Shown: positions 1 to 64,000 of the stretch, one piece after another
Numbering within the stretch: position 1 is the first letter of the stretch
How the letters are laid out: each line of letters opens with the position of its first letter
DNA from: a virus
DNA length: 64,000 nucleotides
IMG/VR virus record: IMGVR_UViG_3300027742_000001
Coordinates: 27,914 to 91,913 of that record
Strand: one strand, 5' to 3'
The notes under the pieces: generated by a model
Seen by the model: only the letters and a program-made list of their open reading frames with translations
Told to the model about the DNA's origin: nothing
Database searches by the model: none
Translations under genes and position numbers: made by a program

Positions 1-1
1 G

Positions 2-187
2 GAAGGATGTTACTTGAGTACTCAAGCATGGGGGAATGCTCACCACGAAGTTGATGAGGAATCTATGGTAGAGATTTGTAGATGTACTCCTAGTCAAGCT
101 AAATATAGACTAAGGGAATTAATGGATAAATATCATTTGAAAAAGGACACTTCTTGTGCATTATGTGGTAGGGATACACTTGAATGA
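2..187 (+). CDS. C-terminal part of an unidentified protein
   Basis: Open from the window edge to a TGA that overlaps the ATG of the SbcC-like gene (ATGA), so the two are translationally coupled. The visible 61 residues end in a C-x2-C pair (CALCGRD) after a helix-turn-helix-like stretch (SQAKYRLRELMDKY). I do not recognise the family. A nuclease partner (SbcD type) often precedes an SbcC gene, but nothing visible shows a phosphoesterase motif. Confidence 0.6.
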   Translation, partial: EGCYLSTQAWGNAHHEVDEESMVEICRCTPSQAKYRLRELMDKYHLKKDTSCALCGRDTLE

Positions 188-1881
188 TAAAGATTAAGAA
201 AATAGAAGTTCAAGGGTTTTGGCTCTTGAATGATACTGTAATAGATTTTGAAGGGAAAGATGGTTTGATAAATCTTGTAGGGATTAACTCTGATGCTTTT
301 AGTTCAAATGGTTCGGGTAAGAGTACATTGCCTAGCCTTATTTGTCAAGCACTTTACAACAAGAACTTATTAAACAAACCCCAAAAAGAAATATTGAATA
401 AACATACTAATAAAAAGTTCTTCTGTAAAATGTATTTAGATATTACTAAAGATAACATTACAGAAGAAGTCCTTATTGAAAGAGATTATTCAAGAAACTT
501 TTTTGAGTACTACGTTAATGATATTCCTTCGGGATATAATAATAAAGTAGAAAAACAAAATCAGTTAGAAAAGTTATTAGGTTTAAGTTATAATACCTTT
601 AACAAATTGTTCTTTTTAAGCCCTCAAAGGGTTAGTTTATTTAGTACTGCTGAGGATAATGCTCAAAGTAATTTTATTAAAGAGTTATTGAGTTTAGAAT
701 TTATTACAGATATTAATAAAAGAGCTGATTTAGAGTTAAAGTCTTTGAAGTTAGAATTAGAAACAAAACTTAAAGAACAAGATATGTTAATTAAGCAATC
801 TGATTTTATTAAAGAACAATTAAATTTAGTAAAGGTTTCTTCATTTGATACTGCTGAATTAGGTCTTAAAGTAGAAAAACTTGAGGAAATACAATATAAT
901 AAATCTAAAAAAGAAAAAGAGTTCAAAAGTCTTAATAAAGAAGTAAAAGATACTGAAAGTAAAATCAATAACTTAACTTCTTCAATAGACTTTTTGAAAC
1001 AACAACAAACTCAAAACGATAAAGTATTAAATCTTAATAAATGTCCTACTTGTAAACAAGAGATTAAGAATATTGATGATTTAAGAAATGAGTTCAAAGG
1101 TTTTCAAGAACAAATTACAGATTTAGCTACTCAAAGAAAAGAGATTAAAGATAATAACTTAGGAAGATATTCTGTCTTAAAAGGTTTGAAAACAGAGTTA
1201 GAAAAGATTACTAAAGACGAAATCCTTTTAGAGAATGATATTAAAAGACTCCAAGAGTTAAAAGCTCAAGGGGAAACTTCGGATAAAACAACTCTAAGGA
1301 ATAAACTAAGAAAAGATTTAGCTAAAGTTAATGAAGATATAGTTACTAATGAAATATCTTTAACAGAATTTAGGAATAAAGTTTATGTTTATGAACTTAT
1401 TAAGGCTTGTACGGGTGCAAAAGGTTTTGTAAAAGAACGAATAAATCTTTTCATTGAATTATTTAATGGAACACTTGATAGGATTAGCTCTAAGGCACTA
1501 GGAAGAGAGATAAACATTTGGGTAGAGAAAACTACAAAAGATTCTTTCGAGCTTATTTATAAGGAACAGGGGCTTTTACAAAGGTATCAAGATTTAAGTT
1601 CAGGAACGCAACGAAGAGTAGATATTCTTTTATGTTTAGCATTAAACTTATCTATTAAAACTTTAACGGGAGTAGAAGTTAATCTACTATTCTTAGATGA
1701 AGTTTTATCTAATATTGATGATAGTGGAAAAGAGGAAATAGGAAAGTTACTTAGATATATTACTAAAGAGTTTCCTAATAAATCAATTATAACAGTACAC
1801 CATGGAGAAACTATCGAAAGTGATTATACTTTAAATGTTACAAGAGAAGATAATCAATCAATAATATCTTGGGAGGAATAA
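184..1881 (+). CDS. SbcC/Rad50-like recombination ATPase (T4 gp46 type)
   Basis: 565 residues with the Rad50/SbcC layout: Walker A SNGSGKST at residues 41-48, a long coiled coil at about 180-400 interrupted by a zinc-hook CPTC (C287, C290), the ABC signature LSSGTQ at 471-476, and Walker B LLFLDE at 501-506. Phage members are short compared with cellular SbcC (about 1000 residues). In this family the ATPase holds DNA ends and acts with a metallophosphoesterase nuclease in end resection and recombination-dependent replication. The possible nuclease partner here is the calcineurin-like gene at 4499-5800, which is not adjacent. The gene starts inside the preceding stop codon. Confidence 0.88.
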   Translation: MIKIKKIEVQGFWLLNDTVIDFEGKDGLINLVGINSDAFSSNGSGKSTLPSLICQALYNKNLLNKPQKEILNKHTNKKFFCKMYLDITKDNITEEVLIERDYSRNFFEYYVNDIPSGYNNKVEKQNQLEKLLGLSYNTFNKLFFLSPQRVSLFSTAEDNAQSNFIKELLSLEFITDINKRADLELKSLKLELETKLKEQDMLIKQSDFIKEQLNLVKVSSFDTAELGLKVEKLEEIQYNKSKKEKEFKSLNKEVKDTESKINNLTSSIDFLKQQQTQNDKVLNLNKCPTCKQEIKNIDDLRNEFKGFQEQITDLATQRKEIKDNNLGRYSVLKGLKTELEKITKDEILLENDIKRLQELKAQGETSDKTTLRNKLRKDLAKVNEDIVTNEISLTEFRNKVYVYELIKACTGAKGFVKERINLFIELFNGTLDRISSKALGREINIWVEKTTKDSFELIYKEQGLLQRYQDLSSGTQRRVDILLCLALNLSIKTLTGVEVNLLFLDEVLSNIDDSGKEEIGKLLRYITKEFPNKSIITVHHGETIESDYTLNVTREDNQSIISWEE

Positions 1882-1963
1882 CCTTCTAAGATATTTACTA
1901 CAAATACTACTTAAATTAACATAAAAACTACAATAATAACATTTACTTGTTAATAACACATTT

Positions 1964-1996
1964 TTAAGCAAACTTTAATAAATTCTTTGTTATACT
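1964..1996 (+). promoter_or_regulatory. Phage promoter, TTAAGC class
   Basis: TTAAGCAAACTTTAATA begins at 1964 and TATACT at 1991, a spacing of 27 nt between first bases, identical to seven other sites in the window. It lies in the 144-bp gap after the SbcC-like gene and before the ribosome site of the gene at 2026. The leader that follows (TTTGTAAATAAAATTTAAGG) closely resembles the leader at 4471-4495. Confidence 0.75.
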
Positions 1997-2025
1997 TCTT
2001 TGTAAATAAAATTTAAGGAGGAAAA

Positions 2026-2442
2026 ATGCGTATAACAAAGTTAATGAAACTAAGAGATGAAGTATGCCCTATATGTGGAGAACCTAAAGATATTTGTCCT
2101 AGTGAAGAATCATGTCCATATAGGATTAGGGATATTAATACTAATGATACAATACATGAGCAAAATTTAAAAGAGCCAAAACAAGGAGATATTGTTAAGG
2201 CAACAAGAAACTTAGGTAATTATAATTGGCAAGGAACTTATTTTGGTAAATGTAATGATATTTATTTACTAGATTTTAATGGTACTCATTGTATGGTTGC
2301 TAATAAGGTTGAAATTATACCTACTCTTACTAAAAAAGAAGCTAAACAAAAAATATCTGAAATGTTTGCTAACCCTAAAAATATATCAAGTCAAAAGGTT
2401 AGGGAAATAATTGATTTAATTGAGTTAGATAAGGAGAAATAA
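2026..2442 (+). CDS. Small protein with N-terminal Cys cluster, unknown function
   Basis: 138 residues. Four cysteines (C14, C17, C24, C30) form a CPIC...C...C zinc-ribbon-like knuckle. A middle segment rich in beta-type residues (about 55-100) resembles a small SH3-like barrel, and the end is a Lys/Glu-rich helix. It is the first gene after the 1964-1996 promoter with a strong AAGGAGG site. Its stop abuts the TTG start of the next gene. No family recognised; a nucleic-acid-binding role is only a guess from the cysteines. Confidence 0.8.
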   Translation: MRITKLMKLRDEVCPICGEPKDICPSEESCPYRIRDINTNDTIHEQNLKEPKQGDIVKATRNLGNYNWQGTYFGKCNDIYLLDFNGTHCMVANKVEIIPTLTKKEAKQKISEMFANPKNISSQKVREIIDLIELDKEK

Positions 2443-3966
2443 TTGGCAAAAGCTAAAGCAACAAAGAATAAAAGTAATCTAAGTATATATAATATTAAAG
2501 ATACTTTTATAAAGATTTTTTTAGAGTTCATTATTGAGTTAAATAAAATTCCTAATGCTGAACAAAAATTAAATTATCTTAGAAAGGTTTTATATAGGAA
2601 TAATGATAATAGGGCTGAGTTTAATATTGTTCATGGTTATGTTATTAAAAGAATTTTAACTTCACCAACAATTAAAGAAAGGTTTTTACCTTTAGAGAGT
2701 GATTTAGAAAAAGAAACTATAACAGGAAAACAAATAAACTTTCCTCAATTAGATTTTATGGTAGCATATGGTATTAATGAAAAAGAACTTAGACCTTATT
2801 TTGAGGAATATATTTATTCAGAAAAAGGTTTCTTACAAAAGTTCTTAGTAGATTTTATTAATGGAGAGAATGTTTATAAAATCCCTAAAGATATGCTTAA
2901 AGAACTTTGGGATAATAAAAGACTTAGAGTTCAAGAGTACATGACTTTAGATGATGATTTATCTTTACATTATCATTTTATAGGTATGCCCCCTTATTTA
3001 TATAAGCAACAAGTTTATAAGTACCTTGATTTAAAATCTTTTAATAATACTAAGTTCAAAGGGCTTGTTATTCCAACTGATGTTGAGATACATTCTTATT
3101 TTAAAGAACGAAATAGAAAAGCTAGAAGATTTTATGCTTGGCAAAGAACTCTTGAATGGGATAATAATGATACAAAATATAATATAAGATATCCTTGTGT
3201 ACTTTATAAAGGTTCTTTAGTTAAGAAAAGAAAGTTATTATATTTTGTTAGATTAGGAAGTCTTTTAAGGACTAATATTGAGGGAATGTTATTGAATTAT
3301 TTTGAAACAGTATTTAAGAAAGGTTTTTCTAAAAGGTTACTCTTTGTGGGGTATCTTAATGAGGATAACTCTTTAGATATTATGGTAATGACTGAGAATA
3401 AACAACTTACTAATTGTTTTGTTACGGAAAAAGCCTTTCAAATGAATTACAACTATTCTACTTTAACAAAGGATTATAAGAAAATAAGAAAAAACATGGA
3501 ATTCTATGCAGATGAATTTAATATTAAAAAGTTAAAATTGCATAAGTCCGAGGGTTTTGTATTTCATTCTTTACATTATTTGTTAAATTATATGTTGTTG
3601 AATATTGCTCAAGGAGATAAAAGACCTCTAACAATTATGTTTAGGAACTTTTTAATGATAACTAATGGGTTAAATATTAGAAAAGCTCTTATGACAAGAT
3701 ATGAGTCAAAGATACAAGTAGCACATTTTACATATTTAGATACAAAGGAGGAGTTTAATTTACATAGGTCAAGGTTATCTGAAACAGTAGAGATTATACC
3801 TAACTTTCTTAATCAAGAAGTTCATATATTTGAGTTTGAAAGAGGAGGTAGATTTGGGTTATTAGCACCAATGAAGTCTTTTAAGTTCAGCGAAGAGAGT
3901 TATTCCGAAAAGGTGAGCAAGTTAAGACAGTTTAGTCAAGTATTTGCTGAGAAAGATAAATTTTAA
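2443..3966 (+). CDS. Large hypothetical phage protein
   Basis: 507 residues from a TTG start placed six bases after AAGGAG; no ATG fits better. The protein is basic, rich in Lys/Tyr/Phe and predicted mostly globular, without signal peptide, membrane span or an ATPase or nuclease motif that I can see. Its size and position as the main gene of the first early operon (between a Cys-cluster protein and small zinc-ribbon proteins) suggest a DNA-handling or host-takeover role, but the sequence does not show one. Confidence 0.8.
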   Translation: MAKAKATKNKSNLSIYNIKDTFIKIFLEFIIELNKIPNAEQKLNYLRKVLYRNNDNRAEFNIVHGYVIKRILTSPTIKERFLPLESDLEKETITGKQINFPQLDFMVAYGINEKELRPYFEEYIYSEKGFLQKFLVDFINGENVYKIPKDMLKELWDNKRLRVQEYMTLDDDLSLHYHFIGMPPYLYKQQVYKYLDLKSFNNTKFKGLVIPTDVEIHSYFKERNRKARRFYAWQRTLEWDNNDTKYNIRYPCVLYKGSLVKKRKLLYFVRLGSLLRTNIEGMLLNYFETVFKKGFSKRLLFVGYLNEDNSLDIMVMTENKQLTNCFVTEKAFQMNYNYSTLTKDYKKIRKNMEFYADEFNIKKLKLHKSEGFVFHSLHYLLNYMLLNIAQGDKRPLTIMFRNFLMITNGLNIRKALMTRYESKIQVAHFTYLDTKEEFNLHRSRLSETVEIIPNFLNQEVHIFEFERGGRFGLLAPMKSFKFSEESYSEKVSKLRQFSQVFAEKDKF

Positions 3967-3978
3967 AAAGGAGAATAA

Positions 3979-4155
3979 ATGAAAAAGATACAAGGATACG
4001 TTTCAACAGGATATGTTGGTTGTGATGGGGAGTTTGAATTTGAGGTTGAAGAAGATACTCCCGAAGATAAAATTCACGAAATTGCTTTAGATTGTCTATT
4101 TGAAACTATTGAGTGGAGTTGGTGGGAAGTTAAAGATGAGGAAAAAGAATGTTAA
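3979..4155 (+). CDS. Small acidic phage protein (58 aa)
   Basis: Starts at ATG 3979 behind AAAGGAGAATAA and ends 7 bases inside the next gene. The 58-residue product has the pattern STGYVG(C)D.EFEFEVEEDT...EIALD.LFETIEWSWWE, which resembles a small conserved acidic family common in phage early regions; function is unknown. Coding is supported by the ribosome site and the overlap with the following gene. Confidence 0.7.
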   Translation: MKKIQGYVSTGYVGCDGEFEFEVEEDTPEDKIHEIALDCLFETIEWSWWEVKDEEKEC

Positions 4156-4364
4156 AAAAGGAACTCATTGAAAAGTTACAAAATGAGATAAATAAGTTAA
4201 AGGAATTTCCCGATAAAGCAAAGTTCAATGAGATTGTTCTGATAAAGGAAAAGCCTAAATGCCCTCAATGTGGGGAATATGAAGGTAAGAACTTTTCTAG
4301 TGGAGGTTTTATTTATCATCAAGAATATTGTAAATCTTGTGGATATAGTTTTACTGAGGAATAG
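4149..4364 (+). CDS. Zinc-ribbon small protein
   Basis: 71 residues; a basic helical N-terminus is followed by CPQCGEYEGKNF...CKSCGYSF, a typical four-cysteine zinc ribbon. It overlaps the preceding gene's stop (ATGTTAA). This is probably the last gene of the 2026-4364 operon, as the following 134 bp hold the next promoter. Such ribbons in phages often belong to transcription or host-interaction factors; no specific role can be given. Confidence 0.75.
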   Translation: MLKKELIEKLQNEINKLKEFPDKAKFNEIVLIKEKPKCPQCGEYEGKNFSSGGFIYHQEYCKSCGYSFTEE

Positions 4365-4445
4365 GTTACAAAAGTATTGCATATAATAATGTGCAAAGAT
4401 AGCTATTGAAGGTTATTTCATGCAATATATGTTACTAAGGATAGT

Positions 4446-4467
4446 TTAAGCAAAGGTATTATATACT
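4446..4467 (+). promoter_or_regulatory. Variant TTAAGC promoter with short spacing
   Basis: TTAAGCAAAGG begins at 4446 and TATACT at 4462, a spacing of 16 nt, 11 nt (about one helical turn) less than the other members of the family. The leader down to the ATG at 4499 is nearly the same as that at 2000-2025. The 4365-4445 stretch upstream also holds a TTGCA-N10-TGCAA dyad (about 4378-4397). Confidence 0.5.
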
Positions 4468-4498
4468 TTTGTTTGTAAAATAAATTTAAAGGAGAAAA

Positions 4499-5800
4499 AT
4501 GAAAACAAAGTTAATAAATGAATTCAGACAAAGGTTTGATTTGAGTGAGGAAGATTGGGGAATGTTCTTAGCAGAGTATCAAGAAAAGGATAAACCTTTA
4601 AGAACTCTTTGTGAGGATTATGATATTGAGTATAATGCTTTTAGATATTGTTCTTATCAATTAGGTTTAGATAATGGTACTAAAGCAAGTCGTGTTGAGA
4701 GTATTCTTAAATTAAATAAAGACTTAATGAGAGAACAAGGTAAAGAGTATAGTGTAGAACATGAACTAGAAAGAGAATTAGAGAGTATTGTTAAGAAAAA
4801 TAGACAATTAGTTAGAGGTATTACCCATGCTCGTGATGAGAATAATCATTTAAGAAAGCTTATGAGGGAAGAGGATAGAGAATATAACTTTTATGAGTCA
4901 ATTTATAATGATATTCAACACTCACTAACTGTTTTTAAAGATACTAATTTTCCTAAAAATAATTTAAAACTTATTGATAGGAAAGATTTAAGAAAAGATA
5001 ATACTAAAGCATTTGTCTTATTATCAGATTTGCATTATAATGAATTAGTTAAAGGTCAATTTATAGAAAACCATAATGAATTTGATACTCAGATTTGTTT
5101 GGATGGTATTGATACAACTTTATTTGAAGTTCAGAAATATGAAGCTGATATTTTAAAGATATACTTAGGTGGAGACTTACTTGCAGGTAAAATTCATGGA
5201 TTAGACTTAAAAGGTCAAGTTCCAGTAACACAATCTGTTATAGAATTAGCAAAGTTTTTAGCAGATAGAATTAATACCCTAGCAACTCAGTATAAACATA
5301 TTGATATTATAGCTGTTAATGGTAATCATAGTAGATTAGGTTTATTACCTGTTAGAGATTTAAAAGCTTTTGACTTTGAACACTTAATGTATGAAATAAT
5401 GTTAAGTCATATTAACCAAGATAATGTTAAATCACATTATAGCAATAGTGGTTATGCCATTGATAATATTGGTACAGAAGATAACCCTAAATATTTAGGA
5501 CTTCATCATATGGATATGAAAAGATTTAATCCAACAAATGAATCAGATGTATTAAAGCAATTTGAAATGTTTGATGAATTATTTAATATTAGGGTTATGT
5601 CTATAATGGGAGGACACCAACATAAACCAGTCTTTACTGCTAATAGTAGAGGAGGTAGTTGTTTTATAAATGGTTGTGTTAGTGGTTCTAGTGAATATGG
5701 ATTTAACTCAGACTTCTTACCTTTATATCCTTTTCAATGGGTTGGTGTATGGAATCCTAATGGTTACGCAGATGAACAAAAATGTGTAAGAATAAGATAA
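4499..5800 (+). CDS. Calcineurin-like metallophosphoesterase with N-terminal coiled coil
   Basis: 433 residues. Residues 1-60 look like an HTH-type helical domain, 65-130 are a charged coiled coil, and 170-420 carry the metallophosphoesterase motifs in order: SDLHY (D177, H179), GGD (D226), GNHSR (275-279) and GGHQHKP (H373, H375). This fold covers phosphatases and DNA nucleases including SbcD/Mre11. Its location a few kilobases after the SbcC-like ATPase makes an SbcD-like partner plausible, but the N-terminal part differs from SbcD and the genes are not in one operon, so the substrate is uncertain. Confidence 0.8.
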   Translation: MKTKLINEFRQRFDLSEEDWGMFLAEYQEKDKPLRTLCEDYDIEYNAFRYCSYQLGLDNGTKASRVESILKLNKDLMREQGKEYSVEHELERELESIVKKNRQLVRGITHARDENNHLRKLMREEDREYNFYESIYNDIQHSLTVFKDTNFPKNNLKLIDRKDLRKDNTKAFVLLSDLHYNELVKGQFIENHNEFDTQICLDGIDTTLFEVQKYEADILKIYLGGDLLAGKIHGLDLKGQVPVTQSVIELAKFLADRINTLATQYKHIDIIAVNGNHSRLGLLPVRDLKAFDFEHLMYEIMLSHINQDNVKSHYSNSGYAIDNIGTEDNPKYLGLHHMDMKRFNPTNESDVLKQFEMFDELFNIRVMSIMGGHQHKPVFTANSRGGSCFINGCVSGSSEYGFNSDFLPLYPFQWVGVWNPNGYADEQKCVRIR

Positions 5801-5828
5801 CTATTAAATATTTATGTAAGGAGAAAAA

Positions 5829-6035
5829 ATGAAAAAACAAGAAGCTCTAGAAAGGATAAAACTTCTAGAGCAAGTTATTAATGAAAAGTCAAGACAAGTA
5901 AACCCCAATATAAGTTACTCTTTAAATGATATAATATCAGGTAAATTATCTAAATGTCCTAATCAGAAACTTCTTAATGAAATATTTACTTGTCAAGATG
6001 AAATAAAAAACTTACAAAAATCTTTGGAGGATTAA
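5829..6035 (+). CDS. Small coiled-coil protein, unknown
   Basis: 68 residues with a clear AAGGAG site, predicted as two helices (ALERIKLLEQVINEKSRQ and the C-terminal half). It follows the phosphoesterase by 28 bp and ends at a stem-loop (6025-6044). No family recognised. Confidence 0.65.
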   Translation: MKKQEALERIKLLEQVINEKSRQVNPNISYSLNDIISGKLSKCPNQKLLNEIFTCQDEIKNLQKSLED

Positions 6036-6044
6036 TTTCCTCCA
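6025..6044 (+). terminator. Stem-loop after the phosphoesterase operon
   Basis: TGGAGGA-ttaatt-TCCTCCA, a perfect 7-bp stem overlapping the stop of the preceding gene. No clear T-run follows, so its strength as an intrinsic terminator is unsure. The 6045-6106 stretch that follows has no G on the + strand, as do other post-terminator gaps here. Confidence 0.5.
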
Positions 6045-6106
6045 CCCTTACCTCATAATATCCTTTCAAAAAAACTTTTAAAAACAACCCACAAAAACAA
6101 ACCCAT

Positions 6107-6139
6107 TTAAGCAACTTTTAATAATACTTCTTATATACT
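6107..6139 (+). promoter_or_regulatory. Phage promoter, TTAAGC class
   Basis: TTAAGCAACTTTTAATA begins at 6107 and TATACT at 6134: spacing 27 nt, as in the rest of the family. It lies in a 153-bp gap downstream of a stem-loop and heads the run of small + strand genes from 6189 to 10450. Confidence 0.75.
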
Positions 6140-6188
6140 TATCTTATCGAAACAATTTAAACACATAAACACATAAAAAGGAGAAACA

Positions 6189-6518
6189 ATGTTTTATTTA
6201 GAAGAATATGGACATGATGCAGACAATAATAGATGGATGGAAGTTATTAACTTTGATATTACAGAAGATGATAAAGAGGAAATTCTTGAAGCAATTTATC
6301 CATTATTTATGGATGATAATCTTGGAGAAGTAGTAGTTCCATTGTATTGTTTTATTACAGATGATTTTGTTGATGTAGTTATTAATATTAATGATTACTT
6401 AGAAGATTTAATTGAAATGGGATTATCCGATGAAGAGTATAAAGAAGAACAAGATATTCAAGAATGGTTAAATGATTTAAAAGAAAATCTTAAAGGGGAA
6501 AGTAATGAAAAAGCTTAA
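6189..6518 (+). CDS. Acidic small protein, unknown
   Basis: 109 residues, strongly acidic (many D/E, few K/R), first gene behind the 6107-6139 promoter. No cysteines or membrane span. Small acidic early phage proteins can be DNA mimics or host enzyme inhibitors, but nothing here proves this. Overlaps the next gene by 14 bp. Confidence 0.75.
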   Translation: MFYLEEYGHDADNNRWMEVINFDITEDDKEEILEAIYPLFMDDNLGEVVVPLYCFITDDFVDVVININDYLEDLIEMGLSDEEYKEEQDIQEWLNDLKENLKGESNEKA

Positions 6519-6870
6519 AGGTCTTAGAATAGTTAAGTCTAACAAAAATAGAAAGATTAATTTTAAAAAGTATTTTTATGTATTCCTTAACTCAAATAAT
6601 AAATATGAAGTAACAACGGATAAGTTCTTTATTAATAAAAGAGTTGATATAGTTCCTATCAAGTTATCTCATATAAAGATTTGGGATATATTTAAGGTAG
6701 ACCAATATAGAGATACTCCTTTATATGAATATTATGAAAGAGGTTCTTTTGAGGATTATATGGGATACTTTGTTAGAGTAAATAATTTTGTAAAAGATTA
6801 TAATGAAGAATTTGAGTACAAAATTAAACTAAATGAAGTCAAAAAAGAAAACAAGGAGGAATTATGTTAG
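6505..6870 (+). CDS. Basic small protein, unknown
   Basis: 121 residues, Lys-rich N-terminus (KGLRIVKSNKNRKINFKKYF) and aromatic-rich middle. Starts inside the end of the preceding acidic protein, so the oppositely charged pair is co-translated. No family recognised. Confidence 0.72.
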   Translation: MKKLKGLRIVKSNKNRKINFKKYFYVFLNSNNKYEVTTDKFFINKRVDIVPIKLSHIKIWDIFKVDQYRDTPLYEYYERGSFEDYMGYFVRVNNFVKDYNEEFEYKIKLNEVKKENKEELC

Positions 6871-7205
6871 AAATGTTATTATTTGGGGTTATTTATTTCA
6901 TATGTATTGGTTGGTTATGTAATATTGTTATAGGCTATATTCAAATGCTTTGGTTAATGTTTGTTACTCATAAAGATATTGAAGGGTGTTATGGAGAAGC
7001 TAGGTTAAAAGAATATTGTAAAGAGTCTACTTATAAATTAATTACTTTTGAGAGGTTTATTACTCCATATTTAGGTTCTTTTAAGGTTATTGAATATATA
7101 ATTATGTATTATTATGTTAAAAGAAATTTATCCTCTTATAGAGTGTTTGACTCTTTTGATATTCTAATACAAGTTGATATTCAATTAAGTAAAAAGGAGA
7201 ATTAA
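6864..7205 (+). CDS. Small membrane protein, unknown
   Basis: 113 residues with one strong N-terminal hydrophobic segment (about residues 3-33, long enough for one or two membrane spans) followed by a soluble Tyr/Lys-rich part. AAGGAGG precedes the ATG. Possibly an inner-membrane early protein; function unknown. Confidence 0.7.
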   Translation: MLEMLLFGVIYFICIGWLCNIVIGYIQMLWLMFVTHKDIEGCYGEARLKEYCKESTYKLITFERFITPYLGSFKVIEYIIMYYYVKRNLSSYRVFDSFDILIQVDIQLSKKEN

Positions 7206-7522
7206 TGAAAAAATTTACAAGAGAAATGGCTTATGAGTATATATATGATATGATTAAAGAAGGTGACTTAGACTCTTACGGAGAACACTTTGTTGATAAG
7301 ATTTATAATCAACATGAAAGAGAGTTAGAAGATATATTTCATGAAGGTGTTGAAAATGGTAATATATCTATGAAAGTTAAAATGGAAGAAGAGTTAAAAG
7401 AAAGAACTTGTGAGAATTGTAAATATTATACTTCTCCAAAATGTCCTATTGAGCTTTTTTCTGAAACTGCTTTACATTTTGAAAAACACCCTTTTTCATG
7501 TAATAGATGGGAGGATAAATAA
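7205..7522 (+). CDS. Small Cys-containing protein, unknown
   Basis: 105 residues; helical and acidic first half, then CENCKYYTSPKCPI...FSCNRW, a four-cysteine cluster typical of short phage zinc-binding proteins. The ATG overlaps the previous stop (TAATG). Confidence 0.72.
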   Translation: MKKFTREMAYEYIYDMIKEGDLDSYGEHFVDKIYNQHERELEDIFHEGVENGNISMKVKMEEELKERTCENCKYYTSPKCPIELFSETALHFEKHPFSCNRWEDK

Positions 7523-7523
7523 A

Positions 7524-7934
7524 ATGAAACAAACAGAAGAAAAGATTTTATTAAAAAATTCTATTATAACACCTGACGGAACAGAATTAACTTCAAACCA
7601 TGTTTATGATTATAAATCTTACAAAGATGCTAACGGAGAGGTTTATATGAATGATGGTGGTAGAGAATATATTAGAAGGTCTGTTAATAAAGAGCCTTAT
7701 ATTGATAATTGTATTTATTCAACAGATTCCTTTGAGAGAATTCGTTCAGAACTTTCTTGGGGAACTTATGGTAAAAAAGGTACAGAAGAGTTACATTATA
7801 TAAAGTTTAAAGATATGTCAAATGCTCATATAGAAGCTATTACAACAAATTTTGTTGAAGGTCTTTTTATAAATATTCTTAAAGAAGAGCTTAAATATAG
7901 AGAATTAAATAATATTTTTGTGGAGGATAATTAA
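7524..7934 (+). CDS. Hypothetical protein
   Basis: 136 residues from the ATG at 7524. A longer in-frame reading from 7410 is possible but would overlap the preceding gene by more than 100 bp; the site GGAGGATAAATAAA just before 7524 decides the start. Contains an ITPDGTELTSNHVYDYKS beta-type N-terminus. No family recognised. Confidence 0.72.
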   Translation: MKQTEEKILLKNSIITPDGTELTSNHVYDYKSYKDANGEVYMNDGGREYIRRSVNKEPYIDNCIYSTDSFERIRSELSWGTYGKKGTEELHYIKFKDMSNAHIEAITTNFVEGLFINILKEELKYRELNNIFVEDN

Positions 7935-8441
7935 ATGTTTGGTGAGGGAGAGATAGGTAGAGTAAAAAATGTATTTACAAAGTTGCACTTTAGTTTGATT
8001 CCTAATGAGGAGGAGGCATATAATAATAGTTATACTTATGTAACAAACTATGATAATTACAAAGGATATAGTATTGAAGTTTATGAATCGGAAAACTTTG
8101 TAGCAGATACTTGTTATAATTTAGAGGTTGAAGATGACTTCTTTTGTGAGTACGATTTAACATATAGATACTTTAATATAAAAAGATTAGTAAAGGAATA
8201 TGAAATAAAACCTTTAGAAATATGTACTATTTTAGTTAATTATGATATGGTTTATACAAAAGGTTGGACTGATTGTGGATACGAGTATGATATGGAATTA
8301 GATATTAAAGAAGTACAAGTAAATAGACATCAAAACTTAGAATTTAATACAATGTATAAAACAATACTCCCTAAATGGACTAAGTACCCAATTAAAATGG
8401 AGTATAATAAAAATAGATTATGGGAAAAGTTAGTTGATTAA
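7935..8441 (+). CDS. Hypothetical protein
   Basis: 168 residues, Tyr/Asp/Glu-rich, soluble, directly abutting the preceding gene with GGAGGATAATTAA as ribosome site. No recognisable motif. Confidence 0.72.
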   Translation: MFGEGEIGRVKNVFTKLHFSLIPNEEEAYNNSYTYVTNYDNYKGYSIEVYESENFVADTCYNLEVEDDFFCEYDLTYRYFNIKRLVKEYEIKPLEICTILVNYDMVYTKGWTDCGYEYDMELDIKEVQVNRHQNLEFNTMYKTILPKWTKYPIKMEYNKNRLWEKLVD

Positions 8442-8502
8442 GCTTATTTTAATAAAAGGTATTGTACAATTATATTATCAAAACAAACAAAAAGGAGAAT
8501 AT

Positions 8503-8865
8503 ATGAAAGATTTAAATATACCAATTTATAGAGCAAAAAAGATTGATAGTGATGAATATGTAATAGGTTATTATTTAAAAATGGGTAGTACACATTATAT
8601 TTATAGAAATAAAATGTTTGAGGGGGTTATATGTGTTGATAAATTAACCTTAGCAATACATTTTCCTAATATGTTAGATAGTGACTATAATCCAATATTT
8701 GCTAGTTTATCAGAAGATGGGAAAGGTGGTGATATATGTAGTTTTAGTGACCATAAAGATTTAACAGCAATGTGGAATTCATATTCTTTAGATTTTGATT
8801 TTGGTAATGTAAGAGATATGAAAAACTATCACATGGACTGCAAAGTAGTAGGAATACAAGAATAA
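8503..8865 (+). CDS. YopX-like phage protein
   Basis: 120 residues from ATG 8503, chosen because AAAAAGGAGAATAT precedes it; an in-frame start at 8434 lacks a site. The opening IYRAKKIDSDEYVIGYY and the later TLAIHFPNMLDSDYNPIFASLSEDGKGGD pattern resemble the YopX-type proteins widespread in phages, whose role is unknown. Confidence 0.65.
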   Translation: MKDLNIPIYRAKKIDSDEYVIGYYLKMGSTHYIYRNKMFEGVICVDKLTLAIHFPNMLDSDYNPIFASLSEDGKGGDICSFSDHKDLTAMWNSYSLDFDFGNVRDMKNYHMDCKVVGIQE

Positions 8866-8882
8866 AATAAAAAGGAGAAAAT

Positions 8883-9278
8883 ATGAAAACAAGTTTAACA
8901 AGTTTAAAAAGAGGCATCAAGATAAGTATTCTAAGTATATTATTTAGTTCAGCATTATTTACAGACACTTTTGCTGAGGGTATTAATCCAAATACTCTTT
9001 CAAATAATTGTGACAAATATAGAGTTTACTTAATAGAGTTCAATAAGACTTTATCTCAAGTTATTTCTGAGTATCAAAAAGGTTTTATAACTTCTGAGGA
9101 TAGTTATAGTTTAGTATCTAAATTATCAGATGATATTAATAAAGTTAAAGTTAAGTTATTCTGTGATGTAAATAATACAACTGATTTAACTGTTATTGAA
9201 GCAAGTATTAATTCAAAAGCCCAAGCAAGAAAACTTAGGTTAATGTTTTTACAAGAGATGGGTTTAAGAGATTATTAA
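8883..9278 (+). CDS. Secreted/periplasmic small protein
   Basis: 131 residues with a signal peptide: basic N-terminus, hydrophobic core ISILSILFSSALF and a cleavage site near TFA-EG (about residue 31). The mature part is helical with two cysteines (C40 and C95 region), possibly a disulfide. A periplasmic protein in an early gene cluster would fit superinfection exclusion or envelope modification, which is inference only. Confidence 0.72.
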   Translation: MKTSLTSLKRGIKISILSILFSSALFTDTFAEGINPNTLSNNCDKYRVYLIEFNKTLSQVISEYQKGFITSEDSYSLVSKLSDDINKVKVKLFCDVNNTTDLTVIEASINSKAQARKLRLMFLQEMGLRDY

Positions 9279-9301
9279 AGAAAAAATTAAAAGGAGAAAA
9301 T

Positions 9302-9520
9302 ATGAAATTAAAAGTTAAAGTACAAACATTTAAAGATAGTGGAAAATTCTATGATGAATGGGAGCATGAAGTTATTACAGATAATCCTATTGCTTGGTAT
9401 GAAGTTATTGAGGATATTAGGGAGCTGAAAGAAAAAGGTAAACTGCCTCAAAGTAATATGACTTATGTTGTATCAGAAAGTCTTTGTGGTAATTATGGTT
9501 TCCCTCAAATGATTAAATAA
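9302..9520 (+). CDS. Hypothetical protein (72 aa)
   Basis: Good AAAAGGAGAAAAT site; LKVKVQTFKDSGKFYDEW start and a single cysteine near the end. No family recognised. Confidence 0.65.
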   Translation: MKLKVKVQTFKDSGKFYDEWEHEVITDNPIAWYEVIEDIRELKEKGKLPQSNMTYVVSESLCGNYGFPQMIK

Positions 9521-9528
9521 GGAGAAAT

Positions 9529-9840
9529 ATGAAATTACATGGTGTTATAAAAGATTACTTAAAAGAATTAAGAGAGAAAACTAAAGATAAAGGTATTAAA
9601 GGGTACATTATTTTAGATAATACTTATGATTTATACCCTTTAATAAGTATCACTAAAAAGAATGTTTATTATTTAAAAGATAAAGAACTCATAAAGTTAA
9701 GTTCACAGGGTAGAGTAAAAGGGATTTATGAAACAGAAGATGAAGCAATAGTGTTTTTGAAAGAAGCTAAATATAAACTAATTGAATTACATAATAGTAC
9801 AGATTATGCTATAAAAAATATAGAAAGGCAAATTAAATAA
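9529..9840 (+). CDS. Hypothetical protein (103 aa)
   Basis: Eight bases after the previous gene with AAGGAGAAAT. Basic, mixed alpha/beta, ends in a helical Lys-rich segment. No family recognised. Confidence 0.65.
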   Translation: MKLHGVIKDYLKELREKTKDKGIKGYIILDNTYDLYPLISITKKNVYYLKDKELIKLSSQGRVKGIYETEDEAIVFLKEAKYKLIELHNSTDYAIKNIERQIK

Positions 9841-9914
9841 TGTATAATTTATATAAATTAAAGGTTTCTCAAAAAATTTGGGATAAAATTTAGAAATAAG
9901 AAAAGGAGTTTTAG

Positions 9915-10085
9915 ATGACAGAAGAAGAGTTTGAAGATTTAATAGGAGAGAATTGGTATTTATATGCAAATTTAATGAGTGACTTATCTTCATTATTAGA
10001 TAATATAAGTTTAGAAGTAAAAGATGATGATAAATATGCAACGTTTATTAAAGAGTTAAGAGCAAGACTATTGGAAGAATTATGA
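9915..10085 (+). CDS. Small acidic helical protein (56 aa)
   Basis: ATG at 9915 behind AAAAGGAGTTTTAG; starts MTEEEFEDLIGENW. Stop overlaps the next ATG (ATGA). Acidic and helical; unknown function. Confidence 0.6.
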   Translation: MTEEEFEDLIGENWYLYANLMSDLSSLLDNISLEVKDDDKYATFIKELRARLLEEL

Positions 10086-10297
10086 AAAATAATGATAGTA
10101 GATACTTTGTAAGAAAAGTTATAGAAAGTAAATTCAAGAATAATTGTACTTATAATCTTGTTTTAGAAACATTTTTAAATACAAATTATTTAACAGTTAA
10201 TATTGAAAAAGGTGATGAAGTTATTAGAACGATAAATAGTTCAGAAGATAAAGATGATATGATAAAATTAGGAATAGTTTTATTTCAAAGTATTTAA
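10082..10297 (+). CDS. Hypothetical protein (71 aa)
   Basis: Starts within the stop of the preceding gene. Mixed charged protein without recognisable motif. Confidence 0.62.
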   Translation: MKNNDSRYFVRKVIESKFKNNCTYNLVLETFLNTNYLTVNIEKGDEVIRTINSSEDKDDMIKLGIVLFQSI

Positions 10298-10306
10298 GGA
10301 GGATTT

Positions 10307-10450
10307 ATGACTAAAGAAGATACTATAATATCACAACGGAAAGATTATTACCTAGATTATACAAAGTGGTGTAGAGAGAATAATATTTTTCCAATGAGTT
10401 TTTGTAATAGTTGGTTATTACATTTGTATAGAGTAATAAGTAAAAGATAA
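10307..10450 (+). CDS. Small hypothetical protein (47 aa)
   Basis: ATG 10307 behind AAGGAGGATTT; ends SWLLHLYRVISKR. Last + strand gene before the converging late block; 18 bp later comes the hairpin at 10469. Coding support is the ribosome site and position only. Confidence 0.55.
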   Translation: MTKEDTIISQRKDYYLDYTKWCRENNIFPMSFCNSWLLHLYRVISKR

Positions 10451-10468
10451 TTATTTAAACTAAACCAA

Positions 10469-10493
10469 AAGAGAGGTAGCTAAATCCTCTCTT
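10469..10493. terminator. Hairpin between converging transcription blocks
   Basis: AAGAGAGG-tagctaaat-CCTCTCTT, 8-bp perfect stem with 9-nt loop, between the last + gene (stop at 10450) and the stop of the endolysin (10501, - strand). On the - strand the stem is followed by TTTTGG, on the + strand by TTAAAATTG, so it likely works best for the late (-) transcript but may act both ways. Confidence 0.7.
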
Positions 10494-10500
10494 AAAATTG

Positions 10501-11136
10501 TTACCCTTGAAATTTAATTACATTATATAATTTAATAACTCTATTTAACCAACCTTTTTGGAACTTAATATTAGAAGGTTTATATTCCACAGTTTCTAAT
10601 ATATCATCAACCCTTTCAATAAGTAAAGCATAAGCAATCTCTTGTTCAGAAACCTTTGAAAGAACTTTGTCTAAGGCTTTATATGAGTTAGTACCAACAT
10701 AACCATCAACTTCAATATGTTCTTCTTTAGGTAAATTATTATTAATAATTTTTTGTAAGTTCTTACTTATTCTTTTGAAACCAAAAAGAACAGTTCCATC
10801 AGTTATTATTAAACCTAAATTAAAATCAAATCTTTCATAACCATATTTTTTATAATAGTTTGAGTAATAAAAGTCAGTAACTTTATCTTGAAATTCTACA
10901 TTATTAGAGGTTTCTTTATTTATTTCTGCTGTAGAGTATCCTTTATCTAATAAAGAATCTATGTATTCCCAACCTTCCCATTTTGGGTGGAACTTTCTAG
11001 CAATACCTTGTATAGTCATTCCTCCACTATCTTCAGCTATATTAGAATATCCACCTTCAAATTTATTTATAAAAGAGTGTATCTTTTTAAACTTATCTAA
11101 TTGATTTGTGTTTTCAGTATTTTTAGTGTTTTCCAT
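10501..11136 (-). CDS. Endolysin, GH108-type muramidase
   Basis: 211 residues. The N-terminus has FINKFEGGYSNIAEDSGG.TIQGIA (catalytic Glu27 of the EGGY motif, Asp36), diagnostic of glycosyl hydrolase family 108 lysozymes. The second half (DGYVGTNSYKAL) matches the peptidoglycan-binding domain usually paired with it. It cuts the peptidoglycan glycan strand at lysis. No signal peptide, so it needs the holin. It is the last gene of the late block, separated from the holin by spanins and a tail fibre gene. Confidence 0.85.
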   Translation of the reverse strand: MENTKNTENTNQLDKFKKIHSFINKFEGGYSNIAEDSGGMTIQGIARKFHPKWEGWEYIDSLLDKGYSTAEINKETSNNVEFQDKVTDFYYSNYYKKYGYERFDFNLGLIITDGTVLFGFKRISKNLQKIINNNLPKEEHIEVDGYVGTNSYKALDKVLSKVSEQEIAYALLIERVDDILETVEYKPSNIKFQKGWLNRVIKLYNVIKFQG

Positions 11137-11155
11137 TTATTTCCCTTATTCATTT

Positions 11156-12574
11156 CTATCTGTATTTGAAGTTTAGCCCCACTACTCTTATATATTGAGT
11201 ATCTGAATTAAAATCTACTGCTACATAACTTGTATTATCAATACCATTCATTAAATCTGTTATATCAAATTCATTTAAGTAACTATTATTTACAAAAAGT
11301 TGTTTATTAGAAACTGTGTTTTCAGTATCATTATATTGTAATCCTATTCCCGATATACTTACTTCAATATCTGCTTGAATATATTCTGTATTATCAGGTA
11401 ATACAACTATTGTACAAGAAACAATTTCATTAAAATCATTAGGTATTTTAATTATAAAATGAGTATCATTGTTAGAACCTAATCTTTCAACATTCCAATT
11501 ACCTACTTCATAAGCATTTCCATTTTTAGGATACATAAAGAATTCTTTTATATCATTTCTTAAACATATACTTTGTACCTCAAAAGCATTTCCATCAACA
11601 GCAATATAAGGAACATCTCCATCACCTAATAACTTAACAGTTCCACTTGAAACAAAGTCAATAGTATAATCTATTTGGAAAGGGTCTATCATAAATAACA
11701 TTGGGGAGTTTTCTATGTCAATAGTATTATCTCCAATAGTAAAGTCATAACCATTATCTCCATAAATACCATCTGAAATATTTCTCCAAGTAGCTTCATT
11801 TGGTAAATATTTTACAACAACATTTCCATTATTAACAGACTTTAATCTAACAGCTACATTATTAACTGCTTCAACAACTTTTAACTTAATTTTATTTATA
11901 ATAATGTTTGAAGTTGAAGGTAACTCAAAACAACAATCATCTTCCATTTCCGTACTATAATCAGGTTGTAGCATTGTATCAGATACTTTTGCTTCTGTAA
12001 CTAATGTAAAAGGTCTTTCTGAAGAGCCATTTTCTTTATCATAAAGGTGTAAAGGAATTAAATATCTATTACCACTTACATTAGAGTAAACACTTGGAAT
12101 ACTTCCTACCTCAGAAAGTTTAACAGAGTTTCCTACTTCGATACTTGCACTTTGTGACCTAAAGGTACTAGCACTCATAACAGTACCATCATCTAAAACT
12201 TCCATACCCGAATCTTCAAAAGACTCTCCTAAAGCAGACTTAACTGGAATATGATTATTTCTAACACCTATTAACTCAGTTGTACTTCCATCTTGACCTT
12301 TAACAGCTATTACAGAAGATAATTTAGCCCATTCACTTTCTACTCTTGCTTGACTTTCTACAATATTTTCTGTACTTTCAGTATAAACTAATTGAATACT
12401 TAATGAAGAATTATTATCATAACTTGCTAACCATGAAGCATTAGCTAAAGCATAATCATCTCTTTCTGTTTCAGCCTCTTCCTTTGTAGAGCCAACTCCA
12501 CCAAATGAGTTAGGAGATTGTCCTAGGTTAAAAGTATTTAGTTGTATATTTTCTCTTGTTTTATATAAAGGCAT
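11156..12574 (-). CDS. Probable tail fibre / receptor-binding virion protein
   Basis: 472 residues, beta-rich, Asn/Ser/Thr/Val-heavy, no signal peptide or membrane span. The N-terminal part (TRENIQLNTFNLGQSPNSFGG) could be a virion attachment segment with a helical stretch at about 30-85. It is next to a small beta-rich protein and the spanins, after the tail fibre genes. I call it a virion distal protein by composition and position; no family is recognised. Confidence 0.55.
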   Translation of the reverse strand: MPLYKTRENIQLNTFNLGQSPNSFGGVGSTKEEAETERDDYALANASWLASYDNNSSLSIQLVYTESTENIVESQARVESEWAKLSSVIAVKGQDGSTTELIGVRNNHIPVKSALGESFEDSGMEVLDDGTVMSASTFRSQSASIEVGNSVKLSEVGSIPSVYSNVSGNRYLIPLHLYDKENGSSERPFTLVTEAKVSDTMLQPDYSTEMEDDCCFELPSTSNIIINKIKLKVVEAVNNVAVRLKSVNNGNVVVKYLPNEATWRNISDGIYGDNGYDFTIGDNTIDIENSPMLFMIDPFQIDYTIDFVSSGTVKLLGDGDVPYIAVDGNAFEVQSICLRNDIKEFFMYPKNGNAYEVGNWNVERLGSNNDTHFIIKIPNDFNEIVSCTIVVLPDNTEYIQADIEVSISGIGLQYNDTENTVSNKQLFVNNSYLNEFDITDLMNGIDNTSYVAVDFNSDTQYIRVVGLNFKYR

Positions 12575-12575
12575 T

Positions 12576-12863
12576 TTAGTTTCCTTTCACAACTATTGTA
12601 TCTGTTCCTTCAGAATATAACCAAAGACTTTCCCCTGAGTTATTTTCATAAATTCTATCTTCATAGTCTTCATTATCTAAAGCTGTATCACTTAATATCC
12701 AAAATGGTTGATTTGAACTTGTATTAGGTATAGCAGTAGGAATATCTGTTCCTTCATAAGCCCAAATTCTAGTTCTACCTAGTGTTCTTACTTGATAATT
12801 TAAATCTGTTGTTGCTACTAATGTCCAAGTATCTTTTGGAATTTCTAAACTTGTATACGCCAT
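12576..12863 (-). CDS. Small beta-rich virion protein
   Basis: 95 residues, rich in Thr/Trp/Asn and beta-prone; ESLWLYSEGTDTIVVKGN at the C-terminus resembles small jelly-roll-like decoration or fibre domains of other phages. It is one base upstream of the next virion gene, so they are probably translated together. Confidence 0.6.
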   Translation of the reverse strand: MAYTSLEIPKDTWTLVATTDLNYQVRTLGRTRIWAYEGTDIPTAIPNTSSNQPFWILSDTALDNEDYEDRIYENNSGESLWLYSEGTDTIVVKGN

Positions 12864-12889
12864 AATTAATCCTTTACTATCTTACTATA

Positions 12890-13108
12890 CTATTTACCAC
12901 ATTCTTCTAATTGTAATGATAATTTATATTGTTTTATCATCCAATCATTTACCTCTGAATCTTTTAAATCAAGAATCTTATTTGTAACTTCACTTGAAGG
13001 AATGGGATAAGTAGGGCATATACTATTTATTTTCACCCCACACCCTACTAACATCATCAATACTGATATTAGACTCAGATATTTTATTATATTCTTTAAG
13101 CTTTTCAT
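12890..13108 (-). CDS. Outer-membrane spanin lipoprotein (Rz1-like)
   Basis: 72 residues with a lipoprotein signal peptide: basic start, hydrophobic core and lipobox LVGC at about residues 20-23. The start lies inside the preceding gene in another frame (86-bp overlap), behind AAGGGAAG. A lipoprotein overlapping an inner-membrane/coiled-coil protein in the lysis region is the hallmark of Rz/Rz1 spanins, which fuse inner and outer membranes at the last lysis step of Gram-negative hosts. Confidence 0.75.
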   Translation of the reverse strand: MKSLKNIIKYLSLISVLMMLVGCGVKINSICPTYPIPSSEVTNKILDLKDSEVNDWMIKQYKLSLQLEECGK

Positions 13109-13226
13109 TATCTTCCCTTAATTGTTCGTTTTCGGTATCTTGTTTAGCACTTCTCCAAACAAACAAAAAGGGTAAAACCTCTTTAAGTATATCAAACATT
13201 GTACTTATTAATTTTACCCAATCCAT
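13023..13226 (-). CDS. Inner-membrane spanin (Rz-like)
   Basis: 67 residues: a hydrophobic N-terminal segment (about 9-25, TMFDILKEVLPFLFVW) and a charged coiled coil (QDTENEQLREDNEKLKEY). The hydrophobic part is weaker than usual for Rz. The identification rests mainly on the overlapping lipoprotein gene and lysis context. Confidence 0.65.
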   Translation of the reverse strand: MDWVKLISTMFDILKEVLPFLFVWRSAKQDTENEQLREDNEKLKEYNKISESNISIDDVSRVWGENK

Positions 13227-13235
13227 ATTTTTCCT

Positions 13236-13427
13236 TTATATAGCTAATATATTCTCCAGCTCTTTTACTTTTTCTAAATCTTTTTCAGAAAATTTATAAT
13301 CATTTTCCTTACCTTTAGAGTATTCATTTAAAGCCCATTTAGCATATAACTTTTGGTCTTTGATACTAAAAAAATTTAAGTTCTTTCCATTAGCTAAATC
13401 ATATATTATAGCAGTTAATCTATCCAT
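13236..13427 (-). CDS. Small protein in the lysis cassette
   Basis: 63 residues, soluble and helical, Lys/Glu-rich (FSEKDLEKVKELENILAI). Lies between the secreted nuclease and the spanins with short spacing and its own AAGGAAAA site. Role unknown. Confidence 0.6.
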   Translation of the reverse strand: MDRLTAIIYDLANGKNLNFFSIKDQKLYAKWALNEYSKGKENDYKFSEKDLEKVKELENILAI

Positions 13428-13442
13428 AATTTTCCTTTATAT

Positions 13443-13901
13443 TTAATCACACCAAGTTTTAACTTTCTTACCACCGTAGTATTCTATTGCTAAGTTATTC
13501 TTTATTAACTCTTTTGTTAAAGAAACTTTTCCACAATAAGGTTCGGCAACTATTCTAAAATACTTACCTCTTTGGACTTTCTTTAAAATAATACTTTCTT
13601 TACATTGTTTTAAAAAGTTATATGTAAAGTGCATAGCTACTAAAGACATTTCTTTTTCATAAGAGCATTTAGCACCTCTCTTTTCGGGAGTATCTACACC
13701 AAACACTCTTATTGAAATATTATTACCAATTAAGTTAGGGAAAGAGTTTATATTAACTCTAAAAGTATCTCCGTCATATACAGATAAGATTTTATTTACT
13801 TTAATATCTTTATATATTTGTTTCCCTAAAGTGTTGCTTGGTAAGAATATCAATAGTAATATAATTAATATACTACTTAACAGCTTTCTCAGCACTTGCA
13901 C
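13443..13901 (-). CDS. Secreted thermonuclease-like (SNase) nuclease
   Basis: 152 residues. A signal peptide (residues 1-26, LLSSILIILLLIFLP) is followed by a staphylococcal-nuclease OB fold: YDGDTF (D43, D45), IRVFGVDTPE (R65, D70, E73) and a later R in GKYFR. The metal and catalytic residues D, R, D, T, E appear present. Five cysteines suggest disulfides. Substrate is expected to be DNA or RNA in the periplasm. The start is a GTG inside the holin gene in another frame; the exact start is uncertain. Phage versions with export signals are uncommon. Confidence 0.8.
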   Translation of the reverse strand: MQVLRKLLSSILIILLLIFLPSNTLGKQIYKDIKVNKILSVYDGDTFRVNINSFPNLIGNNISIRVFGVDTPEKRGAKCSYEKEMSLVAMHFTYNFLKQCKESIILKKVQRGKYFRIVAEPYCGKVSLTKELIKNNLAIEYYGGKKVKTWCD

Positions 13902-14205
13902 CTACATTCTCAATTTGACCAAGTTTACTTTGAATAAGAGTTTCGATTGAATCACCATATTTTTCAATAACTTTTGGGTCAATTTTATCAATGTATTCTT
14001 TTGCTGTTGCCATTTTTCCTGAGTACTCTATATTCTCAATTTTATTTTTAGCATAAGCCTCTGCAATTTCCTCTGCATAAGATATAGCATTAACAATTAA
14101 TTTCTCAATATCTTCATTTTCAATTTTATCTTTAGCTAATATAACTAAATATCCAAACCCTACACTAAATAGTATTCCAACTATTGTTAATAATAATACT
14201 TCCAT
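13873..14205 (-). CDS. Holin (LLH-type, single N-terminal membrane span)
   Basis: 110 residues: an N-terminal membrane segment (about 3-25, LLTIVGILFSVGFGYLVILA) followed by a charged helical domain with an Ala-rich part, the layout of LLH-family phage holins. It sits in the lysis cassette before the spanins. It overlaps the exported nuclease gene at its 3' end. Confidence 0.65.
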   Translation of the reverse strand: MEVLLLTIVGILFSVGFGYLVILAKDKIENEDIEKLIVNAISYAEEIAEAYAKNKIENIEYSGKMATAKEYIDKIDPKVIEKYGDSIETLIQSKLGQIENVGASAEKAVK

Positions 14206-14239
14206 TTTATTTCCTTTTATTTTATTTGTTTAATATTTT

Positions 14240-14965
14240 TTAATACTGTAACTTATTTTTGTCACTTTCCTCAAGAACCTTTTGAAAATCTCTTATGAAC
14301 TCGGTTTCATAATCACTTAATAAAACTTTTAAAGAATCCATTTTAATATTCTTTCTTAAATTAGAAAACAATATTGTACTTACATCTTCAATAAATTTAT
14401 CTTCTAAATAACTTTTCCTAAAATAATTACTTAGAACACCAATCTTTGAGCTAAACTTACTTAGTTTACTATTGAAGTAAAGTACTCTTCTTTGTACATC
14501 TGATTTAATCTTCTTTTTACAGTTAGTTATGTTTTTATCTTTAATACATTCTTGGGGATACCTTGCTGTTAAGAGTTTTTCATAATAAGATAATTCAACA
14601 GAATGGTGTACCTTTAACATATCTGTCATAATAATTACTGCTTGTTCATTATCTAAAGTAACTTTACCTACACTATCTCTTATAAGTTCTATTCTATTAT
14701 CAATGTACTCAAAACTTCTTTCATAATTCTCTTGTAAATTATTTAAAGACCACCAAAGCACAGCTACTATGACAGACATTTCAGCAGTTTTTCTAGCACC
14801 CCACCATATTTGAGACTGTTTTTTATCTTTTTCTTTTTTCTTTTCAACTTGCTCAATTATATTATTTAACATATCTTCTAATAATATATGGTGGTCTTCT
14901 TTTTTCTCTTGGGCTTTTGATAAGTTGAATTTTTCATATTCTGTTATGTTATCTATTTCAGTCAT
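14240..14965 (-). CDS. Single-span membrane protein with predicted periplasmic domain
   Basis: 241 residues. Residues 1-58 are highly charged (KKKEKDKKQ) and should stay in the cytoplasm. One membrane segment lies at about 60-76 (AEMSVIVAVLWWSL). Residues 77-241 are a helical domain with a cysteine pair (C140, C149) and would lie in the periplasm by the positive-inside rule. It is encoded between a response regulator and the holin. I do not recognise a kinase, HAMP or chemoreceptor motif. Possible roles are an antiholin-like lysis regulator or a signalling partner of the neighbouring receiver protein; both are inference. Confidence 0.7.
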   Translation of the reverse strand: MTEIDNITEYEKFNLSKAQEKKEDHHILLEDMLNNIIEQVEKKKEKDKKQSQIWWGARKTAEMSVIVAVLWWSLNNLQENYERSFEYIDNRIELIRDSVGKVTLDNEQAVIIMTDMLKVHHSVELSYYEKLLTARYPQECIKDKNITNCKKKIKSDVQRRVLYFNSKLSKFSSKIGVLSNYFRKSYLEDKFIEDVSTILFSNLRKNIKMDSLKVLLSDYETEFIRDFQKVLEESDKNKLQY

Positions 14966-14977
14966 ATTAAGCCTTAA

Positions 14978-15463
14978 TTATATTATTTTTAGTAAGATTT
15001 GTTGAATTGCCTCATATGCTTGTCTATGTATGACTGTTTCTTTTAAAGTTTTTGTTTCAATAAGTTCCCATTCTCTATTAGTAAATATTGTAATTAAGTC
15101 TTGAATAATGTTTCTTATTTCAAGGGGTTTAATATGAATTCTTCTTATACAAGGAAACTTTTCTAATTCATCTTTAAGTTGTTCATATGCACTACATACT
15201 ATAAAAGCTGTTTGCATTTGTAACTTAGATATTTCTTTTATAAGCTCTATTCCATTGACATTAGGCATTTTCATGTCTGTTACAACAACCTTTATAGGTT
15301 TATTACTATTAAGTCTTTCCTTAAAAATATCTAATGCAACTTTTCCATCCTCAGCAGTAACTACATTAAAACCTATTGTTCTAAGTTGCTCTGCTGTTTT
15401 CTCTCTTATTAATACTTCATCTTCAACTAAAAGGATTTCAGTACTTGTTGTTTCTATAATCAT
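14978..15463 (-). CDS. Phage-encoded response regulator (receiver domain only)
   Basis: 161 residues. Residues 8-125 form a canonical REC domain: acidic pocket VEDE (E14, D15), phosphoacceptor Asp63 in VVVTDMKMP, Ser91 in FIVCSAY and Lys112 in HIKPLE. The C-terminal 35 residues are helical with no DNA-binding output domain. A protein of this type is normally phosphorylated by a histidine kinase and signals by protein contact. It lies 12 bp upstream of the membrane protein gene and close to the holin, in the late transcript. No kinase is visible in the window, so a host kinase would be needed, or it acts as a phosphate sink. Such genes are rare in phages. Confidence 0.88.
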   Translation of the reverse strand: MIIETTSTEILLVEDEVLIREKTAEQLRTIGFNVVTAEDGKVALDIFKERLNSNKPIKVVVTDMKMPNVNGIELIKEISKLQMQTAFIVCSAYEQLKDELEKFPCIRRIHIKPLEIRNIIQDLITIFTNREWELIETKTLKETVIHRQAYEAIQQILLKII

Positions 15464-15487
15464 TAGGAATTCCTTATAAAGTAGCTC

Positions 15488-15700
15488 TTACTCAGAAGGT
15501 TCAACATAATCTAATCCTTTAACATCAATATCCCAATATATTAAGTCAAACTCTCCTGCTGGATTAGGTGTATCAGAAATACAAGTACAAGCACTCCCAT
15601 TAAATAAAACCACTTCAGGGGTATAGTATCTTTTACCTGAATCACATCTACCTTTTATTGTACAATCTTTTCTTGCTCTAACATGATTTGCATAAGACAT
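15488..15700 (-). CDS. Small Cys-rich protein of the tail fibre region
   Basis: 70 residues with four cysteines (CTIKGRC...CTC). It sits between the fibre-assembly-like protein and the response regulator with a TAA-ATG spacing of a few bases. Possibly a small virion or chaperone-like protein. Unknown. Confidence 0.6.
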   Translation of the reverse strand: MSYANHVRARKDCTIKGRCDSGKRYYTPEVVLFNGSACTCISDTPNPAGEFDLIYWDIDVKGLDYVEPSE

Positions 15701-15703
15701 TTA

Positions 15704-16252
15704 TTACTCCTCTAGTCCAAATATTTCTTCAAATTTTTCTTGCTTAAGTGTTTCTGCATATGTCAATATCTCTTGGAGTTTAATTTTTGTTAACTGAATC
15801 CAATTATCCCCCTCTTTCCAAGGAATATATTCATTTGTTTCATTCCAACCATTCATTTTTTGATTAAGTTTTAGAAGATTTTCTGTTGTAACTTCTATGT
15901 TTACTGTATCACTAAATGGATAGTCTTCTATATCTTCGTTACAATATTTATCATAAGTTATATACTTGTCAGATTTTCCTTTCTGAGTTTTTATAATTTT
16001 TTCTCTTTTTGTCTCATTAAAAATAATAGAATTTGTTTCATCATCCCATTCCCAAGATTCTCTATATTCTGTTGGTATTTCAGTATGTTCTACTATGTGA
16101 TATTTTACATACTCAGGCTGTTTATAAGTCAAAGCTAAATCATCTAATGTTTCAAAGTAATCATTCCAATTACTATTTGGAGTTGAGATTGAAACTGACT
16201 TATTTATTTCTCCATTAATTACTTCTTCGTTTACATATACTATTACTTGCAT
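15704..16252 (-). CDS. Probable tail fibre assembly-like protein
   Basis: 182 residues, acidic, Trp/Tyr-rich, immediately downstream of the tail fibre gene. Position and composition (ESWEWDDETN, W and E-rich helical end) resemble tail fibre assembly chaperones, which lie directly after fibre genes. No diagnostic motif is visible. Confidence 0.5.
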   Translation of the reverse strand: MQVIVYVNEEVINGEINKSVSISTPNSNWNDYFETLDDLALTYKQPEYVKYHIVEHTEIPTEYRESWEWDDETNSIIFNETKREKIIKTQKGKSDKYITYDKYCNEDIEDYPFSDTVNIEVTTENLLKLNQKMNGWNETNEYIPWKEGDNWIQLTKIKLQEILTYAETLKQEKFEEIFGLEE

Positions 16253-16261
16253 TTTATCTCC

Positions 16262-17092
16262 TTAACACACAAACATTACGTTTATATTATTAGCATCACC
16301 AGCTCCTGATGATTGACCTGTTACAATTCTACATTGTGTAGTTGTTTTTAAAGATGGAGCATTCCCTAGTCCTGTACTTTTTAGCCCAAACGATGAAGGA
16401 GAATCATCTTCATTACAACCCGATACAGCATAATCAGCAGTAGGTAAAGCTGTTGCCATATTTATTGTATAATCTCCTGTTCCATTATCTGTAATACTTG
16501 CTACGTTTCCATTATTTCTGATAGCAACTACACCTATACCATTAAAGTTTACCCATGCTCTAATTGCATATATTGGTGCTGTTCCACTTGCATTTAAGGC
16601 TGTTTTTGCTCTTTCATCATTTGTAGTCCATGTAGTCTCTTCGGGTTTATCTTCATATTCTAGTTTACCACTAGATGTCTTATATACTAATATCCTATCA
16701 TTTGCAATATTAGTATCATCTATCTCTTTATCTTTTACTCCCCCTAAAATAATAGAATAGTTTGGTACTGTTGCTATAATATTAGAACCACTTGTTATAC
16801 TTGAAGTTGAAAATTGAATACTAGCCCCATTTAAAGAATCATCTATTATCTTGAAGTTTGTGTCTATAAATTCTGAAGATGAGGATTCTGCTAATTCATC
16901 AATAGCACTTTTTATATTATTACTTGACAACCCACTTGTTGTATTATCATATTCAATATTACTTGCAACTGTGGTACTATCAGTACCTAAACTATCTTCA
17001 ATATATTGTCTAAAATCCTCAATATATGTTTTAAATTGACCTTGGGTTACATCATCTCTCCCAAGGTTATCTGCTTCTATTAATGTACTCAT
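16262..17092 (-). CDS. Tail fibre protein with conserved tip domain
   Basis: 276 residues. Helical N-terminus (RDDVTQGQFKTYIEDFRQYI) suited to trimer attachment; the C-terminal 110 residues read APIYAIRAWVNFNGIGVVAI...GNVASITDNGTGDYTINM, the well-known tip domain found at the end of many siphophage and myophage fibres. It should bind the host surface. Located directly after the J-like tail tip gene. Confidence 0.8.
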   Translation of the reverse strand: MSTLIEADNLGRDDVTQGQFKTYIEDFRQYIEDSLGTDSTTVASNIEYDNTTSGLSSNNIKSAIDELAESSSSEFIDTNFKIIDDSLNGASIQFSTSSITSGSNIIATVPNYSIILGGVKDKEIDDTNIANDRILVYKTSSGKLEYEDKPEETTWTTNDERAKTALNASGTAPIYAIRAWVNFNGIGVVAIRNNGNVASITDNGTGDYTINMATALPTADYAVSGCNEDDSPSSFGLKSTGLGNAPSLKTTTQCRIVTGQSSGAGDANNINVMFVC

Positions 17093-17132
17093 ATATTTCC
17101 TTTCATTAATACTTTTTAATTACTTAATTAAA

Positions 17133-20100
17133 CTAATTATTAATATACCCTTTTAATCGTATATCTACTAAACCTTCTACTTCACTACCTAAATCATCAA
17201 AACATTTTAAAGTAGCACTTGTATTGGTTTTACTTATTACTTCTACTCGTGTAGCTGTACTTCCTATAAAACTTTGTAGAGTTGCTACTACATTTTTTAA
17301 ATTAGTTATATACTTAGTGTTTATGGTAGTACCTCCTATTAAGATATTTATATCCTCTAAACTTTCATCAATATCTTCTACATCTACAATAATTTTTAAT
17401 GCAGTTATACTTGGTCTAACTGTTCCCTCAATATAACTAACTCTAACTTCATATTGTCTAGTATATTGAACAGGGAAACCTCCTGTATATAAATTCCAAC
17501 CACTTTCTTCATACATCATATCTGAATCTGAACCATAAAAATTAAATACATCATTAGTATACATTGATAAAGGATAATACTCTCGATACTCTATTTTTTG
17601 ACTTGCTGTACCTGAATACTCTATTAAAGCTGTTCCACTTCCATCAGGTATAAAAGAACCAATATAATACATAGGCTCAAATAATCCTTGATAAAAGTTC
17701 TCTCCATTATTTTTATCATAAAAAATATCTGAATCTAAATTATAATAAAAATATGCTGTTGAAGCTTCTGCTAATAAATCATTATTTGGTTGAACAACCC
17801 CTCCATAGATTTCTCCAATAAAACCTTCAGCATGATAATCTTTTTCATAAATAAGATTATCAATAAGAGTTTCTCCTTGGTTAAACTTAATATATTTTAC
17901 ATTTAAACTTTCATTTCCATATACATCAACAGCTTTTATAAGTAAGTTATACTGACCTTGAACTTTTGTAATATCGGCTTTATAAGGTGAGGTTTTAAGT
18001 ATTCCTTCATGTATTTTAGTAGCAGTATTCCAATTTAAAGAATCCCCTACTTGATATTTAATAATATAACCACTTAAGTCAGGTGGCTTATTAATAATAT
18101 CAAATACTAAAGTTTTAACCTCATTAGGTCTTCCACTAATTGTAAATATATCTACATCAGGAGGTAAAATATCATTGCCACTAACTGTATAACTTTGTTC
18201 AATAAAGTTACTTGGATTACCTATTTCTTGAATAAATATTCTATACCTATTTTCAATAAGTCCTGTATTTTCTGATATATAAGAACTCCCTTTTACATTT
18301 TTTCCTAAGTAAATTCTATTATCAGGAATATTAGGTAAAGGAGTTTCATCTTCACTAACAAAATCAGGGATAGCATAGATATTATAGGTACTTGTAGTAA
18401 TTGCTGTCCAAGTAAATGTTAAAGTAATATTTGGGATACCAGCACTTGAAATATTCACATCTTCTGATATATTAAAAGTAAGCAACTCATTTGCAACTTC
18501 TAAAGAAGGAGTTATTGAGGTAATTAAATCATTATTATAATTAAAGTCTAAAATACTTGGGTTATAATCTGTTCCAGTAAACTTTGTACTTAATTCTTTT
18601 CCAGTTCTTTTTACTTCAGTTAATCTTACTAAAAGAGCTTCATTATTATTCTCTCCAAAGATATAACTATTATAAACTTCTATATCAGAAGTATTAGGTA
18701 AAGGTATTGTATAAGTATCTGTTAAATCAGTATCCTCAATATAATAATCTGTAAAAGTATTATCTTGACTTTGTATCTTTAAAACATATACCTTATCAGA
18801 AGTTAAAGTAACAGGTTCTTCTAAAGTAACTTCTGAAGTATCTACTTCTTGAATTCTACCACCATTACCCCATAAAGGAACATCATTTTGAATAGCAACT
18901 ATATCACCTACTTCACAAGTAACTCCTTTAATATCACTTTCCCAAGTGACTGTTCTTCTTTGGTACTTTGTAGTAGCTAACATATATCTACCAAATACAA
19001 TAGCTTCTGCTTTAGTAGTAATACCAACAGCATCTACTGTTGAGGTTTTAGGTGTAACTTTAGTATCATTTAAATCTTTATCAAGAATGGTTACAGCATT
19101 AAGTTCATTTCTAATATCTTCATCAGGATATTGTATTTCTAACTCAGTTGCTAAATCTGATAAAGGAGTATAGCTTATTTGGAAACTTTCTTTTTTAATA
19201 TCTCCAACATTAAACATATTTGTAATAGTTTGTATTCCATCAAAAACACATGTATACTTATTACCCCTAAGTAGTATTTGACCTCTACCTAACTTACCTA
19301 CCTTTTGACAAGCATCCCAAGGATTTGTTAGAGTATCAAAAGTTCCATTAAAGTTTAATTGTAAAGGATGTCCTAACTCTGTTAAGGTAATAAAATCTAT
19401 ACTAGCAAAATCTAATAAGAAATATATGTTAGTAATATTTGTGTCATTAAAATCTGAATTATAATCTTCAAAGGTGAATAAATAAAACTCTCCACCAACA
19501 TCTACACTATCAGTAATATCAATCAACCCATTATAAGAATATAATTCTCCATCATCCTTAGTTAGAGTAATTTGTGATAAACCTCTATTATATGTAGATA
19601 CTTCAATAGAAGTAATTTCTTGAATTATCTCAGATTTATAAACTTTTAATATATTCTCACTAGAATTATAAGTAAGTCTATCTGTACTAAAGGTCTCATC
19701 AGAACTGATAATAGTTTCTTCTCTTATATGTTCTAAATCACAGAAACTAGCCCATTCAACAAATCTATCATAATCAATTTGAGAAGGTTTTATTTTAGCC
19801 CCATAGAAAGGATTAGTTAAAATATCATAACATACCCATGCTGGGTTATTATTTCTCGCTGTTATACTTTCAGTATAAATATCATTAGTATATAATGTCA
19901 AATCTTTTCTAGTTACTTTTGTAGTAATAGTTGGTATAGAACCCTCAATATGCTCAGTTGCTTTTAATTTTAAACCTAACTGTGCGATACCTCCATAATT
20001 AATATCTGTTGTATTTATCTCCTCAATAAAGGAAACTTGCATAGTGGATTTAATATATATTGAACTAGGTATAGAACTCAATCTAGTGACTTTTACTTCA

Positions 20101-21515
20101 TATTGCCCTAATTGTAAGGTTTCGTTTGAAAATATAGAACTTACATTAGGCTCTATACTAAAACTTATTGCTGAAGTTGAATTTCCTGAGTAGCTTAAAA
20201 CTTCAGAATCCCCTATAAATATAGTTCTATAACTAATTCTATTTTCACTTTGTAACTCACCTTCAGTATATATAGGTTGATACTCACAGGTATCGTCTGT
20301 ACCACACATATTTGGAGTAGGGTTACTTATAGGAAAGGTGGAAGAATTATACTCTTTCCAATCTGTCCAATAAGAAATATATCTTGAGTTCCAATATGTA
20401 TCTGTTGCATCCCTCTCATATATAGGATAACTAACAAAAACACTATATTGTTTTTGATATTTAGGTTCTTTAATATAAGTCCACTCAGTTTCTCCAACTA
20501 ATCTATATCCTATACTATAATTTACTGAGTAAGTATTATAATTACCATTTGTAGTACTATAACTATAGAGACCATTTGGAAAAGAAAAATGTAATTTAAA
20601 GCTATCAATATTATCTGATTCAGTAGTAAATATATAAGGTTCATTATAATCTAAATTTCTGATAATATTCCCATTATTAAAAGTTGTATCATCAAATCCA
20701 TTCATAACTTCTTGTTCAAAAGTACCCCTAACTTGTTTAAAATATCCATCGCTTGTATCACTAATAAAACTATTATAAGGTTGCCCATTTACATAAATAT
20801 CAGCAGAATTTATTTCCTCAATTTCTCCGTAACATAAAGCTATTTGTAAAGATAACCAATCATCACTATTCTCATAATATTGTGATTTATTAATTTCTGT
20901 CCCACCTAGAACATGAGTACCATATAATACTGGTGTAGGTGAATTTACATCTCTATTAGTAGATATTCCGTCCCAAGAATATGTTTTAGAATCTGTCATA
21001 TTATTAGACATATTTGCATCAGCATTTGGGTCACTTGGTGCTAACATTCTACTTATTAGCATCATACCACCAACAACAACTGCAAAAGCTACTACATAAG
21101 CTAAAGCTATGGCAATAGCTGAGGTTGCGGCGAAATAAGATATAATAGCACTAGCAATATACCCTACTGCCTCCCACTCTTGGTAAGGAAAATAAACTAT
21201 AATATCTTTTTCTTGAACAATAATACTTTCTTGTTCTTCTTTTTCTTTAATAAGTTTACCATTATAAATAATACAATAATTAGTTTCATCATATTCACTT
21301 GTCTGAACATATTCTATTAAAGGTTTCCCATGTAAAGCTGTTCTTTTTTTATTTATACTTAGTTTAAATGGATTAGGAATTTCTGTTATAAAAACTGTAC
21401 CAAAAGAAACTTTGTTAATATTTAAGTTTTTAATACTTTCTTTATAAGTATCTCTTATTTCAACAAAAGCTATTGAAGAAGGTACTACTTGTTTAGCTTC
21501 TTTGTCTTTACTCAT
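17133..21515 (-). CDS. Tail tip / host specificity protein J-like
   Basis: 1460 residues, the size and position of lambda gpJ (after K- and L-like genes). A hydrophobic segment at about 120-158 (YIASAIISYFAATSAIAIALAYVVAFAVV) and then SWDGISTNRDVNSPTPVLYGTHVLGG match the J N-terminal region. Further on come fibronectin-III-like beta repeats, and the C-terminal part (after 1200) is a coil and beta tip. It forms the central tail fibre/baseplate hub and contacts the receptor. Confidence 0.85.
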   Translation of the reverse strand: MSKDKEAKQVVPSSIAFVEIRDTYKESIKNLNINKVSFGTVFITEIPNPFKLSINKKRTALHGKPLIEYVQTSEYDETNYCIIYNGKLIKEKEEQESIIVQEKDIIVYFPYQEWEAVGYIASAIISYFAATSAIAIALAYVVAFAVVVGGMMLISRMLAPSDPNADANMSNNMTDSKTYSWDGISTNRDVNSPTPVLYGTHVLGGTEINKSQYYENSDDWLSLQIALCYGEIEEINSADIYVNGQPYNSFISDTSDGYFKQVRGTFEQEVMNGFDDTTFNNGNIIRNLDYNEPYIFTTESDNIDSFKLHFSFPNGLYSYSTTNGNYNTYSVNYSIGYRLVGETEWTYIKEPKYQKQYSVFVSYPIYERDATDTYWNSRYISYWTDWKEYNSSTFPISNPTPNMCGTDDTCEYQPIYTEGELQSENRISYRTIFIGDSEVLSYSGNSTSAISFSIEPNVSSIFSNETLQLGQYEVKVTRLSSIPSSIYIKSTMQVSFIEEINTTDINYGGIAQLGLKLKATEHIEGSIPTITTKVTRKDLTLYTNDIYTESITARNNNPAWVCYDILTNPFYGAKIKPSQIDYDRFVEWASFCDLEHIREETIISSDETFSTDRLTYNSSENILKVYKSEIIQEITSIEVSTYNRGLSQITLTKDDGELYSYNGLIDITDSVDVGGEFYLFTFEDYNSDFNDTNITNIYFLLDFASIDFITLTELGHPLQLNFNGTFDTLTNPWDACQKVGKLGRGQILLRGNKYTCVFDGIQTITNMFNVGDIKKESFQISYTPLSDLATELEIQYPDEDIRNELNAVTILDKDLNDTKVTPKTSTVDAVGITTKAEAIVFGRYMLATTKYQRRTVTWESDIKGVTCEVGDIVAIQNDVPLWGNGGRIQEVDTSEVTLEEPVTLTSDKVYVLKIQSQDNTFTDYYIEDTDLTDTYTIPLPNTSDIEVYNSYIFGENNNEALLVRLTEVKRTGKELSTKFTGTDYNPSILDFNYNNDLITSITPSLEVANELLTFNISEDVNISSAGIPNITLTFTWTAITTSTYNIYAIPDFVSEDETPLPNIPDNRIYLGKNVKGSSYISENTGLIENRYRIFIQEIGNPSNFIEQSYTVSGNDILPPDVDIFTISGRPNEVKTLVFDIINKPPDLSGYIIKYQVGDSLNWNTATKIHEGILKTSPYKADITKVQGQYNLLIKAVDVYGNESLNVKYIKFNQGETLIDNLIYEKDYHAEGFIGEIYGGVVQPNNDLLAEASTAYFYYNLDSDIFYDKNNGENFYQGLFEPMYYIGSFIPDGSGTALIEYSGTASQKIEYREYYPLSMYTNDVFNFYGSDSDMMYEESGWNLYTGGFPVQYTRQYEVRVSYIEGTVRPSITALKIIVDVEDIDESLEDINILIGGTTINTKYITNLKNVVATLQSFIGSTATRVEVISKTNTSATLKCFDDLGSEVEGLVDIRLKGYINN

Positions 21516-21526
21516 ATAATTCCTTT

Positions 21527-21955
21527 CTATGTTTCTTTTGGTAAGTAAAACCCTACAATTTTATTTTTATAAACTCTATCAATAACTCTTGTTACCTGAA
21601 CACCATAATCTTTAGTCATATGTATAAAGCTATTTTTATCAAGCATATACCCTACATGACCTATTACCCCAAAAGGGTTTTTCATTAAGACTAAAGTATC
21701 TTTATCTTTTTTAACTTCTTCAAATAAATCAAAGTGTTCCTTAACTTTAAATAAAGAGGAACTTTCTTCTAAAGTAATCCCAACATGATTTATATTAGGT
21801 ATTTTTATACCTCTTCTTTTTCCCATTTCTATTATAAAGGTCATACAATCAAAACCTTCTTCAATACTTGTCCCATTAAATTTAAACTTACAACTAAGTA
21901 AATCTAAATAATCTAATTCTTGTTTTTTTTGCTTTTCTTGTTTTTTATTTAACAT
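21527..21955 (-). CDS. NlpC/P60-type tail tip peptidase (gpK-like)
   Basis: 142 residues. FDCMTF (Cys37), GHVGYM (His100) and FIHM (His112) give the Cys-His-His set of NlpC/P60 peptidases. In lambda-like tails the equivalent gpK domain sits between L and J and helps in tail tip assembly and cell wall passage. Short: only the NlpC domain is present, without the JAB domain of lambda gpK. Confidence 0.78.
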   Translation of the reverse strand: MLNKKQEKQKKQELDYLDLLSCKFKFNGTSIEEGFDCMTFIIEMGKRRGIKIPNINHVGITLEESSSLFKVKEHFDLFEEVKKDKDTLVLMKNPFGVIGHVGYMLDKNSFIHMTKDYGVQVTRVIDRVYKNKIVGFYLPKET

Positions 21956-21976
21956 ATATTCCCTTTTGTATTAAAT

Positions 21977-22672
21977 TTAAACCTTTATAATAGCTCTTCT
22001 TGCAAGTCCTTGATAAGCTAGAAAGGGTAACCCTACTTTCTTACCTTCATCGTTTAATCTAGTTTCACTAAATCTTGCTTGACAATCTTCTAAAGTTTTA
22101 TTACAGTAATCAAAATCTGTACCTTCTTTACCCTTTGTAGAATAAGGGCATCCCGTAAATTCATTATCAAATGTTCTTTGACAAGTTGCTGGATTATATT
22201 TCAAAGCAGGAAATTGTGTTCGCATTGGATTTTGACCGACACTTAAATTAAATGTTACAAAGTTATGAGTTGTAATAACATCCATAACAATCATTTCTTC
22301 ATAAAGAGTATCTTCAGGGTCTAATGTAGGAGAGGAACCTAAGTGATTTTCGTGTACAACTCTTATACCAATAACCCACTCACTCCCAAAGTTATCATCA
22401 GCTTCAACTAATTGACCAATTATTCTATCAACATTTTGTACTTTAAGAGGTACTTTAGGTAATGTTCCAGTAGTTGCTTGTGGAATTTCTCCTATCTCAA
22501 CATTTGTCATAGAGTAAACTTCTCCATTAAATGTTACATCTTCTGTATTAACACATAAGTTTGATATTAGATTTCCACTTGGGTCTTTTATTGTAAGTAA
22601 TGTTATCCAAGCTTTATCTTGAAAGAATTTATTAATCTCTTCTTGTGTTTCATCTGTTAAATCTATTGCCAT
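21977..22672 (-). CDS. Minor tail protein L-like
   Basis: 231 residues. The C-terminal half has cysteines spaced as TCQRTF, GCPYST, DYCNKT and DCQARF, matching the iron-sulfur cluster-binding region of lambda gpL. It follows the M-like gene and precedes the K-like gene, as in lambda. Confidence 0.78.
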   Translation of the reverse strand: MAIDLTDETQEEINKFFQDKAWITLLTIKDPSGNLISNLCVNTEDVTFNGEVYSMTNVEIGEIPQATTGTLPKVPLKVQNVDRIIGQLVEADDNFGSEWVIGIRVVHENHLGSSPTLDPEDTLYEEMIVMDVITTHNFVTFNLSVGQNPMRTQFPALKYNPATCQRTFDNEFTGCPYSTKGKEGTDFDYCNKTLEDCQARFSETRLNDEGKKVGLPFLAYQGLARRAIIKV

Positions 22673-23050
22673 TTATATCTCCTCTAATACCATTGAGATA
22701 TTCTTTATGAAAGGTTTACTTCCGTCTTGTTCTACTGTAATTGGCTCTTTAAATCTTACTGCATATTGCAGAAAATCTCCAAGAAGGTCTTTATCAGTAG
22801 GGTGTGTCCAAGTAAAAGGTGTATACATTTGAACATCATTATAAAAATCCTCTAAAACACTTGCTTCTGTAAAAGTCCTTAAAGGAAAATCTAAATTAAA
22901 AGTTTTTCTTGTTTTTGTACTCCAAGGTCTAACTTTAACTGTACCATTTTGCATATCTGTTCGTATGCTATTATCTTCCCTTTCAACATCTAGGGAAGAG
23001 GGATAATTACAATCTTCATATGAAGGAAACTCTAAAACTGGTAATGCCAT
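22673..23050 (-). CDS. Minor tail protein M-like
   Basis: 125 residues from ATG 23050, which has AAAGGAGG six bases before it; an in-frame GTG at 23056 is too close to that site. Pattern MALPVLEFPSYEDCNYP ... FTWTHP resembles lambda gpM-type tail tip proteins, and gene order (tape measure, M, L, K, J) supports it. Confidence 0.72.
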   Translation of the reverse strand: MALPVLEFPSYEDCNYPSSLDVEREDNSIRTDMQNGTVKVRPWSTKTRKTFNLDFPLRTFTEASVLEDFYNDVQMYTPFTWTHPTDKDLLGDFLQYAVRFKEPITVEQDGSKPFIKNISMVLEEI

Positions 23051-23070
23051 ATACACCCTCCTTTCTTATT

Positions 23071-26000
23071 TTAATATAAACTTCTTATTCTTGAATCTTC
23101 GTTTTTAGCTCTTAACATAATATTAATTACTTTTTCGTATTCATCATTTTCATTATTCTTAGTAAGCTCTTCAATCATATCTGCTTCAATAGGTGTTCCC
23201 GTACTATTTTCAATATTAATTGTTGTAGGGGTATTTACAATAGTTGCTCCTGTAACACCCATTTGAGGAACTGTTCCATTTTTATTAATATAATCAAGCA
23301 TTGGTCTTGTATCAGAATTAACGGAGTCTTTTTTAGTGAAATATTCTCCTCCCATTGCAAATACATGGGAGCCACTAGCAGAGCCTAAATATAAATCATC
23401 CCTAACACCTGAACCTCCACTAAGTATTCCTCCATTAGCAAATTTCTTAGTAGATAAAAATCCTCCATTTGCTTTAGCAGTTATTGGTAATTCTCCCCCC
23501 TCACTAAATCCAAATAAACTTCCTATTCCTGAAACAGCTTGTTTAACAATTAATGTTCTAATAAGTTCTTGGTAAATAGATTTAATAACACCTTTTGCTA
23601 GGGTTTCTAAATCCCCGAACCCCTCAGAAGTAACATCAAAGAAATCCATCATACCATTCTCTAATGATTGAAGTCCTACATTACCTACTTGTTCAAGGGC
23701 TTCATTTAAGGTAGGAACTTCTTTAGCATAATCTGTAAAGGCTTTATTTAATCCTTGATATGCTTTCTCTTGTGCTATAATATTTTCTAAAGCTTTTGTT
23801 TGATTTTGTTGTTCTTCTTCTGATAACTTTTGAAAGTCTTTTGAAGCTCTTAAATCTCTTAAAGCTTTCTCTGAAGCTAGTTCTTCTTTCTTCTTACCAA
23901 TTAATTCATCTACTCTTATTTGTTGAGTCTTTATTTTATTCTCAACTCTACCATAAGCTAAATCAATAGCATTTGCTTCTTTAGTTTGTGCTTTTTGGTA
24001 TTCATTTCCTAATTTTAATAATTTAGTTATTGCTAATTGTTTTGCTTCTTCTGAAACTAACTTAGCATAGTTTTCCCCTCTAACATTTAATTCTAATAAA
24101 AGTAAATCTGAGGTTTCTCTATTAAGAGAGTTTATCTTAGCTTGTTCAACAAGTTGTGTTATCATTTTATTTGTTTTAGAATCTTGTTGTTTAAGTTGTT
24201 TTTCTGTTTCTGAGGTTTGAGCTTTTTGTTTGGTTTCTATCTTCTCTTGTGATTTTAAGATAGAATTTTGAGCTTCATTTATTCTAGTTAATTGTTCAAA
24301 GGCTTTTGTATATGCGTTAACTTGTAAATCAATATTTAAAACCTCTTGTTTTGATTTACCTTCTTTACTTTGTTGTAACTTATAAATTTCTTCTTGAATT
24401 CTAATAGCCTCAGAAGATACATCCCCAAAGGTAGTAACTCCTGATAAATCTAATTTAATACCACTTGCTTCTAAGTCACTTTGAATTTTAGTTACAAATG
24501 TAGGTATCTCTTTTTGTATTCTATTAAGTCTATCTAAGTTTAAACCTTTTAGAATATCTAAGTCTTTACCTTTTGCTATATCAACACTTTTGTTTATTTT
24601 AGTTATAGAAGCATTTACATTGTCTAAATCTGCTGAACTAAAAAACTTTAAAGTATTTTTAAAAGGGATAGTTTCCAAATCCCCTAAACTACCTTTTAAA
24701 GATTTAATATTGTTTTCATAAGTTATTATTAGATTATTAATACTTTCCCATTGTTTAGAACCCTCTTTAATAGAATCACTATTTAGTAACTCTTTGTTCT
24801 TTTCAATAAGGGCTGTATAACTTTTTATCTGAGAATCAACTTGATTTTTGTTTAATGAACTTAGAATATTTGATTTATTCTTTGTTATATCTTGATTTAA
24901 AGTATTAGTTTTTTTAAGTAATTCATTAATTTTTGAAATACTAGCATAATCATTGTCATCTTTAGCTTGAGTCTTTAATGTATATAAAGTAGTTCTTATT
25001 AAGTCTAATCTATTAGTAACTTCTTCAAATTCCTTTGTATCACCTAATCCCTTTTTGAACTTATTAAAAGAAGTTGAGGTTGTATCAATAGCATTTGTAA
25101 GAGTACTTAATTGAACATCTTTACTAACAGCTACTCCAAAGAATTTAAACTCATCAACAGTATTATTCATAGCTCTTGCTAATTCTGTTGCTTTATCAAT
25201 GAAAGGGTCAAAAACACTTTGAGCAATACCTTTAGCATTTTCTCCAAATTTAGCCCATGTCTTTCTATAATCTTCTGTAATATTTTTAGCTTTATCTAGT
25301 TCCTCAGAAGTAACATTTAAACTTTCTCTTAAGTTTACTTGTATCTCACCAGCATTATTTTGAATAGCTTGTAAAACATTCTTTGTAAGAACTTCTACTC
25401 CACTTAATGCTTCATTATAACTTTCTCTATTAAAACTTTTTATTTTCTCTAAGAATTCTAATAAGGCTTTATTACTTTCTTCTCCACCTTGAGATATTCT
25501 TTTAGCTAAATTTGCTTGATTAACTCCAATAGTTTCAAAATACTTTTGAACAGCCCCACTATTACTACTTAAGGCTATTGTAAGTTTTCTAATTTGTGTA
25601 CCTATTGTTGATGCATTAAAGGATGCATTTGATAATGCACTTGCTAAACCATTTACAGCATCAATAGTTAATCCAGTAGCTTTTGCAGAGGCTAAGGCAA
25701 AGTTGGCAAAGGTATTAATATCTTGTGTACCTAATCTAGATTTATTTGCTAAGTATGCTAATTTAGCACCTAATTCATCAACACTTGATATAACTTGTCC
25801 AAATTGGTCTTTTCCAAATACTTGTACGAAAGAGATAATAGAACTAGCTGATTGCTCAATAGAATCCCCTGTCAATAATGCTAATTTAATAACTACCTCA
25901 GAAGCTTCTGCTACTTGTTCTAATGCTAAACCAGCTCTTGATAGTTCTAATGCAACTTTATTAATATCTCCGAGTTGTTCACCATAAGTTTTTCCTAGTT

Positions 26001-26832
26001 CAGCTAAATTACCTTCTAGTCTTTCGGCACTAGCTGAAGATATATCTAGAATAGTTTCTAATCTTTTTATTCCCGATTCATATTCTAAGGTATACTCTAT
26101 ACCAGCCCTCATTGATTGAGTAACTCCAGCAATAGTAGCAAATAAAGCAGTATATCCTAAACTTCTTCCTACAATTCCTTTTGCTAATCCACTTAAAGGA
26201 ATATCACTTAATTCAGCTTTTGTATCGGCTACTTGATTTTTTAATTGTTGATACTTGGCTTTTGCTGAGTCTATTGTTTTTAAATCAGATGATGTTAAGT
26301 TAACTATACCTTTTGAGCTTAGTGTTCCAATAATTTCTTGTTGTTTTCTAATCTCAGACATTTGAGAAGAAAGCTTACTTAATCCACTACTTGAACCAAT
26401 AGTTTTGTAATGACCTTGTAATGTTTGAGCTTCTCTATTTAGAGCATTAAATTTATCTTGTATTTTGCTAAGTTCAGTTGATTGTGATTGTAATCCCGTA
26501 GTAGTTTTTAAATTAAGACTATTTACATCTTTTACATATTGTTTTATTTGAGTATATTGTTTTACACTATTTGCTAGTTGTTCGTTATTCTTTATTGTTC
26601 CTGTTATATCACCACTTTTATACTTCGATATATCTGAACTAATTTGTTTTAGAATATTACTCTTTCTAATTAAATCTTCATAAACTCCACTTTCTTTACT
26701 TAATGAAGCTAATGTTTTCTCTGTTTCAGTAGTTAGTGAGGTTATGTTCTTTTCTAATTTAGTTAACCCACTTTGAATGTCATTAACATTAAGTTTTATT
26801 ATGGTTTCTATTACTTGTTCTTCACTTGGCAT
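23071..26832 (-). CDS. Tape measure protein
   Basis: 1253 residues, by far helical, with long coiled-coil stretches, a hydrophobic Gly/Ala segment near 220-240 (LAKGIVGRSLGYTALFATIAG) and a second near 1100-1120. The central TMP domain (ESGIKRLETILDISSASAERLEGNLAELGKTYG) is recognisable. The tape measure sets tail length; at about 1.5 angstrom per residue the tail would be about 190 nm (inference). Preceded by a special 236-bp gap with its own promoter. Confidence 0.9.
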   Translation of the reverse strand: MPSEEQVIETIIKLNVNDIQSGLTKLEKNITSLTTETEKTLASLSKESGVYEDLIRKSNILKQISSDISKYKSGDITGTIKNNEQLANSVKQYTQIKQYVKDVNSLNLKTTTGLQSQSTELSKIQDKFNALNREAQTLQGHYKTIGSSSGLSKLSSQMSEIRKQQEIIGTLSSKGIVNLTSSDLKTIDSAKAKYQQLKNQVADTKAELSDIPLSGLAKGIVGRSLGYTALFATIAGVTQSMRAGIEYTLEYESGIKRLETILDISSASAERLEGNLAELGKTYGEQLGDINKVALELSRAGLALEQVAEASEVVIKLALLTGDSIEQSASSIISFVQVFGKDQFGQVISSVDELGAKLAYLANKSRLGTQDINTFANFALASAKATGLTIDAVNGLASALSNASFNASTIGTQIRKLTIALSSNSGAVQKYFETIGVNQANLAKRISQGGEESNKALLEFLEKIKSFNRESYNEALSGVEVLTKNVLQAIQNNAGEIQVNLRESLNVTSEELDKAKNITEDYRKTWAKFGENAKGIAQSVFDPFIDKATELARAMNNTVDEFKFFGVAVSKDVQLSTLTNAIDTTSTSFNKFKKGLGDTKEFEEVTNRLDLIRTTLYTLKTQAKDDNDYASISKINELLKKTNTLNQDITKNKSNILSSLNKNQVDSQIKSYTALIEKNKELLNSDSIKEGSKQWESINNLIITYENNIKSLKGSLGDLETIPFKNTLKFFSSADLDNVNASITKINKSVDIAKGKDLDILKGLNLDRLNRIQKEIPTFVTKIQSDLEASGIKLDLSGVTTFGDVSSEAIRIQEEIYKLQQSKEGKSKQEVLNIDLQVNAYTKAFEQLTRINEAQNSILKSQEKIETKQKAQTSETEKQLKQQDSKTNKMITQLVEQAKINSLNRETSDLLLLELNVRGENYAKLVSEEAKQLAITKLLKLGNEYQKAQTKEANAIDLAYGRVENKIKTQQIRVDELIGKKKEELASEKALRDLRASKDFQKLSEEEQQNQTKALENIIAQEKAYQGLNKAFTDYAKEVPTLNEALEQVGNVGLQSLENGMMDFFDVTSEGFGDLETLAKGVIKSIYQELIRTLIVKQAVSGIGSLFGFSEGGELPITAKANGGFLSTKKFANGGILSGGSGVRDDLYLGSASGSHVFAMGGEYFTKKDSVNSDTRPMLDYINKNGTVPQMGVTGATIVNTPTTINIENSTGTPIEADMIEELTKNNENDEYEKVINIMLRAKNEDSRIRSLY

Positions 26833-26923
26833 TAAATACTCCTAAAATATCTTTTGTATTCATATTATTAATAAAACTAAATTCTGTATTTAACTTAATT
26901 AATAATATTACCTTAACTTGTTC

Positions 26924-26943
26924 CAAGAGGATTATACCTCTTG
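26924..26943 (-). repeat. Stem-loop before the tape measure gene
   Basis: CAAGAGG-tataat-CCTCTTG read on the - strand, a 7-bp perfect stem. It overlaps the end of the second micro-ORF. No T-run follows, so it is not an obvious terminator; it may pause polymerase or protect the mRNA. Its loop sequence TATAAT is also a possible -10 box. Confidence 0.55.
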
Positions 26944-26967
26944 AACACCTTTTATAATAGTTTTCAT
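26932..26967 (-). CDS. Micro-ORF 2 (11 aa) upstream of the tape measure gene
   Basis: Reads MKTIIKGVQEV and stops in the hairpin. It starts two bases after the stop of micro-ORF 1. The short length makes this a candidate leader peptide only. Confidence 0.3.
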   Translation of the reverse strand: MKTIIKGVQEV

Positions 26968-26968
26968 A

Positions 26969-27001
26969 TTACCACTCCATTCCACTTATAACACCATACA
27001 T
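26969..27001 (-). CDS. Micro-ORF 1 (10 aa) with strong ribosome site
   Basis: Reads MYGVISGMEW, starting 8 nt after the strong site AAAGGAGG and 30 bp after the -10 box of the 27063-27031 promoter. The ribosome site cannot serve a longer reading frame, which suggests a translated leader peptide. Confidence 0.4.
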   Translation of the reverse strand: MYGVISGMEW

Positions 27002-27030
27002 AGTAATACCTCCTTTTAGTTTGAAGTAAT

Positions 27031-27063
27031 ATTATATCAAAATAAACCTTAATAATAAGTTAA
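27031..27063 (-). promoter_or_regulatory. Minus-strand phage promoter, TTAAC class
   Basis: On the - strand TTAACTTATTATTAAGG begins at 27063 and TATAAT at 27036: spacing 27 nt, the same as the + strand family. It lies directly after the GT stop codon and would give extra transcripts of the tape measure and downstream tail genes. Confidence 0.7.
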
Positions 27064-27068
27064 ATAAA

Positions 27069-27799
27069 TTATTTATCCATTCTTTCTCTCTCAGATTTCT
27101 TTATTGCACTTTTTACTAATTTAGAAGCCACAATGAAAAAGTTAGATTGGTCTAATATTGTACCTTTATTCGGTAAATAACCCTCTGAATAATACTCATA
27201 AGATTCATAAGCTTCGTTGAGGTATTCCCAATTAATATTACTTAAAGGGCAACCCTCAAATTCATATTCATCAATAGTAAACTTCTGAGAAGGTAAATGT
27301 TTACTTCTTTTTATTGTACAATCTTTCTTTCTACAATCCCTTGCAATTTTATCCCTATCAGTACAACTTGAGCAGTCGAACTCTTTAAATTTATCATCAA
27401 ATTGTACTGCTAAGGCTTTTTTAAACTTTCTATATCTTTACCTTTTAACATTGAAGTTACTCTGATAGAACTTGCTAAATCAGAAATCCAATCTAAAGGT
27501 AATATATCCATAAATTTATCATCAATATCTTCTTCTTTAATTGTTTTAATTGAGTTATCTATTTCAATGTTTTCTACTCTAACAAGTTTTGCTTTAGACA
27601 TATCATAATCAACTATTCCTTGTTCAGAAATTAATTTACCTTCTTCATTTTTAAATAACTGTGAATTATACTTTTCAAATTCCCTATTAGATAGTGCTTT
27701 ATAATAAAACTTAGTAGGTTTTTCTTCATCAATTTCCTCAGTAGGAATCCACTCGAACTCTTTCTCTAAGTCTAGTGTCACTAATTTTCTCTTTGCCAT
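27069..27799 (-). CDS. Tail assembly chaperone GT (frameshift product)
   Basis: The G frame (27799-27410) ends just after the heptamer A AAA AAG at 27422-27416. A -1 shift there gives KKALAVQFDD and continues about 115 residues to a stop at 27069. The extension contains FDCSSC...RDC.KKDC, four cysteines fit for zinc, and ends KKSERERMDK. In lambda-type tails G and the frameshifted GT coat the tape measure and recruit tail tube protein. The T part has no start codon of its own, which supports the frameshift. Confidence 0.75.
27410..27799 (-). CDS. Tail assembly chaperone G
   Basis: 129 residues, acidic helical protein between the tail tube and tape measure genes, interrupted on the upstream side by an endonuclease gene. 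It ends two codons after the slippery heptamer at 27416-27422. It should act as a chaperone for the tape measure protein and be the major product relative to GT. Confidence 0.78.
   Translation of the reverse strand: MAKRKLVTLDLEKEFEWIPTEEIDEEKPTKFYYKALSNREFEKYNSQLFKNEEGKLISEQGIVDYDMSKAKLVRVENIEIDNSIKTIKEEDIDDKFMDILPLDWISDLASSIRVTSMLKGKDIESLKKP
27416..27422 (-). promoter_or_regulatory. Programmed -1 ribosomal frameshift site
   Basis: A AAA AAG in the zero frame of gene G, followed by CCT TAG. This is the most slippery heptamer known in Escherichia coli and is used by many phage G-GT pairs. The -1 frame stays open to 27069. Confidence 0.75.
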
Positions 27800-27816
27800 A
27801 TTTTTCCCTTTCTTTT

Positions 27817-28761
27817 TTAATTTAATTTATCTATGTTAAAAACATCTTTGTTAAATACTTCTGTATTGCCATTTGGTAAAAAACATTCTTTTCTTTTTAC
27901 CTTATATTCTTTATAAAGATTTAAGTACCTTAGTTCTTCTTTGTAAGCATCTTCCCCTTTTAAGTATTTAGTAGATAGTAGTAAAAGAGGCTCATGCTCT
28001 CTAAACTCCTTAGCTCTAAATCTTTCTTTAATAGTGTTATCTTTAGTCGTTATTCCTATCTTGTAATAGTATTTCCCTTTATTTGTAAATCTGATATAAT
28101 ATAACCAAGTTGGTTTATCATAATAAGCTATAAATGTATTATCTGAGCTTCCCCTTTTCTCTTGTTTACATTCCTTACAAGATATATGTCCTTTATATAA
28201 ATGACTGATATGGCAGTCAAATATTGTATTATGCTCTAAACATTTTACACTATGTCTTCTTAATATTCTATCATGTTTTAATACTTCAAATTTATTAGGA
28301 AAAATAGAATCTACTTTATTTTGATAATATTCAAGGTCTTTTATTTGTTTATCTGAAGCATTTTTAGAGGCACACTCTTTACAAGTATGCTTACCTTGTA
28401 ATACTTCATAAGCGATTTGTTCAAACCATTTATTATGAATATTACATTTTAAGGTTACTTTATCATCTATTGTTTTATAGACTACTTTAGATAAATCTAA
28501 TTTGTCACCCCATACCTCTTTAACTTTTTCTAAAAATCCTTTAGTAGTATGTTTATGTATCCTACCTTCACATTGAGGACACTTATTACTTCTTTTATAG
28601 TTACCAAGTGTTCTATAAAACACATGATTACAATTTTTACAAGTAAATTTTATATTACTTTTAGCATTTTTATAATCTTTTTCATCAAAATAGAACTTAC
28701 CATTTACAAGTTGAATCAATAACTTCTTAGTTTGTTCTACAGTTCTTTTCTTTTTTATCAT
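27817..28761 (-). CDS. GIY-YIG-like homing endonuclease with zinc-ribbon repeats
   Basis: 314 residues. Residues 1-200 contain several short Cys-His ribbons (FTCKNCNHVF, NKCPQCEGR, HTCKECASK, ISCKECKQE), a repeated DNA-recognition array. Residues 215-290 carry TWLYYIRF...YYYKIGITTKDNTIKERF, resembling a GIY-YIG/T5orf172-type catalytic core (Y, K-I-G, R). It is inserted between the tail tube and the G gene, after the tail tube terminator, as free-standing homing endonucleases commonly are. Confidence 0.72.
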   Translation of the reverse strand: MIKKKRTVEQTKKLLIQLVNGKFYFDEKDYKNAKSNIKFTCKNCNHVFYRTLGNYKRSNKCPQCEGRIHKHTTKGFLEKVKEVWGDKLDLSKVVYKTIDDKVTLKCNIHNKWFEQIAYEVLQGKHTCKECASKNASDKQIKDLEYYQNKVDSIFPNKFEVLKHDRILRRHSVKCLEHNTIFDCHISHLYKGHISCKECKQEKRGSSDNTFIAYYDKPTWLYYIRFTNKGKYYYKIGITTKDNTIKERFRAKEFREHEPLLLLSTKYLKGEDAYKEELRYLNLYKEYKVKRKECFLPNGNTEVFNKDVFNIDKLN

Positions 28762-28796
28762 CCATTAGCCTTTCTTACTAAGTGTCAGCTTAGTTT

Positions 28797-28866
28797 ATTA
28801 ATTTAAAGTAAGACCTCCTCTGACACAAAGTAGGCTATACTTTAGGAGGTCTTACTTTAAATTAAT
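28797..28866 (-). terminator. Perfect 23-bp inverted repeat between tail tube and endonuclease genes
   Basis: Arms 28797-28819 and 28844-28866 are exact reverse complements (core AAGACCTCCT / AGGAGGTCTT), with a 24-nt loop. Next to it GTGTCAG (28782-28788) can pair with CTGACAC in the loop (28820-28826), giving an alternative fold. It may be a strong terminator or mRNA stabiliser shielding the endonuclease gene, or a remnant of the insertion. Confidence 0.55.
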
Positions 28867-28891
28867 CTATTATATCTAAAGAGAAAGAACC

Positions 28892-28909
28892 TAGAAGAAT
28901 TAACTTCTA
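28892..28909 (-). terminator. Stem-loop at the tail tube stop codon
   Basis: TAGAAG-ttaatt-CTTCTA, read on the - strand, includes the stop codon and is followed by GGTTCTTT. Nearly the same hairpin follows the major capsid gene (33728-33749). Confidence 0.55.
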
Positions 28910-30103
28910 AGCCTTTTTACTTGCTAAATACATAGCATTTCCACTTGAATCATTATTTGCCATAAATGTTAAATTTTGAGCAACTACACCCTCTGAGTCT
29001 GCTCTTTCAACAGAGGTTCTTGAAATATCTGCAAAGTACATAACAGCAGTATCACCATTACCATTTATCATTTCAATAAATAAAGTAGCACTTGCATTTT
29101 GTTTGAATTTAATTAGCTCTTGTAAATTTTCTAAATCTTTAGAGAAAGAGATTTCAACAGACTTAGATGTAACTAATTTTTGATAAATACCAGTTGTATT
29201 AATACTTTCTCTATCTGCTACTGTGTTATTAATTGCAATAGAAACATCTCTTACTTGTGTAACTGTACTATCAAGACTAAATAAGATATTCTTTACAATA
29301 AATACATTATTAGCATCTCCACAAGTTAAGTTAGGTGGAGTAGGTTGCGATTGAGTATTAATAAATGTTTGTGTTCCATTTGCACTTGAAGAAGTAGTTA
29401 ATAATTCACCTTGTGATAGGTTAAAAGTTAATGAATCAAAAACAATACCTCCAAAGTCAAGTACGGAGTCTGTATCCCCACCTTCATACTGTCTTACAGC
29501 TAAAGGAGCAACATCTTCTCCTAACTTTTGTAATCTATATAAATCATAAGAACCTGTTCCAGTAGTTACTTCAGTAACACTTGTTCCAGCAGTTACATTA
29601 GCCCCTTTTTCGATATAAGTTCCCATAGCATTTTTTATAACTAAATGAGGGTTTAATTTCCCAGCTTCTGTACCAGTTATAGGCAATACTGCAAGTTCAG
29701 CATCAATAGTACCACTATTTCCCTCTTGCCCCGATAAATTTTTACAAGCAACAAGGGATGGACTGAGATTATTTCTCTCTAATGACTCAATAGACATATT
29801 TAAACCTGAAGTTGTTTGAATAAGAACTGCATCAGCATCAACCCAAGCAGAACCAATATCAGCCCATCTATTTGTATCACTAAAATCTTCTGCTGTTAGG
29901 TCAACTCCTGTTTCATCTGCTGTACCTAAGAATCTATAAAGACTCCCACCATCACTAACAATAGTAGCAAGTGTACCTTCAGTTCTAGCTAATAAATCTG
30001 CTGAAATCTCTGTTGAAGCATAATCAGCTGTGCTAGCTTTTGCTTGACCAACAGTAGTTTCTTCACCTATTAGAACAACCGTCTGTTTAATTAATTTTGC
30101 CAT
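28907..30103 (-). CDS. Major tail tube protein
   Basis: 398 residues. Starts MAKLIKQTVVLIGEE and ends NLTFMANNDSSGNAMYL; beta-rich throughout, with the C-terminal half resembling siphophage tail tube proteins. Position after the tail terminator and before G/GT fits the tube subunit. Residues 1-100 include a beta segment of GST-like surface repeats that is not part of the usual core. Confidence 0.75.
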   Translation of the reverse strand: MAKLIKQTVVLIGEETTVGQAKASTADYASTEISADLLARTEGTLATIVSDGGSLYRFLGTADETGVDLTAEDFSDTNRWADIGSAWVDADAVLIQTTSGLNMSIESLERNNLSPSLVACKNLSGQEGNSGTIDAELAVLPITGTEAGKLNPHLVIKNAMGTYIEKGANVTAGTSVTEVTTGTGSYDLYRLQKLGEDVAPLAVRQYEGGDTDSVLDFGGIVFDSLTFNLSQGELLTTSSSANGTQTFINTQSQPTPPNLTCGDANNVFIVKNILFSLDSTVTQVRDVSIAINNTVADRESINTTGIYQKLVTSKSVEISFSKDLENLQELIKFKQNASATLFIEMINGNGDTAVMYFADISRTSVERADSEGVVAQNLTFMANNDSSGNAMYLASKKA

Positions 30104-30144
30104 TAATTTTTCCTTTTAATTTAATTTTAACCCTATTTTTTGTT

Positions 30145-30570
30145 TTAAACATTACTTCTCCACTTCATTAGAAAAGCAAGTTCTCCCTCTTTTTTTGGAT
30201 AACTTGTATCACTATCCCATTCACTTCCGATAAAATCTCTATCTAAAATAATCTTCCAAAGAGGATTATCACTTAAAATAGCTTTTTCAACTTTATCTTG
30301 ATAATCTAAAAATTCTAACTCATCTTTCATATCAAGAAATATTAAAACTCTTATAACCATAACCCTATCATATTCACAACCAACATCAGTTCCCATATTA
30401 CCATTTAATTCAGCACTTGTACCTTCAATCTTTAAATAACAACTTGGAAAAGTATCTTCTTGTGTAAGTGATTTCTTATTACCTATATCTACTTTTTTAA
30501 ATATTTTAGAATACTCTAATATAGATTTTATCTCATTAGCAATATCCCTTGTAGGTATTGTTCTACTCAT
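30145..30570 (-). CDS. Tail terminator-like protein
   Basis: 141 residues. RDIANEIKSILEYSKIFKKVDIGN...FPSCYLKIEG matches the fold of tail terminators (lambda gpU/HK97 gp10-type region) by pattern and by gene order directly before the tail tube gene. Caps the tail tube at the head-proximal end. Confidence 0.65.
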   Translation of the reverse strand: MSRTIPTRDIANEIKSILEYSKIFKKVDIGNKKSLTQEDTFPSCYLKIEGTSAELNGNMGTDVGCEYDRVMVIRVLIFLDMKDELEFLDYQDKVEKAILSDNPLWKIILDRDFIGSEWDSDTSYPKKEGELAFLMKWRSNV

Positions 30571-30583
30571 ATTTTCCCTTTAA

Positions 30584-31069
30584 TTAATATCTTCTAAGTA
30601 TTTGGTTAACACTAATGTAATATTGGTGTTTAAATATACTTTGTAGTCTTTCAAAATATCCGTTCCACTTACTTAACTTATTACTATTTTGAAGTATCTC
30701 TGCATAGTTATATCTTTTACCTTTATATACTTTATAAACAGTATTTCCATTCTTACCACCATCTAACATATTTGTAGAAGTATGAGTGTAAGTAACTGTA
30801 TTACCTTTTGTTATAAATTTAGCTTCACTAAATGATTCCATTTTAAGGTCTATTAAATTATTTAATAAGTTACCAGTTCTTTTATGTGGATAAGTAGTAA
30901 TGCCATCATTTATATTAGTATTACTTAATCTTCTCTTTTGTTCATTAATAAGTTTACTTTTAAGATTATTAATTGAGTTAACTATATTTTTAACTTTTAC
31001 TTTAAAAACTTTTACCGAAGTATCTTGAATACGTTTTTTTAATTGAGTAAATCCCGTAACCTTTGCCAT
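30584..31069 (-). CDS. Tail completion / HK97 gp10-like neck protein
   Basis: 161 residues, basic with an N-terminal helix (TQLKKRIQDTSVKVFKVKVKNIVNS) then a HKRTGNLLNNL segment typical of HK97 gp10-like tail completion proteins. Located between the connector and the tail terminator as expected. Confidence 0.65.
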   Translation of the reverse strand: MAKVTGFTQLKKRIQDTSVKVFKVKVKNIVNSINNLKSKLINEQKRRLSNTNINDGITTYPHKRTGNLLNNLIDLKMESFSEAKFITKGNTVTYTHTSTNMLDGGKNGNTVYKVYKGKRYNYAEILQNSNKLSKWNGYFERLQSIFKHQYYISVNQILRRY

Positions 31070-31077
31070 GTTAAATC

Positions 31078-31842
31078 CTAATAAGTAGTAGCTAAACTAA
31101 TACCTGCATAAGCATAAAATACTGTTAAAAGGTGTTTAGGTATTTCTGAATCTCGGTAAGTTGTTTCTGAACCTTCTTTATCTTGTACTCTTGAAATTAA
31201 ATCTGCTTTAGCTTTTCTTCTATCATATCTTAATTTAATAAGTTCATAAAAAGCCATCTTTAAATCATTCGGTAAAGTATCATATCCTACGTTTAAGTTT
31301 ATAAGAAAAGGTTTCCTTAAATTACTTGGTGTAGTTTCTAGTTCAAATTTGTTGTTATAAATATAATAATCAGTATCTTCTGTAAGTGTTTCTCCTAAAT
31401 ATGTTACTGAATTAACAGTATAAGGATTAATACCAATTCTATAATCTAGTTTATCTTTTCGGGGGAATATTTCAAGGGTAAGTGTATCAGACTCATTAAT
31501 AAAAACATAGTACTTGTAGTTTATTGTAAGTGTTGTATTGTTAGGTATTGAGCCTGAGCTTAAACTTGTAATAGTTCCATCTTCATAATTAACTGTATAA
31601 TCAGTATCTTCAACATAAGTATCAATAGTTAATGATTGTATGTTCTTATGAATGAGTTGAGTTTCGGTATCGTGTACTAATAGTAATGATTCAGAAGTTG
31701 ATTCGGTATCTCTTAACAAAGCTATTCCAAAAGTTGTATATAATTCTCGTAAAACACCTAACATTATACTAGCATACTCAGTATCATTTTTAGATTCATC
31801 AATACTAAAGCTTAATTTAAAATCTGTAAAAGAAGTTTGCAT
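31078..31842 (-). CDS. Head-tail connector protein with beta insertion
   Basis: 254 residues, longer than the usual connector (about 100). Both ends are helical: the N-terminal YASIMLGVLRELYTTFGIAL and C-terminal PNDLKMAFYELIKLRYDRRKA part matches the HK97 gp6-like connector. The middle (60-170, VEDTDYTVNYEDGTITSLSSG) is an Ig-like beta domain found in decorated connectors. Confidence 0.6.
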   Translation of the reverse strand: MQTSFTDFKLSFSIDESKNDTEYASIMLGVLRELYTTFGIALLRDTESTSESLLLVHDTETQLIHKNIQSLTIDTYVEDTDYTVNYEDGTITSLSSGSIPNNTTLTINYKYYVFINESDTLTLEIFPRKDKLDYRIGINPYTVNSVTYLGETLTEDTDYYIYNNKFELETTPSNLRKPFLINLNVGYDTLPNDLKMAFYELIKLRYDRRKAKADLISRVQDKEGSETTYRDSEIPKHLLTVFYAYAGISLATTY

Positions 31843-31852
31843 TTAATCTCCT

Positions 31853-32122
31853 TTATTTAGCCTCTGTTTTAGCTTTAGTTCTTGGTGTTCTTTTTCTAGT
31901 AGTTTTTGGTTTAGGAGTTTCTTTTTTAGGTTCTTCAATTTTTGTTTCTTGTTTTTCTATCTGTTTTGTTTCTTTGACTTTATCTTCTTTAATTTCTATA
32001 AAAAGATTTGGTTGTTTTAAAAGTTCTTTACCAAGTTCCTCTGAAACTTCTACTTCACAAAATTTCTCGAAGTGAAGTCCATCAGTAATTGTAAGACCTT
32101 TATGTCTATACTTTATCTTCAT
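31853..32122 (-). CDS. Small head-region protein with Lys/Pro-rich tail
   Basis: 89 residues. Residues 1-45 look folded; 46-89 are a low-complexity KETKQIEKQETKIEEPKKE type tail. Position between capsid and connector suggests a head completion or decoration-related role. Some tail codons may be assembly slippage prone. Function unknown. Confidence 0.6.
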   Translation of the reverse strand: MKIKYRHKGLTITDGLHFEKFCEVEVSEELGKELLKQPNLFIEIKEDKVKETKQIEKQETKIEEPKKETPKPKTTRKRTPRTKAKTEAK

Positions 32123-32152
32123 TGCAATCCTTTCGACTGTACTCTATATGTT

Positions 32153-33637
32153 CTATTTTATGTGTTTAATATATACTTTGTTACCACAATCCCAATATCT
32201 TAAGTAATCATTATTCAACATATTTTCATATTCAGTTAGATTAGAATCATATACTTCTAGTTTATCTTTTAACTTATGCTTCATAAACTTTTGTCTATTA
32301 AGTACCTCTAAAGAGCCTTCTTTAAAATAATAATAATTAGGTTTACTTTCATGTGTAAAATAAAAACCTAATGATTCATATAAAGAACCATCAAATATGC
32401 TCTTATCACAATAACTAACTAAAGTTCCTTTAAAGTTTCTTTCAAAGTATTTTAATAACTTACTCGCTCCTCCAATAACTGAAGTGCCTAATTTGTTACA
32501 AAATCTTATAAGTTCATAATCATGTTTATTACTAAATCTAGATTTTCCAAAAGTCATTATTGATACTAAATCATTATTATAAATTAACCCATACTTTAAT
32601 GTGCTTGAAGAATATCCTTGTAAATGATTATCATTAATAAAATCTTTTGCTTCCTTTGTGCTTAACTCAACTAAAGTACATTTTCTAGCATATATTTTAT
32701 TAGTAACAATTCCTAATCTCTTTTTGATTAAATCTTTTATTATGTCTTGTTTATTAATCCATTGGTGTTCAAAGATATGTAATAATTGAATCCCTTTTTG
32801 ATTTGCTACGTTTGTCTTGTTTAAGTGATAATCTTTTGTTTTACCTCTTATACCTTCTGAGTGCCAATACAATCCATTATATTCAAACCCTATTGCTAAA
32901 TCTTCAATATAAACATCTATTTCTTTTAAATCTAAAATTCTACTATTTTGAGTTATCTCTTTATCTGTTAAAGATTGAATAAATTCATATAGTACTATTT
33001 CACCTTTAGATTTAACATTTTGACATCCACAAGAAGTTTTAGAGCCATTTCTTATATAAGTATTTTGCCATTCAAAAACTTCATCACAAAAAGGACATTT
33101 AAACTTAGAGATATATCTATCAAAATCTTTGTGCTTTTTTATATTAGGTTCAACTACCTCAATATTATTTAAAGTTTGACCTTTTTTTGGTTTTTGTTTT
33201 CTTAATGTACACCCACATGATTTTCTACCTTTTTTACTAACCTCTTTAATAGTAGTAATAAAAGAATCTCCACAGTCTACACATTTAAACTTAGCTTTTC
33301 TATCTTTATGACTTGATTCAGTTTTTTCAATAGGAAATAATTCAAGTATCTCTACATTATATTTACCAATCTTTTGTCCTACTTTATACTTATTGTAAGG
33401 TAATTGACACCCACAAGATATTTTAGCATTAGTTCTCCCTCGTATAACGTGGTCTAAACTAGCTTCAAAAGGTTCTTTACAAAAAGGACATTCAAAAATA
33501 GCTCTCTTTTGACTTCTATTTTTACCTTCAGGAATCCAATAATCAGTAAGCATTTTAACTTTCTGAGTTCCTACGTAATCACCTTTATTATATTTTCTAT
33601 TTCTTAGTTTATTTTGCTTATTTTTTTCTGTATCCAA
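32153..33637 (-). CDS. Vsr-like (EDxHD-type) homing endonuclease
   Basis: 494 residues. Residues 15-215 hold four zinc ribbons of the type KCVDCGDSF and FKCPFCDEVF, each followed by CGC; residues 216-320 contain KSKGEIVLYEFI..., KEIDVYIEDLAIGFEYNGLYWHSE and the IQLLHIFEHQW motif, matching the Vsr-like nuclease fold of I-Bth0305I-type homing endonucleases. Residues 330-480 resemble the GNAT-like domain common at the C-terminus of such proteins (HLQGYSSSTLKYGLI...IGGASKLLKYF). It is inserted between the major capsid and the connector-region genes. An inverted repeat lies at both sides of it. Confidence 0.82.
   Translation of the reverse strand: MDTEKNKQNKLRNRKYNKGDYVGTQKVKMLTDYWIPEGKNRSQKRAIFECPFCKEPFEASLDHVIRGRTNAKISCGCQLPYNKYKVGQKIGKYNVEILELFPIEKTESSHKDRKAKFKCVDCGDSFITTIKEVSKKGRKSCGCTLRKQKPKKGQTLNNIEVVEPNIKKHKDFDRYISKFKCPFCDEVFEWQNTYIRNGSKTSCGCQNVKSKGEIVLYEFIQSLTDKEITQNSRILDLKEIDVYIEDLAIGFEYNGLYWHSEGIRGKTKDYHLNKTNVANQKGIQLLHIFEHQWINKQDIIKDLIKKRLGIVTNKIYARKCTLVELSTKEAKDFINDNHLQGYSSSTLKYGLIYNNDLVSIMTFGKSRFSNKHDYELIRFCNKLGTSVIGGASKLLKYFERNFKGTLVSYCDKSIFDGSLYESLGFYFTHESKPNYYYFKEGSLEVLNRQKFMKHKLKDKLEVYDSNLTEYENMLNNDYLRYWDCGNKVYIKHIK
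32180..32202. repeat. Inverted repeat arm, left (within endonuclease 3' end)
   Basis: GTTACCACAATCCC... 23 nt on the + strand, exact reverse complement of 33701-33723. On the - strand it encodes the conserved LRYWDCGNK ending of the endonuclease. Confidence 0.8.
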
Positions 33638-33700
33638 CTATTAACTCCTTTTTGTTTTACTATAACATAAGGTAGCTTAATAATTACTTAATACAAATAC

Positions 33701-33723
33701 TAAGATATTGGGATTGTGGTAAC
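33701..33723. repeat. Inverted repeat arm, right (upstream of the endonuclease)
   Basis: The same 23 nt in opposite orientation, in the non-coding gap between the major capsid gene and the endonuclease. Read on the + strand it encodes LRYWDCGN followed by a stop, so it looks like a leftover of a second, oppositely oriented endonuclease 3' end. Confidence 0.75.
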
Positions 33724-33727
33724 TAAA

Positions 33728-33749
33728 CTAGAAGAAATTAATCTTCTAG
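33728..33749 (-). terminator. Terminator-like hairpin after the major capsid gene
   Basis: CTAGAAGA-ttaatt-TCTTCTAG read on the - strand, 8-bp stem, 8 bp after the stop codon, followed by TTTAGTT. It may limit read-through from the strongly expressed capsid gene. Confidence 0.65.
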
Positions 33750-33756
33750 TCTTTTA

Positions 33757-34998
33757 CTAAGCTATATTATATCCTAATACAACATATTTTCTATCTGTAT
33801 CAACTGGGAAGTTAGTTTCAGTACTATCATATAAACCACCAAACCCAACTCTACTTCTCATAGCCCAAGCTTGAGTATCATTTTTGATATTTTCATCAGT
33901 TTTAACAGTTGTAGAACCAGCTTTCATATATGCTTTTAAGAAATCAACATTAGCCATGATTAATGAACCAAATGTATTTGAAGAAGTTTCAATGATTCCA
34001 GTAGCACCAACTTGAGGCATAAAGTCTAGTTGATATAGAGGCATACCATTAAATCTAGTTACAATATCACCATTACTAATGATTTGTCTTTCAAATACAT
34101 CAGTAAATCTTGACATTCTTTGATAAGTTTTAAGGTCAGCAAATAAAGCAACTTTTCCTAAAGAAATTTGAGTATTAGTCATATATTTCCCACCTGAAGT
34201 TTGCATTTCAAATACTTTATCAAGGAATTGTGTATCAGATAGAGTTGAACCCCCAAAGTTTACTTTAGCTTTTTCAAAACCTAATCTTCTGATTCCTTTG
34301 AATTGAGTGATAGGGTTAGAAGCAGTTACAGCATTTCCATCAATATCAGTTTTATCCCAATCAGTACCATCAAATTCAGCTACAACATTGTGTCCATTAG
34401 TAATTGCGTTTTCAAATGCTTCAGCGAAACCTTGTTGCATATCTCTAATAACACCAACAGCTAAATCAATCATAGAATCTTCTAAAGACTCAGTTGAGAT
34501 AACAGCATAAGACATTACTTTATCAACAACATATCTGAAGTGAGTGAAAGTTTGGTCAGAAGCAGTTGCGTCATCACCTTCTCCAACTCTAAATACATTT
34601 AATCTAGTGTCTTGTAATGCTCTAGTAATAGATACATCCATAACTTCTTCCATTGGAATTAATGAAGAAAGTTTAATTGAATTCCAAGCATCTAAAATTA
34701 GTTGCCCTGAAGGTCCTGAAGGAATTAAATCACTAATATCAGAAGTTAAAAGTGATTTAGTAACACCTTTTGTTTCAGCATATGCTAAAATATCTTCTAC
34801 ATCTTCTTGTCCAAAAGACAACCCATTTTTTTCTTTAATAGACTTAACAGCCCAAGCAACATCTAATACTCTCATATCTTCTTTAGTTGCTCTTTTAACA
34901 TTATAAGATGTATAATCTTTTGGAGCATTTGCTTTTGGCATTTTAGTTTCAGCTTTTTGTGAAACTTTCTTTTCAATCATTTTGTCAAATTTAGACAT
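33757..34998 (-). CDS. Major capsid protein, HK97 fold
   Basis: 413 residues. The N-terminal 60 residues are charged helical (MSKFDKMIEKKVSQKAETK), a likely delta domain removed by the protease. Then LIPMEEVMDVSITRALQDTRLNVFRVGEGD, QTFTHFRYVVDKVMSYAVISTESLEDS and FAEAFENAITNG match the N-arm, P-domain and spine helix of HK97-type capsid proteins. It lies right after the protease gene. Confidence 0.85.
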   Translation of the reverse strand: MSKFDKMIEKKVSQKAETKMPKANAPKDYTSYNVKRATKEDMRVLDVAWAVKSIKEKNGLSFGQEDVEDILAYAETKGVTKSLLTSDISDLIPSGPSGQLILDAWNSIKLSSLIPMEEVMDVSITRALQDTRLNVFRVGEGDDATASDQTFTHFRYVVDKVMSYAVISTESLEDSMIDLAVGVIRDMQQGFAEAFENAITNGHNVVAEFDGTDWDKTDIDGNAVTASNPITQFKGIRRLGFEKAKVNFGGSTLSDTQFLDKVFEMQTSGGKYMTNTQISLGKVALFADLKTYQRMSRFTDVFERQIISNGDIVTRFNGMPLYQLDFMPQVGATGIIETSSNTFGSLIMANVDFLKAYMKAGSTTVKTDENIKNDTQAWAMRSRVGFGGLYDSTETNFPVDTDRKYVVLGYNIA

Positions 34999-35024
34999 TT
35001 ATCTTTCCTTGTTTTAATTTTGTT

Positions 35025-36467
35025 TTAATCTTCTTTTGATAACTCAGCTTCAACATAAGCTTCAATTTCTTCTAACTTAGTTGCTAATTTATCATATGCT
35101 TCTTTTATTTCTTCTGCTGAAGCTTCTTCTAACTTAATATCTAAGATACTAGGTTTTTGAGGAGCAGATTCAACTTTTTGTTCAACATCTTCCTTTGGAG
35201 TTTCCTCTTTTGGAGTGTTATCAGTTGGTTGTTCTGATTGGTTTGTGGAAGTTGGTTCTTCTGAAGTTTTAGCTAAATCTTCTTTTGGTTCTTTCTCTGA
35301 TTGGTTCTCTTTTGAGCTAACTTCTTCTTTCGATTCAGTTGTAGAGGTATTTGTTTCAGATACTTCATTTTCAGATTTAGTTTCTTCATTAGGTTTAGTA
35401 GTTTCACTATTTTCAGTAGGTTTTGTTTCTTCTGTATTTTCCTTTGTTTCAACTTCTTTAGTTTTTGTTTCTTTTCCCATTTCTTTTGTATTCCCTTTTG
35501 TTTCTATTGCTTTTTCTTTAACTTCTGTTATTCTTGCAGATTCTACTTCAACAGTTTGTCTAAATGTTTCCATAGCAGAATTAATATTAGCTAACATTTC
35601 TTCTTTATCAAAACTTTCAGACCATTTAAATTCATAAATATTATCTTGAATAGTTTCTATAAAGTAATTAAACATTTGCCATAAGTTATCATCTATATGC
35701 CAAAACTCATTTTGAGTATCTTCAATAGTAAGACCTTTTATAATCTTTTCTTGAATCTCTTTTAGTTGTTCTTCTTTATTCATTTCTTTCCCTTTTGTTT
35801 CTTTTTCACAAGAACACTCTGAACTTGGATTAGCTTGTTTTAATTGTTCTATTTCACAACTAAATCCTATGCATTTCCCTTTATCATCTATAATTGATTT
35901 GAGTTCTGTTTCTTCTTTTAGTTTTGGAGTATCTACTTGTTCTAACCATTTAGCTACTTCAAGAGCTTCTTTATTAGTTTTAAGACTTTTACTAGTATTT
36001 ATTTTAGCTAAAGGATTGGCTCCGATAACATTACAAATAGATGTTTCATAAATAAAACCTTTTGTAAAAGAAAATATTTCATTTCCATTAATAGTTTTAT
36101 ATTCTGCATCTGTTGCTACAAAACCAATACTCATATCTGTCATAATACCATTCTTAACTGCATAATATACTTTTGGGTTTAATTCTTTATGAATTTCACC
36201 TTTAAGATATGCCCCATCTTTCCTATGTTCTAATGTACATTTACCAACTGCATACTCTTCTTGGTTATGATTAAATAAAAGAGTAGTACAAGTAGATAGG
36301 TCAAAATTAGTTACATCTACCCACTCGTTATCAAAGTCTACTACTGGTTGTCCATTGTGATATGCTTTTGAAGCATAACCTTCAATATAAATTATTTCAT
36401 TATCTACATCTTCCTTTAAGTTTTTAAAGGAAGAGTAAGTTTTGAATTTTACTTCATTTTTACTCAT
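35025..36467 (-). CDS. Prohead protease fused to an acidic scaffold-like tail
   Basis: 480 residues from ATG 36467, which has AAGGAAAG before it; an in-frame start at 36497 reaches 30 bp further into the endonuclease and has no site. Residues 15-170 carry the HK97 prohead protease (U35) features: His67 in LLFNHNQEE and Ser113 in MTDMSIGF. Residues about 300-450 are a repetitive E/T/K/S-rich tail, then a helical C-terminus. The tail probably serves as scaffolding for procapsid assembly and is cut out on maturation. Long for a protease, so a fused scaffold is the best reading. Confidence 0.8.
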   Translation of the reverse strand: MSKNEVKFKTYSSFKNLKEDVDNEIIYIEGYASKAYHNGQPVVDFDNEWVDVTNFDLSTCTTLLFNHNQEEYAVGKCTLEHRKDGAYLKGEIHKELNPKVYYAVKNGIMTDMSIGFVATDAEYKTINGNEIFSFTKGFIYETSICNVIGANPLAKINTSKSLKTNKEALEVAKWLEQVDTPKLKEETELKSIIDDKGKCIGFSCEIEQLKQANPSSECSCEKETKGKEMNKEEQLKEIQEKIIKGLTIEDTQNEFWHIDDNLWQMFNYFIETIQDNIYEFKWSESFDKEEMLANINSAMETFRQTVEVESARITEVKEKAIETKGNTKEMGKETKTKEVETKENTEETKPTENSETTKPNEETKSENEVSETNTSTTESKEEVSSKENQSEKEPKEDLAKTSEEPTSTNQSEQPTDNTPKEETPKEDVEQKVESAPQKPSILDIKLEEASAEEIKEAYDKLATKLEEIEAYVEAELSKED

Positions 36468-37389
36468 ATAAACTTTCCTTGTAATTTTGTTTTTCATACT
36501 CTAGAAATTCTTCCCAAGTCATATTACAACCTAGTAACTCAAATATTATCTTAGGATTTTCTCTTTGAGTTAATTCTTTATATAAACTAGTAATATTTTC
36601 TTGTTCTTTATACTCTTCTCCAATTAAATTATTTTTATAGAGATTGTATTCAGCTGTAACTATTTGCATATTTCTTGATATATCTAGCCCACATAAAAAT
36701 AAAGAATTTAAAGGGTAAATATGGTCTACATGGAACTCAATACCTAAAGAAGAGGTTCTTTCCTTCGCCGTTGAGTATAACTCTCTTAAGATAAATTCCT
36801 CTAGCTCTATATATTTAACATATTTTCTTTTATGCTTCCTTCTCTTTCTATTTCTAACAGCATTTCTAGTATTCTCCGTAATTCTAAACTCTTCATCCCT
36901 GAGTCTTCTCTTTTTTATTTGTTCTCTCTTACAGAAATAGCATAAATTCTTCCTACCATGTAATGCTTTAGAGGATTTAACCATATTACTGAGGTCTTCT
37001 TTTGTCTTAGCTTCGTAACCACAACATTTACATTTTCTTAAATATAACCTTATATCACATGATAAGTCTTTATTTTTTCTTTTTAGGAAACATACTTTAC
37101 AAAGATTCCTTCTTCCAAAGATAGTATCATTATTTTCTATGAAAAGAATAAGGGATTTTTCACTTTTAGCCTCTAACCCACAATCACTACATTTTCTTAA
37201 ATAGTCATACTCCTCTAACCATTTTATTTCCTTTCTTTGTAAGCTCTCTTTAATTCTTATATAAGAACATTTTCTACAAAGGTTAACTCTACCATGTTTT
37301 AATTTTTTATTTATTACAAATAAATCTAAATCCTCTTTTGTATAAGCCTCTAATTCACAATCTTTACATTTTCTTAAAGGTTCATACAT
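36460..37389 (-). CDS. HNH homing endonuclease with three zinc-finger repeats
   Basis: 309 residues. Three repeats of about 55 residues start LRKCKDCELEA, LRKCSDCGLEA and LRKCKCCGYEA, each ending in N-L-C-x2-C (RKC, KVC, YFC). A basic stretch follows, then EFHVDHIYPLNSLFLCGLDISRNMQIVTAEYN, the HNH motif (DHI.P...N). It is inserted between portal and protease with a 1-bp overlap upstream and an 8-bp overlap downstream, so it is read as part of the head operon. Confidence 0.8.
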   Translation of the reverse strand: MYEPLRKCKDCELEAYTKEDLDLFVINKKLKHGRVNLCRKCSYIRIKESLQRKEIKWLEEYDYLRKCSDCGLEAKSEKSLILFIENNDTIFGRRNLCKVCFLKRKNKDLSCDIRLYLRKCKCCGYEAKTKEDLSNMVKSSKALHGRKNLCYFCKREQIKKRRLRDEEFRITENTRNAVRNRKRRKHKRKYVKYIELEEFILRELYSTAKERTSSLGIEFHVDHIYPLNSLFLCGLDISRNMQIVTAEYNLYKNNLIGEEYKEQENITSLYKELTQRENPKIIFELLGCNMTWEEFLEYEKQNYKESLYE

Positions 37390-38741
37390 TAACTTACTCC
37401 ATTTTCATCGGGATTATTATTTGCACCACCCATACCTGAAATTTGCTCTACTTCATTTTCAAGGGCTTGTCTTCTATTAATATCTTCTTCAAAATTCTCA
37501 AATCTTATAGGTTGTGAACTTGTAATATAAGTTCCAACATAGTGTTTATCCATAGCTTCTAAATCAATAGTTTCATAACCATTTTGTTCTCTAAATTCAT
37601 TATGAGATATTGCACCAAGTTTGAGTTGTTCTGAAGTAATTTCCATAGTTTCTTTAGCACTTCTTTCAAGTAAACTTAATCCACTAAAATCAATCTCTAT
37701 TGATAGGTTTTTAATATTAAGTATATCTCTTGCATATCTTGTTAAATGTCTACCTAGTCTTAAATACTCAGGTTTTATAGCACATTCAAAAAATATTCTT
37801 GTAGAAAGTCTAACTAACTCTGCGTTACTTGTGTCTGAATAATCACCATTAAAAAACTTAGGCATATTATAAGCTTCTAAAACAGTTTTATTAAGTTTTA
37901 CTAAAAAATTAACAACATCTGTTGAAGCTAAACTCTCAGATATTTCTTTAATAGAAAGTTTCTCAGCATTTAACATTAAAGCTTTCTGTTTAGGATTATA
38001 TAAGAACTTATTCAAAGCCTCTAATATATCATCTTGTTGTGATGGACTCATTGGTTCATCAGTTCCTACAACAACAGCTTTTTTAGCACCACTTGCAATA
38101 TAGCCATCAACATAGTCACCCATATTAAGTATTCTTGAAATTTCTTCATTTAAGGATTGTAATCTTGAAACACCGTATAGTAAGTTACTTGAAGTTAAAG
38201 GCTTTCTAATAAATATAACATCATCATAATTATAAGTAGTTTCTGTTCCTTGTGTACTTGTATAAGTAAAGGTTTCAATAGTTTGTTTACCTGTTGTATT
38301 AGGGTTAGCTTTCCATGATTTATTATCTGCAATAAAGAAATCTACTTTACCTTGTCTATAAGGGTATTTACTTTCTTCGGGAATTATTAAAACATTATCA
38401 TAAGCTTTAATTTGACCAAAATAATTATATAAAAAAGAACTAACATCATCAATATCATTCATAAACATTGTATCAAATTGTTTAGGATTAAGTATTAATT
38501 TCTTTTTTCCTTTTGAATCTACTTTATAGAACTTAATGTTTGCACCACTAGCTAATTCAGCAGTTGTAGCTAATACGTTCCGTAAAGAAGATACTTGATT
38601 AATCCATTTACTATAAACATGATAACCAATAGGTTTATTTTGTCCGTTTGTATAACTATTATAATCAGTAGCCATTAAGGGATTTTTTGTTACTTTAGGT
38701 TTAGCTGATTTACTTGAATTAAATGCTTGTTTAAGTATCAT
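37389..38741 (-). CDS. Portal protein
   Basis: 450 residues, HK97-type portal: LASGANIKFYKV region, then YDDVIFIRKPLTSSNLLYGVSRLQSLNEEISRI, LVKLNKTVLEAYNMPKFFNGDYSDTSNAE and the C-terminal helical part ISHNEFREQNGYE. Forms the dodecameric DNA gate of the head. Located after the terminase and a 120-residue protein. Confidence 0.87.
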   Translation of the reverse strand: MILKQAFNSSKSAKPKVTKNPLMATDYNSYTNGQNKPIGYHVYSKWINQVSSLRNVLATTAELASGANIKFYKVDSKGKKKLILNPKQFDTMFMNDIDDVSSFLYNYFGQIKAYDNVLIIPEESKYPYRQGKVDFFIADNKSWKANPNTTGKQTIETFTYTSTQGTETTYNYDDVIFIRKPLTSSNLLYGVSRLQSLNEEISRILNMGDYVDGYIASGAKKAVVVGTDEPMSPSQQDDILEALNKFLYNPKQKALMLNAEKLSIKEISESLASTDVVNFLVKLNKTVLEAYNMPKFFNGDYSDTSNAELVRLSTRIFFECAIKPEYLRLGRHLTRYARDILNIKNLSIEIDFSGLSLLERSAKETMEITSEQLKLGAISHNEFREQNGYETIDLEAMDKHYVGTYITSSQPIRFENFEEDINRRQALENEVEQISGMGGANNNPDENGVS

Positions 38742-39103
38742 TATAAAACCTTTGTTTCATAACTATCATAATGATTATAATAAACATTACCATTTGTATC
38801 TGTTATTTTTATAAGTGCTTGTACTTGTTCATATTCCTCAGTAAATTCTAAAGTAACACTTTCTTCATAAATATTTATGTTATCAGAATCTTGTGTTAAA
38901 GTTGTCCAATCTAATAAAGTAACTGGGTCTCCTCCTCTTTCCTCTGAAGGTGCTTCAATCTTAATTTCTACTGTTGAAACTTCTGTTGCTGAAATAGTAT
39001 CTGCAACTAAAAACTTAAGTAGGTTTTGTGTACTTCCTCCTACCAAAAACTTATCGCTTAGTAGCTCTGAGGAAAAATACACTTTATCAAATAATCTTTT
39101 CAT
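38741..39103 (-). CDS. Unknown head-operon protein
   Basis: 120 residues, beta-rich, acidic, with SVTLEFTEEYEQVQALIKITDTNGNVYYNHYDSYE ending. It lies between TerL and portal and overlaps the portal ATG (TAATG). Possibly a decoration or portal-associated protein; no family seen. Confidence 0.65.
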   Translation of the reverse strand: MKRLFDKVYFSSELLSDKFLVGGSTQNLLKFLVADTISATEVSTVEIKIEAPSEERGGDPVTLLDWTTLTQDSDNINIYEESVTLEFTEEYEQVQALIKITDTNGNVYYNHYDSYETKVL

Positions 39104-39123
39104 ATATTTCCTTTCTCGTAGCC

Positions 39124-40578
39124 CTAAGCTACTATAATTGTATTTTTTCTTATATATCTATCGAATGTATATACAATGTATCTTGCTGTATCTACATACT
39201 CGAAGTGTGTTTCTAAAATATCTCTGTCATAGTTAACTGTAACAGTTCCATTTATTTCTTTAAATTGTGCGAAGTCCCATTGTCTAATAACTTCTGTTAG
39301 TTTGTGGTCAATGTAAACTGTTGAAGCAACTTCAGGAGTTCCCTCTAAATGTTCATTTAATCTATCAAACCCTTCTTTTCTAGCATTTTTAGCTTTCATA
39401 ATAGGCATACCATAATCAATATATCCTATTTTAAGAAGTTCGGGTGAGGTTGGGTCTCCAAGATAAATTATATTAGATTCACTTATGTTAAATTCTTTTA
39501 TAAGTTTATCTCTTATCTTAATACCTTCTTCATATAAGTCCCTAGTAAGTCTATTCTTAGCATATGTCCCATCAATAAAATAATAAGTACTAATTCTTTC
39601 ATCATATAAAGCAAATAAACCAGCATTACCATCTGACTGTCCATAATCATATGCTATAACTAAGTATAAGTCATCTCTATTTTTAAGATGTTCTATATTT
39701 CTAACATTTATAACGTGCTTTTGTTCATAGAAATTACTTAATACTTTTGTTCCACCATTATCAAACTCAAGTAAATATTCCCTTCGGAATTTACTATCAG
39801 ACATTTTCTTTCTATCTGATTCAACAATATCAGGTGATACAAGTGGATTTGAGTAAACATCATATCTTGAATAAACATAAGAATTAAACTCAGGGTCTTT
39901 ATTTTCAGCTTTAGCATAAATAACACCAGCTGGGGATTGTAGTTTACCGAGTCGAGGTGTACTAAATATTGCTATTTTACCATATTTAACTAAACTATCT
40001 TGGTAAGTTCCATAAGTAGCCATAGTAGGTATAATAGCATCAAGTAATTCTTGTTGAATAATAGGATTAATAAGAAAGAACTCATCAAGAATAAGTAAAG
40101 TAAGTTCAGTCCCTACAACCCTTGCTTCATAAGTTGTTTCTGAAGAAATTATTAAGGTGCTAATTTTACCATTGATTTCTATTTCAATAGTTTGTTCTTG
40201 TTTTAACCCTTTAACTTTACCTTTTAAAGCTGGTATTGAGTTAAGACCATTAAGTATTGTTTTGAAATGTTCTTTTGCCCTTTTAAGTCCCATTGTAATA
40301 ATAGCAACTCTAGCATTAGGTGTAAGTAACTCTGCGATAGCAACATCATCAGCCACAAATGACTTTCCCCATCTTCTAGAACAAAGAGCTACATAAATAT
40401 CCCACTTGTGTCTATTTTCTGCAAGAAAGTAACTAGCAAGTTCTTGTTGTCCTTCGTGTAAAGTATGTCCTAACATTTCAGCAACTTGTTTTGGATTAAT
40501 TAGCCCACAAGTTTCTTGATATTCAAGAACATTCTTAGGGACTAATCTTTCAAAGGCTTTCGTATCTTTTGTTTCCAT
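39124..40578 (-). CDS. Terminase large subunit
   Basis: 484 residues. Walker A-like SRRWGKS at 67-73, Walker B LLILDE at 161-166, coupling motif region SSETTYEARVVGT, and the RNase H-like nuclease domain from about 300 with VIAYDYGQSDGN and a later acidic YLGDP. Packages DNA into the prohead with ATP. Confidence 0.9.
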   Translation of the reverse strand: METKDTKAFERLVPKNVLEYQETCGLINPKQVAEMLGHTLHEGQQELASYFLAENRHKWDIYVALCSRRWGKSFVADDVAIAELLTPNARVAIITMGLKRAKEHFKTILNGLNSIPALKGKVKGLKQEQTIEIEINGKISTLIISSETTYEARVVGTELTLLILDEFFLINPIIQQELLDAIIPTMATYGTYQDSLVKYGKIAIFSTPRLGKLQSPAGVIYAKAENKDPEFNSYVYSRYDVYSNPLVSPDIVESDRKKMSDSKFRREYLLEFDNGGTKVLSNFYEQKHVINVRNIEHLKNRDDLYLVIAYDYGQSDGNAGLFALYDERISTYYFIDGTYAKNRLTRDLYEEGIKIRDKLIKEFNISESNIIYLGDPTSPELLKIGYIDYGMPIMKAKNARKEGFDRLNEHLEGTPEVASTVYIDHKLTEVIRQWDFAQFKEINGTVTVNYDRDILETHFEYVDTARYIVYTFDRYIRKNTIIVA

Positions 40579-40581
40579 AAC

Positions 40582-41160
40582 TTACCTTTGTTGTAAATTA
40601 AGAAATAGATTTTGAATAGGAGCAGTAGAATCATCTTCTTCATCAGAATACATTTTAGCAAGTTTTTCTTGTACTTCAACCATACTTAGTTTTCCAAAGT
40701 ATTCTCTAAAAGCTAATTCATCTTTATCTTCTGCAAATAATTTTGCTAAGTATTTATTTTTTCTATCTAATGCTTCAGCAATTCCACCCATACCTTTAGC
40801 GATTACTTTTTGTTGTAATGTTTTAGTATACTTATCTAAAAAAGATGAAGAGTTACTATTTCTAAGTAAACTATTTATATAACCTTTTGAAACCTTATAC
40901 TGTTCAGCAATAACTTCTTCACTAGTTCCTAAACAATGTTGCTCTAAAATTAAATAATCAGTTTCAGTTAAAGGCTTACTATTAGTAGCATTTGCTGAAG
41001 TTAAATCTTTTAATTCTTCAACTGTGGAACTTGGTTTAGTTAAAACCATTTCTTTAGTTTCTGTATCTTCTTTTAAATCTTCTTGTTTCTTATTAGTAAG
41101 TTCAAGAAGTAAATCATCTGTTGTTTTTGTTGTTTTAATTTTTTGTGTATCTTTAGCCAT
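40582..41160 (-). CDS. Terminase small subunit
   Basis: 192 residues. The N-terminal 60 residues are low-complexity Lys/Thr/Glu; then LTETDYLILEQHCLGTSEEVIAEQYKVSKGYINSLLRN is a helix-turn-helix of the small terminase type, followed by helical oligomerisation parts. It ends four bases before the large subunit gene. First gene of the minus-strand late block. Confidence 0.75.
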   Translation of the reverse strand: MAKDTQKIKTTKTTDDLLLELTNKKQEDLKEDTETKEMVLTKPSSTVEELKDLTSANATNSKPLTETDYLILEQHCLGTSEEVIAEQYKVSKGYINSLLRNSNSSSFLDKYTKTLQQKVIAKGMGGIAEALDRKNKYLAKLFAEDKDELAFREYFGKLSMVEVQEKLAKMYSDEEDDSTAPIQNLFLNLQQR

Positions 41161-41223
41161 TTTATTCCTTTTTCCATATTTTTACGTAGGAGGTTATTTT
41201 ATTTATTTTTTAAAGGAGAACAA

Positions 41224-41334
41224 ATGAAATTATTAAATTTAAGTCAAAGAAACAAAACAGATAAAGATTCAAAAGGTTATTTGTTAACCCTCTCTACTTA
41301 TATATGGGATTTTTTTAGCATTTTTTTACCCTAA
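41224..41334 (+). CDS. Small hypothetical protein at the divergence point
   Basis: 36 residues from ATG 41224, with AAAGGAGAACAA before it: MKLLNLSQRNKTDKDSKGYLL... ends in the hydrophobic stretch LSTYIWDFFSIFLP. It lies between the divergent terminase and polymerase operons; coding is likely from the ribosome site, but unproven. Confidence 0.45.
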   Translation: MKLLNLSQRNKTDKDSKGYLLTLSTYIWDFFSIFLP

Positions 41335-41600
41335 GTTTTTATAAATTTTGAAATTTGTTTATTTTAGGGTTATTTTTTATTAAGTTTTCTTTAATTTTAA
41401 CCTAACTTTAAGGTATATTTTTGTACCATTTTGTCACGTAAGAATTTTGAAAAAGTTGGGCAGGGTTTTTTCTCCCATTTTATGGTAGCTAGAGTATACT
41501 TTTTTACCTAAAATCATTAAAAACCTACACAATATATGGTAAGGGGGTACCCTTCCTATTCTTCTTACTAATATCTTACAAACAAAAAGGAGGTAAAAGA
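41335..41600. other. Intergenic region between the late and replication blocks
   Basis: Contains an ACCCTAA/TTAGGGT inverted repeat (41328-41334 and 41364-41370), the 41397-41429 promoter, a second TATACT box at 41495-41500, and an AAGGG-ggta-CCCTT hairpin near 41540. Candidate place for a packaging site or origin: it lies upstream of the small terminase gene. No longer reading frame seen. Confidence 0.45.
41397..41429 (+). promoter_or_regulatory. Phage promoter, TTAACC class
   Basis: TTAACCTAACTTTAAGG starts at 41397 and TACCAT at 41424, spacing 27 nt. Heads the polymerase-like gene at 41601. The ACCT/AGGT dyad (7-nt spacer) is present. Confidence 0.68.
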
Positions 41601-43157
41601 ATGTTTAAAGAAGAGTTTAATTCTAATATAGATTTTAATAATCTTATTGCTACTGAAGAGTCTTTTCAATATGATATTAAAGAAACATATCCAGTATGTT
41701 ATCTAATAGATTTATATCTTAATAATAGTTTTAGTATTCATAAGAAAGAAACTAATCTAAGAAACAATAGAAATATAAATGGTTTTAATTTTGTTAGTAT
41801 TAAAGCAAGAACTATTGAAAATATATTAGGAAGAACTATTTTAACAAGATTAGATAAAGAGCATTTATTTTTTAAAGTATTTGAAGTAGATAATAACTAT
41901 AAGTTTTATAAAGATAATGTAAAAGAATCTGAAAGAGAAGAATCTTATACTAAAGCTTATAAACTTTCTACAATATTTATATGTAAAATGTTATTACATA
42001 AACTAACTTTAAGGAAAAGTATGATATACTCTTTTAACAAGTTTAAGATTAAAGAGCATTATTTGATAAAAGGTTTTAGCTTCAATAATCGTAATGAGAT
42101 ATTAAAATCAAAAATAATTACTAGAAAGGAGTTCGATTTGAATAAAGAAAAATATAAAGGTTATTATAATTCTATTGTTGCTAAGAAATATAATGAAGAA
42201 ACCTTTAGTCATGTAAATACTGAAACAACTAAAATAGATTATTTCCATGAGCCTAATATTGATACAGAATATGTTTTAAGTAAAGTTGAGGATATATCTG
42301 CTGAGGATATTAATAATTTAAGTGAATATCAAATGTTAGAATATGTCAGAATGACAATGAAAGCAAAGATTAATGATAGTGGTTCTAAAAGACAATTATA
42401 TACAAGACATGGAAGTGGGAGATTAATTGGAGTACAAATTCCTCACCAAAATGTTAATTTTCAAGTTTTACCTAAATGGGAAAGAGAAATCTTTTTTACG
42501 GGTAAATTTGAGTATGATATGTCTAATGCTGTAATTACTCTCTTTACAAATATTTTTGAGAAATTGGGTGGAAAAAGAGAGCTTAAAACCATTAAAGATT
42601 ATATGCTTGATAAAAATAAGTACAGAAACTATTTAGTTAAGTTAGGATTTAGTGAAAAACTTGCTAAACAATATTTTATTACAATACTTTATGGGAAAGA
42701 TTTAAGTAATAATATTCAGGAGAGCTATAAGAATACAGATTGGATGCAAGAAGTTAATGAAGAGTTATTTTATAAAGCACTTGAAAATGAAAATGTTGAG
42801 AATTTACTTAAAGAGTTAGATTACTTAAAAGATTTTTTAGTAAATCATTACAAAGAGGTTAGTTCTAAAGATGGTTTAAAATATATTATTAGAAATGCTA
42901 ATAATTGTTATAAATCTTTTACAAAGTTTGAAATGGAAAAAAATAAAGGAAAAGTATTAGCACATATATTCTTTGGAATGGAGAGTTTAATAATGGACTT
43001 TATTAAGAACAATTTTGAAACTAATTTATTGATTTATGATGGGTTTATATCTGAGGAAGATATTGATACTAAATATTTAGAGTTATTAATAGAACATGAG
43101 TTAGGTTATAAAATAAAATTTACAAAAAGAAAGATAGGAGGAATAAATGAAAATTAA
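41601..43157 (+). CDS. Divergent family-A-like DNA polymerase core, putative
   Basis: 518 residues. The C-terminal 260 residues show a set of motifs in the right order: GSGRL (271-275) as in the 'xGR' segment before motif A, motif A-like FEYDMSNA with Asp306, motif B-like AKQYFITILYG (Lys356, Phe359, Tyr364, Gly365), and motif C-like LLIYDGF with Asp480. This pattern fits the palm and fingers of T7/Pol I-type polymerases, but is diverged; a 3'-5' exonuclease motif is not visible. It is the first gene after a TTAACC promoter, at the head of the DNA metabolism block, where a replicative polymerase would be expected; alternatively it is a primase-polymerase or another nucleotidyltransferase. Confidence 0.5.
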   Translation: MFKEEFNSNIDFNNLIATEESFQYDIKETYPVCYLIDLYLNNSFSIHKKETNLRNNRNINGFNFVSIKARTIENILGRTILTRLDKEHLFFKVFEVDNNYKFYKDNVKESEREESYTKAYKLSTIFICKMLLHKLTLRKSMIYSFNKFKIKEHYLIKGFSFNNRNEILKSKIITRKEFDLNKEKYKGYYNSIVAKKYNEETFSHVNTETTKIDYFHEPNIDTEYVLSKVEDISAEDINNLSEYQMLEYVRMTMKAKINDSGSKRQLYTRHGSGRLIGVQIPHQNVNFQVLPKWEREIFFTGKFEYDMSNAVITLFTNIFEKLGGKRELKTIKDYMLDKNKYRNYLVKLGFSEKLAKQYFITILYGKDLSNNIQESYKNTDWMQEVNEELFYKALENENVENLLKELDYLKDFLVNHYKEVSSKDGLKYIIRNANNCYKSFTKFEMEKNKGKVLAHIFFGMESLIMDFIKNNFETNLLIYDGFISEEDIDTKYLELLIEHELGYKIKFTKRKIGGINEN

Positions 43158-43359
43158 ATATATAATAGTATACGATAATAAATTTTATAATGGGACAGAC
43201 CTTAAAATTAATGAAGTATCGATTGAAGACTTTGGTGGTATTGAATTTGCTACACACTTTAGTAATGAATTTAAGGCATTAGATTTTGTTGAAGAAATAA
43301 TAACTCAAGAATACCCCTTAAATAATTTAGAAATTAGAAGAATATTCTGTGAAGATTAA
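43147..43359 (+). CDS. Small hypothetical protein (70 aa)
   Basis: Overlaps the polymerase-like gene by 11 bp behind AGGAGGAATAA. Acidic; no family seen. Confidence 0.65.
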   Translation: MKIKYIIVYDNKFYNGTDLKINEVSIEDFGGIEFATHFSNEFKALDFVEEIITQEYPLNNLEIRRIFCED

Positions 43360-43378
43360 TAAACAAGGAGGTAAACAA

Positions 43379-43579
43379 ATGAAAATACAAACAACATTTA
43401 GTCAAATAATTGATGTAATAATTACTGATGAAGATGAATATATAGAGTATACTAGGTATAATAGGGATTGTTGGTTTATGAGTATGGGAGAATCTACGGA
43501 GAGGCTTTATGATTGTGAAGAGATAGAAAAGTTATATCAAGATTATTTAAAGGAGAAAGTTAATGAAAGAGATTTATGA
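43379..43579 (+). CDS. Small hypothetical protein (66 aa)
   Basis: ATG 43379 is preceded by AAGGAGGTAAACAA; an in-frame ATG at 43349 lacks a site. Acidic, with EDEYIEYTRYNRDCW; unknown. Confidence 0.62.
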   Translation: MKIQTTFSQIIDVIITDEDEYIEYTRYNRDCWFMSMGESTERLYDCEEIEKLYQDYLKEKVNERDL

Positions 43580-43751
43580 AGATTTAACACCTAGGTTTTT
43601 ACCTATAAAATGGTTTGGTTGGCAATTAATTATGACAAAAGGTTCTTATGCTTATTATGAAAATAAATATACAACTAAAAGAGGTTATAAGAAAATACAC
43701 TTAGGGTTTAGTGCTTTAGATATTGTTTGGTTAAATGGGGATAAAAAATAA
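43563..43751 (+). CDS. Small hypothetical protein (62 aa)
   Basis: Overlaps its neighbour by 17 bp behind AAGGAGAAAGTTA. Basic, aromatic-rich (WFGWQLIMTKGSYAYYENKY). Unknown. Confidence 0.6.
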   Translation: MKEIYEDLTPRFLPIKWFGWQLIMTKGSYAYYENKYTTKRGYKKIHLGFSALDIVWLNGDKK

Positions 43752-43927
43752 TGATTACTATTAGTATTATTTGGGTTTTTTGTTGGTTACTTATTGAGGT
43801 GCTTACCTTTACAGAGTTTACAAGGTTTGGAATATATTGGGAAGATAAAGATATTAGACAGATTATGTTTCTTACTCCTTTTTTAGTATTAATACTTTTA
43901 TGTATTATATGGGTGGGTAGAAGATAA
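43751..43927 (+). CDS. Small two-span membrane protein (58 aa)
   Basis: MITISIIWVFCWLLIEVLTF and a second hydrophobic stretch at about 39-55 (MFLTPFLVLILLCIIW) are two membrane segments with a short charged loop between them. It overlaps both neighbours by one base (TAATG). Not marked by homology; coding supported by tight overlaps. Confidence 0.6.
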   Translation: MITISIIWVFCWLLIEVLTFTEFTRFGIYWEDKDIRQIMFLTPFLVLILLCIIWVGRR

Positions 43928-44154
43928 TGAATAAAGAACAAGCATTACAAGAGTTATACTCTTATATGACACCTGAAGATGGGGCTATGGTACCAATTGG
44001 TTATGTTGATAATTTAATAAATAAAATTTATGAAGAAGCTCTAGATATAGTACCTAAATTATTAGAAGATAAATATAAGTTAGGATATTGTCAAGGATAT
44101 TCTGATAAGAGTGTAGATATGGAACCTATATATAATATAAAAGATTTAGAGTAA
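43927..44154 (+). CDS. Small hypothetical protein (75 aa)
   Basis: Helical, acidic, start overlaps the previous stop (TAATG). Sequence KEQALQELYSYMTPEDGAMVPIG; unknown. Last gene before the 44190 promoter. Confidence 0.62.
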   Translation: MNKEQALQELYSYMTPEDGAMVPIGYVDNLINKIYEEALDIVPKLLEDKYKLGYCQGYSDKSVDMEPIYNIKDLE

Positions 44155-44189
44155 ACAAATTTCAAAATTTAATAAAAAATATTAAAAAA

Positions 44190-44222
44190 TTAACCTAAGT
44201 TTAAGGTTATATAATATATAAT
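44190..44222 (+). promoter_or_regulatory. Phage promoter, TTAACC class with dyad
   Basis: TTAACCTAAGTTTAAGG starts at 44190, TATAAT at 44217: spacing 27. TAACCT (44191-44196) and AGGTTA (44204-44209) form a perfect inverted repeat with a 7-nt spacer. Heads the operon of unknown DNA protein, ThyX, protease and ribonucleotide reductase. Confidence 0.75.
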
Positions 44223-44246
44223 ACACTCATAAAACAAAGGAGGTAA

Positions 44247-45227
44247 ATGTTGAATGAAGTAAAAGTTAAAAAGGACAATAAAAGTATAGAACTTTCAGAA
44301 AAAGACTTCGAGGTACTTTTTGGAAAGGTTGCTTATGTAGATAATGAGTTAAAAAGGAAAAGTAAAGGTTTTTCAGCTAAACTAGCTCAGAAATGTTATC
44401 ATATGTATAATGTTCCTAAAGATACTACTGAAAATTATGTTTCTGAAATTGTAGCTAAAGAGAAAGGTACAATAAAAGAGTTATTAGATTTAGATAAAGG
44501 TAAAGCTTATAATTATATTTTTGATAGATTAAGGTCTCAAGATTATTTATATGTAAGAAGACTTAAAACAAAAAATGCTAATGAGTTTAAGTACAAAGTT
44601 TATGTAAATGTAAAAGTTAAAAAAAGTACAGATAAATATAATCTTTTAAATGATATAATTGAAGAAATTAGTCACTTTTTTGATATTGAAAGTAAAAACA
44701 TTTATGATATTAATACTAAAGAAGATGAAATCATAAATAAAGACTTCTTTTTCGATATAAAAAACGATGAAATCATTTATAAGGTAATGTTTTATGGAAA
44801 ACCTACTAAAGCATTTATTTATACCGAAGAACTAGAACAAGAAATTGAAAAAAGTATTAATAATCAAGTTAATCTTAATATAGATTTTTGTAAAGTACAA
44901 GATATAGATATAAAAGTTATTAAGAATTTTAGAAAAAGTATGTTCTATGATATTGAAAGTGTAGATTTTAGTGATGATACTATTGATATTACTGATAAAA
45001 AGACTTTATATTATGCTTATATTGATGAATTTAATCTTAGAGATTGTGAGGAAGCTTTTATTAATTTAAGTTTTCAAGGGTATAATGTTTATAAAGAAGA
45101 AGATATTCCATATTTTAAGGAAGTTCTTAAGAAAAAAGATAACCAAGAATTTAGTAAAAACTATTTAAGAACTAAATTTTTAAATAAACTTTGTGATAAA
45201 TTATCTGATAATAGCCCTTTTAGTTAA
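44247..45227 (+). CDS. Hypothetical protein of the replication block
   Basis: 326 residues; TTG 44250 would also fit the ribosome site (AAAGGAGG). The first 110 residues are basic with helices (KRKSKGFSAKLAQKCYHMYNVPKD), possibly winged-helix DNA-binding; the rest is acidic and mixed. First gene of the operon and 11 bp before the next gene, so a replication initiator or loader is conceivable, but I recognise no family. Confidence 0.7.
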   Translation: MLNEVKVKKDNKSIELSEKDFEVLFGKVAYVDNELKRKSKGFSAKLAQKCYHMYNVPKDTTENYVSEIVAKEKGTIKELLDLDKGKAYNYIFDRLRSQDYLYVRRLKTKNANEFKYKVYVNVKVKKSTDKYNLLNDIIEEISHFFDIESKNIYDINTKEDEIINKDFFFDIKNDEIIYKVMFYGKPTKAFIYTEELEQEIEKSINNQVNLNIDFCKVQDIDIKVIKNFRKSMFYDIESVDFSDDTIDITDKKTLYYAYIDEFNLRDCEEAFINLSFQGYNVYKEEDIPYFKEVLKKKDNQEFSKNYLRTKFLNKLCDKLSDNSPFS

Positions 45228-45238
45228 AAGGAAATACT

Positions 45239-45604
45239 TTGGAAAATACTATTAAAGTAAGTTCTCCAACAAAAAGAACTAAAAGAGGACAATATCTTTA
45301 TGATTTAGTTAGTAAACATGAACATAAAGAAACATTAAATAAAGTAAAAGAGTTCTTGAACAAATATTATCAAGAGTTAACTTTTAATCAGATTGTTACA
45401 ACAGTAAAAGCTTTATATAATGTTAATTTAACACAAGGTGAAATAAAGAATTTATGTTTAAGCATTAATTTATTACCTAAGAATATAAGTGCTAGTACAA
45501 GGAAGTTTGAGAAAAAAGAGTTCGATAAAAGAGTTGCAAGAGGGCTTTGGTTAGAATATTTTAACTATTGGGAAGTGAAACCTATTAAGTTAAAACCTGA
45601 ATAA
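45239..45604 (+). CDS. Small helical protein, possible HTH
   Basis: 121 residues from a TTG start. ELTFNQIVTTVKALYNVNLTQGEIKNLCLSI has a helix-turn-helix-like pattern; basic overall. Unknown family. Confidence 0.65.
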   Translation: MENTIKVSSPTKRTKRGQYLYDLVSKHEHKETLNKVKEFLNKYYQELTFNQIVTTVKALYNVNLTQGEIKNLCLSINLLPKNISASTRKFEKKEFDKRVARGLWLEYFNYWEVKPIKLKPE

Positions 45605-45622
45605 AATTTATAAGGAGGATTA

Positions 45623-46444
45623 TTGGATAAAATTAAAGAAGAAAATTATAAAAAACCTAAAGCTACTTTACTTCATGCTTCTCCATTAAGTATAGGAGAA
45701 ATTGCTGGAAGAATATGTTATGATAGTTTTAGTTTAAGTGAACATGAATTAGTAAGAAACTTTGAAGAAAATCCTAAAGAATTTATTAATAACTTATCTA
45801 CTTTAGGGGACATTGAAAGTTCAAAATTACTAGATAAACTTTTTAATGTTTATTTTCACGAAAGTGTTGCTGAACATATTAACTTAACTTATCATGTTGA
45901 GAGAGTTAGTAGAGAAATAATTATTGAATGGAATAGAACAAGAATAGGTATGCCTACAAGCCAAAAGTCAACAAGATATACCATTGAAGATTTAGTTAAT
46001 GCTTTTGTTGATTGGTATGATAATAGTAATGGGGCTATTGGAGAAGAACATTATAATGCTTTTGAAAAAGTTGTTGATGATAACATTGTACATAAAAATA
46101 ATACAAGAGTTACTATAACTACTAATTATTTATTAGATATGTTATCTACATACCATGAAGAAGAACCTCTTAAAAAAGGTTTAACAGGTGGGGCTAAAAA
46201 GAAACAAAATGATAGAGTTAAAAGATGTTTACCTGAGAGTTGGATGTTAGAAGGTATTTGGACATTTAACTTAAGGAGTCTAAAACACTTTGTAAATTTA
46301 AGAAGTAGTGGTTCTGCATATTATGGTATTAGAGAAGTTGTTGAAACAGTTATGGAGCAAACACCTCATAAGTATAGAATTCTTGTAGATAAAAAATATA
46401 AAGAATTACTATTAAAACAAAATAAAGGAGAAATTAATGAATAA
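45623..46444 (+). CDS. thyX: Flavin-dependent thymidylate synthase ThyX
   Basis: 273 residues from TTG behind AAGGAGG. HESVAEHINLTYHVERVSREIIIEWNR (79-105) and the signature RTRIGMPTSQKSTRY (105-119) match ThyX; the motif differs from the RHRxxS form (His to Thr, and one extra residue). The enzyme makes dTMP from dUMP with FAD, NADPH and methylene-tetrahydrofolate. Next to ribonucleotide reductase, it raises dTTP supply for phage DNA synthesis. Confidence 0.82.
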   Translation: MDKIKEENYKKPKATLLHASPLSIGEIAGRICYDSFSLSEHELVRNFEENPKEFINNLSTLGDIESSKLLDKLFNVYFHESVAEHINLTYHVERVSREIIIEWNRTRIGMPTSQKSTRYTIEDLVNAFVDWYDNSNGAIGEEHYNAFEKVVDDNIVHKNNTRVTITTNYLLDMLSTYHEEEPLKKGLTGGAKKKQNDRVKRCLPESWMLEGIWTFNLRSLKHFVNLRSSGSAYYGIREVVETVMEQTPHKYRILVDKKYKELLLKQNKGEINE

Positions 46445-46682
46445 AGAACAAAAGAAAATACATTCAAAAGAAATTGAGAATAGAAAAGCTAAACAAAAAG
46501 AACGAATAGGTAATTATTACATACAATATTCTAATAAAAGTGCTAACGGAGTTGAGTACACCAATATGGCTTCACTAGATACTTTTGGTAAACTTAGATT
46601 TAGAAGTATTGATAATCAAGGTTGGTTTTATTTAGTTAATCTTGCAAAGGATAAGTTAGTGAATGGTGTTGGTGGTATTTAA
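46437..46682 (+). CDS. Small hypothetical protein (81 aa)
   Basis: Overlaps thyX by 8 bp with AAAGGAGAAATTA. Basic helical start and a beta-type second half (GNYYIQYSNKSANG). Unknown. Confidence 0.62.
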   Translation: MNKEQKKIHSKEIENRKAKQKERIGNYYIQYSNKSANGVEYTNMASLDTFGKLRFRSIDNQGWFYLVNLAKDKLVNGVGGI

Positions 46683-47281
46683 TGGAAGATTTTGACTTAA
46701 ATACATATGTAGTTGAATCCTCTGAGAGTAATGTTTATAAATTTGATATAGATAAAGATTTTGAAAATCCTAGTCAAGTTAGGGATTTAACTAGATTATT
46801 AGATACTCAAACTGAATATGATACTACTATTCTTAGGGTAAATCATTGGGGTGGATGCAAATTCACGTTATTATCAGTAATGGATGCTATTCAGAATAGT
46901 AAAGGACAAGTTATTGCTCAAGTAATCCATGCTAGTAGTGCTGGTTCATTATTGAGTTTAGTTTGTGATGATTGTTTTACGGTTAAGTTTGGAGAATGGT
47001 ATATACACCAAGAGCAAAGTTATAATTTTGGAGATACTTCGTATCAAAAACAAAATATTGAATTTACAGATAAAACACAAAGACACTTATTTGAGGAAGT
47101 TTATAAAGGATTTTTAACGGATAAAGAGATAGATGATTTATGTAAAGGTACTATTAGAGATTTTACTTTTGATTATATAGAAGCTAATGAAAGATTAGTT
47201 AAATGGAGAGAGTATAGAGATTCTTTAGTTGAGAATGCTGAAGATACAAATGAACAAGAAATTGTTGAGAAAGGAGAGTAA
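46682..47281 (+). CDS. ClpP-like serine protease
   Basis: 199 residues. Features of the ClpP/crotonase-fold protease: HWGGCKFTLLSVMDAI (like the GG..AG.AIYDTM helix), HASSAGSLLSL with probable nucleophile Ser86, and EWYIHQEQS with His109, close to MIHQP of ClpP. The third acidic residue is not certain. It lies one base overlap behind the previous gene and directly before nrdA. Such phage proteases are usually head maturation proteases; here it sits in the nucleotide operon, so a regulatory or host-takeover role is possible. Confidence 0.75.
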   Translation: MEDFDLNTYVVESSESNVYKFDIDKDFENPSQVRDLTRLLDTQTEYDTTILRVNHWGGCKFTLLSVMDAIQNSKGQVIAQVIHASSAGSLLSLVCDDCFTVKFGEWYIHQEQSYNFGDTSYQKQNIEFTDKTQRHLFEEVYKGFLTDKEIDDLCKGTIRDFTFDYIEANERLVKWREYRDSLVENAEDTNEQEIVEKGE

Positions 47282-49057
47282 TTGGAAAGAGAATTGTTAG
47301 TTAATGATTTTGCTAAAGCTATGTTTGAAGATTCATACCTTTTACCAAATGAAACAATACACGACCTTTATCATAGGGTTGCTTATGATAATTGTAGAGA
47401 TAACCCTAAGAGGGCAGAGAGAATAAAAGACTATTTATATAAACAATGGGCTAGTGGAGCAACTCCTGTTTTATCTAACTCAGGTACAGATAGAGGCTAT
47501 CCTATATCCTGCTTTAAAAGTATTACAAATGATGATATGGGAAGTATTGCTTTTGGATTTATGGAAGATTTAGTTCTAGGCTCAGGAGGTGGAGGAATTG
47601 GTAGGATGAAAAATGTTAGAGGTGTAGGTAGACCTATTTTTAATGTTGGAAATTCTAGTGGTAAAATTCCTTTTTATAAGGTAGATGATGCTATGGTTAA
47701 TGCAGTATCACAAGGTGGGTTAAGGAGAGCAAGTAAAGCAGAATACTTACACATTTCAGATATAGAAATTGAAGAGTTTATTAAATTAAGAAAACCTACT
47801 GGAGGAGATACTAATAGAAAATGCTTTAATTTACATCAAGGAGTAGTTTTATCAGATGATTTTATGGAAGCAGTTATAAATAAAAAAGCATGGGGCTTAA
47901 AATCTGTGGATACTGAATCTGTTGAAAAGTATGTTGATGCTTATAAACTATTTACCGAAATTTTAACAATTAGAATTGAAACAGGTGAACCCTATATACT
48001 ATTTGAAGGAAATGTTAATAAAAATTTATGTGAATTATACCAAAAAGAAGGGTTAAGTGTTACTTTTAGTAACCTTTGTAGTGAGATTCTACTAAATGTT
48101 ACGGAAGATAAAACAGCAGTATGTTGTTTAAGTAGTGTTAATTTAGAGAAATATGATGAATGGAAAGATGATTCATTATTTATTGAAGATATGATGTACT
48201 TTTTAGACGGTGTTTTAATTCAATATGAAGAAAAGTTACAAAAAAGTCCCGAATGGAAAAAACCCTTCCTAAGAAGAGTTATCAACTTTGTTAGAGAAGA
48301 GAGAGCAGTTGGGTTAGGTGTAATGGGTTGGCACAGTTTATTACAATTAAAACATATTCCTTTTGAAAGCCCAATGGCTAAAGGTTTAAATATAAAAATA
48401 TTTAGTTCTTTAAAAGAGCAAGTAGATAAAGCAAGTATAAAAATAGCTAAAGAAAGAGGTTCTTGTGAGTTAGGTAAAAAACATGGTGTTCTTGAAAGAT
48501 TTACAAATAAAATGGCTATTGCTCCTACAAGTTCAATATCTATTCTATGTGGAGGAGTTAGTGCTGGAATAGAACCTTGGCAAAGTAATGCTTATGTTCA
48601 TAAAAATAAGACTAAAGCACATACAGTTAAGAATAAGTATTTAACTAAATTAATAGAAGATAAGGCTAAAGAATTAAATAAAGATGGTAGATGGATTCAA
48701 TCGCAATGGAAATCTATATTAGCCCATGAAGGTTCTGTTCAACATTTAGAGTGGCTAGATGATTTTAGTAAAGAAGTATTTAAGACTGCTTTTGAGATAG
48801 ACCAAAGATACATAATTGAACAAGTAGCAGATAGAACTCCATATATTGACCAAGGGCAAAGTACTAATATATTCTTACCCCATGATGTTAATAAGAAAGA
48901 CTTATTAGGTTTACATTTAATGGCTTGGAAATTAGGAGCAAAAACTCTATATTATTGTAGAAGTACAAGTCCTAAAAGAGCAACTGTGGGTGGTAATGTT
49001 GAAAGACATAAAATCGAAGAAGATACTAGGTATGATGAGTGCTTGGTTTGTCAGTAA
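47282..49057 (+). CDS. nrdA: Ribonucleotide reductase alpha subunit, class I
   Basis: 591 residues from a TTG start behind AAAGGAGAG. Conserved residues seen: Cys of YPISCFKS, SNLCSE (radical Cys and Glu), CCLSS, KTLYYC (Tyr pair of the radical path) and the C-terminal ECLVC thiol pair; APTSSISILCGGVSAGIEP is also diagnostic. About 170 residues shorter than the E. coli protein, without an N-terminal ATP-cone. It reduces ribonucleotides to deoxyribonucleotides with NrdB. Confidence 0.92.
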   Translation: MERELLVNDFAKAMFEDSYLLPNETIHDLYHRVAYDNCRDNPKRAERIKDYLYKQWASGATPVLSNSGTDRGYPISCFKSITNDDMGSIAFGFMEDLVLGSGGGGIGRMKNVRGVGRPIFNVGNSSGKIPFYKVDDAMVNAVSQGGLRRASKAEYLHISDIEIEEFIKLRKPTGGDTNRKCFNLHQGVVLSDDFMEAVINKKAWGLKSVDTESVEKYVDAYKLFTEILTIRIETGEPYILFEGNVNKNLCELYQKEGLSVTFSNLCSEILLNVTEDKTAVCCLSSVNLEKYDEWKDDSLFIEDMMYFLDGVLIQYEEKLQKSPEWKKPFLRRVINFVREERAVGLGVMGWHSLLQLKHIPFESPMAKGLNIKIFSSLKEQVDKASIKIAKERGSCELGKKHGVLERFTNKMAIAPTSSISILCGGVSAGIEPWQSNAYVHKNKTKAHTVKNKYLTKLIEDKAKELNKDGRWIQSQWKSILAHEGSVQHLEWLDDFSKEVFKTAFEIDQRYIIEQVADRTPYIDQGQSTNIFLPHDVNKKDLLGLHLMAWKLGAKTLYYCRSTSPKRATVGGNVERHKIEEDTRYDECLVCQ

Positions 49058-49066
49058 AGGAGAGAA

Positions 49067-50149
49067 ATGAAAAATAATTTATTAAAAGTTAAAGATGAAT
49101 ACAGTTATAAGCCTTTTATATACCCTGAGGCTTATAACTTCTACTCGGTACATGAAGATTTACATTGGACAAAGAAAGAAATTGATTTAAACCCTGATGT
49201 AAAAGATTGGAGTACAAAAGCAACCGATGTTGATAAGTTTCTTATTACTAATATACTTAGAACATTTACAACAAATGAGGTAGCTGTTGGTAGTGGTTAT
49301 GATGCTGAGTTAAGAATATTTAAACCTCAGGAAGTAAAAATGATGTTAAGATGCTTTGCTAATAGAGAGAACATCCACATTGATGCTTATGCTAACTTTA
49401 CTGATACAGTAGGGGAGTTTAATGAAGATACATTCTACAATGAGTGGAGAGAGTATGAATGTATGGAAGAAAAATTAGAATATATACACAAAGCTAGGGT
49501 TAAACACTTTTATCAATATATTGATGAAGTTAGGGAAACTTGTGGAGAGGATAATTTAACCGAAGAAGAGATTAGAGATAAAGCTAATTTTAGATTTAGA
49601 CAAGATGTGGCTAGAATGTTAGCTGTTTATGGAGGAGGTACTGAAGGAGTATTACTATTTAGTCAATTTGCTATTTTAATGAATTTCCAAAGACATGGTA
49701 TGTTCTCAGGACTCTCTACAACAGTTGATTGGTCAATTAGAGATGAAAATCAACATTGTGAGGGACATTCTTGGTTATTCAGAACCTTAATAAAAGAAAA
49801 CTATGATATATGGACAGATGAATTAAAATTTGATATTTATGAAGCTTTTAGAGAAATAGTAAGGCTAGAAGATAACTTTTTAGACTTTGCCTTTAGTTTA
49901 GGTGAAATAAAAGGACTAACTTTATCTGAAATGAAACAGTATATTAGATATATTGCAGATAGAAGATTACTTGAATTAGGTATGAAACCCAACTTTAAAG
50001 TTAAAGACAACCCATTACCTTGGATGGAGGAGATGATTAATGCAAGTTCTTTCAGTAATTTCTTTGATGTTAAAGTTACTGAGTACGGAAAAGGCACAAC
50101 TAAAGGTGATTGGGAAGAAGCAAGTTCAATATTAGAACAATTTAGGTAA
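49067..50149 (+). CDS. nrdB: Ribonucleotide reductase beta subunit, class I
   Basis: 360 residues, 9 bp after nrdA. Diiron ligands and the radical Tyr are visible: RENIHIDAYANF (E-x2-H, then Tyr 7 residues after Glu as in the E. coli Y122 position) and SIRDENQHCEGH (E-x2-H). It supplies the tyrosyl radical for NrdA. Confidence 0.92.
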   Translation: MKNNLLKVKDEYSYKPFIYPEAYNFYSVHEDLHWTKKEIDLNPDVKDWSTKATDVDKFLITNILRTFTTNEVAVGSGYDAELRIFKPQEVKMMLRCFANRENIHIDAYANFTDTVGEFNEDTFYNEWREYECMEEKLEYIHKARVKHFYQYIDEVRETCGEDNLTEEEIRDKANFRFRQDVARMLAVYGGGTEGVLLFSQFAILMNFQRHGMFSGLSTTVDWSIRDENQHCEGHSWLFRTLIKENYDIWTDELKFDIYEAFREIVRLEDNFLDFAFSLGEIKGLTLSEMKQYIRYIADRRLLELGMKPNFKVKDNPLPWMEEMINASSFSNFFDVKVTEYGKGTTKGDWEEASSILEQFR

Positions 50150-50160
50150 AATATTATATT

Positions 50161-50188
50161 CCTTAAAGTATTTAACCTAACTTTAAGG
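50161..50188 (+). promoter_or_regulatory. CCTTAAAGT inverted repeat overlapping the SSB promoter
   Basis: CCTTAAAGT (50161-50169) and ACTTTAAGG (50180-50188), 9-bp arms with a 10-nt spacer. It covers the upstream box of the 50172-50204 promoter, so it could be an operator or a terminator for nrdB. Confidence 0.5.
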
Positions 50189-50204
50189 AATAGTTGTATA
50201 TAAT
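50172..50204 (+). promoter_or_regulatory. Phage promoter, TTAACC class
   Basis: TTAACCTAACTTTAAGG starts at 50172, TATAAT at 50199: spacing 27. Heads the SSB-like gene at 50279 and the genes that follow. Confidence 0.75.
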
Positions 50205-50278
50205 TACAATGTTTAAAAAGAAATGTTGCCAAAAATAACCAAAAGGCTAATCAATTTAAAATAAAAAGGAGAAAATAT

Positions 50279-51259
50279 ATGGCAAGAGAATTGCACACAC
50301 TAAATGCTGAGGAAACTAACTTAGTAAATGAATTTGTTGAGGGGGGTATTGCTGAAACACCTGAAGAAGCTTTACAATTATTAATTGATGCTGGAGAGAT
50401 TACTGATACAGAATCTAGTGGTGGAGCTTCATCATTTATGCCTGAAGGGTTTTTGGAATTAAAATTTAGTTCAGGACATCAAAGGTCAGGATTTACAGTT
50501 GCTAATAGACAAGCTAAAAAAGAAAAAAATAAAGAATTTGTTTTTGAGAGTGGTGTTTACTACTATGGTACTAAACTTGTTAAAGATAAAGATACTGGAA
50601 GTATTAACTTTGAAGAAAGTTTGGTTGGAGAAAATTTAGGAGATAATCCTGAGATAGTTATTACAGGTATTCAATATGGTGGTTCTAGATATATTCCAAA
50701 TGCTAAAGATAACGTTTCAACAACTTTTGCACCTAATATGTTTACAGAAGGTCAAAAATCAATGATTGACTTTAATTCTAAGAAATCTTTTTATCAAATT
50801 AGACAAGATTTATTTACTGAATATGAAGTTGACCCTAAAAAACCTGAAACAAGAAAGAATATTCCTGATAATAGAAAAGTAAGTTTTGAAGCTCATGTAT
50901 TTGGTTTAGTTAAAATCAATGATGAATGGAAACCTTTTATGACAACTGAAAAAGTAAAATCTAATGATAGAGATTTCTTATATGATTTTAATGAAGCAAA
51001 TAAAGGTAAACAAAAGTCTAAAATTATTGCTAAAATTGATGTTGAAGAAGATGCTGATGGAAACTTTATTAAGAAAGCTGTTTTCTCAGAAGATATTTCA
51101 GCAGAAGATTATAAGAGTACTTTTTCTAAACTTGTAATGGAAAACATGAAAGCTGTTTCAAAATTCTTAGCAGAACAAAAGCAAGGAATTAAAGCTAATA
51201 AAGAAGATTCTAAGGATTCCGATACTGAAACAGAAGATGAACAAATTGATTGGGATTAA
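50279..51259 (+). CDS. Single-stranded DNA-binding protein, putative
   Basis: 326 residues. The centre is beta-rich and basic in parts; the C-terminus ends in a strongly acidic tail (SDTETEDEQIDWD), typical of phage and bacterial SSBs, used to recruit partners. It follows the nucleotide genes and has its own promoter, as expected for an abundant replication protein. No specific SSB motif could be confirmed. Confidence 0.6.
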   Translation: MARELHTLNAEETNLVNEFVEGGIAETPEEALQLLIDAGEITDTESSGGASSFMPEGFLELKFSSGHQRSGFTVANRQAKKEKNKEFVFESGVYYYGTKLVKDKDTGSINFEESLVGENLGDNPEIVITGIQYGGSRYIPNAKDNVSTTFAPNMFTEGQKSMIDFNSKKSFYQIRQDLFTEYEVDPKKPETRKNIPDNRKVSFEAHVFGLVKINDEWKPFMTTEKVKSNDRDFLYDFNEANKGKQKSKIIAKIDVEEDADGNFIKKAVFSEDISAEDYKSTFSKLVMENMKAVSKFLAEQKQGIKANKEDSKDSDTETEDEQIDWD

Positions 51260-51294
51260 TTTCCCTTTCAAATATCTTATTATAAAGGGGATAT

Positions 51295-51702
51295 ATGAAA
51301 TTTGTTAACACATTAGAATATTTTGATTTTGAAGATTATATTAAAACAAATGGTACTAATTATGCTAGAAATTTTGACTTATATACTTTATTTACTAATG
51401 AAGGACATGAGTTTACTCAAAATCAATTTGCAGAATTATTCTTTGCTAGAAGAAATGGTAAGACTTATTTAGCTTGTTATGAGTTATTTATTAAAATGTA
51501 TAGAGAACTAAAAGTTCCAAATACTAAGGGTAATTCAATTGAAAATACTTTCAGAGATACTAAAAGATTTACTTTTTTTGTAAGACAATTTAGAGATATT
51601 TTTGGTAATGGTTTTGAGGGTATTGTATCTTTGGAATATAAGAATCCTCATTCTATAAAAATGATAAGATTAGAAAATTATGGAAAGGAGATATATGAAT
51701 AA
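51295..51702 (+). CDS. Hypothetical protein (135 aa)
   Basis: Soluble, Phe/Tyr/Asn-rich and basic at the end (FRDTKRFTFFVRQFRDIFGNGFEG); behind AAAGGGGATAT. Unknown; overlaps the following membrane protein gene by 8 bp. Confidence 0.65.
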   Translation: MKFVNTLEYFDFEDYIKTNGTNYARNFDLYTLFTNEGHEFTQNQFAELFFARRNGKTYLACYELFIKMYRELKVPNTKGNSIENTFRDTKRFTFFVRQFRDIFGNGFEGIVSLEYKNPHSIKMIRLENYGKEIYE

Positions 51703-51931
51703 AGATGAATTAAAAATACTACAACAAGGTTTTTTACAATTAGGTATTAGTGCCTTTATTTATTTACTTTGGGTTATTTTAGGATTTATTTCAGTAATAA
51801 GTATTGGATTTATTATTCAATATAGTCTTGTTTTAATGTGGGTTCAAGGAGCAATTCTTTTATTTACTAACTTAACTGGGATATATTTTAGTTATAATTT
51901 CTTGAAAAATGATATTGAAGGAGAGAATTAA
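51695..51931 (+). CDS. Two-span membrane protein
   Basis: 78 residues from ATG 51695, which has AAAGGAGATAT before it (an in-frame start at 51680 has none). Two hydrophobic spans: about 15-38 (FIYLLWVILGFISVISIGFII) and 43-67. Unknown function. Confidence 0.65.
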   Translation: MNKDELKILQQGFLQLGISAFIYLLWVILGFISVISIGFIIQYSLVLMWVQGAILLFTNLTGIYFSYNFLKNDIEGEN

Positions 51932-52173
51932 TGAATAAAAGAAAATTAGCAGTAGTTGAATTAGATTCAGGTTATGAAGGGTTATACCTTTTTGATAAAT
52001 TAGTTAATGAAGGTAATCCCTTAAATGAGGGTAATGAAAGATTTTTATACTTCATTGATTTATTAGATAATTATGAGTTAGATATATCTGATATACATTT
52101 TGGTTTTGCTTCTGATTTAGAGGAATTTCCCATGTTTTTATCTGAAATAGAAGGTATATTATGGGAGAATTAA
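51931..52173 (+). CDS. Small hypothetical protein (80 aa)
   Basis: Acidic soluble protein; start overlaps the previous stop (TAATG) behind GGAGAGAATTA. Unknown. Confidence 0.62.
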   Translation: MNKRKLAVVELDSGYEGLYLFDKLVNEGNPLNEGNERFLYFIDLLDNYELDISDIHFGFASDLEEFPMFLSEIEGILWEN

Positions 52174-52355
52174 TGAATAAGTTTATTAATTGGTTTTATA
52201 AAAATTTAGTTCATTTATTTGGTGTCTTAGGAGTAGTTTTATCAGTATTATCTGTTATAACTACTTTCTTAGGTAGTTTTTTATTAACATTTTGTTTATT
52301 AAGTATTGCTCTTGGGAGTTTATATTTAGATTCATTTGTTAAAAGTAAAGTTTAA
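52173..52355 (+). CDS. Small membrane protein (60 aa)
   Basis: Start at ATG 52173 (TAATG overlap, GGGAGAATTA before it). Two hydrophobic stretches around 13-30 and 34-50 (LSVLSVITTFLGSFLLTFCLLSIAL), with one predicted pair of spans. Unknown. Confidence 0.62.
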   Translation: MNKFINWFYKNLVHLFGVLGVVLSVLSVITTFLGSFLLTFCLLSIALGSLYLDSFVKSKV

Positions 52356-52364
52356 AGGGGATTA

Positions 52365-52529
52365 ATGAACAAAAATAGTATAATTAAATTTATATTTTTA
52401 GTTTTAATTGGAGGATTTGCATTTTATAGTGGTTATATAAGATTCTCAAATCCTGAATTAACTGAAACACAGATTTTTTTAAAAAGTTTACATTTGGATA
52501 CTTTTAGTTTAAAGGAGATTAATGAATAA
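52365..52529 (+). CDS. Small signal-anchor protein (54 aa)
   Basis: ATG 52365 behind AAAGGGGATTA; MNKNSIIKFIFLVLIGGFAFYSGYIRF is one N-terminal membrane anchor followed by a short soluble part. It overlaps the MazG-like gene by 8 bp. Forms a cluster of three small membrane proteins with its neighbours. Confidence 0.6.
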   Translation: MNKNSIIKFIFLVLIGGFAFYSGYIRFSNPELTETQIFLKSLHLDTFSLKEINE

Positions 52530-53004
52530 AGAAAAAGAAGAAAAGTTTATATTAACAGATTCTCTAAGAGAATGGAGAAAAGAACGAAACATTAATAATA
52601 TTAGTAGAGAAACTTACGTTAAGCAAGTTCTTGAAGAGTTACTTGAATTATATTTAACTGATAAAAAAGCTATTGATAAAAATACTTTAGCATTGTATGA
52701 TTCTTGGTTTAAACATTTAGAGGGTAATATGTTAAGTGTTGACTCCTTTATAGATGTAACACAAGATATACAAGTTTTTAGTGTAAATGCTAGTGAGATT
52801 TTAGGTTATGATAATAACAAATGTAATGAAGAAGTTTTTAAACATATTTCTTGTAGAAAACAAGACCCTCAACAAAAAGCTGAATGGGATACCTTTGGAA
52901 GTAAAGGTCAGAAGTGGCAAAAATGGAGAGAGCAACCTTTAAATGAACTTTATGAGCCTAACTATGAAGTTTGTAAATTAAATAGTAATGAATACCTTTA
53001 TTAA
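52522..53004 (+). CDS. MazG / phosphoribosyl-ATP pyrophosphohydrolase-like protein
   Basis: 160 residues. VKQVLEELLELYL (E-E-x2-E) and DSFIDVTQDIQVFSVNASEILGYD...EEVFKHISCRKQDPQQ with D-x3-D match the phage MazG-like/PRA-PH family, where acidic residues bind magnesium and nucleoside triphosphate pyrophosphate is cut. Phage versions may lower host (p)ppGpp or clean nucleotide pools. Next to endonuclease VII and PhoH-like genes. Confidence 0.78.
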   Translation: MNKEKEEKFILTDSLREWRKERNINNISRETYVKQVLEELLELYLTDKKAIDKNTLALYDSWFKHLEGNMLSVDSFIDVTQDIQVFSVNASEILGYDNNKCNEEVFKHISCRKQDPQQKAEWDTFGSKGQKWQKWREQPLNELYEPNYEVCKLNSNEYLY

Positions 53005-53521
53005 AAGTCTTATTCCTAAAGGGGAATTAATTCAATTAAAACACTCTGATATAAAACCTCTTAGAGATAAGTTATTATCTGAAATAAATAATACTTGTCC
53101 TCTTTGTGGTAAAGAAATACAAGATGGAAAGGCTATCTTAGAACATTCCCATATAAAGGGGGTTGGTGGAACTGGATTAATAAGGGGTGTTTGTTGTAGT
53201 TCATGCAATATTCTACTTGGTAAGGTTGAAAATAACTGTAAAAGGTATAATATTTCTTTACAAGAACTTCCTAATGTTTTAGTACAGATGGCTACTTGGT
53301 TAAGTAAAGAACATTTACCTTTTGTACACCCAAATGAGAAACCTAAAGAGCCTATTTTAACAAAGAGTTCTTATAATGAGCTTAAAAAGGTTATTTTAGA
53401 AAATAATTTTACAAAAGATATGAAAAAGTTACCTAAATATCGAGATAAAAAACAAAAATTAACAAAAGTTTTGCAAGAAATGTTTACAAAATACAATGTA
53501 GAGCCTAAATTTTATAAATAA
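52988..53521 (+). CDS. Endonuclease VII-like Holliday junction resolvase
   Basis: 177 residues. NNTCPLCGK (C37, C40), ILEHSH (H53), CCSSCNILLG (C70, C73, N74) match T4 endonuclease VII: two CxxC pairs, catalytic His and Asn at the expected spacing. Resolves branched DNA before packaging. It overlaps the MazG-like gene by 17 bp; the ribosome site is poor, so it is likely coupled to that gene. Confidence 0.82.
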   Translation: MNTFIKSLIPKGELIQLKHSDIKPLRDKLLSEINNTCPLCGKEIQDGKAILEHSHIKGVGGTGLIRGVCCSSCNILLGKVENNCKRYNISLQELPNVLVQMATWLSKEHLPFVHPNEKPKEPILTKSSYNELKKVILENNFTKDMKKLPKYRDKKQKLTKVLQEMFTKYNVEPKFYK

Positions 53522-53563
53522 TTTAAAGATTATTTTACTTAGGTTTTACTATAAAGGAGATTG

Positions 53564-54988
53564 GTGAAAAAATACAAACATATTGATACTAATATATTAT
53601 TATTAGATAGTCAAAATTTAAAAATATTAGCTGAAGTTGATAATTCAGAAGATGATATTACTTTAGTTATTTCAGAAACTGTTATTGATGAGTTAGACTC
53701 TAAAAAGTCTTTATTATCCGAACTAGGATATAATGCAAGAGAGTTTGGAAGAACAATATCTAAAGCAGAAGTTATATCAACAAATGATTATGGTAGTTTC
53801 TCAGTTGTGAAGATAAACCTAAATGGTATTTCTATTGAGATAGTTTCAAAAAAAGAATATAAATTATGTAATTCAGAAAGTGGTTCTATAAGTAATGACT
53901 TAAAGATATTAGAAATTGTACAAGTTTATTCCGATACTTTTTTAGGACAACAGATATTTATATCTAATGATGTTATGGCTAGGATAAGAGCAACCTCGTT
54001 AGGGTTAGAGACTACTTCTTTAATTGAGGTAGATAATGTTGATTTAGATTTTTCAAAAGAATTAAAGGTTAGTTCAGATATTTTTTCTAAGATTAGAAAT
54101 AACTCAAATTTAACTATTTATGATATTGATAAAGATTATTGTACTAGAAATTATAATTATACTATTACTTGTGAGGAAACTAATCAACAAAAATTAATTA
54201 GTGTACTTCCTGAAGGTAAAATTGATTATATTTCAAAGGAAAAGGAAACAGATTTACGAAGACAAGAAGCTAGTCCTATTAATAAAGGTCAATTATTCTT
54301 TAGTAATGCTATTCAGAGTCAATTATATGATATAATAATTTGTGAAAGTTTAAGTGGTTCAGGTAAAACTGTAAGTGCTTTATCAAATGCTATGAAGCTT
54401 ATAAAAGCTAAAAAGTATGAATGTATCTATTATATTAGAAACAGTGTAGATGATGTTGATAAAGCCGAACAACAGGGTTTCAGAAAGGGCGGGGATTCTG
54501 AAAAAAATGGTATATTCTTTTTACCTTTAGATGATACCTTAGATTTTATTGCTAGAAAGAAACATAGTAATTCGAAATTAAAAGCAAATGAATTAGAAGA
54601 AAAAATTAATGCTGAAAAAGAGGATATGATGAAAAAATATAATATTATTCCTTTAACTGCATTAGGTTTAAGAGGTAGAACTTTAAGACCTAACTCTATT
54701 ATAATTTTTGAGGAAATTCAAAATGCTAGTTCTAGTTCTTTTCAAAAAATGTTAACAAGAGTTGGTAAAAACTCAATGATTATATGTATTGGTTCACAAA
54801 ATCAGATTGATAATCCTTATTTAACTAAATATAATAATGGATTAAGTATTTTATTAGACTCTTGTACTAAGAAAATGGAAACAGATATTAATTTATATGG
54901 AGTTACCTTACATAAAGTAGCTAGGTCTTCCGTTTCAGAGTTTGCTGAAAAACTTTTTACAAACAAATTACAACTAAAAGAGGGCTAA
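53564..54988 (+). CDS. PIN-PhoH fusion ATPase
   Basis: 474 residues. Start GTG 53564 preferred because AAAGGAGA leaves 4 nt of spacing; the TTG at 53561 is too close. Residues 1-150 form a PIN nuclease domain (HIDTNILLL with an acidic D, ISETVIDELDSKK). Residues 235-470 contain the PhoH ATPase: SLSGSGKT (Walker A), IIIFEEIQNAS (Walker B) and a final arginine region. PIN-PhoH fusions act as ATP-driven RNA nucleases or helicases; phage copies are common in marine genomes, and their role may be degrading host RNA. Confidence 0.85.
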   Translation: MKKYKHIDTNILLLDSQNLKILAEVDNSEDDITLVISETVIDELDSKKSLLSELGYNAREFGRTISKAEVISTNDYGSFSVVKINLNGISIEIVSKKEYKLCNSESGSISNDLKILEIVQVYSDTFLGQQIFISNDVMARIRATSLGLETTSLIEVDNVDLDFSKELKVSSDIFSKIRNNSNLTIYDIDKDYCTRNYNYTITCEETNQQKLISVLPEGKIDYISKEKETDLRRQEASPINKGQLFFSNAIQSQLYDIIICESLSGSGKTVSALSNAMKLIKAKKYECIYYIRNSVDDVDKAEQQGFRKGGDSEKNGIFFLPLDDTLDFIARKKHSNSKLKANELEEKINAEKEDMMKKYNIIPLTALGLRGRTLRPNSIIIFEEIQNASSSSFQKMLTRVGKNSMIICIGSQNQIDNPYLTKYNNGLSILLDSCTKKMETDINLYGVTLHKVARSSVSEFAEKLFTNKLQLKEG

Positions 54989-54998
54989 TAACCCTCTT
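54978..54998 (+). terminator. Terminator after the PhoH gene
   Basis: AAGAGGG-ctaataa-CCCTCTT, 7-bp stem around the stop codon, followed by CTTAC. It closes the DNA metabolism block. Confidence 0.65.
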
Positions 54999-55070
54999 CT
55001 TACACAAAAAAACTTATAAAACTACAAATTAATAAAAAATCAAACAAAATATCTTATTATTGTTACTTAA

Positions 55071-55103
55071 TTAAGCAAACTTTTATAAACTATCTGATAT
55101 AAT
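55071..55103 (+). promoter_or_regulatory. Phage promoter, TTAAGC class
   Basis: TTAAGCAAACTTTTATA starts at 55071, TATAAT at 55098, spacing 27. Heads the small-gene block 55136-59186. Confidence 0.78.
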
Positions 55104-55135
55104 ACTTTCTATAAAACAAAAATAAAGGAGAAATA

Positions 55136-55357
55136 TTGAATAATATTGATAGAGATAAAATAAGAGAGATTATACTTAAATATGAGAACACATATCCTAC
55201 TGAGACATTAGAATATAGTTTTAGTAACTGTATGGATATTGTTGAAGAAGTGTTATCTTATTTAGATTATGAAGAGAAAAACAAAGGCATGATAACTAGA
55301 TATATGGATAGTTATATGAAAAGAGAGAACATTTTATTTAAAAAGGAGAAATATTGA
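55136..55357 (+). CDS. Small hypothetical protein (73 aa)
   Basis: TTG start behind AAAGGAGAAATA. Helical, charged; unknown. First gene after the 55071-55103 promoter. Confidence 0.62.
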   Translation: MNNIDRDKIREIILKYENTYPTETLEYSFSNCMDIVEEVLSYLDYEEKNKGMITRYMDSYMKRENILFKKEKY

Positions 55358-55431
55358 AAAACAGTTATTACAAAGCAAAAACAAATGGGGATTCTAAAAA
55401 CCCTTATCTAAAAACAAAGGAAGGAGAATAA
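55354..55431 (+). CDS. Very short protein (25 aa), uncertain
   Basis: TTG start behind AAAAGGAGAAATA overlapping the previous stop; MKNSYYKAKTNGDSKNPYLK. Only supported by the ribosome site and the overlap. Confidence 0.35.
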   Translation: MKNSYYKAKTNGDSKNPYLKTKEGE

Positions 55432-55433
55432 TT

Positions 55434-55649
55434 ATGACAAAAGAAAGTATAGCAAAGATATTATTTGAGGAGTTAACTTATCTATATTGTGATAGTTGTA
55501 GATTTCAAGATATATCGGAAGAAGAAGCAAATGAATTATATGGACATTATGGTTGTGAAGATTGTTATAGAAAACATATGGAATGGGAAATTAGTGAAGG
55601 AACAGCTAATATATTAGCAAGTAAAATTTTAGAAAGTAAAGGAGAATGA
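55434..55649 (+). CDS. Small Cys-rich protein (71 aa)
   Basis: LYCDSCRFQDI...YGCEDCYRKHMEW, two CxxC pairs fit for zinc; start behind AAGGAGAATAATT. Similar to other zinc-knuckle proteins in the early regions. Confidence 0.68.
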   Translation: MTKESIAKILFEELTYLYCDSCRFQDISEEEANELYGHYGCEDCYRKHMEWEISEGTANILASKILESKGE

Positions 55650-55994
55650 ATGCAAAAAGAATACATAGGAAGTTTAGGAGTAAGACATAATCTTACAAAG
55701 TATACACTAACAAATGGTGTTGAGGTTATTCTTAATAAACAAGAAGAAGAAGAATTATTTAAAGATACAGAATTATTTGAAGATACTTTAGGGGATTATC
55801 TGTTATTACAGAATGACCACCAATATTTAGTAGAGGAAGCTAATGAGTTAGAAGAGTTACTAGCCAAAAGTGAGAGAGCTAATGAGAAATACCAAAACCA
55901 TATAGAAGTTTTAGAAACAAGACTTGAAAAGTATAAAGATATTGTAAAAACTTTCAAAGATTTTCAAGAACAAGTATCTAAAGTAAAAGTTTAA
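55650..55994 (+). CDS. Coiled-coil small protein (114 aa)
   Basis: Abuts the previous stop (TGAATG). Residues 60-112 form an acidic coiled coil (NELEELLAKSERANEKYQNH). Unknown. Confidence 0.65.
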   Translation: MQKEYIGSLGVRHNLTKYTLTNGVEVILNKQEEEELFKDTELFEDTLGDYLLLQNDHQYLVEEANELEELLAKSERANEKYQNHIEVLETRLEKYKDIVKTFKDFQEQVSKVKV

Positions 55995-56003
55995 GGAGAA
56001 TAT

Positions 56004-56330
56004 ATGAAAACAATTAGAACAGATAGAACAAATAGATTTAAAAAAGAACATAAAACAATTTGTAAGATTTCATTAGGAAATTCTTTCAGTATTTATTCAG
56101 AAGAAACTCTTGAAAAGGTTACTCAATTAGATATTAAGGAAAATGACTTTGTTGTACTTTATAATATAGCTTTCGGTGGTAAATTTGTAGGTAAAATTAC
56201 TCAAAAGAACCCTTTTCTTAACTTGAATGAAAATAAGATAAGAAATATTAAACCAAATGTTCAAAAAGGTATTATTTGTAGAAAAGCAACTTTAATGGAT
56301 AGATTTTTAGATAAAATGGGGTGGCTATAA
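56004..56330 (+). CDS. Small basic protein (108 aa)
   Basis: Basic N-terminus (MKTIRTDRTNRFKKEHKTI), then beta-type region. Behind AAGGAGAATAT. Unknown. Confidence 0.65.
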   Translation: MKTIRTDRTNRFKKEHKTICKISLGNSFSIYSEETLEKVTQLDIKENDFVVLYNIAFGGKFVGKITQKNPFLNLNENKIRNIKPNVQKGIICRKATLMDRFLDKMGWL

Positions 56331-56863
56331 TGGTTATTTTTCTTGGTGTATTTCTAATTTCTATAATATTTTTTATGTTGATATGGATGATATTAGCTTT
56401 ACTTAATGTTGTTAGTAATAATGAAGAAAAAATTATAATACCTATCTTTGTTACAGCAATAATTATAGGTTCCCTTTTTGTTTATAATAATTATAAAAAT
56501 AGAGAACTTAGAGAAAGGTCTTTTAATACAACTGAATTTAATATTTATAGTATTGAAAGAATATCTTCAATAGAGGGTAACTTTGTATTAGGTACAGGTG
56601 GTATTTCTGAAAAACAAAATTATATATTCTATATCCAAAAAGAAAATAAAGCAAAAGTATTAAGTAAAATTGAAGCTTATGGAACAGAGGTTTTCGAAGG
56701 GGATTATTCACCAAAGATTGTAAAAACAGAATGTATACCTAGTATAGAATTTGATTGGGGCATAGGAACAACTTTACCTAATTATTCTAGTTGTTGGGAT
56801 TATAAAGATAAGTATCAAATATATGTTCCTAAAAATACAATTATAAAAAATATGAAATTATAA
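56330..56863 (+). CDS. Membrane protein (177 aa)
   Basis: ATG 56330 (TAATG overlap) preferred over an in-frame GTG at 56321. Two membrane segments at about 1-25 and 37-53; the remaining 120 residues are a soluble, beta-rich domain facing one side, with cysteines C131 and C150. Unknown. Confidence 0.65.
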   Translation: MVIFLGVFLISIIFFMLIWMILALLNVVSNNEEKIIIPIFVTAIIIGSLFVYNNYKNRELRERSFNTTEFNIYSIERISSIEGNFVLGTGGISEKQNYIFYIQKENKAKVLSKIEAYGTEVFEGDYSPKIVKTECIPSIEFDWGIGTTLPNYSSCWDYKDKYQIYVPKNTIIKNMKL

Positions 56864-56872
56864 GGAGAAATA

Positions 56873-57124
56873 ATGAAAAAGAAAATTAAAGCAATTAAAG
56901 AAATAGATTCAAGTAAAGAGTTCTTATTAAAGAAAGGTTATTACAAAATTACTTTTAATGAAACTATTGAAAAAGAGTATATAGTTGTTAGTATCAAAGA
57001 GAATATTTGGTCAAGTATATTAGAGAAATATATTGATGATAATTATTCATTATATGAGGCTTGGTCATTAAAGAAACTTGACTATATTCTTGACCACCGA
57101 GACTTTGAGGGGTATGACTTATGA
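56873..57124 (+). CDS. Small basic protein (83 aa)
   Basis: Lys-rich, behind AAGGAGAAATA; overlaps the next ATG (ATGA). Unknown. Confidence 0.65.
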   Translation: MKKKIKAIKEIDSSKEFLLKKGYYKITFNETIEKEYIVVSIKENIWSSILEKYIDDNYSLYEAWSLKKLDYILDHRDFEGYDL

Positions 57125-57210
57125 ATATAATTAAAGATATAGGTTTTCAAGCAATAGTATTAGTAATAGCATTTTTAGTATTAGGTTTACTTATAGGAGG
57201 TGTTGAATGA
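57121..57210 (+). CDS. Single-span membrane peptide (29 aa)
   Basis: MNIIKDIGFQAIVLVIAFLV followed by LGLLIGGVE; start and stop both overlap the neighbouring genes (ATGA on both sides), which argues for real translation. Unknown role. Confidence 0.5.
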   Translation: MNIIKDIGFQAIVLVIAFLVLGLLIGGVE

Positions 57211-57521
57211 AAAAGTTTTATAAAGCAATTTTAATGAGTCTTATTTTTATAAGTACATTACAAGCAGATTTTAAAGAAAAAGATTATTATGAAATAGTTT
57301 ATGTAGAGGGTTGTTTAAATAGTATAAAAGGTAAATCTAGTAATATTCTTATATGTATTGATACTTGGCAATGTCTTAACAATAAGCATAGCAAATACAT
57401 TTTAAGAGATATTGATAAAGAGAGTAAAACCTCAATAGAGTTTTTTGGTAAAGTAAATATTTTTAATGATAGTTATTGTAAAGAAACTTACTTAGATTAT
57501 TGGGTTAAGGAGAATAAATGA
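57207..57521 (+). CDS. Secreted Cys-rich small protein (104 aa)
   Basis: Signal peptide of about 20 residues (MKKFYKAILMSLIFISTLQA, cleavage near LQA). The mature part has four cysteines (CLNS, CIDTWQC, CKE), fitting two disulfides. A periplasmic early protein; superinfection exclusion or envelope role is a guess. Confidence 0.7.
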   Translation: MKKFYKAILMSLIFISTLQADFKEKDYYEIVYVEGCLNSIKGKSSNILICIDTWQCLNNKHSKYILRDIDKESKTSIEFFGKVNIFNDSYCKETYLDYWVKENK

Positions 57522-58009
57522 ATGATATTTTAAAAGTTCATGTAAAGAGTGGTTATAAAGTTAATGATATTAATTCAGCATCATTTAATACAATTACTAT
57601 TGAACCTGAAGTGCTTAATTATTATGTATTTGAGGATTTTCGTAGTAACTTTGATGTACCAATAGATGTTATTAAAGAAATGGCTTCAGAGGAAATTGCA
57701 AAAAATATTGTAAATAAACTTACATATAGAAAAGATGAAAAGTACGATGGCACTATTGTACATTATTTTAGTATAAAAGATTATACAATAAAAGAAAGTG
57801 CTGAAAAAGAACAAATTATTAATAATTTAACAAATGATTACAATAATTTAACAAAGGATTATAGTGAGTTAACTACAATGTACTATAAGTTAATTGATAG
57901 ATATGACATATTAAATGAAGTTTATAGATATAATTCAAGAAATATATTTGAAAAAATAATTGATTGGGTGCTATATGATAAAGTATTTAATAAGAAAAAG
58001 GAGATATAA
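57518..58009 (+). CDS. Coiled-coil protein (163 aa)
   Basis: Overlaps its neighbour by 4 bp. Residues 95-135 are heptad-rich with NDYNNLTKDYSEL repeats; C-terminal basic. Unknown. Confidence 0.65.
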   Translation: MNDILKVHVKSGYKVNDINSASFNTITIEPEVLNYYVFEDFRSNFDVPIDVIKEMASEEIAKNIVNKLTYRKDEKYDGTIVHYFSIKDYTIKESAEKEQIINNLTNDYNNLTKDYSELTTMYYKLIDRYDILNEVYRYNSRNIFEKIIDWVLYDKVFNKKKEI

Positions 58010-58010
58010 T

Positions 58011-58415
58011 ATGAAACACAAAGAATACATAAAACACACAAATTTATTAAAGTTCATTAAAAAAACAAATAAAAAAGAAAAAGAGTTCAAAGAAAACTTA
58101 ATAAGAATTCTTGTAAGGGATTACTCAGATGCTCCTTTTAATTGTAGTTCTAAAGAAATTCAAGAAGGAACAATTCTTGTACCTAATTCTTTTTTAGAAA
58201 AATATAAAGAGTTTAGTTTACTTAAAGATTATTCTTGGGTAAAATTTAATGAACATTGTGATAGTATTATTTTTATTAAGAAAATTGGTTGGGATAATTT
58301 AATAGATAGTCTTAAGTTAATGAGTTTAAAGGAAGATATTACTGAGGATAATTTTAGACAACAGTACTTGTTAGAGCTAAACGGAAATGAATCTTATGAG
58401 TTAAGTAAAGATTAA
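58011..58415 (+). CDS. Small basic protein (134 aa)
   Basis: ATG 58011 behind AAAAAGGAGATATAAT; the in-frame ATG at 57960 lacks a site. Basic N-terminus (KHKEYIKHTNLLKFIKKTNK). Unknown. Confidence 0.65.
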   Translation: MKHKEYIKHTNLLKFIKKTNKKEKEFKENLIRILVRDYSDAPFNCSSKEIQEGTILVPNSFLEKYKEFSLLKDYSWVKFNEHCDSIIFIKKIGWDNLIDSLKLMSLKEDITEDNFRQQYLLELNGNESYELSKD

Positions 58416-58489
58416 AGGAAAAGATATGAAAAGTGAAGACTTTGATAAAGAATTATTTATAGATTGTAAGTAAAAAGAAAGTAAGTGTT

Positions 58490-58538
58490 AAACATATATA
58501 ATATAAATTATATCAAAAAGGGTAAATTATATATGTTT
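58490..58538. repeat. 13-bp inverted repeat upstream of the gene at 58586
   Basis: AAACATATATAAT (58490-58502) and its exact complement ATTATATATGTTT (58526-58538) with a 23-nt centre. It sits in the gap between genes at 58415 and 58586, near TTAACTTATACT, a possible promoter. Possible operator or terminator. Confidence 0.45.
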
Positions 58539-58585
58539 TTGATACTTAACTTATACTAAAAGGGAAAATTAAAAAAGGAGGATTA

Positions 58586-58858
58586 ATGAAAAAGTCTTAT
58601 ACAAAAGAAGTTATTTCATGTAATGTTAAAGAAGGAAGATTTGACTTAGTGATTGAAGATGCTTCTTTTAGAATAATTGATATTAGTGAAAGTGCTAAAA
58701 GAGGTTTTATTATTTATGATAAACTTTATGGTATTGACTTTACAGAGTCTTCTTTTAGGTTATGGGATTTTACAAAAGATTTTGCATATGGTACTTCTAG
58801 ACAAACAACTTTAGAAGATTTAATAAATTATTGCGAGAGAAATCTTGCTATATACTAA
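58586..58858 (+). CDS. Small hypothetical protein (90 aa)
   Basis: AAAAAGGAGGATTA before the ATG; acidic mixed protein (VIEDASFRIIDISESAKRG). Unknown. Confidence 0.65.
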   Translation: MKKSYTKEVISCNVKEGRFDLVIEDASFRIIDISESAKRGFIIYDKLYGIDFTESSFRLWDFTKDFAYGTSRQTTLEDLINYCERNLAIY

Positions 58859-58874
58859 TTTAAAAGGAGAATAA

Positions 58875-59186
58875 ATGCTAAGCACAAAAGAATTAAATAA
58901 AGAAGCTAATAATATTTCAGTAAACCACCTAAAAGAATACTTCAAAGAGTTACCTATTAAGATTCTATCCGTCAATGATACAGTATATTCTCATGAGATA
59001 ACTACGTATACTTATGTTTATGGGGTATTTGATAAAAAAGAGGCTCAAGGAAATTATATTATATCAAATTACTTAATGAGGTTTTCTTTTAAAGGGGAAA
59101 CTAAAGAAATACTTCTTAATGAGGATTTACTTCGAGATAAAGAACCTTTAATAAATTCTCTTAAATGGGATTTAGGGTTAAGGTAA
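58875..59186 (+). CDS. Small hypothetical protein (103 aa)
   Basis: Helical first half, AAAAGGAGAATAA site. Last gene before the non-coding stretch at 59187. Unknown. Confidence 0.65.
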   Translation: MLSTKELNKEANNISVNHLKEYFKELPIKILSVNDTVYSHEITTYTYVYGVFDKKEAQGNYIISNYLMRFSFKGETKEILLNEDLLRDKEPLINSLKWDLGLR

Positions 59187-59210
59187 GGTCTTTTTAGTCC
59201 TTTTTTAATT
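59185..59210 (+). terminator. Terminator with T-run
   Basis: AAGG...CCTT short stem followed by TTTTTTAATTTTTT. Weak stem, strong T-run. Confidence 0.55.
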
Positions 59211-59620
59211 TTTTATTCTAGTGAGTTTTAAAAAGAGGGGGCTTTTTGGGTGAGGTTAGTGGGGTATTCTTTTTTGAGTATCCTTTGTGAGAAGGTTTCA
59301 AATGGGTTTGTTAAACGTGGTTTGTTTGATAATTGTGTAGGGGGTTGTTTGATTGGTGTATTTCTTAAAGTTAGCTTAAATAGGTATTTGGGTTTAATAG
59401 TTATATTTGGGTCGGTACAGATGATAACAATTATCAATATCCGTGTATCCTCCCCCTATGATAACAAAACTAATTATCAAAACCAATAAAACAAAACTTA
59501 TTATTAACCAATTTAATAAACGATACTTATTATCAATACTAATTAAACAATCTATCATAACATAATCATACAGTACATCTAAAAAATATTATAATTTAAG
59601 CTTTATTTTATTAAAAAGCC
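59211..59620. other. Non-coding region with strand composition flip, possible origin
   Basis: About 400 bp without a credible gene. 59222-59420 is G/T-rich on the + strand; 59450-59580 is almost G-free and A/C-rich, with a sharp switch near 59430. It includes TGATAA-caa-TTATCA palindromes (59425-59440) and repeated ACTTATTAT motifs (59500-59555). Such skew switches and AT-rich repeats are typical of origins. Confidence 0.45.
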
Positions 59621-59649
59621 TTGCAATTTTATCTAAAAGAGAGTATAAT
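59621..59649 (+). promoter_or_regulatory. Sigma-70-like promoter
   Basis: TTGCAA (59621-59626), 17-nt spacer, TATAAT (59644-59649), 30 bp before the ATG at 59679. Closer to the host consensus than the phage TTAA family. Confidence 0.7.
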
Positions 59650-59678
59650 AAATAAAAAACAAAAAAGGAAAAAACAAA

Positions 59679-59969
59679 ATGAAAAGTTATCTACTAAGAA
59701 AAAATGATTTATATATCAAAACTGAATTGAAATATGGAGATATAGGATTTATAATAAATATAGAAAAAGTAAATTTAAGTGATGTTAAATTAAGTAAGTA
59801 TCAATTAAACAAGCTTAGTAATAAAGATTATTTTATATCTTTAAATAAAGTAAGTACAATATTATTAAATAAAGAAAATGTACTAAGTGAAATTATTTAT
59901 AATAATTCAAAAGATAAAAAAGAATCAATAGAAAATTTTAAAAAAGATAATAAAATCTTATTTATTTAA
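59679..59969 (+). CDS. Small basic protein (96 aa)
   Basis: First gene after the non-coding stretch and the 59621-59649 promoter; AAAAAAGGAAAAAACAAA before the ATG. Lys/Asn-rich; unknown. Confidence 0.65.
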   Translation: MKSYLLRKNDLYIKTELKYGDIGFIINIEKVNLSDVKLSKYQLNKLSNKDYFISLNKVSTILLNKENVLSEIIYNNSKDKKESIENFKKDNKILFI

Positions 59970-59987
59970 GTTAACTTTAGATATAAT
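59966..59987 (+). promoter_or_regulatory. Possible promoter upstream of the gene at 60018
   Basis: TTAAGTTAACTTTA at 59966 and TATAAT at 59982 (spacing 16, as in the variant at 4446). Also GTTAA...TTAAC dyad. Confidence 0.45.
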
Positions 59988-60017
59988 TAACAAACAAAAA
60001 CATTAAAAGGAAACAAA

Positions 60018-60623
60018 ATGAAAATAGAATTAACATACAGCGAAACAAAAGAGCTTTTAAACAATGGAGTATCTAAAGAAGATATTAATTACTTTACTAA
60101 TGGAACTAAATTCAGCACAGATGCGATGGATGACTTTATAGAGTTAATTAAAAATAGAATTGATAACGATAATTTTACAAATGTTACTGAGATGATTAAC
60201 ACTTTAAACGATATCTCTATTGATGACTTCTTTGAGTTAACTTCAGATGGTTTTGCCGAATCAATTAATAATGTAGATGATATTATAGTATTATCTGATT
60301 ATATAGACACTATAAGAGATAATATCCAAAAAGAGTTTGGAGGTATTTATAATGATTATACATTTCAGCCTTCAGAAGATGGAGGGATATATACAGAGAG
60401 TAACATTTTAAAAGAGTTTGATTTTGGTTTACTAACAGATTTTATTAATTGTACAGCAGTAATAGAAATTAGAATAGACTTAAGACCTTCTTGTTATTCA
60501 TATGTAGGACTTCATGTTATTAACGATAATAACAAACAAAGTATGTTAGGAGAATATAACTATCTACATTTTGAAGTTTTAAGTGATGGTAGTTTAGACA
60601 CTCCAACTTTAGAAAGTATGTAA
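60018..60623 (+). CDS. Hypothetical protein (201 aa)
   Basis: Strongly acidic, helical first half; residues 150-190 beta-type (AVIEIRIDLRPSCYSYVG). AAAAGGAAACAAA site. Unknown. Confidence 0.7.
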   Translation: MKIELTYSETKELLNNGVSKEDINYFTNGTKFSTDAMDDFIELIKNRIDNDNFTNVTEMINTLNDISIDDFFELTSDGFAESINNVDDIIVLSDYIDTIRDNIQKEFGGIYNDYTFQPSEDGGIYTESNILKEFDFGLLTDFINCTAVIEIRIDLRPSCYSYVGLHVINDNNKQSMLGEYNYLHFEVLSDGSLDTPTLESM

Positions 60624-60632
60624 GAAACAAAC

Positions 60633-60707
60633 ATGAAAAGAAAAGTTTTAAAAACAATAGCTAAATTAGATTTATTAGTTATAAAATATGGTAAAAAGTT
60701 TTTATAA
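60633..60707 (+). CDS. Very short basic peptide (24 aa), uncertain
   Basis: MKRKVLKTIAKLDLLVIKYG; weak ribosome site. Could be noise. Confidence 0.25.
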   Translation: MKRKVLKTIAKLDLLVIKYGKKFL

Positions 60708-60711
60708 AACA

Positions 60712-60758
60712 AATTAAACAAAAACAAATAAAAAGGATAAAACAAAATGGAAGATTTA
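60712..60758 (+). repeat. Direct repeat of a gene leader, copy 1
   Basis: 47-nt leader AATTAAACAAAAACAAATAA... to the first codons of the 60747 gene, nearly identical to 61042-61087 (one base less). Confidence 0.7.
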
Positions 60759-61061
60759 TTTAGTATAACAGGATATGAGGAAATCAATCATATAAAGTTA
60801 AACGATGAAATATTTGATAATGGATTATATGAGTATAGAATTGAAAATAGAGTTGACTTTATTGATACTTTAATAGATTGGATTAGCGAGGCTACACAAT
60901 GCAAAGAAATTATGAAGGAAGATTTAAAGTACCTTATATGTCTGGAGGATGAGTTTATTTTTTCTTCAATTAGTACAAATGAGTATATTGCAAAAAGTGA
61001 GGACTTAGAACAATTTAATGGTATATGTAAAGAGTTGTTAGAATTAAACAAAAACAAATAA
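60747..61061 (+). CDS. Small acidic protein (104 aa)
   Basis: Starts MEDLFSI behind AAAAAGGATAAAACAAA; acidic helical. Unknown. Shares its first codons and leader with the next gene. Confidence 0.65.
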   Translation: MEDLFSITGYEEINHIKLNDEIFDNGLYEYRIENRVDFIDTLIDWISEATQCKEIMKEDLKYLICLEDEFIFSSISTNEYIAKSEDLEQFNGICKELLELNKNK

Positions 61062-61087
61062 AAGGATAAAACAAAATGGAAGATTTA
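61042..61087 (+). repeat. Direct repeat of a gene leader, copy 2
   Basis: 46-nt copy of 60712-60758 ahead of and into the 61076 gene; suggests a local duplication. Confidence 0.7.
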
Positions 61088-61252
61088 ACAAAAGAACAAA
61101 TTTGGAATTACATAGTTGAGTATAACATCGCAACAGAAGAGGAATTACAGTTAATAACACAAATAAATGGTTATAATGAAAATAGTTTAAATGATGTTAT
61201 TTATGCTAGAACAGGTTATAATGATATTGCACAATTAATGGAGGAAAATTAA
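61076..61252 (+). CDS. Small acidic protein (58 aa)
   Basis: MEDLTKEQIWNYIVEYNIAT...INGYNENSLNDVIYARTGYNDI; the NGYNE.SLND..Y.RTGY pattern looks like a conserved small phage family. AAAGGATAAAACAAA site. Function unknown. Confidence 0.65.
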   Translation: MEDLTKEQIWNYIVEYNIATEEELQLITQINGYNENSLNDVIYARTGYNDIAQLMEEN

Positions 61253-61254
61253 TC

Positions 61255-61365
61255 ATGAAAAAAATTAAAGAAAGTAATTATCAAAGAGAGCTTAGAAAGA
61301 AAGCTTTAAAAAAAGAAGTTAAAGAAAAAAGATTAAAAGTAAGATTAAAATATAAAGGATATTAA
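61255..61365 (+). CDS. Very basic small peptide (36 aa)
   Basis: MKKIKESNYQRELRKKALKK..., 15 Lys or Arg in 36. The site GGAGGAAAATTAATC precedes it. Possibly nucleic-acid-binding; unproven. Confidence 0.5.
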   Translation: MKKIKESNYQRELRKKALKKEVKEKRLKVRLKYKGY

Positions 61366-61366
61366 A

Positions 61367-61636
61367 ATGGATACTAAAGTATTATTAATTAAAAAAGGGC
61401 ATATTAACTCAACAGGTGCAACACTGCCTATGATTGAGGATAATTTAAAAACAACTTTTAAAAGCCTTGATTATATGGAGGGTTTTTTAGATGGGTATTT
61501 ATTCGATAATTATTCTTTATTGTCCTTAAGTGAATATGAAAAAAATATAAATAATTTCAATAATGAAGATTTAAGAAATAAGTATTATATTAAATTTGTT
61601 TATATCGAGGTTATTTATAATTATGATGGAGACTAA
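61367..61636 (+). CDS. Small hypothetical protein (89 aa)
   Basis: Follows by one base; mixed charged. MDTKVLLIKKGHINSTGATL. Unknown. Confidence 0.6.
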   Translation: MDTKVLLIKKGHINSTGATLPMIEDNLKTTFKSLDYMEGFLDGYLFDNYSLLSLSEYEKNINNFNNEDLRNKYYIKFVYIEVIYNYDGD

Positions 61637-61656
61637 ATATCTAAGTATCTTTATAG

Positions 61657-61700
61657 GGAATATTTTTATAAGTATTCCTTGTTAAGGATATATTCCTTAA
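61657..61700. repeat. Hairpin and palindrome in an intergenic gap
   Basis: GGAATA...TATTCC (61657-61662 and 61673-61678) followed by the palindrome TTAAGGA-tatat-TCCTTAA (61682-61700). May be a terminator plus operator/promoter for the gene at 61737. Confidence 0.5.
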
Positions 61701-61736
61701 ACAATTTAAACAAACAACAATTTAAAAGGGTAAAAC

Positions 61737-62240
61737 ATGAAAAGAGAAACTATAACAACAGTAAATTTTGGGGGCTTTTATGAATCAAGTCATAGCTATA
61801 ATATAGATAATTATATTGAAGATAGAAATTTAGAGTTAAGTGATACAGAATATAAAGCCTTAGAGATAGAGTACTGTAAAGAGTACATTAATAAACTTAA
61901 TTATTATATTGATACTAATTTACAATTTAAAAAACTTAATAGTCCATCTTATTATAATTTTAGTACAGATGTAATAGATGTAATTGTTTCAAATAAAGAT
62001 TTATTAGCAATAAGCAAATATATTGAAGAATTTATCACTAAAGAATATAAAAAAGAAATGTTAAGAGATATTATCAAAGAATATACAACTCAAAGGGACG
62101 GATATATTCCTTATTACTCTTATAAAGATTTTTTCAAAAAAGATAATAAAGCTTTGTTGTTTGAGTGTTATTTAGATTTATTGTTAAAAGAGACAGATAT
62201 CGAAGATAATATCTTGTATGATATTGATTTAAATTACTAA
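61737..62240 (+). CDS. Hypothetical protein (167 aa)
   Basis: Acidic/Tyr-rich, helical; AAAAGGGTAAAAC before the ATG. Unknown. Confidence 0.68.
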   Translation: MKRETITTVNFGGFYESSHSYNIDNYIEDRNLELSDTEYKALEIEYCKEYINKLNYYIDTNLQFKKLNSPSYYNFSTDVIDVIVSNKDLLAISKYIEEFITKEYKKEMLRDIIKEYTTQRDGYIPYYSYKDFFKKDNKALLFECYLDLLLKETDIEDNILYDIDLNY

Positions 62241-62262
62241 AATTAAAAATAAAGGAAATAAA

Positions 62263-62472
62263 ATGGAAAAATTAACAGATAATAGAATTAATGAAATTTT
62301 AGATAGTATGAGTAAAGAAGAGTTATTGATTTTAATAGAATACTTTGAGTATTATCCAGCAGTAACAATTGAGGATGATAAATATTATATTATAGCTTAT
62401 TTAAATGATGAAGCATGTTCTATATCTAAATATGAGTTAAGTAAATATTTAACAAATAAAGAAAAAGATTAA
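62263..62472 (+). CDS. Small acidic helical protein (69 aa)
   Basis: MEKLTDNRINEILDSMSKEELL; AAAGGAAATAAA site. Unknown. Confidence 0.65.
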   Translation: MEKLTDNRINEILDSMSKEELLILIEYFEYYPAVTIEDDKYYIIAYLNDEACSISKYELSKYLTNKEKD

Positions 62473-62482
62473 AAGGCTTAAG

Positions 62483-62629
62483 ATGAAAATAACAAAAAGA
62501 AACATTAAAGAGATGAACAAAAGAGTATCTTATATTAAAACTATTGATATAAAGAGTTTAAGAAGTGGTTCTATTAGAGTTAATAAAAGTAATACATTAA
62601 CAAATAAAACATTAAATAAAACAATTTAA
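62483..62629 (+). CDS. Small basic protein (48 aa)
   Basis: MKITKRNIKEMNKRVSYIKT; ends NKTLNKTI. Site AAAAGGCTTAAG. Basic, maybe nucleic-acid-binding; uncertain. Confidence 0.5.
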   Translation: MKITKRNIKEMNKRVSYIKTIDIKSLRSGSIRVNKSNTLTNKTLNKTI

Positions 62630-62640
62630 AGGGGTAAATT

Positions 62641-62766
62641 ATGAAAAAATACTTAAAATATAAAGTTTGGGATAAAAATTATCATAGACCATATTATAGA
62701 TACAATAATAAAATATTTCATAACTGGATAGATTTGCATAATTTTATCAATAATAAAGTAAAATAA
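62641..62766 (+). CDS. Small basic aromatic protein (41 aa)
   Basis: MKKYLKYKVWDKNYHRPYYR; AAAGGGGTAAATT before the ATG. Last gene before the structured region. Confidence 0.55.
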   Translation: MKKYLKYKVWDKNYHRPYYRYNNKIFHNWIDLHNFINNKVK

Positions 62767-62823
62767 AAACAATAAAAACAAATACTTAAAAATCATACTG
62801 TTAAAAATCTCTTTTAAAGGGTG

Positions 62824-62929
62824 CCAAAAATAAAGGCTATTACAAAAAGTTAAATAATAAATATTGTACAAATTAATTGTATAAGATAATTTTATTTAAT
62901 GATTTATTTGTAATAGCCTTTATTTTTGG
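62824..62929. repeat. Perfect 23-bp inverted repeat with 60-nt centre
   Basis: CCAAAAATAAAGGCTATTAC... at 62824-62846 and its exact complement at 62907-62929. Inside, TTAAATAA/TTATTTAA arms extend the fold. Long hairpin, role unknown (terminator, non-coding RNA or replication element). Confidence 0.75.
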
Positions 62930-63185
62930 TTAATTTTTATTTGAGTTCTAAAGAGTTCTAAGAGTAGTAAATATATTAAAGAGTTATTTATTAAGCAATA
63001 TATTAAAAGGCTATTTATAGCTAATTATTGCTTAATAATGTACTTATATTTTATTTGTACATATAAAGGGTATAAAAGAGTTAAATAAGATATTTATATA
63101 CATATAGAGTGTATAGACTATATTTACAGTATATATTGCTTACAAAGGCTTTTATATACTAAATTTTATTAAAAGGATATGGAGC
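62930..63185. other. Gene-poor stretch, structured AT-rich DNA
   Basis: Beyond the 62988-63038 repeat it holds an ATGTAC-N13-GTACAT dyad near 63038-63062 and no frame above 40 codons with a ribosome site. Confidence 0.5.
62988..63038. repeat. 13-bp inverted repeat with nested short dyad
   Basis: TTATTAAGCAATA (62988-63000) and TATTGCTTAATAA (63026-63038); the centre holds GGCTAT-tt-ATAGC. A second large hairpin near the first. Confidence 0.65.
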
Positions 63186-63290
63186 ATGGAATTTATCAAA
63201 GATAACTTAATAGAGTTTATACAGTTAGTTATGTATATAGGAACTATTATTTTAATACTTGTTTTGTTATTGAATAGTAATAAGGATTAA
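63186..63290 (+). CDS. Single-span membrane peptide (34 aa)
   Basis: MEFIKDNLIEFIQLVMYIGTI then ILILVLLLNSNKD; AAAAGGATATGGAGC site. A hydrophobic span with charged ends. Isolated in the gene-poor region; unknown. Confidence 0.5.
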   Translation: MEFIKDNLIEFIQLVMYIGTIILILVLLLNSNKD

Positions 63291-63511
63291 GTAACTAAAT
63301 AATATATCTATACTAAGCTTATAAGGGCTTTTAACTGTAAAGGTATATAAACATAGCTTAAGAGGTTATTTTGCTTATATTTGCTTAGTATAGGCTTTTA
63401 AAAGGGTATTGTAATAAGATAGCTTAGTTAAATAGTTATAAATAAAATATAAAGGATAGAATATTTGTGAAAAGATTTTTAAGAAGTTCAAAAAAAGAAA
63501 AATATTATATA
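63291..63511. other. AT-rich gap without a convincing gene
   Basis: No supported frame. A minus-strand frame of 72 codons here is low-complexity and lacks a ribosome site. Holds a - strand TATAAT (63509-63504) next to the Fur-like boxes. Confidence 0.5.
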
Positions 63512-63565
63512 AAATGATAATGATAATTAGTCTCAAAAAGAAATGATAATGATAATAATTCTCAA
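63512..63565. promoter_or_regulatory. Two Fur-box-like sites in tandem
   Basis: AAATGATAATGATAATTAGT and AAATGATAATGATAATAATT each followed by CTCAA, period 29 nt, 23 of 25 bases the same. Against the E. coli Fur consensus they score 16/19 and 17/19 by eye. Near a - strand TATAAT at 63509-63504. Confidence 0.6.
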
Positions 63566-63696
63566 TAATATATAGAGAAAATATATAAAACATAGTAAAT
63601 TACACAATTTGGGGAGATTTGGGAACTTTTTTGAAAAATCAGAAATCCGTTTTCAGAAATATTTTATTTAGAGATAAGTTTCAAAAAGATTTTTAG

Positions 63697-63729
63697 TTAA
63701 GAAAGTTTTAAGAAAAAGTATAATATAAT
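63697..63729 (+). promoter_or_regulatory. Phage promoter, TTAAG variant
   Basis: TTAAGAAAGTTTTAAGA starts at 63697, TATAAT at 63724: spacing 27. A second TATAAT at 63719 overlaps. Serves the gene at 63760. Confidence 0.68.
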
Positions 63730-63759
63730 AAATTTACAAAACAATTCAAGGAGGAAAGC

Positions 63760-64000
63760 ATGAAAGAGAACATTACAAAAGGAAAAGGTACAATAAAGTT
63801 TAAATTAAAACATTGGGAAGGGGTAACATTATTCAAGGTTATTGAACAAACAGGTTTTGAGAGAGGTTGTGGAGAGATTTTTAAAGGTAGTAATGGTTGG
63901 GGTATTATAAGTAAGGATGCTACTGAAATTTATGAATCTAGGGATAGGGTATATATTCAAGGTTTAAACCCTATATACGATAATTCTACTGCTTCAGTAG
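63760..64000 (+). CDS. Start of an unidentified protein (partial)
   Basis: ATG behind AAGGAGGAAAGC; 80 codons to the window end without a stop. MKENITKGKGTIKFKLKHWEGVTLF..., with one Cys-Gly motif (GCGEIFKG). No family identified from this part. Confidence 0.7.
   Translation, partial: MKENITKGKGTIKFKLKHWEGVTLFKVIEQTGFERGCGEIFKGSNGWGIISKDATEIYESRDRVYIQGLNPIYDNSTASV

Follow-up and report, generated by a model that had tools for sequence, protein, structure and literature searches.

In Helicobacter pylori, the essential orphan regulator HP1043 (HsrA) is an activator of the OmpR/PhoB family (PMC5253667, PMC8345958). Its site, ttTAAG-N5-tTTAAg, consists of two TTTAAG hexamers whose centres are 11 bp apart, and lies directly upstream of the -10 element of promoters in which the -35 element is missing; the first hexamer is the more conserved one, and at hp1227 the site spans -42 to -26 (PMC5253667, PMC8345958). 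CosR, the Campylobacter orthologue of HP1043, has a DNA-binding domain that is 83% identical and can replace HP1043, and a homologue is known from Arcobacter (PMC3139631). A CosR consensus, tttaAanAaAAaTtAtgaTTt, was derived from three footprints (PMC3139631).

A comparable arrangement was found in a 64,000-nt stretch of virus DNA (the window, to which the coordinates below refer unless another record is named). The window is part of a 91,913-bp virus record, G000, with a GC content of 27%. The first 99 bp of this record are identical to its last 99 bp and a 189-aa gene reads through the junction; G000 is therefore a complete genome, about 91.8 kb long and circularly permuted. G001, a relative represented by a collinear contig of 72 kb, shares about 72-80% nucleotide identity with G000 across most aligned stretches.

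The first-pass annotation had described eight sites with a TTAA[GC]..A.CTTTAA box 27 nt before a TATAAT-like hexamer. All eight are present at their positions, and the distance from TTAA to the hexamer is exactly 27 nt in 8/8. The literal pattern holds for three of them (1964, 41397 and 50172), the other five being at least one letter off; in site 63697, for instance, positions 6 and 9 are A and G. The same pattern also matches 59347-59379 (-), without a -10 element. A position-weight matrix was trained on the eight sites and converged on G000 and G001. At a threshold of 15.5, it detected 26 sites in G000, against 0.5 expected (maximum 2) in second-order Markov simulations, and 15 sites in G001, again against 0.5. 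A matrix built solely from five other phages recovered the same sites, including all of the original eight. TATAAT (at most one mismatch) occurs at offset 27 for 23 of 45 G000 boxes, and at every other offset for five at most.

Most G000 sites (20/26) lie outside genes, in a genome that is only 9.8% non-coding. Nearly all sites point toward a downstream gene, with a median of 33 nt from the -10 element to the next start, and the start codon most often follows the end of the -10 by about 30 nt. Several sites are located inside the upstream gene, just ahead of the next one, a placement that would suit operon-internal promoters. These results confirmed that the observation is real and that the family is larger than eight sites, and supported the view that it is a promoter family whose upstream box exceeds the length of a sigma-70 -35 element.

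Within the window, four sites were added to the original eight (4435, 7070, 8438 and 33659-33691 on the minus strand). On the plus strand, the promoter at 1964..1996 (box TTAAGCAAACTTTAA, -10 TATACT, score 25.1) lies 29 nt before gene 2026-2442, and the one at 4435..4467 (score 21.3), a CTAAG-N5-GTTTAAG variant with -10 TATACT, precedes gene 4499-5800. The promoter at 6107..6139 (score 22.4) heads a small-gene block starting at 6189 and has an orthologous site in G001. It is followed by a probable operon-internal promoter at 7070..7102 (box TTTAGGTTCTTTTAAGG, score 20.9), inside gene 6864-7205 with the next start 102 nt away, and by a promoter at 8438..8470 (-10 TACAAT, score 20.2) before gene 8503-8865. 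Further along the same strand, the promoter at 55071..55103 (score 24.4) heads small genes from 55136. The last one, at 63697..63729 (box TTAAGAAAGTTTTAAG, score 24.4), serves the 189-aa gene that spans the junction of the contig and closes across the 99-bp terminal overlap. Upstream of it, the region 62630-63690 is about 1 kb long without clear genes and contains an imperfect inverted repeat (about 62824-62929). A second stretch of about 1 kb without clear genes, with internal repeats, is found at G000:1770-2910, and both are candidates for a replication or packaging region.

The late genes at 10501-41160 (-) have only two box promoters. One, at 27031..27063 (-) on the late strand (-10 TATAAT, score 19.7), is located 198 nt before gene 23071-26832. 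The interval 26833-27031 (-) between this promoter and the 1253-aa gene holds very short ORFs and may be a leader. The other, at 33659..33691 (-) (-10 TATAGT), precedes the homing endonuclease gene 32153-33637 by 21 nt; its score of 16.2 rises to 22.5 with the independent matrix.

The three remaining plus-strand promoters have a TTAACC-type box. They are located at 41397..41429 (weak -10 TACCAT, score 24.6), where the late and early blocks diverge, at 44190..44222 (score 26.8), at the head of a ThyX / Clp protease / ribonucleotide reductase operon, and at 50172..50204 (score 28.4), before gene 50279-51259. A division of labour had been proposed in which the GC variant heads small-gene blocks and the CC variant replication and nucleotide operons. 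Only these three CC sites stood behind the proposal, which was not supported: the CC form before gene 50279 is not conserved in G001, where the orthologous promoter reads CAAAGT, and functional GC and CC classes were therefore rejected. The CC form recurs in other phages and is dominant in G026; the first half-site probably tolerates it as a variant.

The box itself is a tandem repeat, TTAAG-N5-TTTAAG, that has a period of 11 bp and whose start is exactly 27 nt ahead of TATAAT. The logo of 34 sites from two phages reads TTAAG(C)-AA-(C)TTTAAG(G/A)AA ... TATAAT. Its half-sites, at about -39 and -28, are 11 bp or one helical turn apart. The most informative base of the promoter is the G at index 4, after the first TTAA (28/34 sites, 1.9 bits), and conservation is lower at its counterpart in the second half-site, the G at index 15 (23/34 sites, 1.25 bits). 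An unsupervised count of TTAAG-TTAAG spacings peaked at 11 in the tested phages, with additional peaks at 7 and 12 in CP220. A canonical sigma-70 -35 element (TTGACA-like, about 17 nt before the -10) is absent, and its place is taken by a (G/C)NNAAC-type sequence. The geometry TTAA-N7-TTAA, which is that of CtrA sites, is also contained in the box. CtrA sites usually carry C after TTAA.

In sequence, spacing and position, the phage box equals the published HP1043/HsrA site. Two TTTAAG half-sites are 5 bp apart (logo of 34 sites; seven phages), the box adjoins the -10 element directly with the -35 absent, as seen from the offset-27 peak in seven phages, and the order of conservation is shared, the first half-site being stronger than the second. 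The CosR consensus is less like the box than the HP1043 site is, which counts against a reading by HsrA/CosR.

In order to follow the motif beyond this genome, IMG/VR was scanned for TTAAG-N5-TTTAAG-N11-TATAAT, and many contigs had multiple matches. Campylobacter phages were among the matches, with the GenBank records NCTC12673 (135,041), CP220 (177,534), CPX (132,662), CP81 (132,454), PC14 (134,927), CP30A (133,572) and CPt10 (175,720). Isolated Campylobacter phages carry about 26-45 sites (at most two mismatches), mostly on one strand, versus 0-3 for the reversed pattern. The G000/G001 matrix, applied unchanged, found 25 sites in NCTC12673 and 27 in CP220, and 45, 20 and 22 in the metagenomic phages G014, G026 and G030, respectively, where about 0-1 were expected; almost all are intergenic. 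Unrelated Campylobacter phages share this promoter design. Eight control phages (T4, T5, K, 949, phiCD27, P-SSM2, HTVC008M and KHP30) gave zero sites with the consensus at up to two mismatches. Since KHP30 is a Helicobacter phage, not every phage of Campylobacterota uses the box. Metabolic enzymes, nucleases and homing endonucleases are the only clear proteins that G000 has in common with these Campylobacter phages.

The host of the window phage is suggested by two of these proteins. The homing endonuclease (32153..33637, -) matches an NCTC12673 protein with 52.6% identity across 272 aa (blastp), and its top tblastn matches listed are all from Campylobacter phages. The top matches of the endonuclease VII (52988..53521, +) are the Campylobacter phages CP220 and CPt10 (41-44% identity). 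Together with the GC content of 27% and the missing -35, these matches point to a low-GC member of the Campylobacterota, which we infer as the host; Arcobacter would be a guess. As host markers, gene 4499-5800 had three weak matches only, and the receiver protein 14978-15463, with only weak Colwellia and Syntrophomonadaceae matches, was uninformative. Neither a nucleotide search nor a capsid-protein tblastn against phages gave a match, and the terminase has only about 23% identity to T5-like phages.

Taken together, these features make it probable, on sequence grounds, that the sites are promoters of a Campylobacterota phage used by the host RNA polymerase, in which the -35 element is replaced by a predicted site of the host's HsrA/CosR. 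That the upstream box is an activator site is the most likely reading. In such a scheme, host sigma-70 RNA polymerase would transcribe the phage genes from the box promoters, the tandem site with its 11-bp period being the target of the host's essential orphan OmpR/PhoB-type response regulator, namely HsrA in Helicobacter, CosR in Campylobacter and orthologues elsewhere. A dimer would occupy both half-sites, TTAAG at about -39 and TTTAAG at about -28, from one face of the helix and touch the polymerase bound at the -10, and transcription would begin about 6-10 nt downstream of the -10. Whether several unrelated Campylobacterota phage lineages have each come independently to place the majority of their non-late genes under the essential and undeletable regulator HsrA/CosR is, in our estimate, evenly balanced.

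Expression data exist for one of the box-bearing phages. An RNA-seq study of NCTC12673 attributed most phage transcription to two new A/T-rich motifs; no regulator was named and CosR is unmentioned in the text (PMC6024767). This same phage has 25 box sites. One of the two motifs is probably the box, and the second is presumably the T4-like late sequence TATAAATA. The latter is intergenic in 33/68 occurrences in NCTC12673 and in 22/27 in G030. It was not enriched between genes in the window phage (7/43), where no late signal was found.

The best surviving alternative, although an unlikely one, is that these are ordinary host sigma-70 promoters with a periodic A/T-rich signal instead of the -35, for which no activator would be needed. 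Promoters of C. jejuni have a periodic A/T pattern and an extended -10 (TGxTATAAT) with no -35 (PMC3656092), and the half-site period of 11 and the T-rich stretch upstream of the -10 fit this pattern. However, A/T-periodicity does not predict the informative Gs at index 4 and index 15, and the same Gs occur in most of the other phages, including those at 33-37% GC.

Slightly less probable still is a reader of the box encoded by the phage itself, either an activator or a protein that appropriates sigma, as MotA/AsiA do in T4. An activator adjoining the -10 is typical of T4 middle promoters, and a 77-aa protein (L006:13937-14170) whose helix-turn-helix weakly resembles sigma-70 region 4 (Pfam E 7e-4) is a possible phage transcription factor. 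The sigma-like model, however, matches only one other of the seven phages, CP220, at an annotated T4-late-factor-like gene. Neither the OmpR-type DNA-binding domain (PF00486, Trans_reg_C) nor MotA (PF09114, found in T4 as positive control) is present in any of the seven phages, and nothing should be missing from the G000 record, which closes on itself. No regulator is common to the box-bearing phages, only metabolic and endonuclease genes. A search for a T7-type RNA polymerase, run without positive control, found none. The first-pass annotation had left the choice between a phage-coded activator and a host factor. The host factor is favoured, because the same box and spacing are found in phages sharing almost only metabolic and endonuclease genes, and because the box equals the HP1043/HsrA site in phages that have no OmpR-type domain or MotA. 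The late block of the window also encodes a 161-aa CheY-like receiver (14978-15463, -; PF00072, E 2e-18). As a candidate activator it was rejected, no DNA-binding domain being found in it and the protein not being found in G001. Besides, a 218-aa protein at L006:7822-8478 has an end domain like the T7 gp5.9 RecBCD inhibitor (PF25708, E 9e-16).

That the box is a CtrA site and the host an AT-rich alphaproteobacterium is very improbable, for although the TTAA-to-TTAA geometry is identical and phage promoters regulated by the host's CtrA are known (PMC9437464), the endonuclease matches and the isolates sharing the box are those of Campylobacter phages, the conserved G that follows each TTAA agrees with HsrA, and the Pelagibacter phage HTVC008M has no sites.

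If the host's HsrA/CosR does read these promoters, its box would be a phage-wide dependency and a marker of the host phylum, by which metagenomic phages could be assigned without CRISPR spacers. Neither Helicobacter nor Campylobacter can dispense with HsrA/CosR, and HsrA inhibitors are under development. Phage genomes would then offer an independent and abundant set of HsrA/CosR targets, with 20-45 strong, evolutionarily refined sites each, as well as a readout of the regulator's activity, and would help to explain a possible tie between phages and regulator. The box could also account for the unnamed RNA-seq promoter motifs of Campylobacter phage NCTC12673.

A literature search returned no paper tying HP1043, HsrA or CosR to phage promoters; on this weak negative evidence, the HsrA/CosR case is apparently unreported, whereas the reading of phage promoters by a host OmpR-type regulator is already known for CtrA. 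In alphaproteobacterial phages (PMC9437464), as is predicted here, sites of a host OmpR-type master regulator with TTAA-N7-TTAA geometry occur in unrelated phages. The regulator and the host phylum would be different, and CtrA sites cluster in one region, in contrast to the box sites, which occur throughout the genome at one per operon. T4 middle promoters likewise have an activator box in place of the -35, adjoining TATAAT, but they use MotA and one short box, whereas the phages studied here have no MotA and two half-sites. The HP1043/HsrA promoters (hp1227, tlpB, cncR1 and others) are chromosomal and their binding is footprinted, whereas binding at the phage sites is predicted; like the phage promoters, they combine ttTAAG-N5-tTTAAg with a period of 11, no -35 and a stronger first half-site.

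Follow-up and report, generated by a model that had tools for sequence, protein, structure and literature searches.

The window analysed here, 64,000 nucleotides of viral DNA, corresponds to bases 27914-91913 of a 91,913-base IMG/VR virus record and has a G+C content of 27%. The genome is siphophage-like, with genes for terminase, portal, a lambda J-type central fibre, ribonucleotide reductase, Thy1 and PhoH. On the minus strand, the J protein gene is followed by genes for a fibre-like protein, a 182-aa protein, a 70-aa protein and a 161-aa receiver; then come a 241-aa protein, a 110-aa holin-like protein, a nuclease and a 63-aa protein, and the series ends with two overlapping genes for probable spanins, two more protein genes and the gene for a GH108 endolysin (Table 1). 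Counted from the receiver, the holin-like gene, which carries no homology support, is two genes away; downstream, the probable spanins come at a distance of five to six genes, with the endolysin further on. The nuclease-like gene (13443-13901), within the lysis region, encodes a hydrophobic N-terminus, likely a signal peptide, and overlaps the holin-like gene by 29 bases. The interval from the spanin-like pair to the endolysin (11156-12863) encodes two structural-looking proteins of 472 and 95 aa, neither with a significant family match.

Table 1. Minus-strand features around the receiver gene, in window coordinates
Feature	Position	Strand	Evidence and remarks
Lambda J-like central tail fibre	17133..21515	-	phrog_31 E 2.7e-90; query used for finding related phages
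Tail-fibre-like protein, just upstream of receiver slot	16262..17092	-	N-terminus related to L001 protein
Stand-alone receiver, 161 aa	14978..15463	-	PF00072 E 4.6e-17; active-site residues; PDB sequence matches; Foldseek
241-aa protein, probably all-helical	14240..14965	-	Marginal hydrophobic stretch near residues 55-78; Cys140, Cys149; no homologue found
110-aa holin-like protein	13873..14205	-	Strong N-terminal span and charged, probably helical tail; position and shape only
Staphylococcal-nuclease-like protein	13443..13901	-	PF00565 E 1.8e-6, phrog_452 E 1.5e-15
Probable inner-membrane spanin, 67 aa	13023..13226	-	Position and out-of-frame overlap with lipoprotein gene; no family match
Probable outer-membrane spanin, LVGC-lipobox lipoprotein	12890..13108	-	Overlaps inner-membrane spanin gene; weak phrog_456 Rz-like spanin E 0.21
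Endolysin, glycosyl hydrolase 108 and peptidoglycan-binding domain	10501..11136	-	PF05838 E 4.3e-13, PF09374, phrog_315 E 9.2e-25

The 161-aa protein has the receiver fold of response regulators with an intact active site; its phosphorylation is predicted. It matches the Pfam Response_reg profile over residues 10-100 with 62.6 bits, passing the curated cut-off of 30.2, and retains E14, D15, D63, S91, K112 and P113, of which K112 aligns with the corresponding lysine of PDB entry 3eq2. The best phmmer matches in the PDB are receivers, including CheY, RssB and Spo0F, and a single-sequence structure model of modest confidence (pLDDT 52.6), which served for fold confirmation only, retrieved receivers in Foldseek at probability 1.00. 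Beyond about residue 125, the last 35 residues gave no match to an output domain or any other family. These results bear out two claims of a sequence-only reading of this DNA, namely a complete receiver domain with all key residues and the lack of an output domain. The divergent cREC domain of jumbo phages (PMC7824862) differs in being linked to enzymes: no NAD/ADP-ribose or cyclic-nucleotide enzyme was found among the scanned genes at 10501-16252, and the window protein matches the conventional receiver profile instead. It is the sole receiver in the phage record, and a search of the 91.9-kb record for HATPase_c kinases found none encoded, therefore any kinase acting on it must be that of the host. 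An IMG/VR search returned no close relatives of the receiver, and genome contigs gave four weak matches only, three in Colwellia and one in Syntrophomonadaceae. A host search with the J alignment in genome contigs yielded no matches.

The receiver gene had also been assigned to a late transcript. Its neighbours on the minus strand form a long series of structural genes, and a search for terminator-like sites on that strand gave none from 10200 to 18000; this fits membership in one late transcript without proving it.

The two genes that follow had been described as a membrane protein, with one span and a periplasmic domain carrying two cysteines, and a holin. The cysteines of the 241-aa protein are indeed present, at positions 140 and 149, but its best 19-residue Kyte-Doolittle value is 0.85 and its approximate insertion energy about +3, versus about -1 for the 110-aa protein. 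Because this hydrophobic stretch is short and marginal, both the membrane span and the periplasmic domain are guesses. Searches of Pfam, PHROGs, NCBIfam, annotated phages and IMG/VR found no relatives of the 241-aa protein, and its structure model, all helix with a mean pLDDT of 42.7, was too unreliable for a fold search. The 110-aa protein does possess a strong N-terminal span near residues 4-23 (Kyte-Doolittle 2.46); against Pfam, PHROG and NCBIfam it gave neither a holin match nor any other at a meaningful score, so the holin label rests on shape and place.

Relatives of the phage were retrieved with the J protein as query (L001 at 65%, L002 and L003 at 59%, L004 at 32%). L002 and L003 cover the region through to the endolysin, and neither the receiver nor the 241-aa protein is present in them; at this place they carry a reverse transcriptase and a 301-aa membrane protein, a relative of which begins at the same slot in L001 before that contig ends. 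Across 38 related records, one receiver was found, at the edge of a distant contig. Since L002 and L003 lack the receiver and hold other genes in its place, we regard it as a variable-slot gene and not as a core gene. Conservation of the pair beside holins in related phages, which the sequence-only reading had proposed as a check, was thus not seen in the nearest relatives that cover the region.

Stand-alone receivers do recur in the lysis modules of several unrelated Alteromonas phages. V22 and A5 were found through the literature, and the remaining receiver phages by searches for receiver-like proteins in which lysis genes played no part. In V22, the end of the receiver gene gp30 overlaps a gene for an Rz-like spanin (phrog_4297 E 7e-6), which is followed by a two-span protein gene; in A5, the receiver gp11 is followed in the same order by spanin-like, two-span and annotated endolysin genes. 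Their IMG/VR relatives L083 and L084 repeat these architectures, with overlapping inner and outer spanin genes. In R9Y1-3, and likewise in L094-L097, a single-span protein is followed by the receiver and a GH108 endolysin, and in the T7-like phages R8W and H4/4 a class II holin (phrog_1356 E 7e-14) precedes a single-span protein and then the receiver. PB15 has the order XhlA-like protein (phrog_937 E 1.8e-16), receiver, M15 endolysin and holin (phrog_3427 E 2.6e-40); XX1924 resembles it, but with a DUF5675 protein at the endolysin position. An IMG/VR search found no relatives of the PB15 and XX1924 receivers. These published genomes contradict the earlier reading, which knew of no holin-linked receiver in phages, and because stand-alone receivers recur in lysis modules, a link to lysis is more plausible than that reading could know.

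In each of the Alteromonas phage lysis modules, a short single-span protein is encoded immediately upstream of the receiver, often in an overlapping gene, so that receivers recur beside single-span partners in the lysis modules of unrelated phages. Relatives of the R8W partner, gp47, occur in only six of 50,697 phage records, all with an adjoining receiver, and span two unrelated phage types, including the R9Y siphophages; in the same records, relatives of the V22 partner, gp29, are confined to V22 and A5. The gene in R8W and H4 (L085:4001-4462, L086:4001-4462) is annotated as a DNA-binding response regulator, PhoB in R8W, yet its receiver-only product of 153 aa is too short to accommodate a PhoB-type DNA-binding domain. 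The reported burst size of the R9Y phages, which carry the module, is only 15-19 (PMC9430817), an observation and not evidence of cause.

Alteromonas phage V19 encodes a receiver-like protein (L087:3998-4450) that has apparently lost the phospho-aspartate and the lysine; the overlapping gene for the single-span partner is kept, and the receiver-like gene adjoins one for an unassigned protein with spans. As V19 keeps the pair without an apparent phospho-aspartate, phosphorylation is not always needed, and V19 hints that contact with the membrane partner could be important in its absence.

The window receiver is an analogue, not a member, of this Alteromonas set. It has in common with the set the receiver-only form, an intact phospho-site, a GH108 endolysin and a location with fibre genes on one side and lysis genes on the other. 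We do not file it with the set because an upstream single-span partner is absent and its own candidates are unrelated to the partners in those phages: the 70-aa protein encoded upstream has no hydrophobic span (by eye), and the candidates, which lie downstream of the receiver and not upstream as in the Alteromonas phages, gave hhalign probabilities below 1%. Like the window protein, V22 gp30 and A5 gp11 are stand-alone receivers of about 150 aa, encoded after the fibre and before the lysis genes, with an intact phospho-site and no adjacent kinase gene. They share 21-22% identity with it, gp30 overlaps a spanin gene as the window receiver does not, and their partner, a small single-span coiled-coil protein directly upstream, is unrelated to the 241-aa protein. 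The R9Y1-3 and R8W/H4 receivers (24-32% identity) are likewise probably late genes and lie in lysis modules, in R9Y also with a GH108 endolysin, but have an overlapping upstream single-span partner. PB15 and XX1924 (23-24% identity) share the receiver-only form; theirs are embedded in the lysis genes and have an XhlA-like partner. Among the stand-alone phage receivers compared, the closest to that of the window, at 34%, is in MW202601, where it adjoins a DNA polymerase gene outside any lysis cassette.

The receivers compared fall into families less than 35% alike, and all lysis-linked receivers aligned together were too diverse for scanning. Under a random-position model, five of seven genomes would have the receiver near lysis genes with a probability of about 1e-4 to 2e-3; for three of the five receiver families the value is about 0.7 to 3%. 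Both figures are rough, with slot counts assumed. V22/A5 and R9Y/R8W share modules by transfer, and a host bias is possible because Alteromonas is the host in every lysis-linked precedent for which the host is known. Together with the receiver of MW202601, which lies elsewhere, these are serious caveats. Several records were set aside. Bacterial chemotaxis, lysyl-tRNA synthetase or flagellar genes surround the receiver matches in MT835480 and 'Pseudomonas phage' Y1, which were dropped as probable pieces of chromosome; the INPHARED entries OQ572403 and MT835480 are labelled as phages, yet resemble pieces of bacterial chromosome carrying such genes. In the PACL record, the genes annotated near the receiver are all of chromosomal type, Y11 is an unannotated, unverified record, the Bhz63 regulator is longer (239 aa) and away from lysis genes, and the Komp_PAO1_1 match falls within a 261-aa protein and is not a stand-alone receiver. 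Likely contamination was the reason for leaving out many records labelled as phages of Listeria, Staphylococcus, Acinetobacter, Enterococcus and Salmonella, as a group and not case by case.

Our favoured reading, held tentatively and at somewhat less than an even chance, is lysis tuning: a host kinase would phosphorylate the receiver, which would then act on a lysis-module membrane protein. We infer that this single-domain response regulator would be made late in infection, from a variable slot between tail-fibre and lysis genes. Its most likely phosphate donor would be a host histidine kinase, the phage having none. Its phosphorylation state may alter its binding to a lysis-module membrane protein, either the 241-aa or the 110-aa holin-like protein, and the altered binding would advance or delay the holin/endolysin step. 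The intact active site, the absence of a kinase from the record and the recurring lysis-module receivers with single-span partners speak for this reading. Against it weigh the marginal span of the 241-aa protein, partner candidates that lie downstream and are unrelated to those in Alteromonas phages, module transfer and possible host bias, the pair kept in V19, the different surroundings in MW202601 and the frequent use of the slot behind tail fibres by accessory genes. A broader proposal, which we consider conceivable but doubtful, is that unrelated lineages have placed a phosphorylatable receiver and a membrane partner in the lysis module to put the timing of lysis under the control of a host two-component kinase; the window phage would then be a further case with a different partner and probably an AT-rich host.

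The main rival to lysis tuning is a decoy or auxiliary gene that drains phosphate from a host kinase, or mimics its output, in chemotaxis, envelope stress or phosphate signalling, with the proximity to lysis genes being incidental. We judge it rather unlikely, though a serious contender. CheY and Spo0F are receiver-only proteins that work in phosphorelays, and CheY and RssB are among the PDB sequence matches of the window receiver. In addition, the authors who described R8W treat its receiver as an auxiliary host-signalling gene (PMC8228385), and those of V22 and A5 class theirs as CheY-like auxiliary genes (PMC7289586, PMC10579305). A late position is odd for host takeover, however, and a decoy leaves unexplained both the repeated embedding among lysis genes and the unique membrane partners. 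No phage receiver controlling lysis was found in the openly available literature.

The slot behind the tail fibres is a common site for accessory genes. The receiver might act elsewhere, e.g., in superinfection exclusion or late transcription, without having been selected for a part in lysis; this we regard as improbable. The replacement of the receiver/241-aa pair in the nearest relatives, by the reverse transcriptase and the 301-aa membrane protein in L002/L003 and by the start of a relative of the latter in L001, speaks for it, but the receivers of PB15, R8W and A5-like phages lie inside the lysis cassette and not only behind fibres. Very unlikely, in our assessment, is a receiver-fold protein that serves in the virion or in tail-fibre assembly. 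The window receiver is encoded two genes after the tail-fibre-like gene, and those of V22 and A5 come after fibre and chaperone genes; against an assembly role, the full catalytic set is retained, and V22/A5 already have a separate known fibre chaperone (PMC10579305).

Among cellular proteins, CheY, Spo0F and CpdR resemble the window protein in having the receiver fold and catalytic residues without an output domain; they differ in being cellular genes with known kinases and targets. Lysis timing is usually seen as a clock set by the holin, and the known environmental input to it is lysis inhibition by superinfection. If lysis tuning is true, a receiver in the lysis module would connect host two-component signalling directly with the time of lysis. 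In phage N4, gp62/gp63, a lysis regulator and a pinholin, timing in the lysis module is apparently regulated through the holin; the holin segment named 'Receiver domain' by the authors is not a response-regulator receiver (PMC12642591). The recurrence of lysis-module receivers in the cultured phages R9Y1, R8W, V22, A5 and PB15 makes the idea testable by ordinary phage genetics and biochemistry.

The relatives with the alternative slot content carry a diversity-generating retroelement (L003:14665-17427, L002:9110-11869), with a reverse transcriptase matching PF00078 (E 2.7e-15). Its template lies after the fibre gene, and of 23 substitutions between template and fibre-gene end, 22 fall at adenines of the template. 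From the J start to the fibre gene, L002 and L003 share 4664 identical bases, and differences between the two fibre genes are confined to the final 100 bases.

What the first reader, a model, noticed from the sequence alone, without database searches (positions are those of the whole stretch)
41601..43157. Highly diverged family-A-like polymerase as possible replicase
Order and spacing of GSGRL, YDMSNA (D306), AKQYF...LYG (K356, Y364-G365) and LIYDGF (D480) fit motifs A, B and C of T7/Pol I-type polymerases, but motif C has YDG in place of HDE and no 3'-5' exonuclease is seen. No other polymerase, helicase or primase is visible in the window, so this may be the replicase, or a new primase-polymerase-like branch.
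Basis: partly seen in the sequence, partly recalled or inferred. Interest (0 to 1): 0.68.

Follow-up and report, generated by a model that had tools for sequence, protein, structure and literature searches.

The report
Extra phage polymerase, not the replicase
A phage that already carries a full set of copying enzymes has a second, very unusual small polymerase gene, which probably starts or patches DNA or RNA strands rather than copying the genome; similar spare polymerases have been described in other mobile elements, but this branch had no name or annotation in the databases searched.

Summary
The ORF is real (518 aa, P0002). A model built without the window's clade scores the window's domain 72.8 bits; the best of 3000 shuffles scores 13.6. 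The family profile matches ordinary phage PolA (hhalign 46.8, E 1.4e-5; best of 200 column shuffles 18.0) better than T7-type RNA polymerase (21.4). AlphaFold models are too weak to confirm the fold.

It is not the replicase. The same 91,913-base record holds, outside the window, an ordinary PolA, a TOPRIM primase, a DnaB helicase and a 5'-3' exonuclease. The closest described kinds are TV-Pol (a relative in Microcystis phage Ma-LMM01) and the accessory phage divPolA2. It departs from PolA and TV-Pol: the Glu five residues after the first catalytic Asp, and the Arg of RxxxK, are absent in 8 of 8 members. A sister phage carries two copies, both apparently starting at AUA.

Most likely function: an accessory exonuclease-less prim-pol. 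RNA polymerase or lesion-bypass roles are not excluded.

The parts
41601..43157 (+). Whole gene: short exonuclease-less family-A-superfamily polymerase, 518 aa
41601..42317 (+). N-terminal domain (residues 1-239), no recognised family; conserved along its length in both copies of the sister phage
   Evidence: alignment; no family hit above a cut-off
42318..43154 (+). Polymerase core (residues 240-518)
42417..42464 (+). GR..Q element (G273-R274 to Q288), aligned by hhalign with the GR..NLQ element of PolA
42516..42518 (+). Motif A catalytic Asp D306; residue +5 is V311 in place of PolA's Glu
42666..42695 (+). Motif B: K356 to Y364-G365 in the fingers; the Arg four residues before the Lys is replaced by E352
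42981..42983 (+). E461, invariant in the family, in the element before motif C
43038..43043 (+). Motif C catalytic Asp D480 with G481
40582..41160 (-). Divergent neighbour, next to the large terminase gene; same order in the sister phage (synteny marker, taken as small terminase by position only)
41161..41600 (.). Divergent intergenic region; its first ~150 bases are conserved in the sister phage

Best explanation
The gene encodes an accessory, exonuclease-less, template-directed polymerase of the family A superfamily, in a phage that already has a full replisome. Inferred mechanism: the C-terminal core (residues 240-518) holds two metal ions through D306 and D480, contacts the template strand through R274, and grips the incoming nucleotide's phosphates with K356 alone, without the usual partner Arg. 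The residue that normally keeps ribonucleotides out is missing. The unrelated N-terminal domain (1-239) would take the place of thumb and exonuclease and hold single-stranded template or a partner. I think it most likely makes or extends short strands (a prim-pol), as predicted for TV-Pols and shown for the SCCmec polymerase CcPol with its partner MP. Shown here: homology, conserved catalytic residues, a separate replicase in the record. Inferred: catalytic activity, template, sugar choice, priming. My confidence by level: polymerase of this superfamily 0.9; accessory rather than main replicase 0.9; prim-pol as the main role about 0.4.
For: Clade-out HMM: 72.8 bits for the window core, 70.4 and 66.6 for the sister copies; best shuffle 13.6 of 3000. 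hhalign of the 8-row core with 6 phage PolAs: score 46.8, E 1.4e-5, aligned over GR..Q, motif A and motif B; 200 column shuffles at most 18.0, reversed 15.1; with 4 T7-type RNA polymerases 21.4. Separate PolA in 5 of the 6 phage records that carry a homologue (all but Desulfovibrio phage SRB7757). Own primase, DnaB and 5'-3' exonuclease. On Polaromonas plasmid pW9NP1 the homologue lies 10 bases upstream of repA on the same strand, and both Polaromonas plasmids carry a recombinase gene, which fits the TV-Pol contexts in PMC2579912 (whole text read). Only one place in Ma-LMM01 matches the family, gp30, beside two transposase genes, which fits that paper's Ma-LMM01 TV-Pol element. CcPol-MP primes DNA de novo (PMC7581432: abstract and passages). 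Glu at motif A +5 absent in 8 of 8, though invariant in the 6 PolAs.
Against: Both AlphaFold models are weak (mean pLDDT 48.9 and 42.7). Foldseek on the first gave no match at E <= 0.001; its best was Aquifex Pol I at E 0.057. A profile search of the PDB found no polymerase. With query and target swapped, hhalign falls to 32.1 (E 0.0019), and the window clade alone gives 29.9. Relatives were chosen by similarity, the first two by similarity to P0002 itself, so the family statistics are not fully independent. The phage already has a primase, so another primer maker is not obviously needed. No D5_N helicase domain in 8 of 8 records, though D5-type helicases are the usual TV-Pol partner. No conserved small downstream partner: the window's overlapping 70-aa ORF has no counterpart at the sister locus.
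Confidence: 0.5

Rival explanations
1. It is a small RNA polymerase, a second lineage like T7 or N4 RNAP, that transcribes a set of phage genes.
For: The DNA polymerase sugar-gate Glu is lost in 8 of 8. An acidic residue three positions after the Q/H of the element before motif C is present in this family (E461) and invariant in the 4 T7-type RNAPs (H384, D387), but is not part of the PolA consensus IQGxxAL. The gene opens a divergently oriented gene block. PMC11348598 section 13 raises the same possibility for divPolA2. Mitochondrial RNAPs appear lower in the Foldseek list.
Against: The profile is closer to PolA (46.8) than to T7-type RNAP (21.4). No word shared by upstream regions beyond chance: at most 3 of 41 regions, null also up to 3 (a crude test on a crude gene map). 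PF00940 found nothing in the own record, but that search rang in no control genome either, so it says little.
Confidence: 0.2
2. It is a lesion-bypass or gap-filling DNA polymerase for repair or end processing, not for priming.
For: No exonuclease found; separate replicase; altered active site; stands next to packaging genes. PMC11348598 suggests repair for divPolA2.
Against: No repair gene among the neighbours I scanned. On pW9NP1 it sits directly before repA.
Confidence: 0.25
3. It keeps the fold but has lost or changed catalysis and acts as a DNA-binding, regulatory or untemplated transferase protein.
For: The Arg of RxxxK is absent in 8 of 8 and the residue after the motif C Asp varies (G, A or E) in the window clade.
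Against: Both catalytic Asp and the fingers Lys are kept in 8 of 8 at 14-33% identity to the window's protein, hard to explain without catalysis.
Confidence: 0.1
4. It is the phage's replicase.
For: Polymerase motifs present.
Against: An exo+pol PolA with primase, DnaB and 5'-3' exonuclease lies in the same record; the sister phage also has a PolA besides two copies of this gene.
Confidence: 0.03

Closest known systems
TV-Pol family (Iyer 2008, PMC2579912)
   Same: Short, exonuclease-less family-A core with the Arg, two Asp and fingers Lys; N-terminal extra domain in a subset; mobile elements; the window's family includes Ma-LMM01 gp30, very probably the TV-Pol named there.
   Different: Arg of RxxxK absent in 8 of 8; no D5_N helicase in 8 of 8 records; here inside a phage with a full replisome.
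divPolA2 of barbaviruses and Vibrio phages (PMC11348598)
   Same: Accessory to a regular DNA polymerase, no exonuclease, unrelated N-terminal domain, several copies per phage, variable neighbourhood. hhalign of A11 with AUR84708: 33.0 against at most 23.9 in 300 shuffles.
   Different: HMMER did not match it; only the GR..Q and motif A part aligns; the barbaviruses have PolB, this phage PolA.
CcPol-MP, PolA-SSB primases of SCCmec and Bacillota elements (PMC7581432, PMC10061031)
   Same: Family-A polymerase without working exonuclease in mobile elements, able to prime.
   Different: No SSB-like partner or Cch2-like helicase identified here; CcPol is annotated by NCBI as carrying a PolA domain according to the paper, P0002 has no Pfam polymerase match.
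T7-type single-subunit RNA polymerase
   Same: Same superfamily; no DNA-type sugar-gate Glu.
   Different: Weaker profile match (21.4, E 0.075); no promoter-like repeat found.

Membership tests
Family A polymerase superfamily | Arg of the beta-hairpin and two catalytic Asp | tested here: met
   D306 and D480 in 8 of 8. R274 8 of 8; 7 of 8 in the column, where the Vibrio phage's R lies one column off.
Family A polymerase superfamily | Lys and Gly of motif B (K..YG) | tested here: met
   K356 and G365 8 of 8; Y364 is Y or F in 7 of 8 and N in Ma-LMM01.
Family A polymerase superfamily | Profile similarity to known members | tested here: met
   hhalign 46.8, E 1.4e-5, shuffles at most 18.0; but no Pfam PF00476 match in the single protein and no polymerase in the PDB profile search.
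Family A polymerase superfamily | Palm fold | tested here: inconclusive
   pLDDT 48.9 and 42.7; Foldseek best is Pol I at E 0.057.
Replicative PolA (DNA_pol_A) | Motif A Glu five after the Asp and RxxxK Arg, both invariant in 6 phage PolAs | tested here: not met
   V311 and E352 here; absent in 8 of 8.
TV-Pol | Fingers RxxxK motif | tested here: not met
   K in 8 of 8, R in 0 of 8, Ma-LMM01 gp30 included. I therefore call it TV-Pol-like, not a TV-Pol.
TV-Pol | Arg hairpin, two Asp, no nuclease | tested here: met
TV-Pol | D5-like helicase fused or nearby (one subset) | tested here: not met
   PF08706 in 0 of 8 records; controls rang in 3 of 14.
TV-Pol | Two-helix coiled-coil thumb | tested here: inconclusive
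   Helix 242-260 before the hairpin in a low-confidence model.
divPolA2 | Accessory PolA-like protein beside a regular DNA polymerase, without exonuclease | tested here: met
divPolA2 | Sequence homology to divPolA2 | tested here: inconclusive
   hhalign 33.0, 0 of 300 shuffles reach it, over 46 columns only; HMMER no match.
CcPol-MP type PolA-SSB primase | OB-fold SSB partner in the operon | tested here: inconclusive
   Next small ORFs have no Pfam match; no partner conserved in the sister phage; no OB-fold prediction was run.
CcPol-MP type PolA-SSB primase | De novo DNA priming | not testable with these tools
   Needs biochemistry.
T7-type RNA polymerase | Profile similarity and phage promoters | tested here: not met
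   21.4, E 0.075; no repeated upstream word (crude).

The most novel reading that the evidence does not exclude
A separate branch of family-A-derived enzymes, spread over phages and small plasmids and bridging TV-Pol and divPolA2, has dropped both the DNA sugar gate and the Arg of RxxxK. It would start strands de novo with ribo- or deoxynucleotides as a third kind of primase, working beside an ordinary DnaG-type primase in the same phage.
Probability: 0.25. Interest if true: 0.62.

Novelty: new variant of a known kind. Interest (0 to 1): 0.42.

Why it matters
Phages that keep a second, unrecognised polymerase beside a full replisome pose an open question: what is the spare one for? This family is invisible to Pfam, PHROGs and NCBIfam as a polymerase, yet ties together proteins from phages of unknown, sulphate-reducing, cyanobacterial and Vibrio hosts and from glacier plasmids. 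If it primes, it adds to the short list of primases outside DnaG and AEP; its altered active site would show how sugar choice and phosphate binding can change in this fold.

Tried and rejected
Replicase: rejected. Defence protein: no PADLOC model matched 4 members. Known database family: none above a cut-off for P0002 (Pfam 5, PHROGs 6, NCBIfam 41, PDB 9). P0001 matches phrog_34692 at 1.1e-5, a family of unknown function that is Ma-LMM01 gp30 itself. D5_N partner: none. Phage-promoter repeat: none. Iterons in the divergent intergenic region: in the window only A/T-rich repeats.

Structure: two AlphaFold jobs, both weak (103, 133); the one Foldseek search is suggestive only (117). I did not search the second model.

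Only 52 (close relatives of Ma-LMM01 gp30), 53 (sister phage, found by terminase) and 67 (sister phage and one more contig) gave loci. Both genome-contig scans found nothing.

Rows dropped before counts: L007 (E. coli plasmid ORF, E 0.5; R in place of the motif B Gly) and L009 (near-copy of L005) are in A1 but not in A11. L031 and L029 are in A11 but not in A1. Both alignments have 8 rows, not the same 8. Of 16 Ma-LMM01-like loci, 12 were checked for stops and 2 used in A12. G001 and G002 carry the same second copy, so the 6 phage records are not 6 independent lineages.

I could not compare with CcPol or Sputnik V13 sequences: I had no route to them in the collections offered, and I did not write them from memory. 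The roles of Pol I E710, R754, K758 and of T7 RNAP residues, used in the reading of the active site, are recalled, not from a call.

Full report
OBSERVATION. The window is bases 27,914-91,913 of a 91,913-base IMG/VR virus record. ORF 41601..43157 (+) encodes 518 aa. The protein alone matches nothing above a cut-off in Pfam, PHROGs, NCBIfam or the PDB, and tblastn at E 0.01 finds nothing in 50,697 phage records.

FAMILY. With looser limits the whole protein hits a Polaromonas plasmid ORF (pH8NP1, 23% identity over residues 211-508, E 3e-4), and its C-terminal part hits a Desulfovibrio phage ORF (E 0.01). From the plasmid protein, tblastn reaches a second Polaromonas plasmid (pW9NP1, E 7e-58), Microcystis phages including Ma-LMM01 gp30 (E 6e-5) and Vibrio phage GR11A (E 2e-3). 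A scan with the window's large terminase found a sister phage (IMGVR_UViG_3300035544_000079, terminase 90% identical). It carries two full-length homologues (E 7.4e-50 and 6.0e-31): one in the same place beside the terminase genes, one elsewhere. Alignments of 8 rows keep Q288, D306, K356, G365, E461 and D480 in 8 of 8. R274 is 8 of 8 and 7 of 8, where one Arg lies a column off.

CHANCE CONTROLS. An HMM of the five members outside the window's clade scores the window core 72.8 bits, the two sister copies 70.4 and 66.6, and the best of 3000 shuffled sequences 13.6. Each of the 8 left out in turn scores 24.5 to 166.7 bits, against a best shuffle of 5.0-9.9 in these runs. Caveat: the first two distant members were found by their similarity to P0002; Ma-LMM01, GR11A and pW9NP1 were found through the plasmid protein instead.

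SUPERFAMILY. 200 column shuffles reach at most 18.0, reversed alignments 14.5-15.1; four T7-type RNA polymerases give 21.4. Against: the swapped direction gives 32.1 (E 0.0019) and the window clade alone 29.9. Two AlphaFold models are poor (pLDDT 48.9 and 42.7). Foldseek on the first puts Aquifex Pol I first at E 0.057, with three other Pol I structures at ranks 3-5, none significant. The PDB profile search returned no polymerase.

NOT THE REPLICASE. In the same record, outside the window: PolA at 17962-20850 (PF00476 E 2.3e-25; ORF), a TOPRIM primase at 6694-7638 (Toprim_2 E 3.9e-9; PHROG DNA primase E 3.5e-20), a DnaB-like helicase at 14888-16312 (PHROG E 3.1e-21) and a 5'-3' exonuclease at 25387-26319 (E 7.6e-16). 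Of the 6 phage records with a homologue, 5 also have PolA; Desulfovibrio phage SRB7757 has none by this search.

ACTIVE SITE. The 6 PolAs share an invariant Glu five residues after the motif A Asp (D139, E144) and an invariant Arg four before the fingers Lys (R208, K212). In this family the Glu position reads V, A, V, H, H, V, H, Q and the Arg position E, Y, Y, P, I, V, V, V: neither is kept in 8 of 8. From general knowledge the Glu is the gate against ribonucleotides and the Arg/Lys pair binds the phosphates; so altered sugar choice is an inference, not a result. After the motif C Asp the window clade has G, A or E; the other five have HDG.

CONTEXT. The gene opens a (+) block facing the terminase genes; the sister phage keeps this order, with the same small gene and the same 326/278-aa gene behind it. 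On plasmid pW9NP1 the homologue ends 10 bases before repA on the same strand, and both Polaromonas plasmids carry a recombinase gene. The second sister copy overlaps by 4 bases a downstream gene that has an HNH-like stretch (Pfam HNH E 0.081, below cut-off). Both sister copies lack ATG, GTG or TTG at the conserved N-terminus, but each has a GGAG(G)-type ribosome site 5 bases before an in-frame ATA.

COMPARISON WITH WHAT IS KNOWN. Iyer 2008 (PMC2579912, whole text) defined TV-Pols, predicted them to be prim-pols, and counted Microcystis phage Ma-LMM01 among them, with the element integrated in that phage. gp30 is the only match to our family in that genome and lies beside two transposases, so it is very probably that protein; the paper's figure and supplement were not seen. 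Bebel 2020 (PMC7581432, abstract and passages) showed that a TV-Pol, CcPol, makes DNA primers with its partner MP. Rice 2023 (PMC10061031, part 1 of 5: abstract and introduction) widened this to PolA-SSB pairs. PMC11348598 (section 13 and passages) describes divPolA2: an accessory, exonuclease-less PolA with an unknown N-terminal domain and up to three copies per phage. Its example AUR84708 aligns with our profile (33.0; at most 23.9 in 300 shuffles) over the GR..Q and motif A part, though HMMER does not see it. With the PolA profile it scores only 21.1. So the window protein may bridge TV-Pol and divPolA2. Because RxxxK is a stated TV-Pol feature and fails here, I call it TV-Pol-like. The Polaromonas plasmid paper (PMC6015842, passages) does not mention a polymerase on these two plasmids in the passages seen.

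VERDICT. An accessory, TV-Pol-like, exonuclease-less polymerase; prim-pol most likely, repair and RNA polymerase next. A new variant of a known kind, of moderate interest. Statements that it is undescribed rest on the family searches named above and on paper searches only.

Noticed in passing
L028:2986-2988 (-), L027:3073-3075 (-): Both copies of the gene in the sister phage appear to start at AUA after a good ribosome site, while the window copy starts at ATG. Rare starts in both copies might mean translational control.
   Followed up: partly
window 41161-41320: First ~150 bases of the terminase/polymerase intergenic region are strongly conserved with the sister phage, unlike the rest; regulatory, small-ORF or packaging element unknown.
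   Followed up: no
L029:9518-10681: Gene with an HNH-like stretch overlaps the end of the second sister polymerase copy by 4 bases; a polymerase-endonuclease pair could be a mobile unit.
   Followed up: partly
L010-L024, codon 12 of the annotated gp30 frame: In 10 of 12 checked relatives of Ma-LMM01 gp30 a TGA stands at codon 12, so the annotated start of gp30 is probably too far upstream.
   Followed up: partly
window 53561-54988: PIN-PhoH fusion protein (PF13638 and PF02562).
   Followed up: no
window 45623-50149: Thymidylate synthase-like, ATP-dependent protease-like, and ribonucleotide reductase large and small subunit genes in a row.
   Followed up: no
L007:3632-4777: E. coli plasmid pF16EC0470-1 ORF in a region with an AlpA-type regulator, weakly similar to the family (E 0.5; GGR, D, K, E and HDG aligned); also phrog_15971 DNA polymerase I at E 0.074.
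   Followed up: partly
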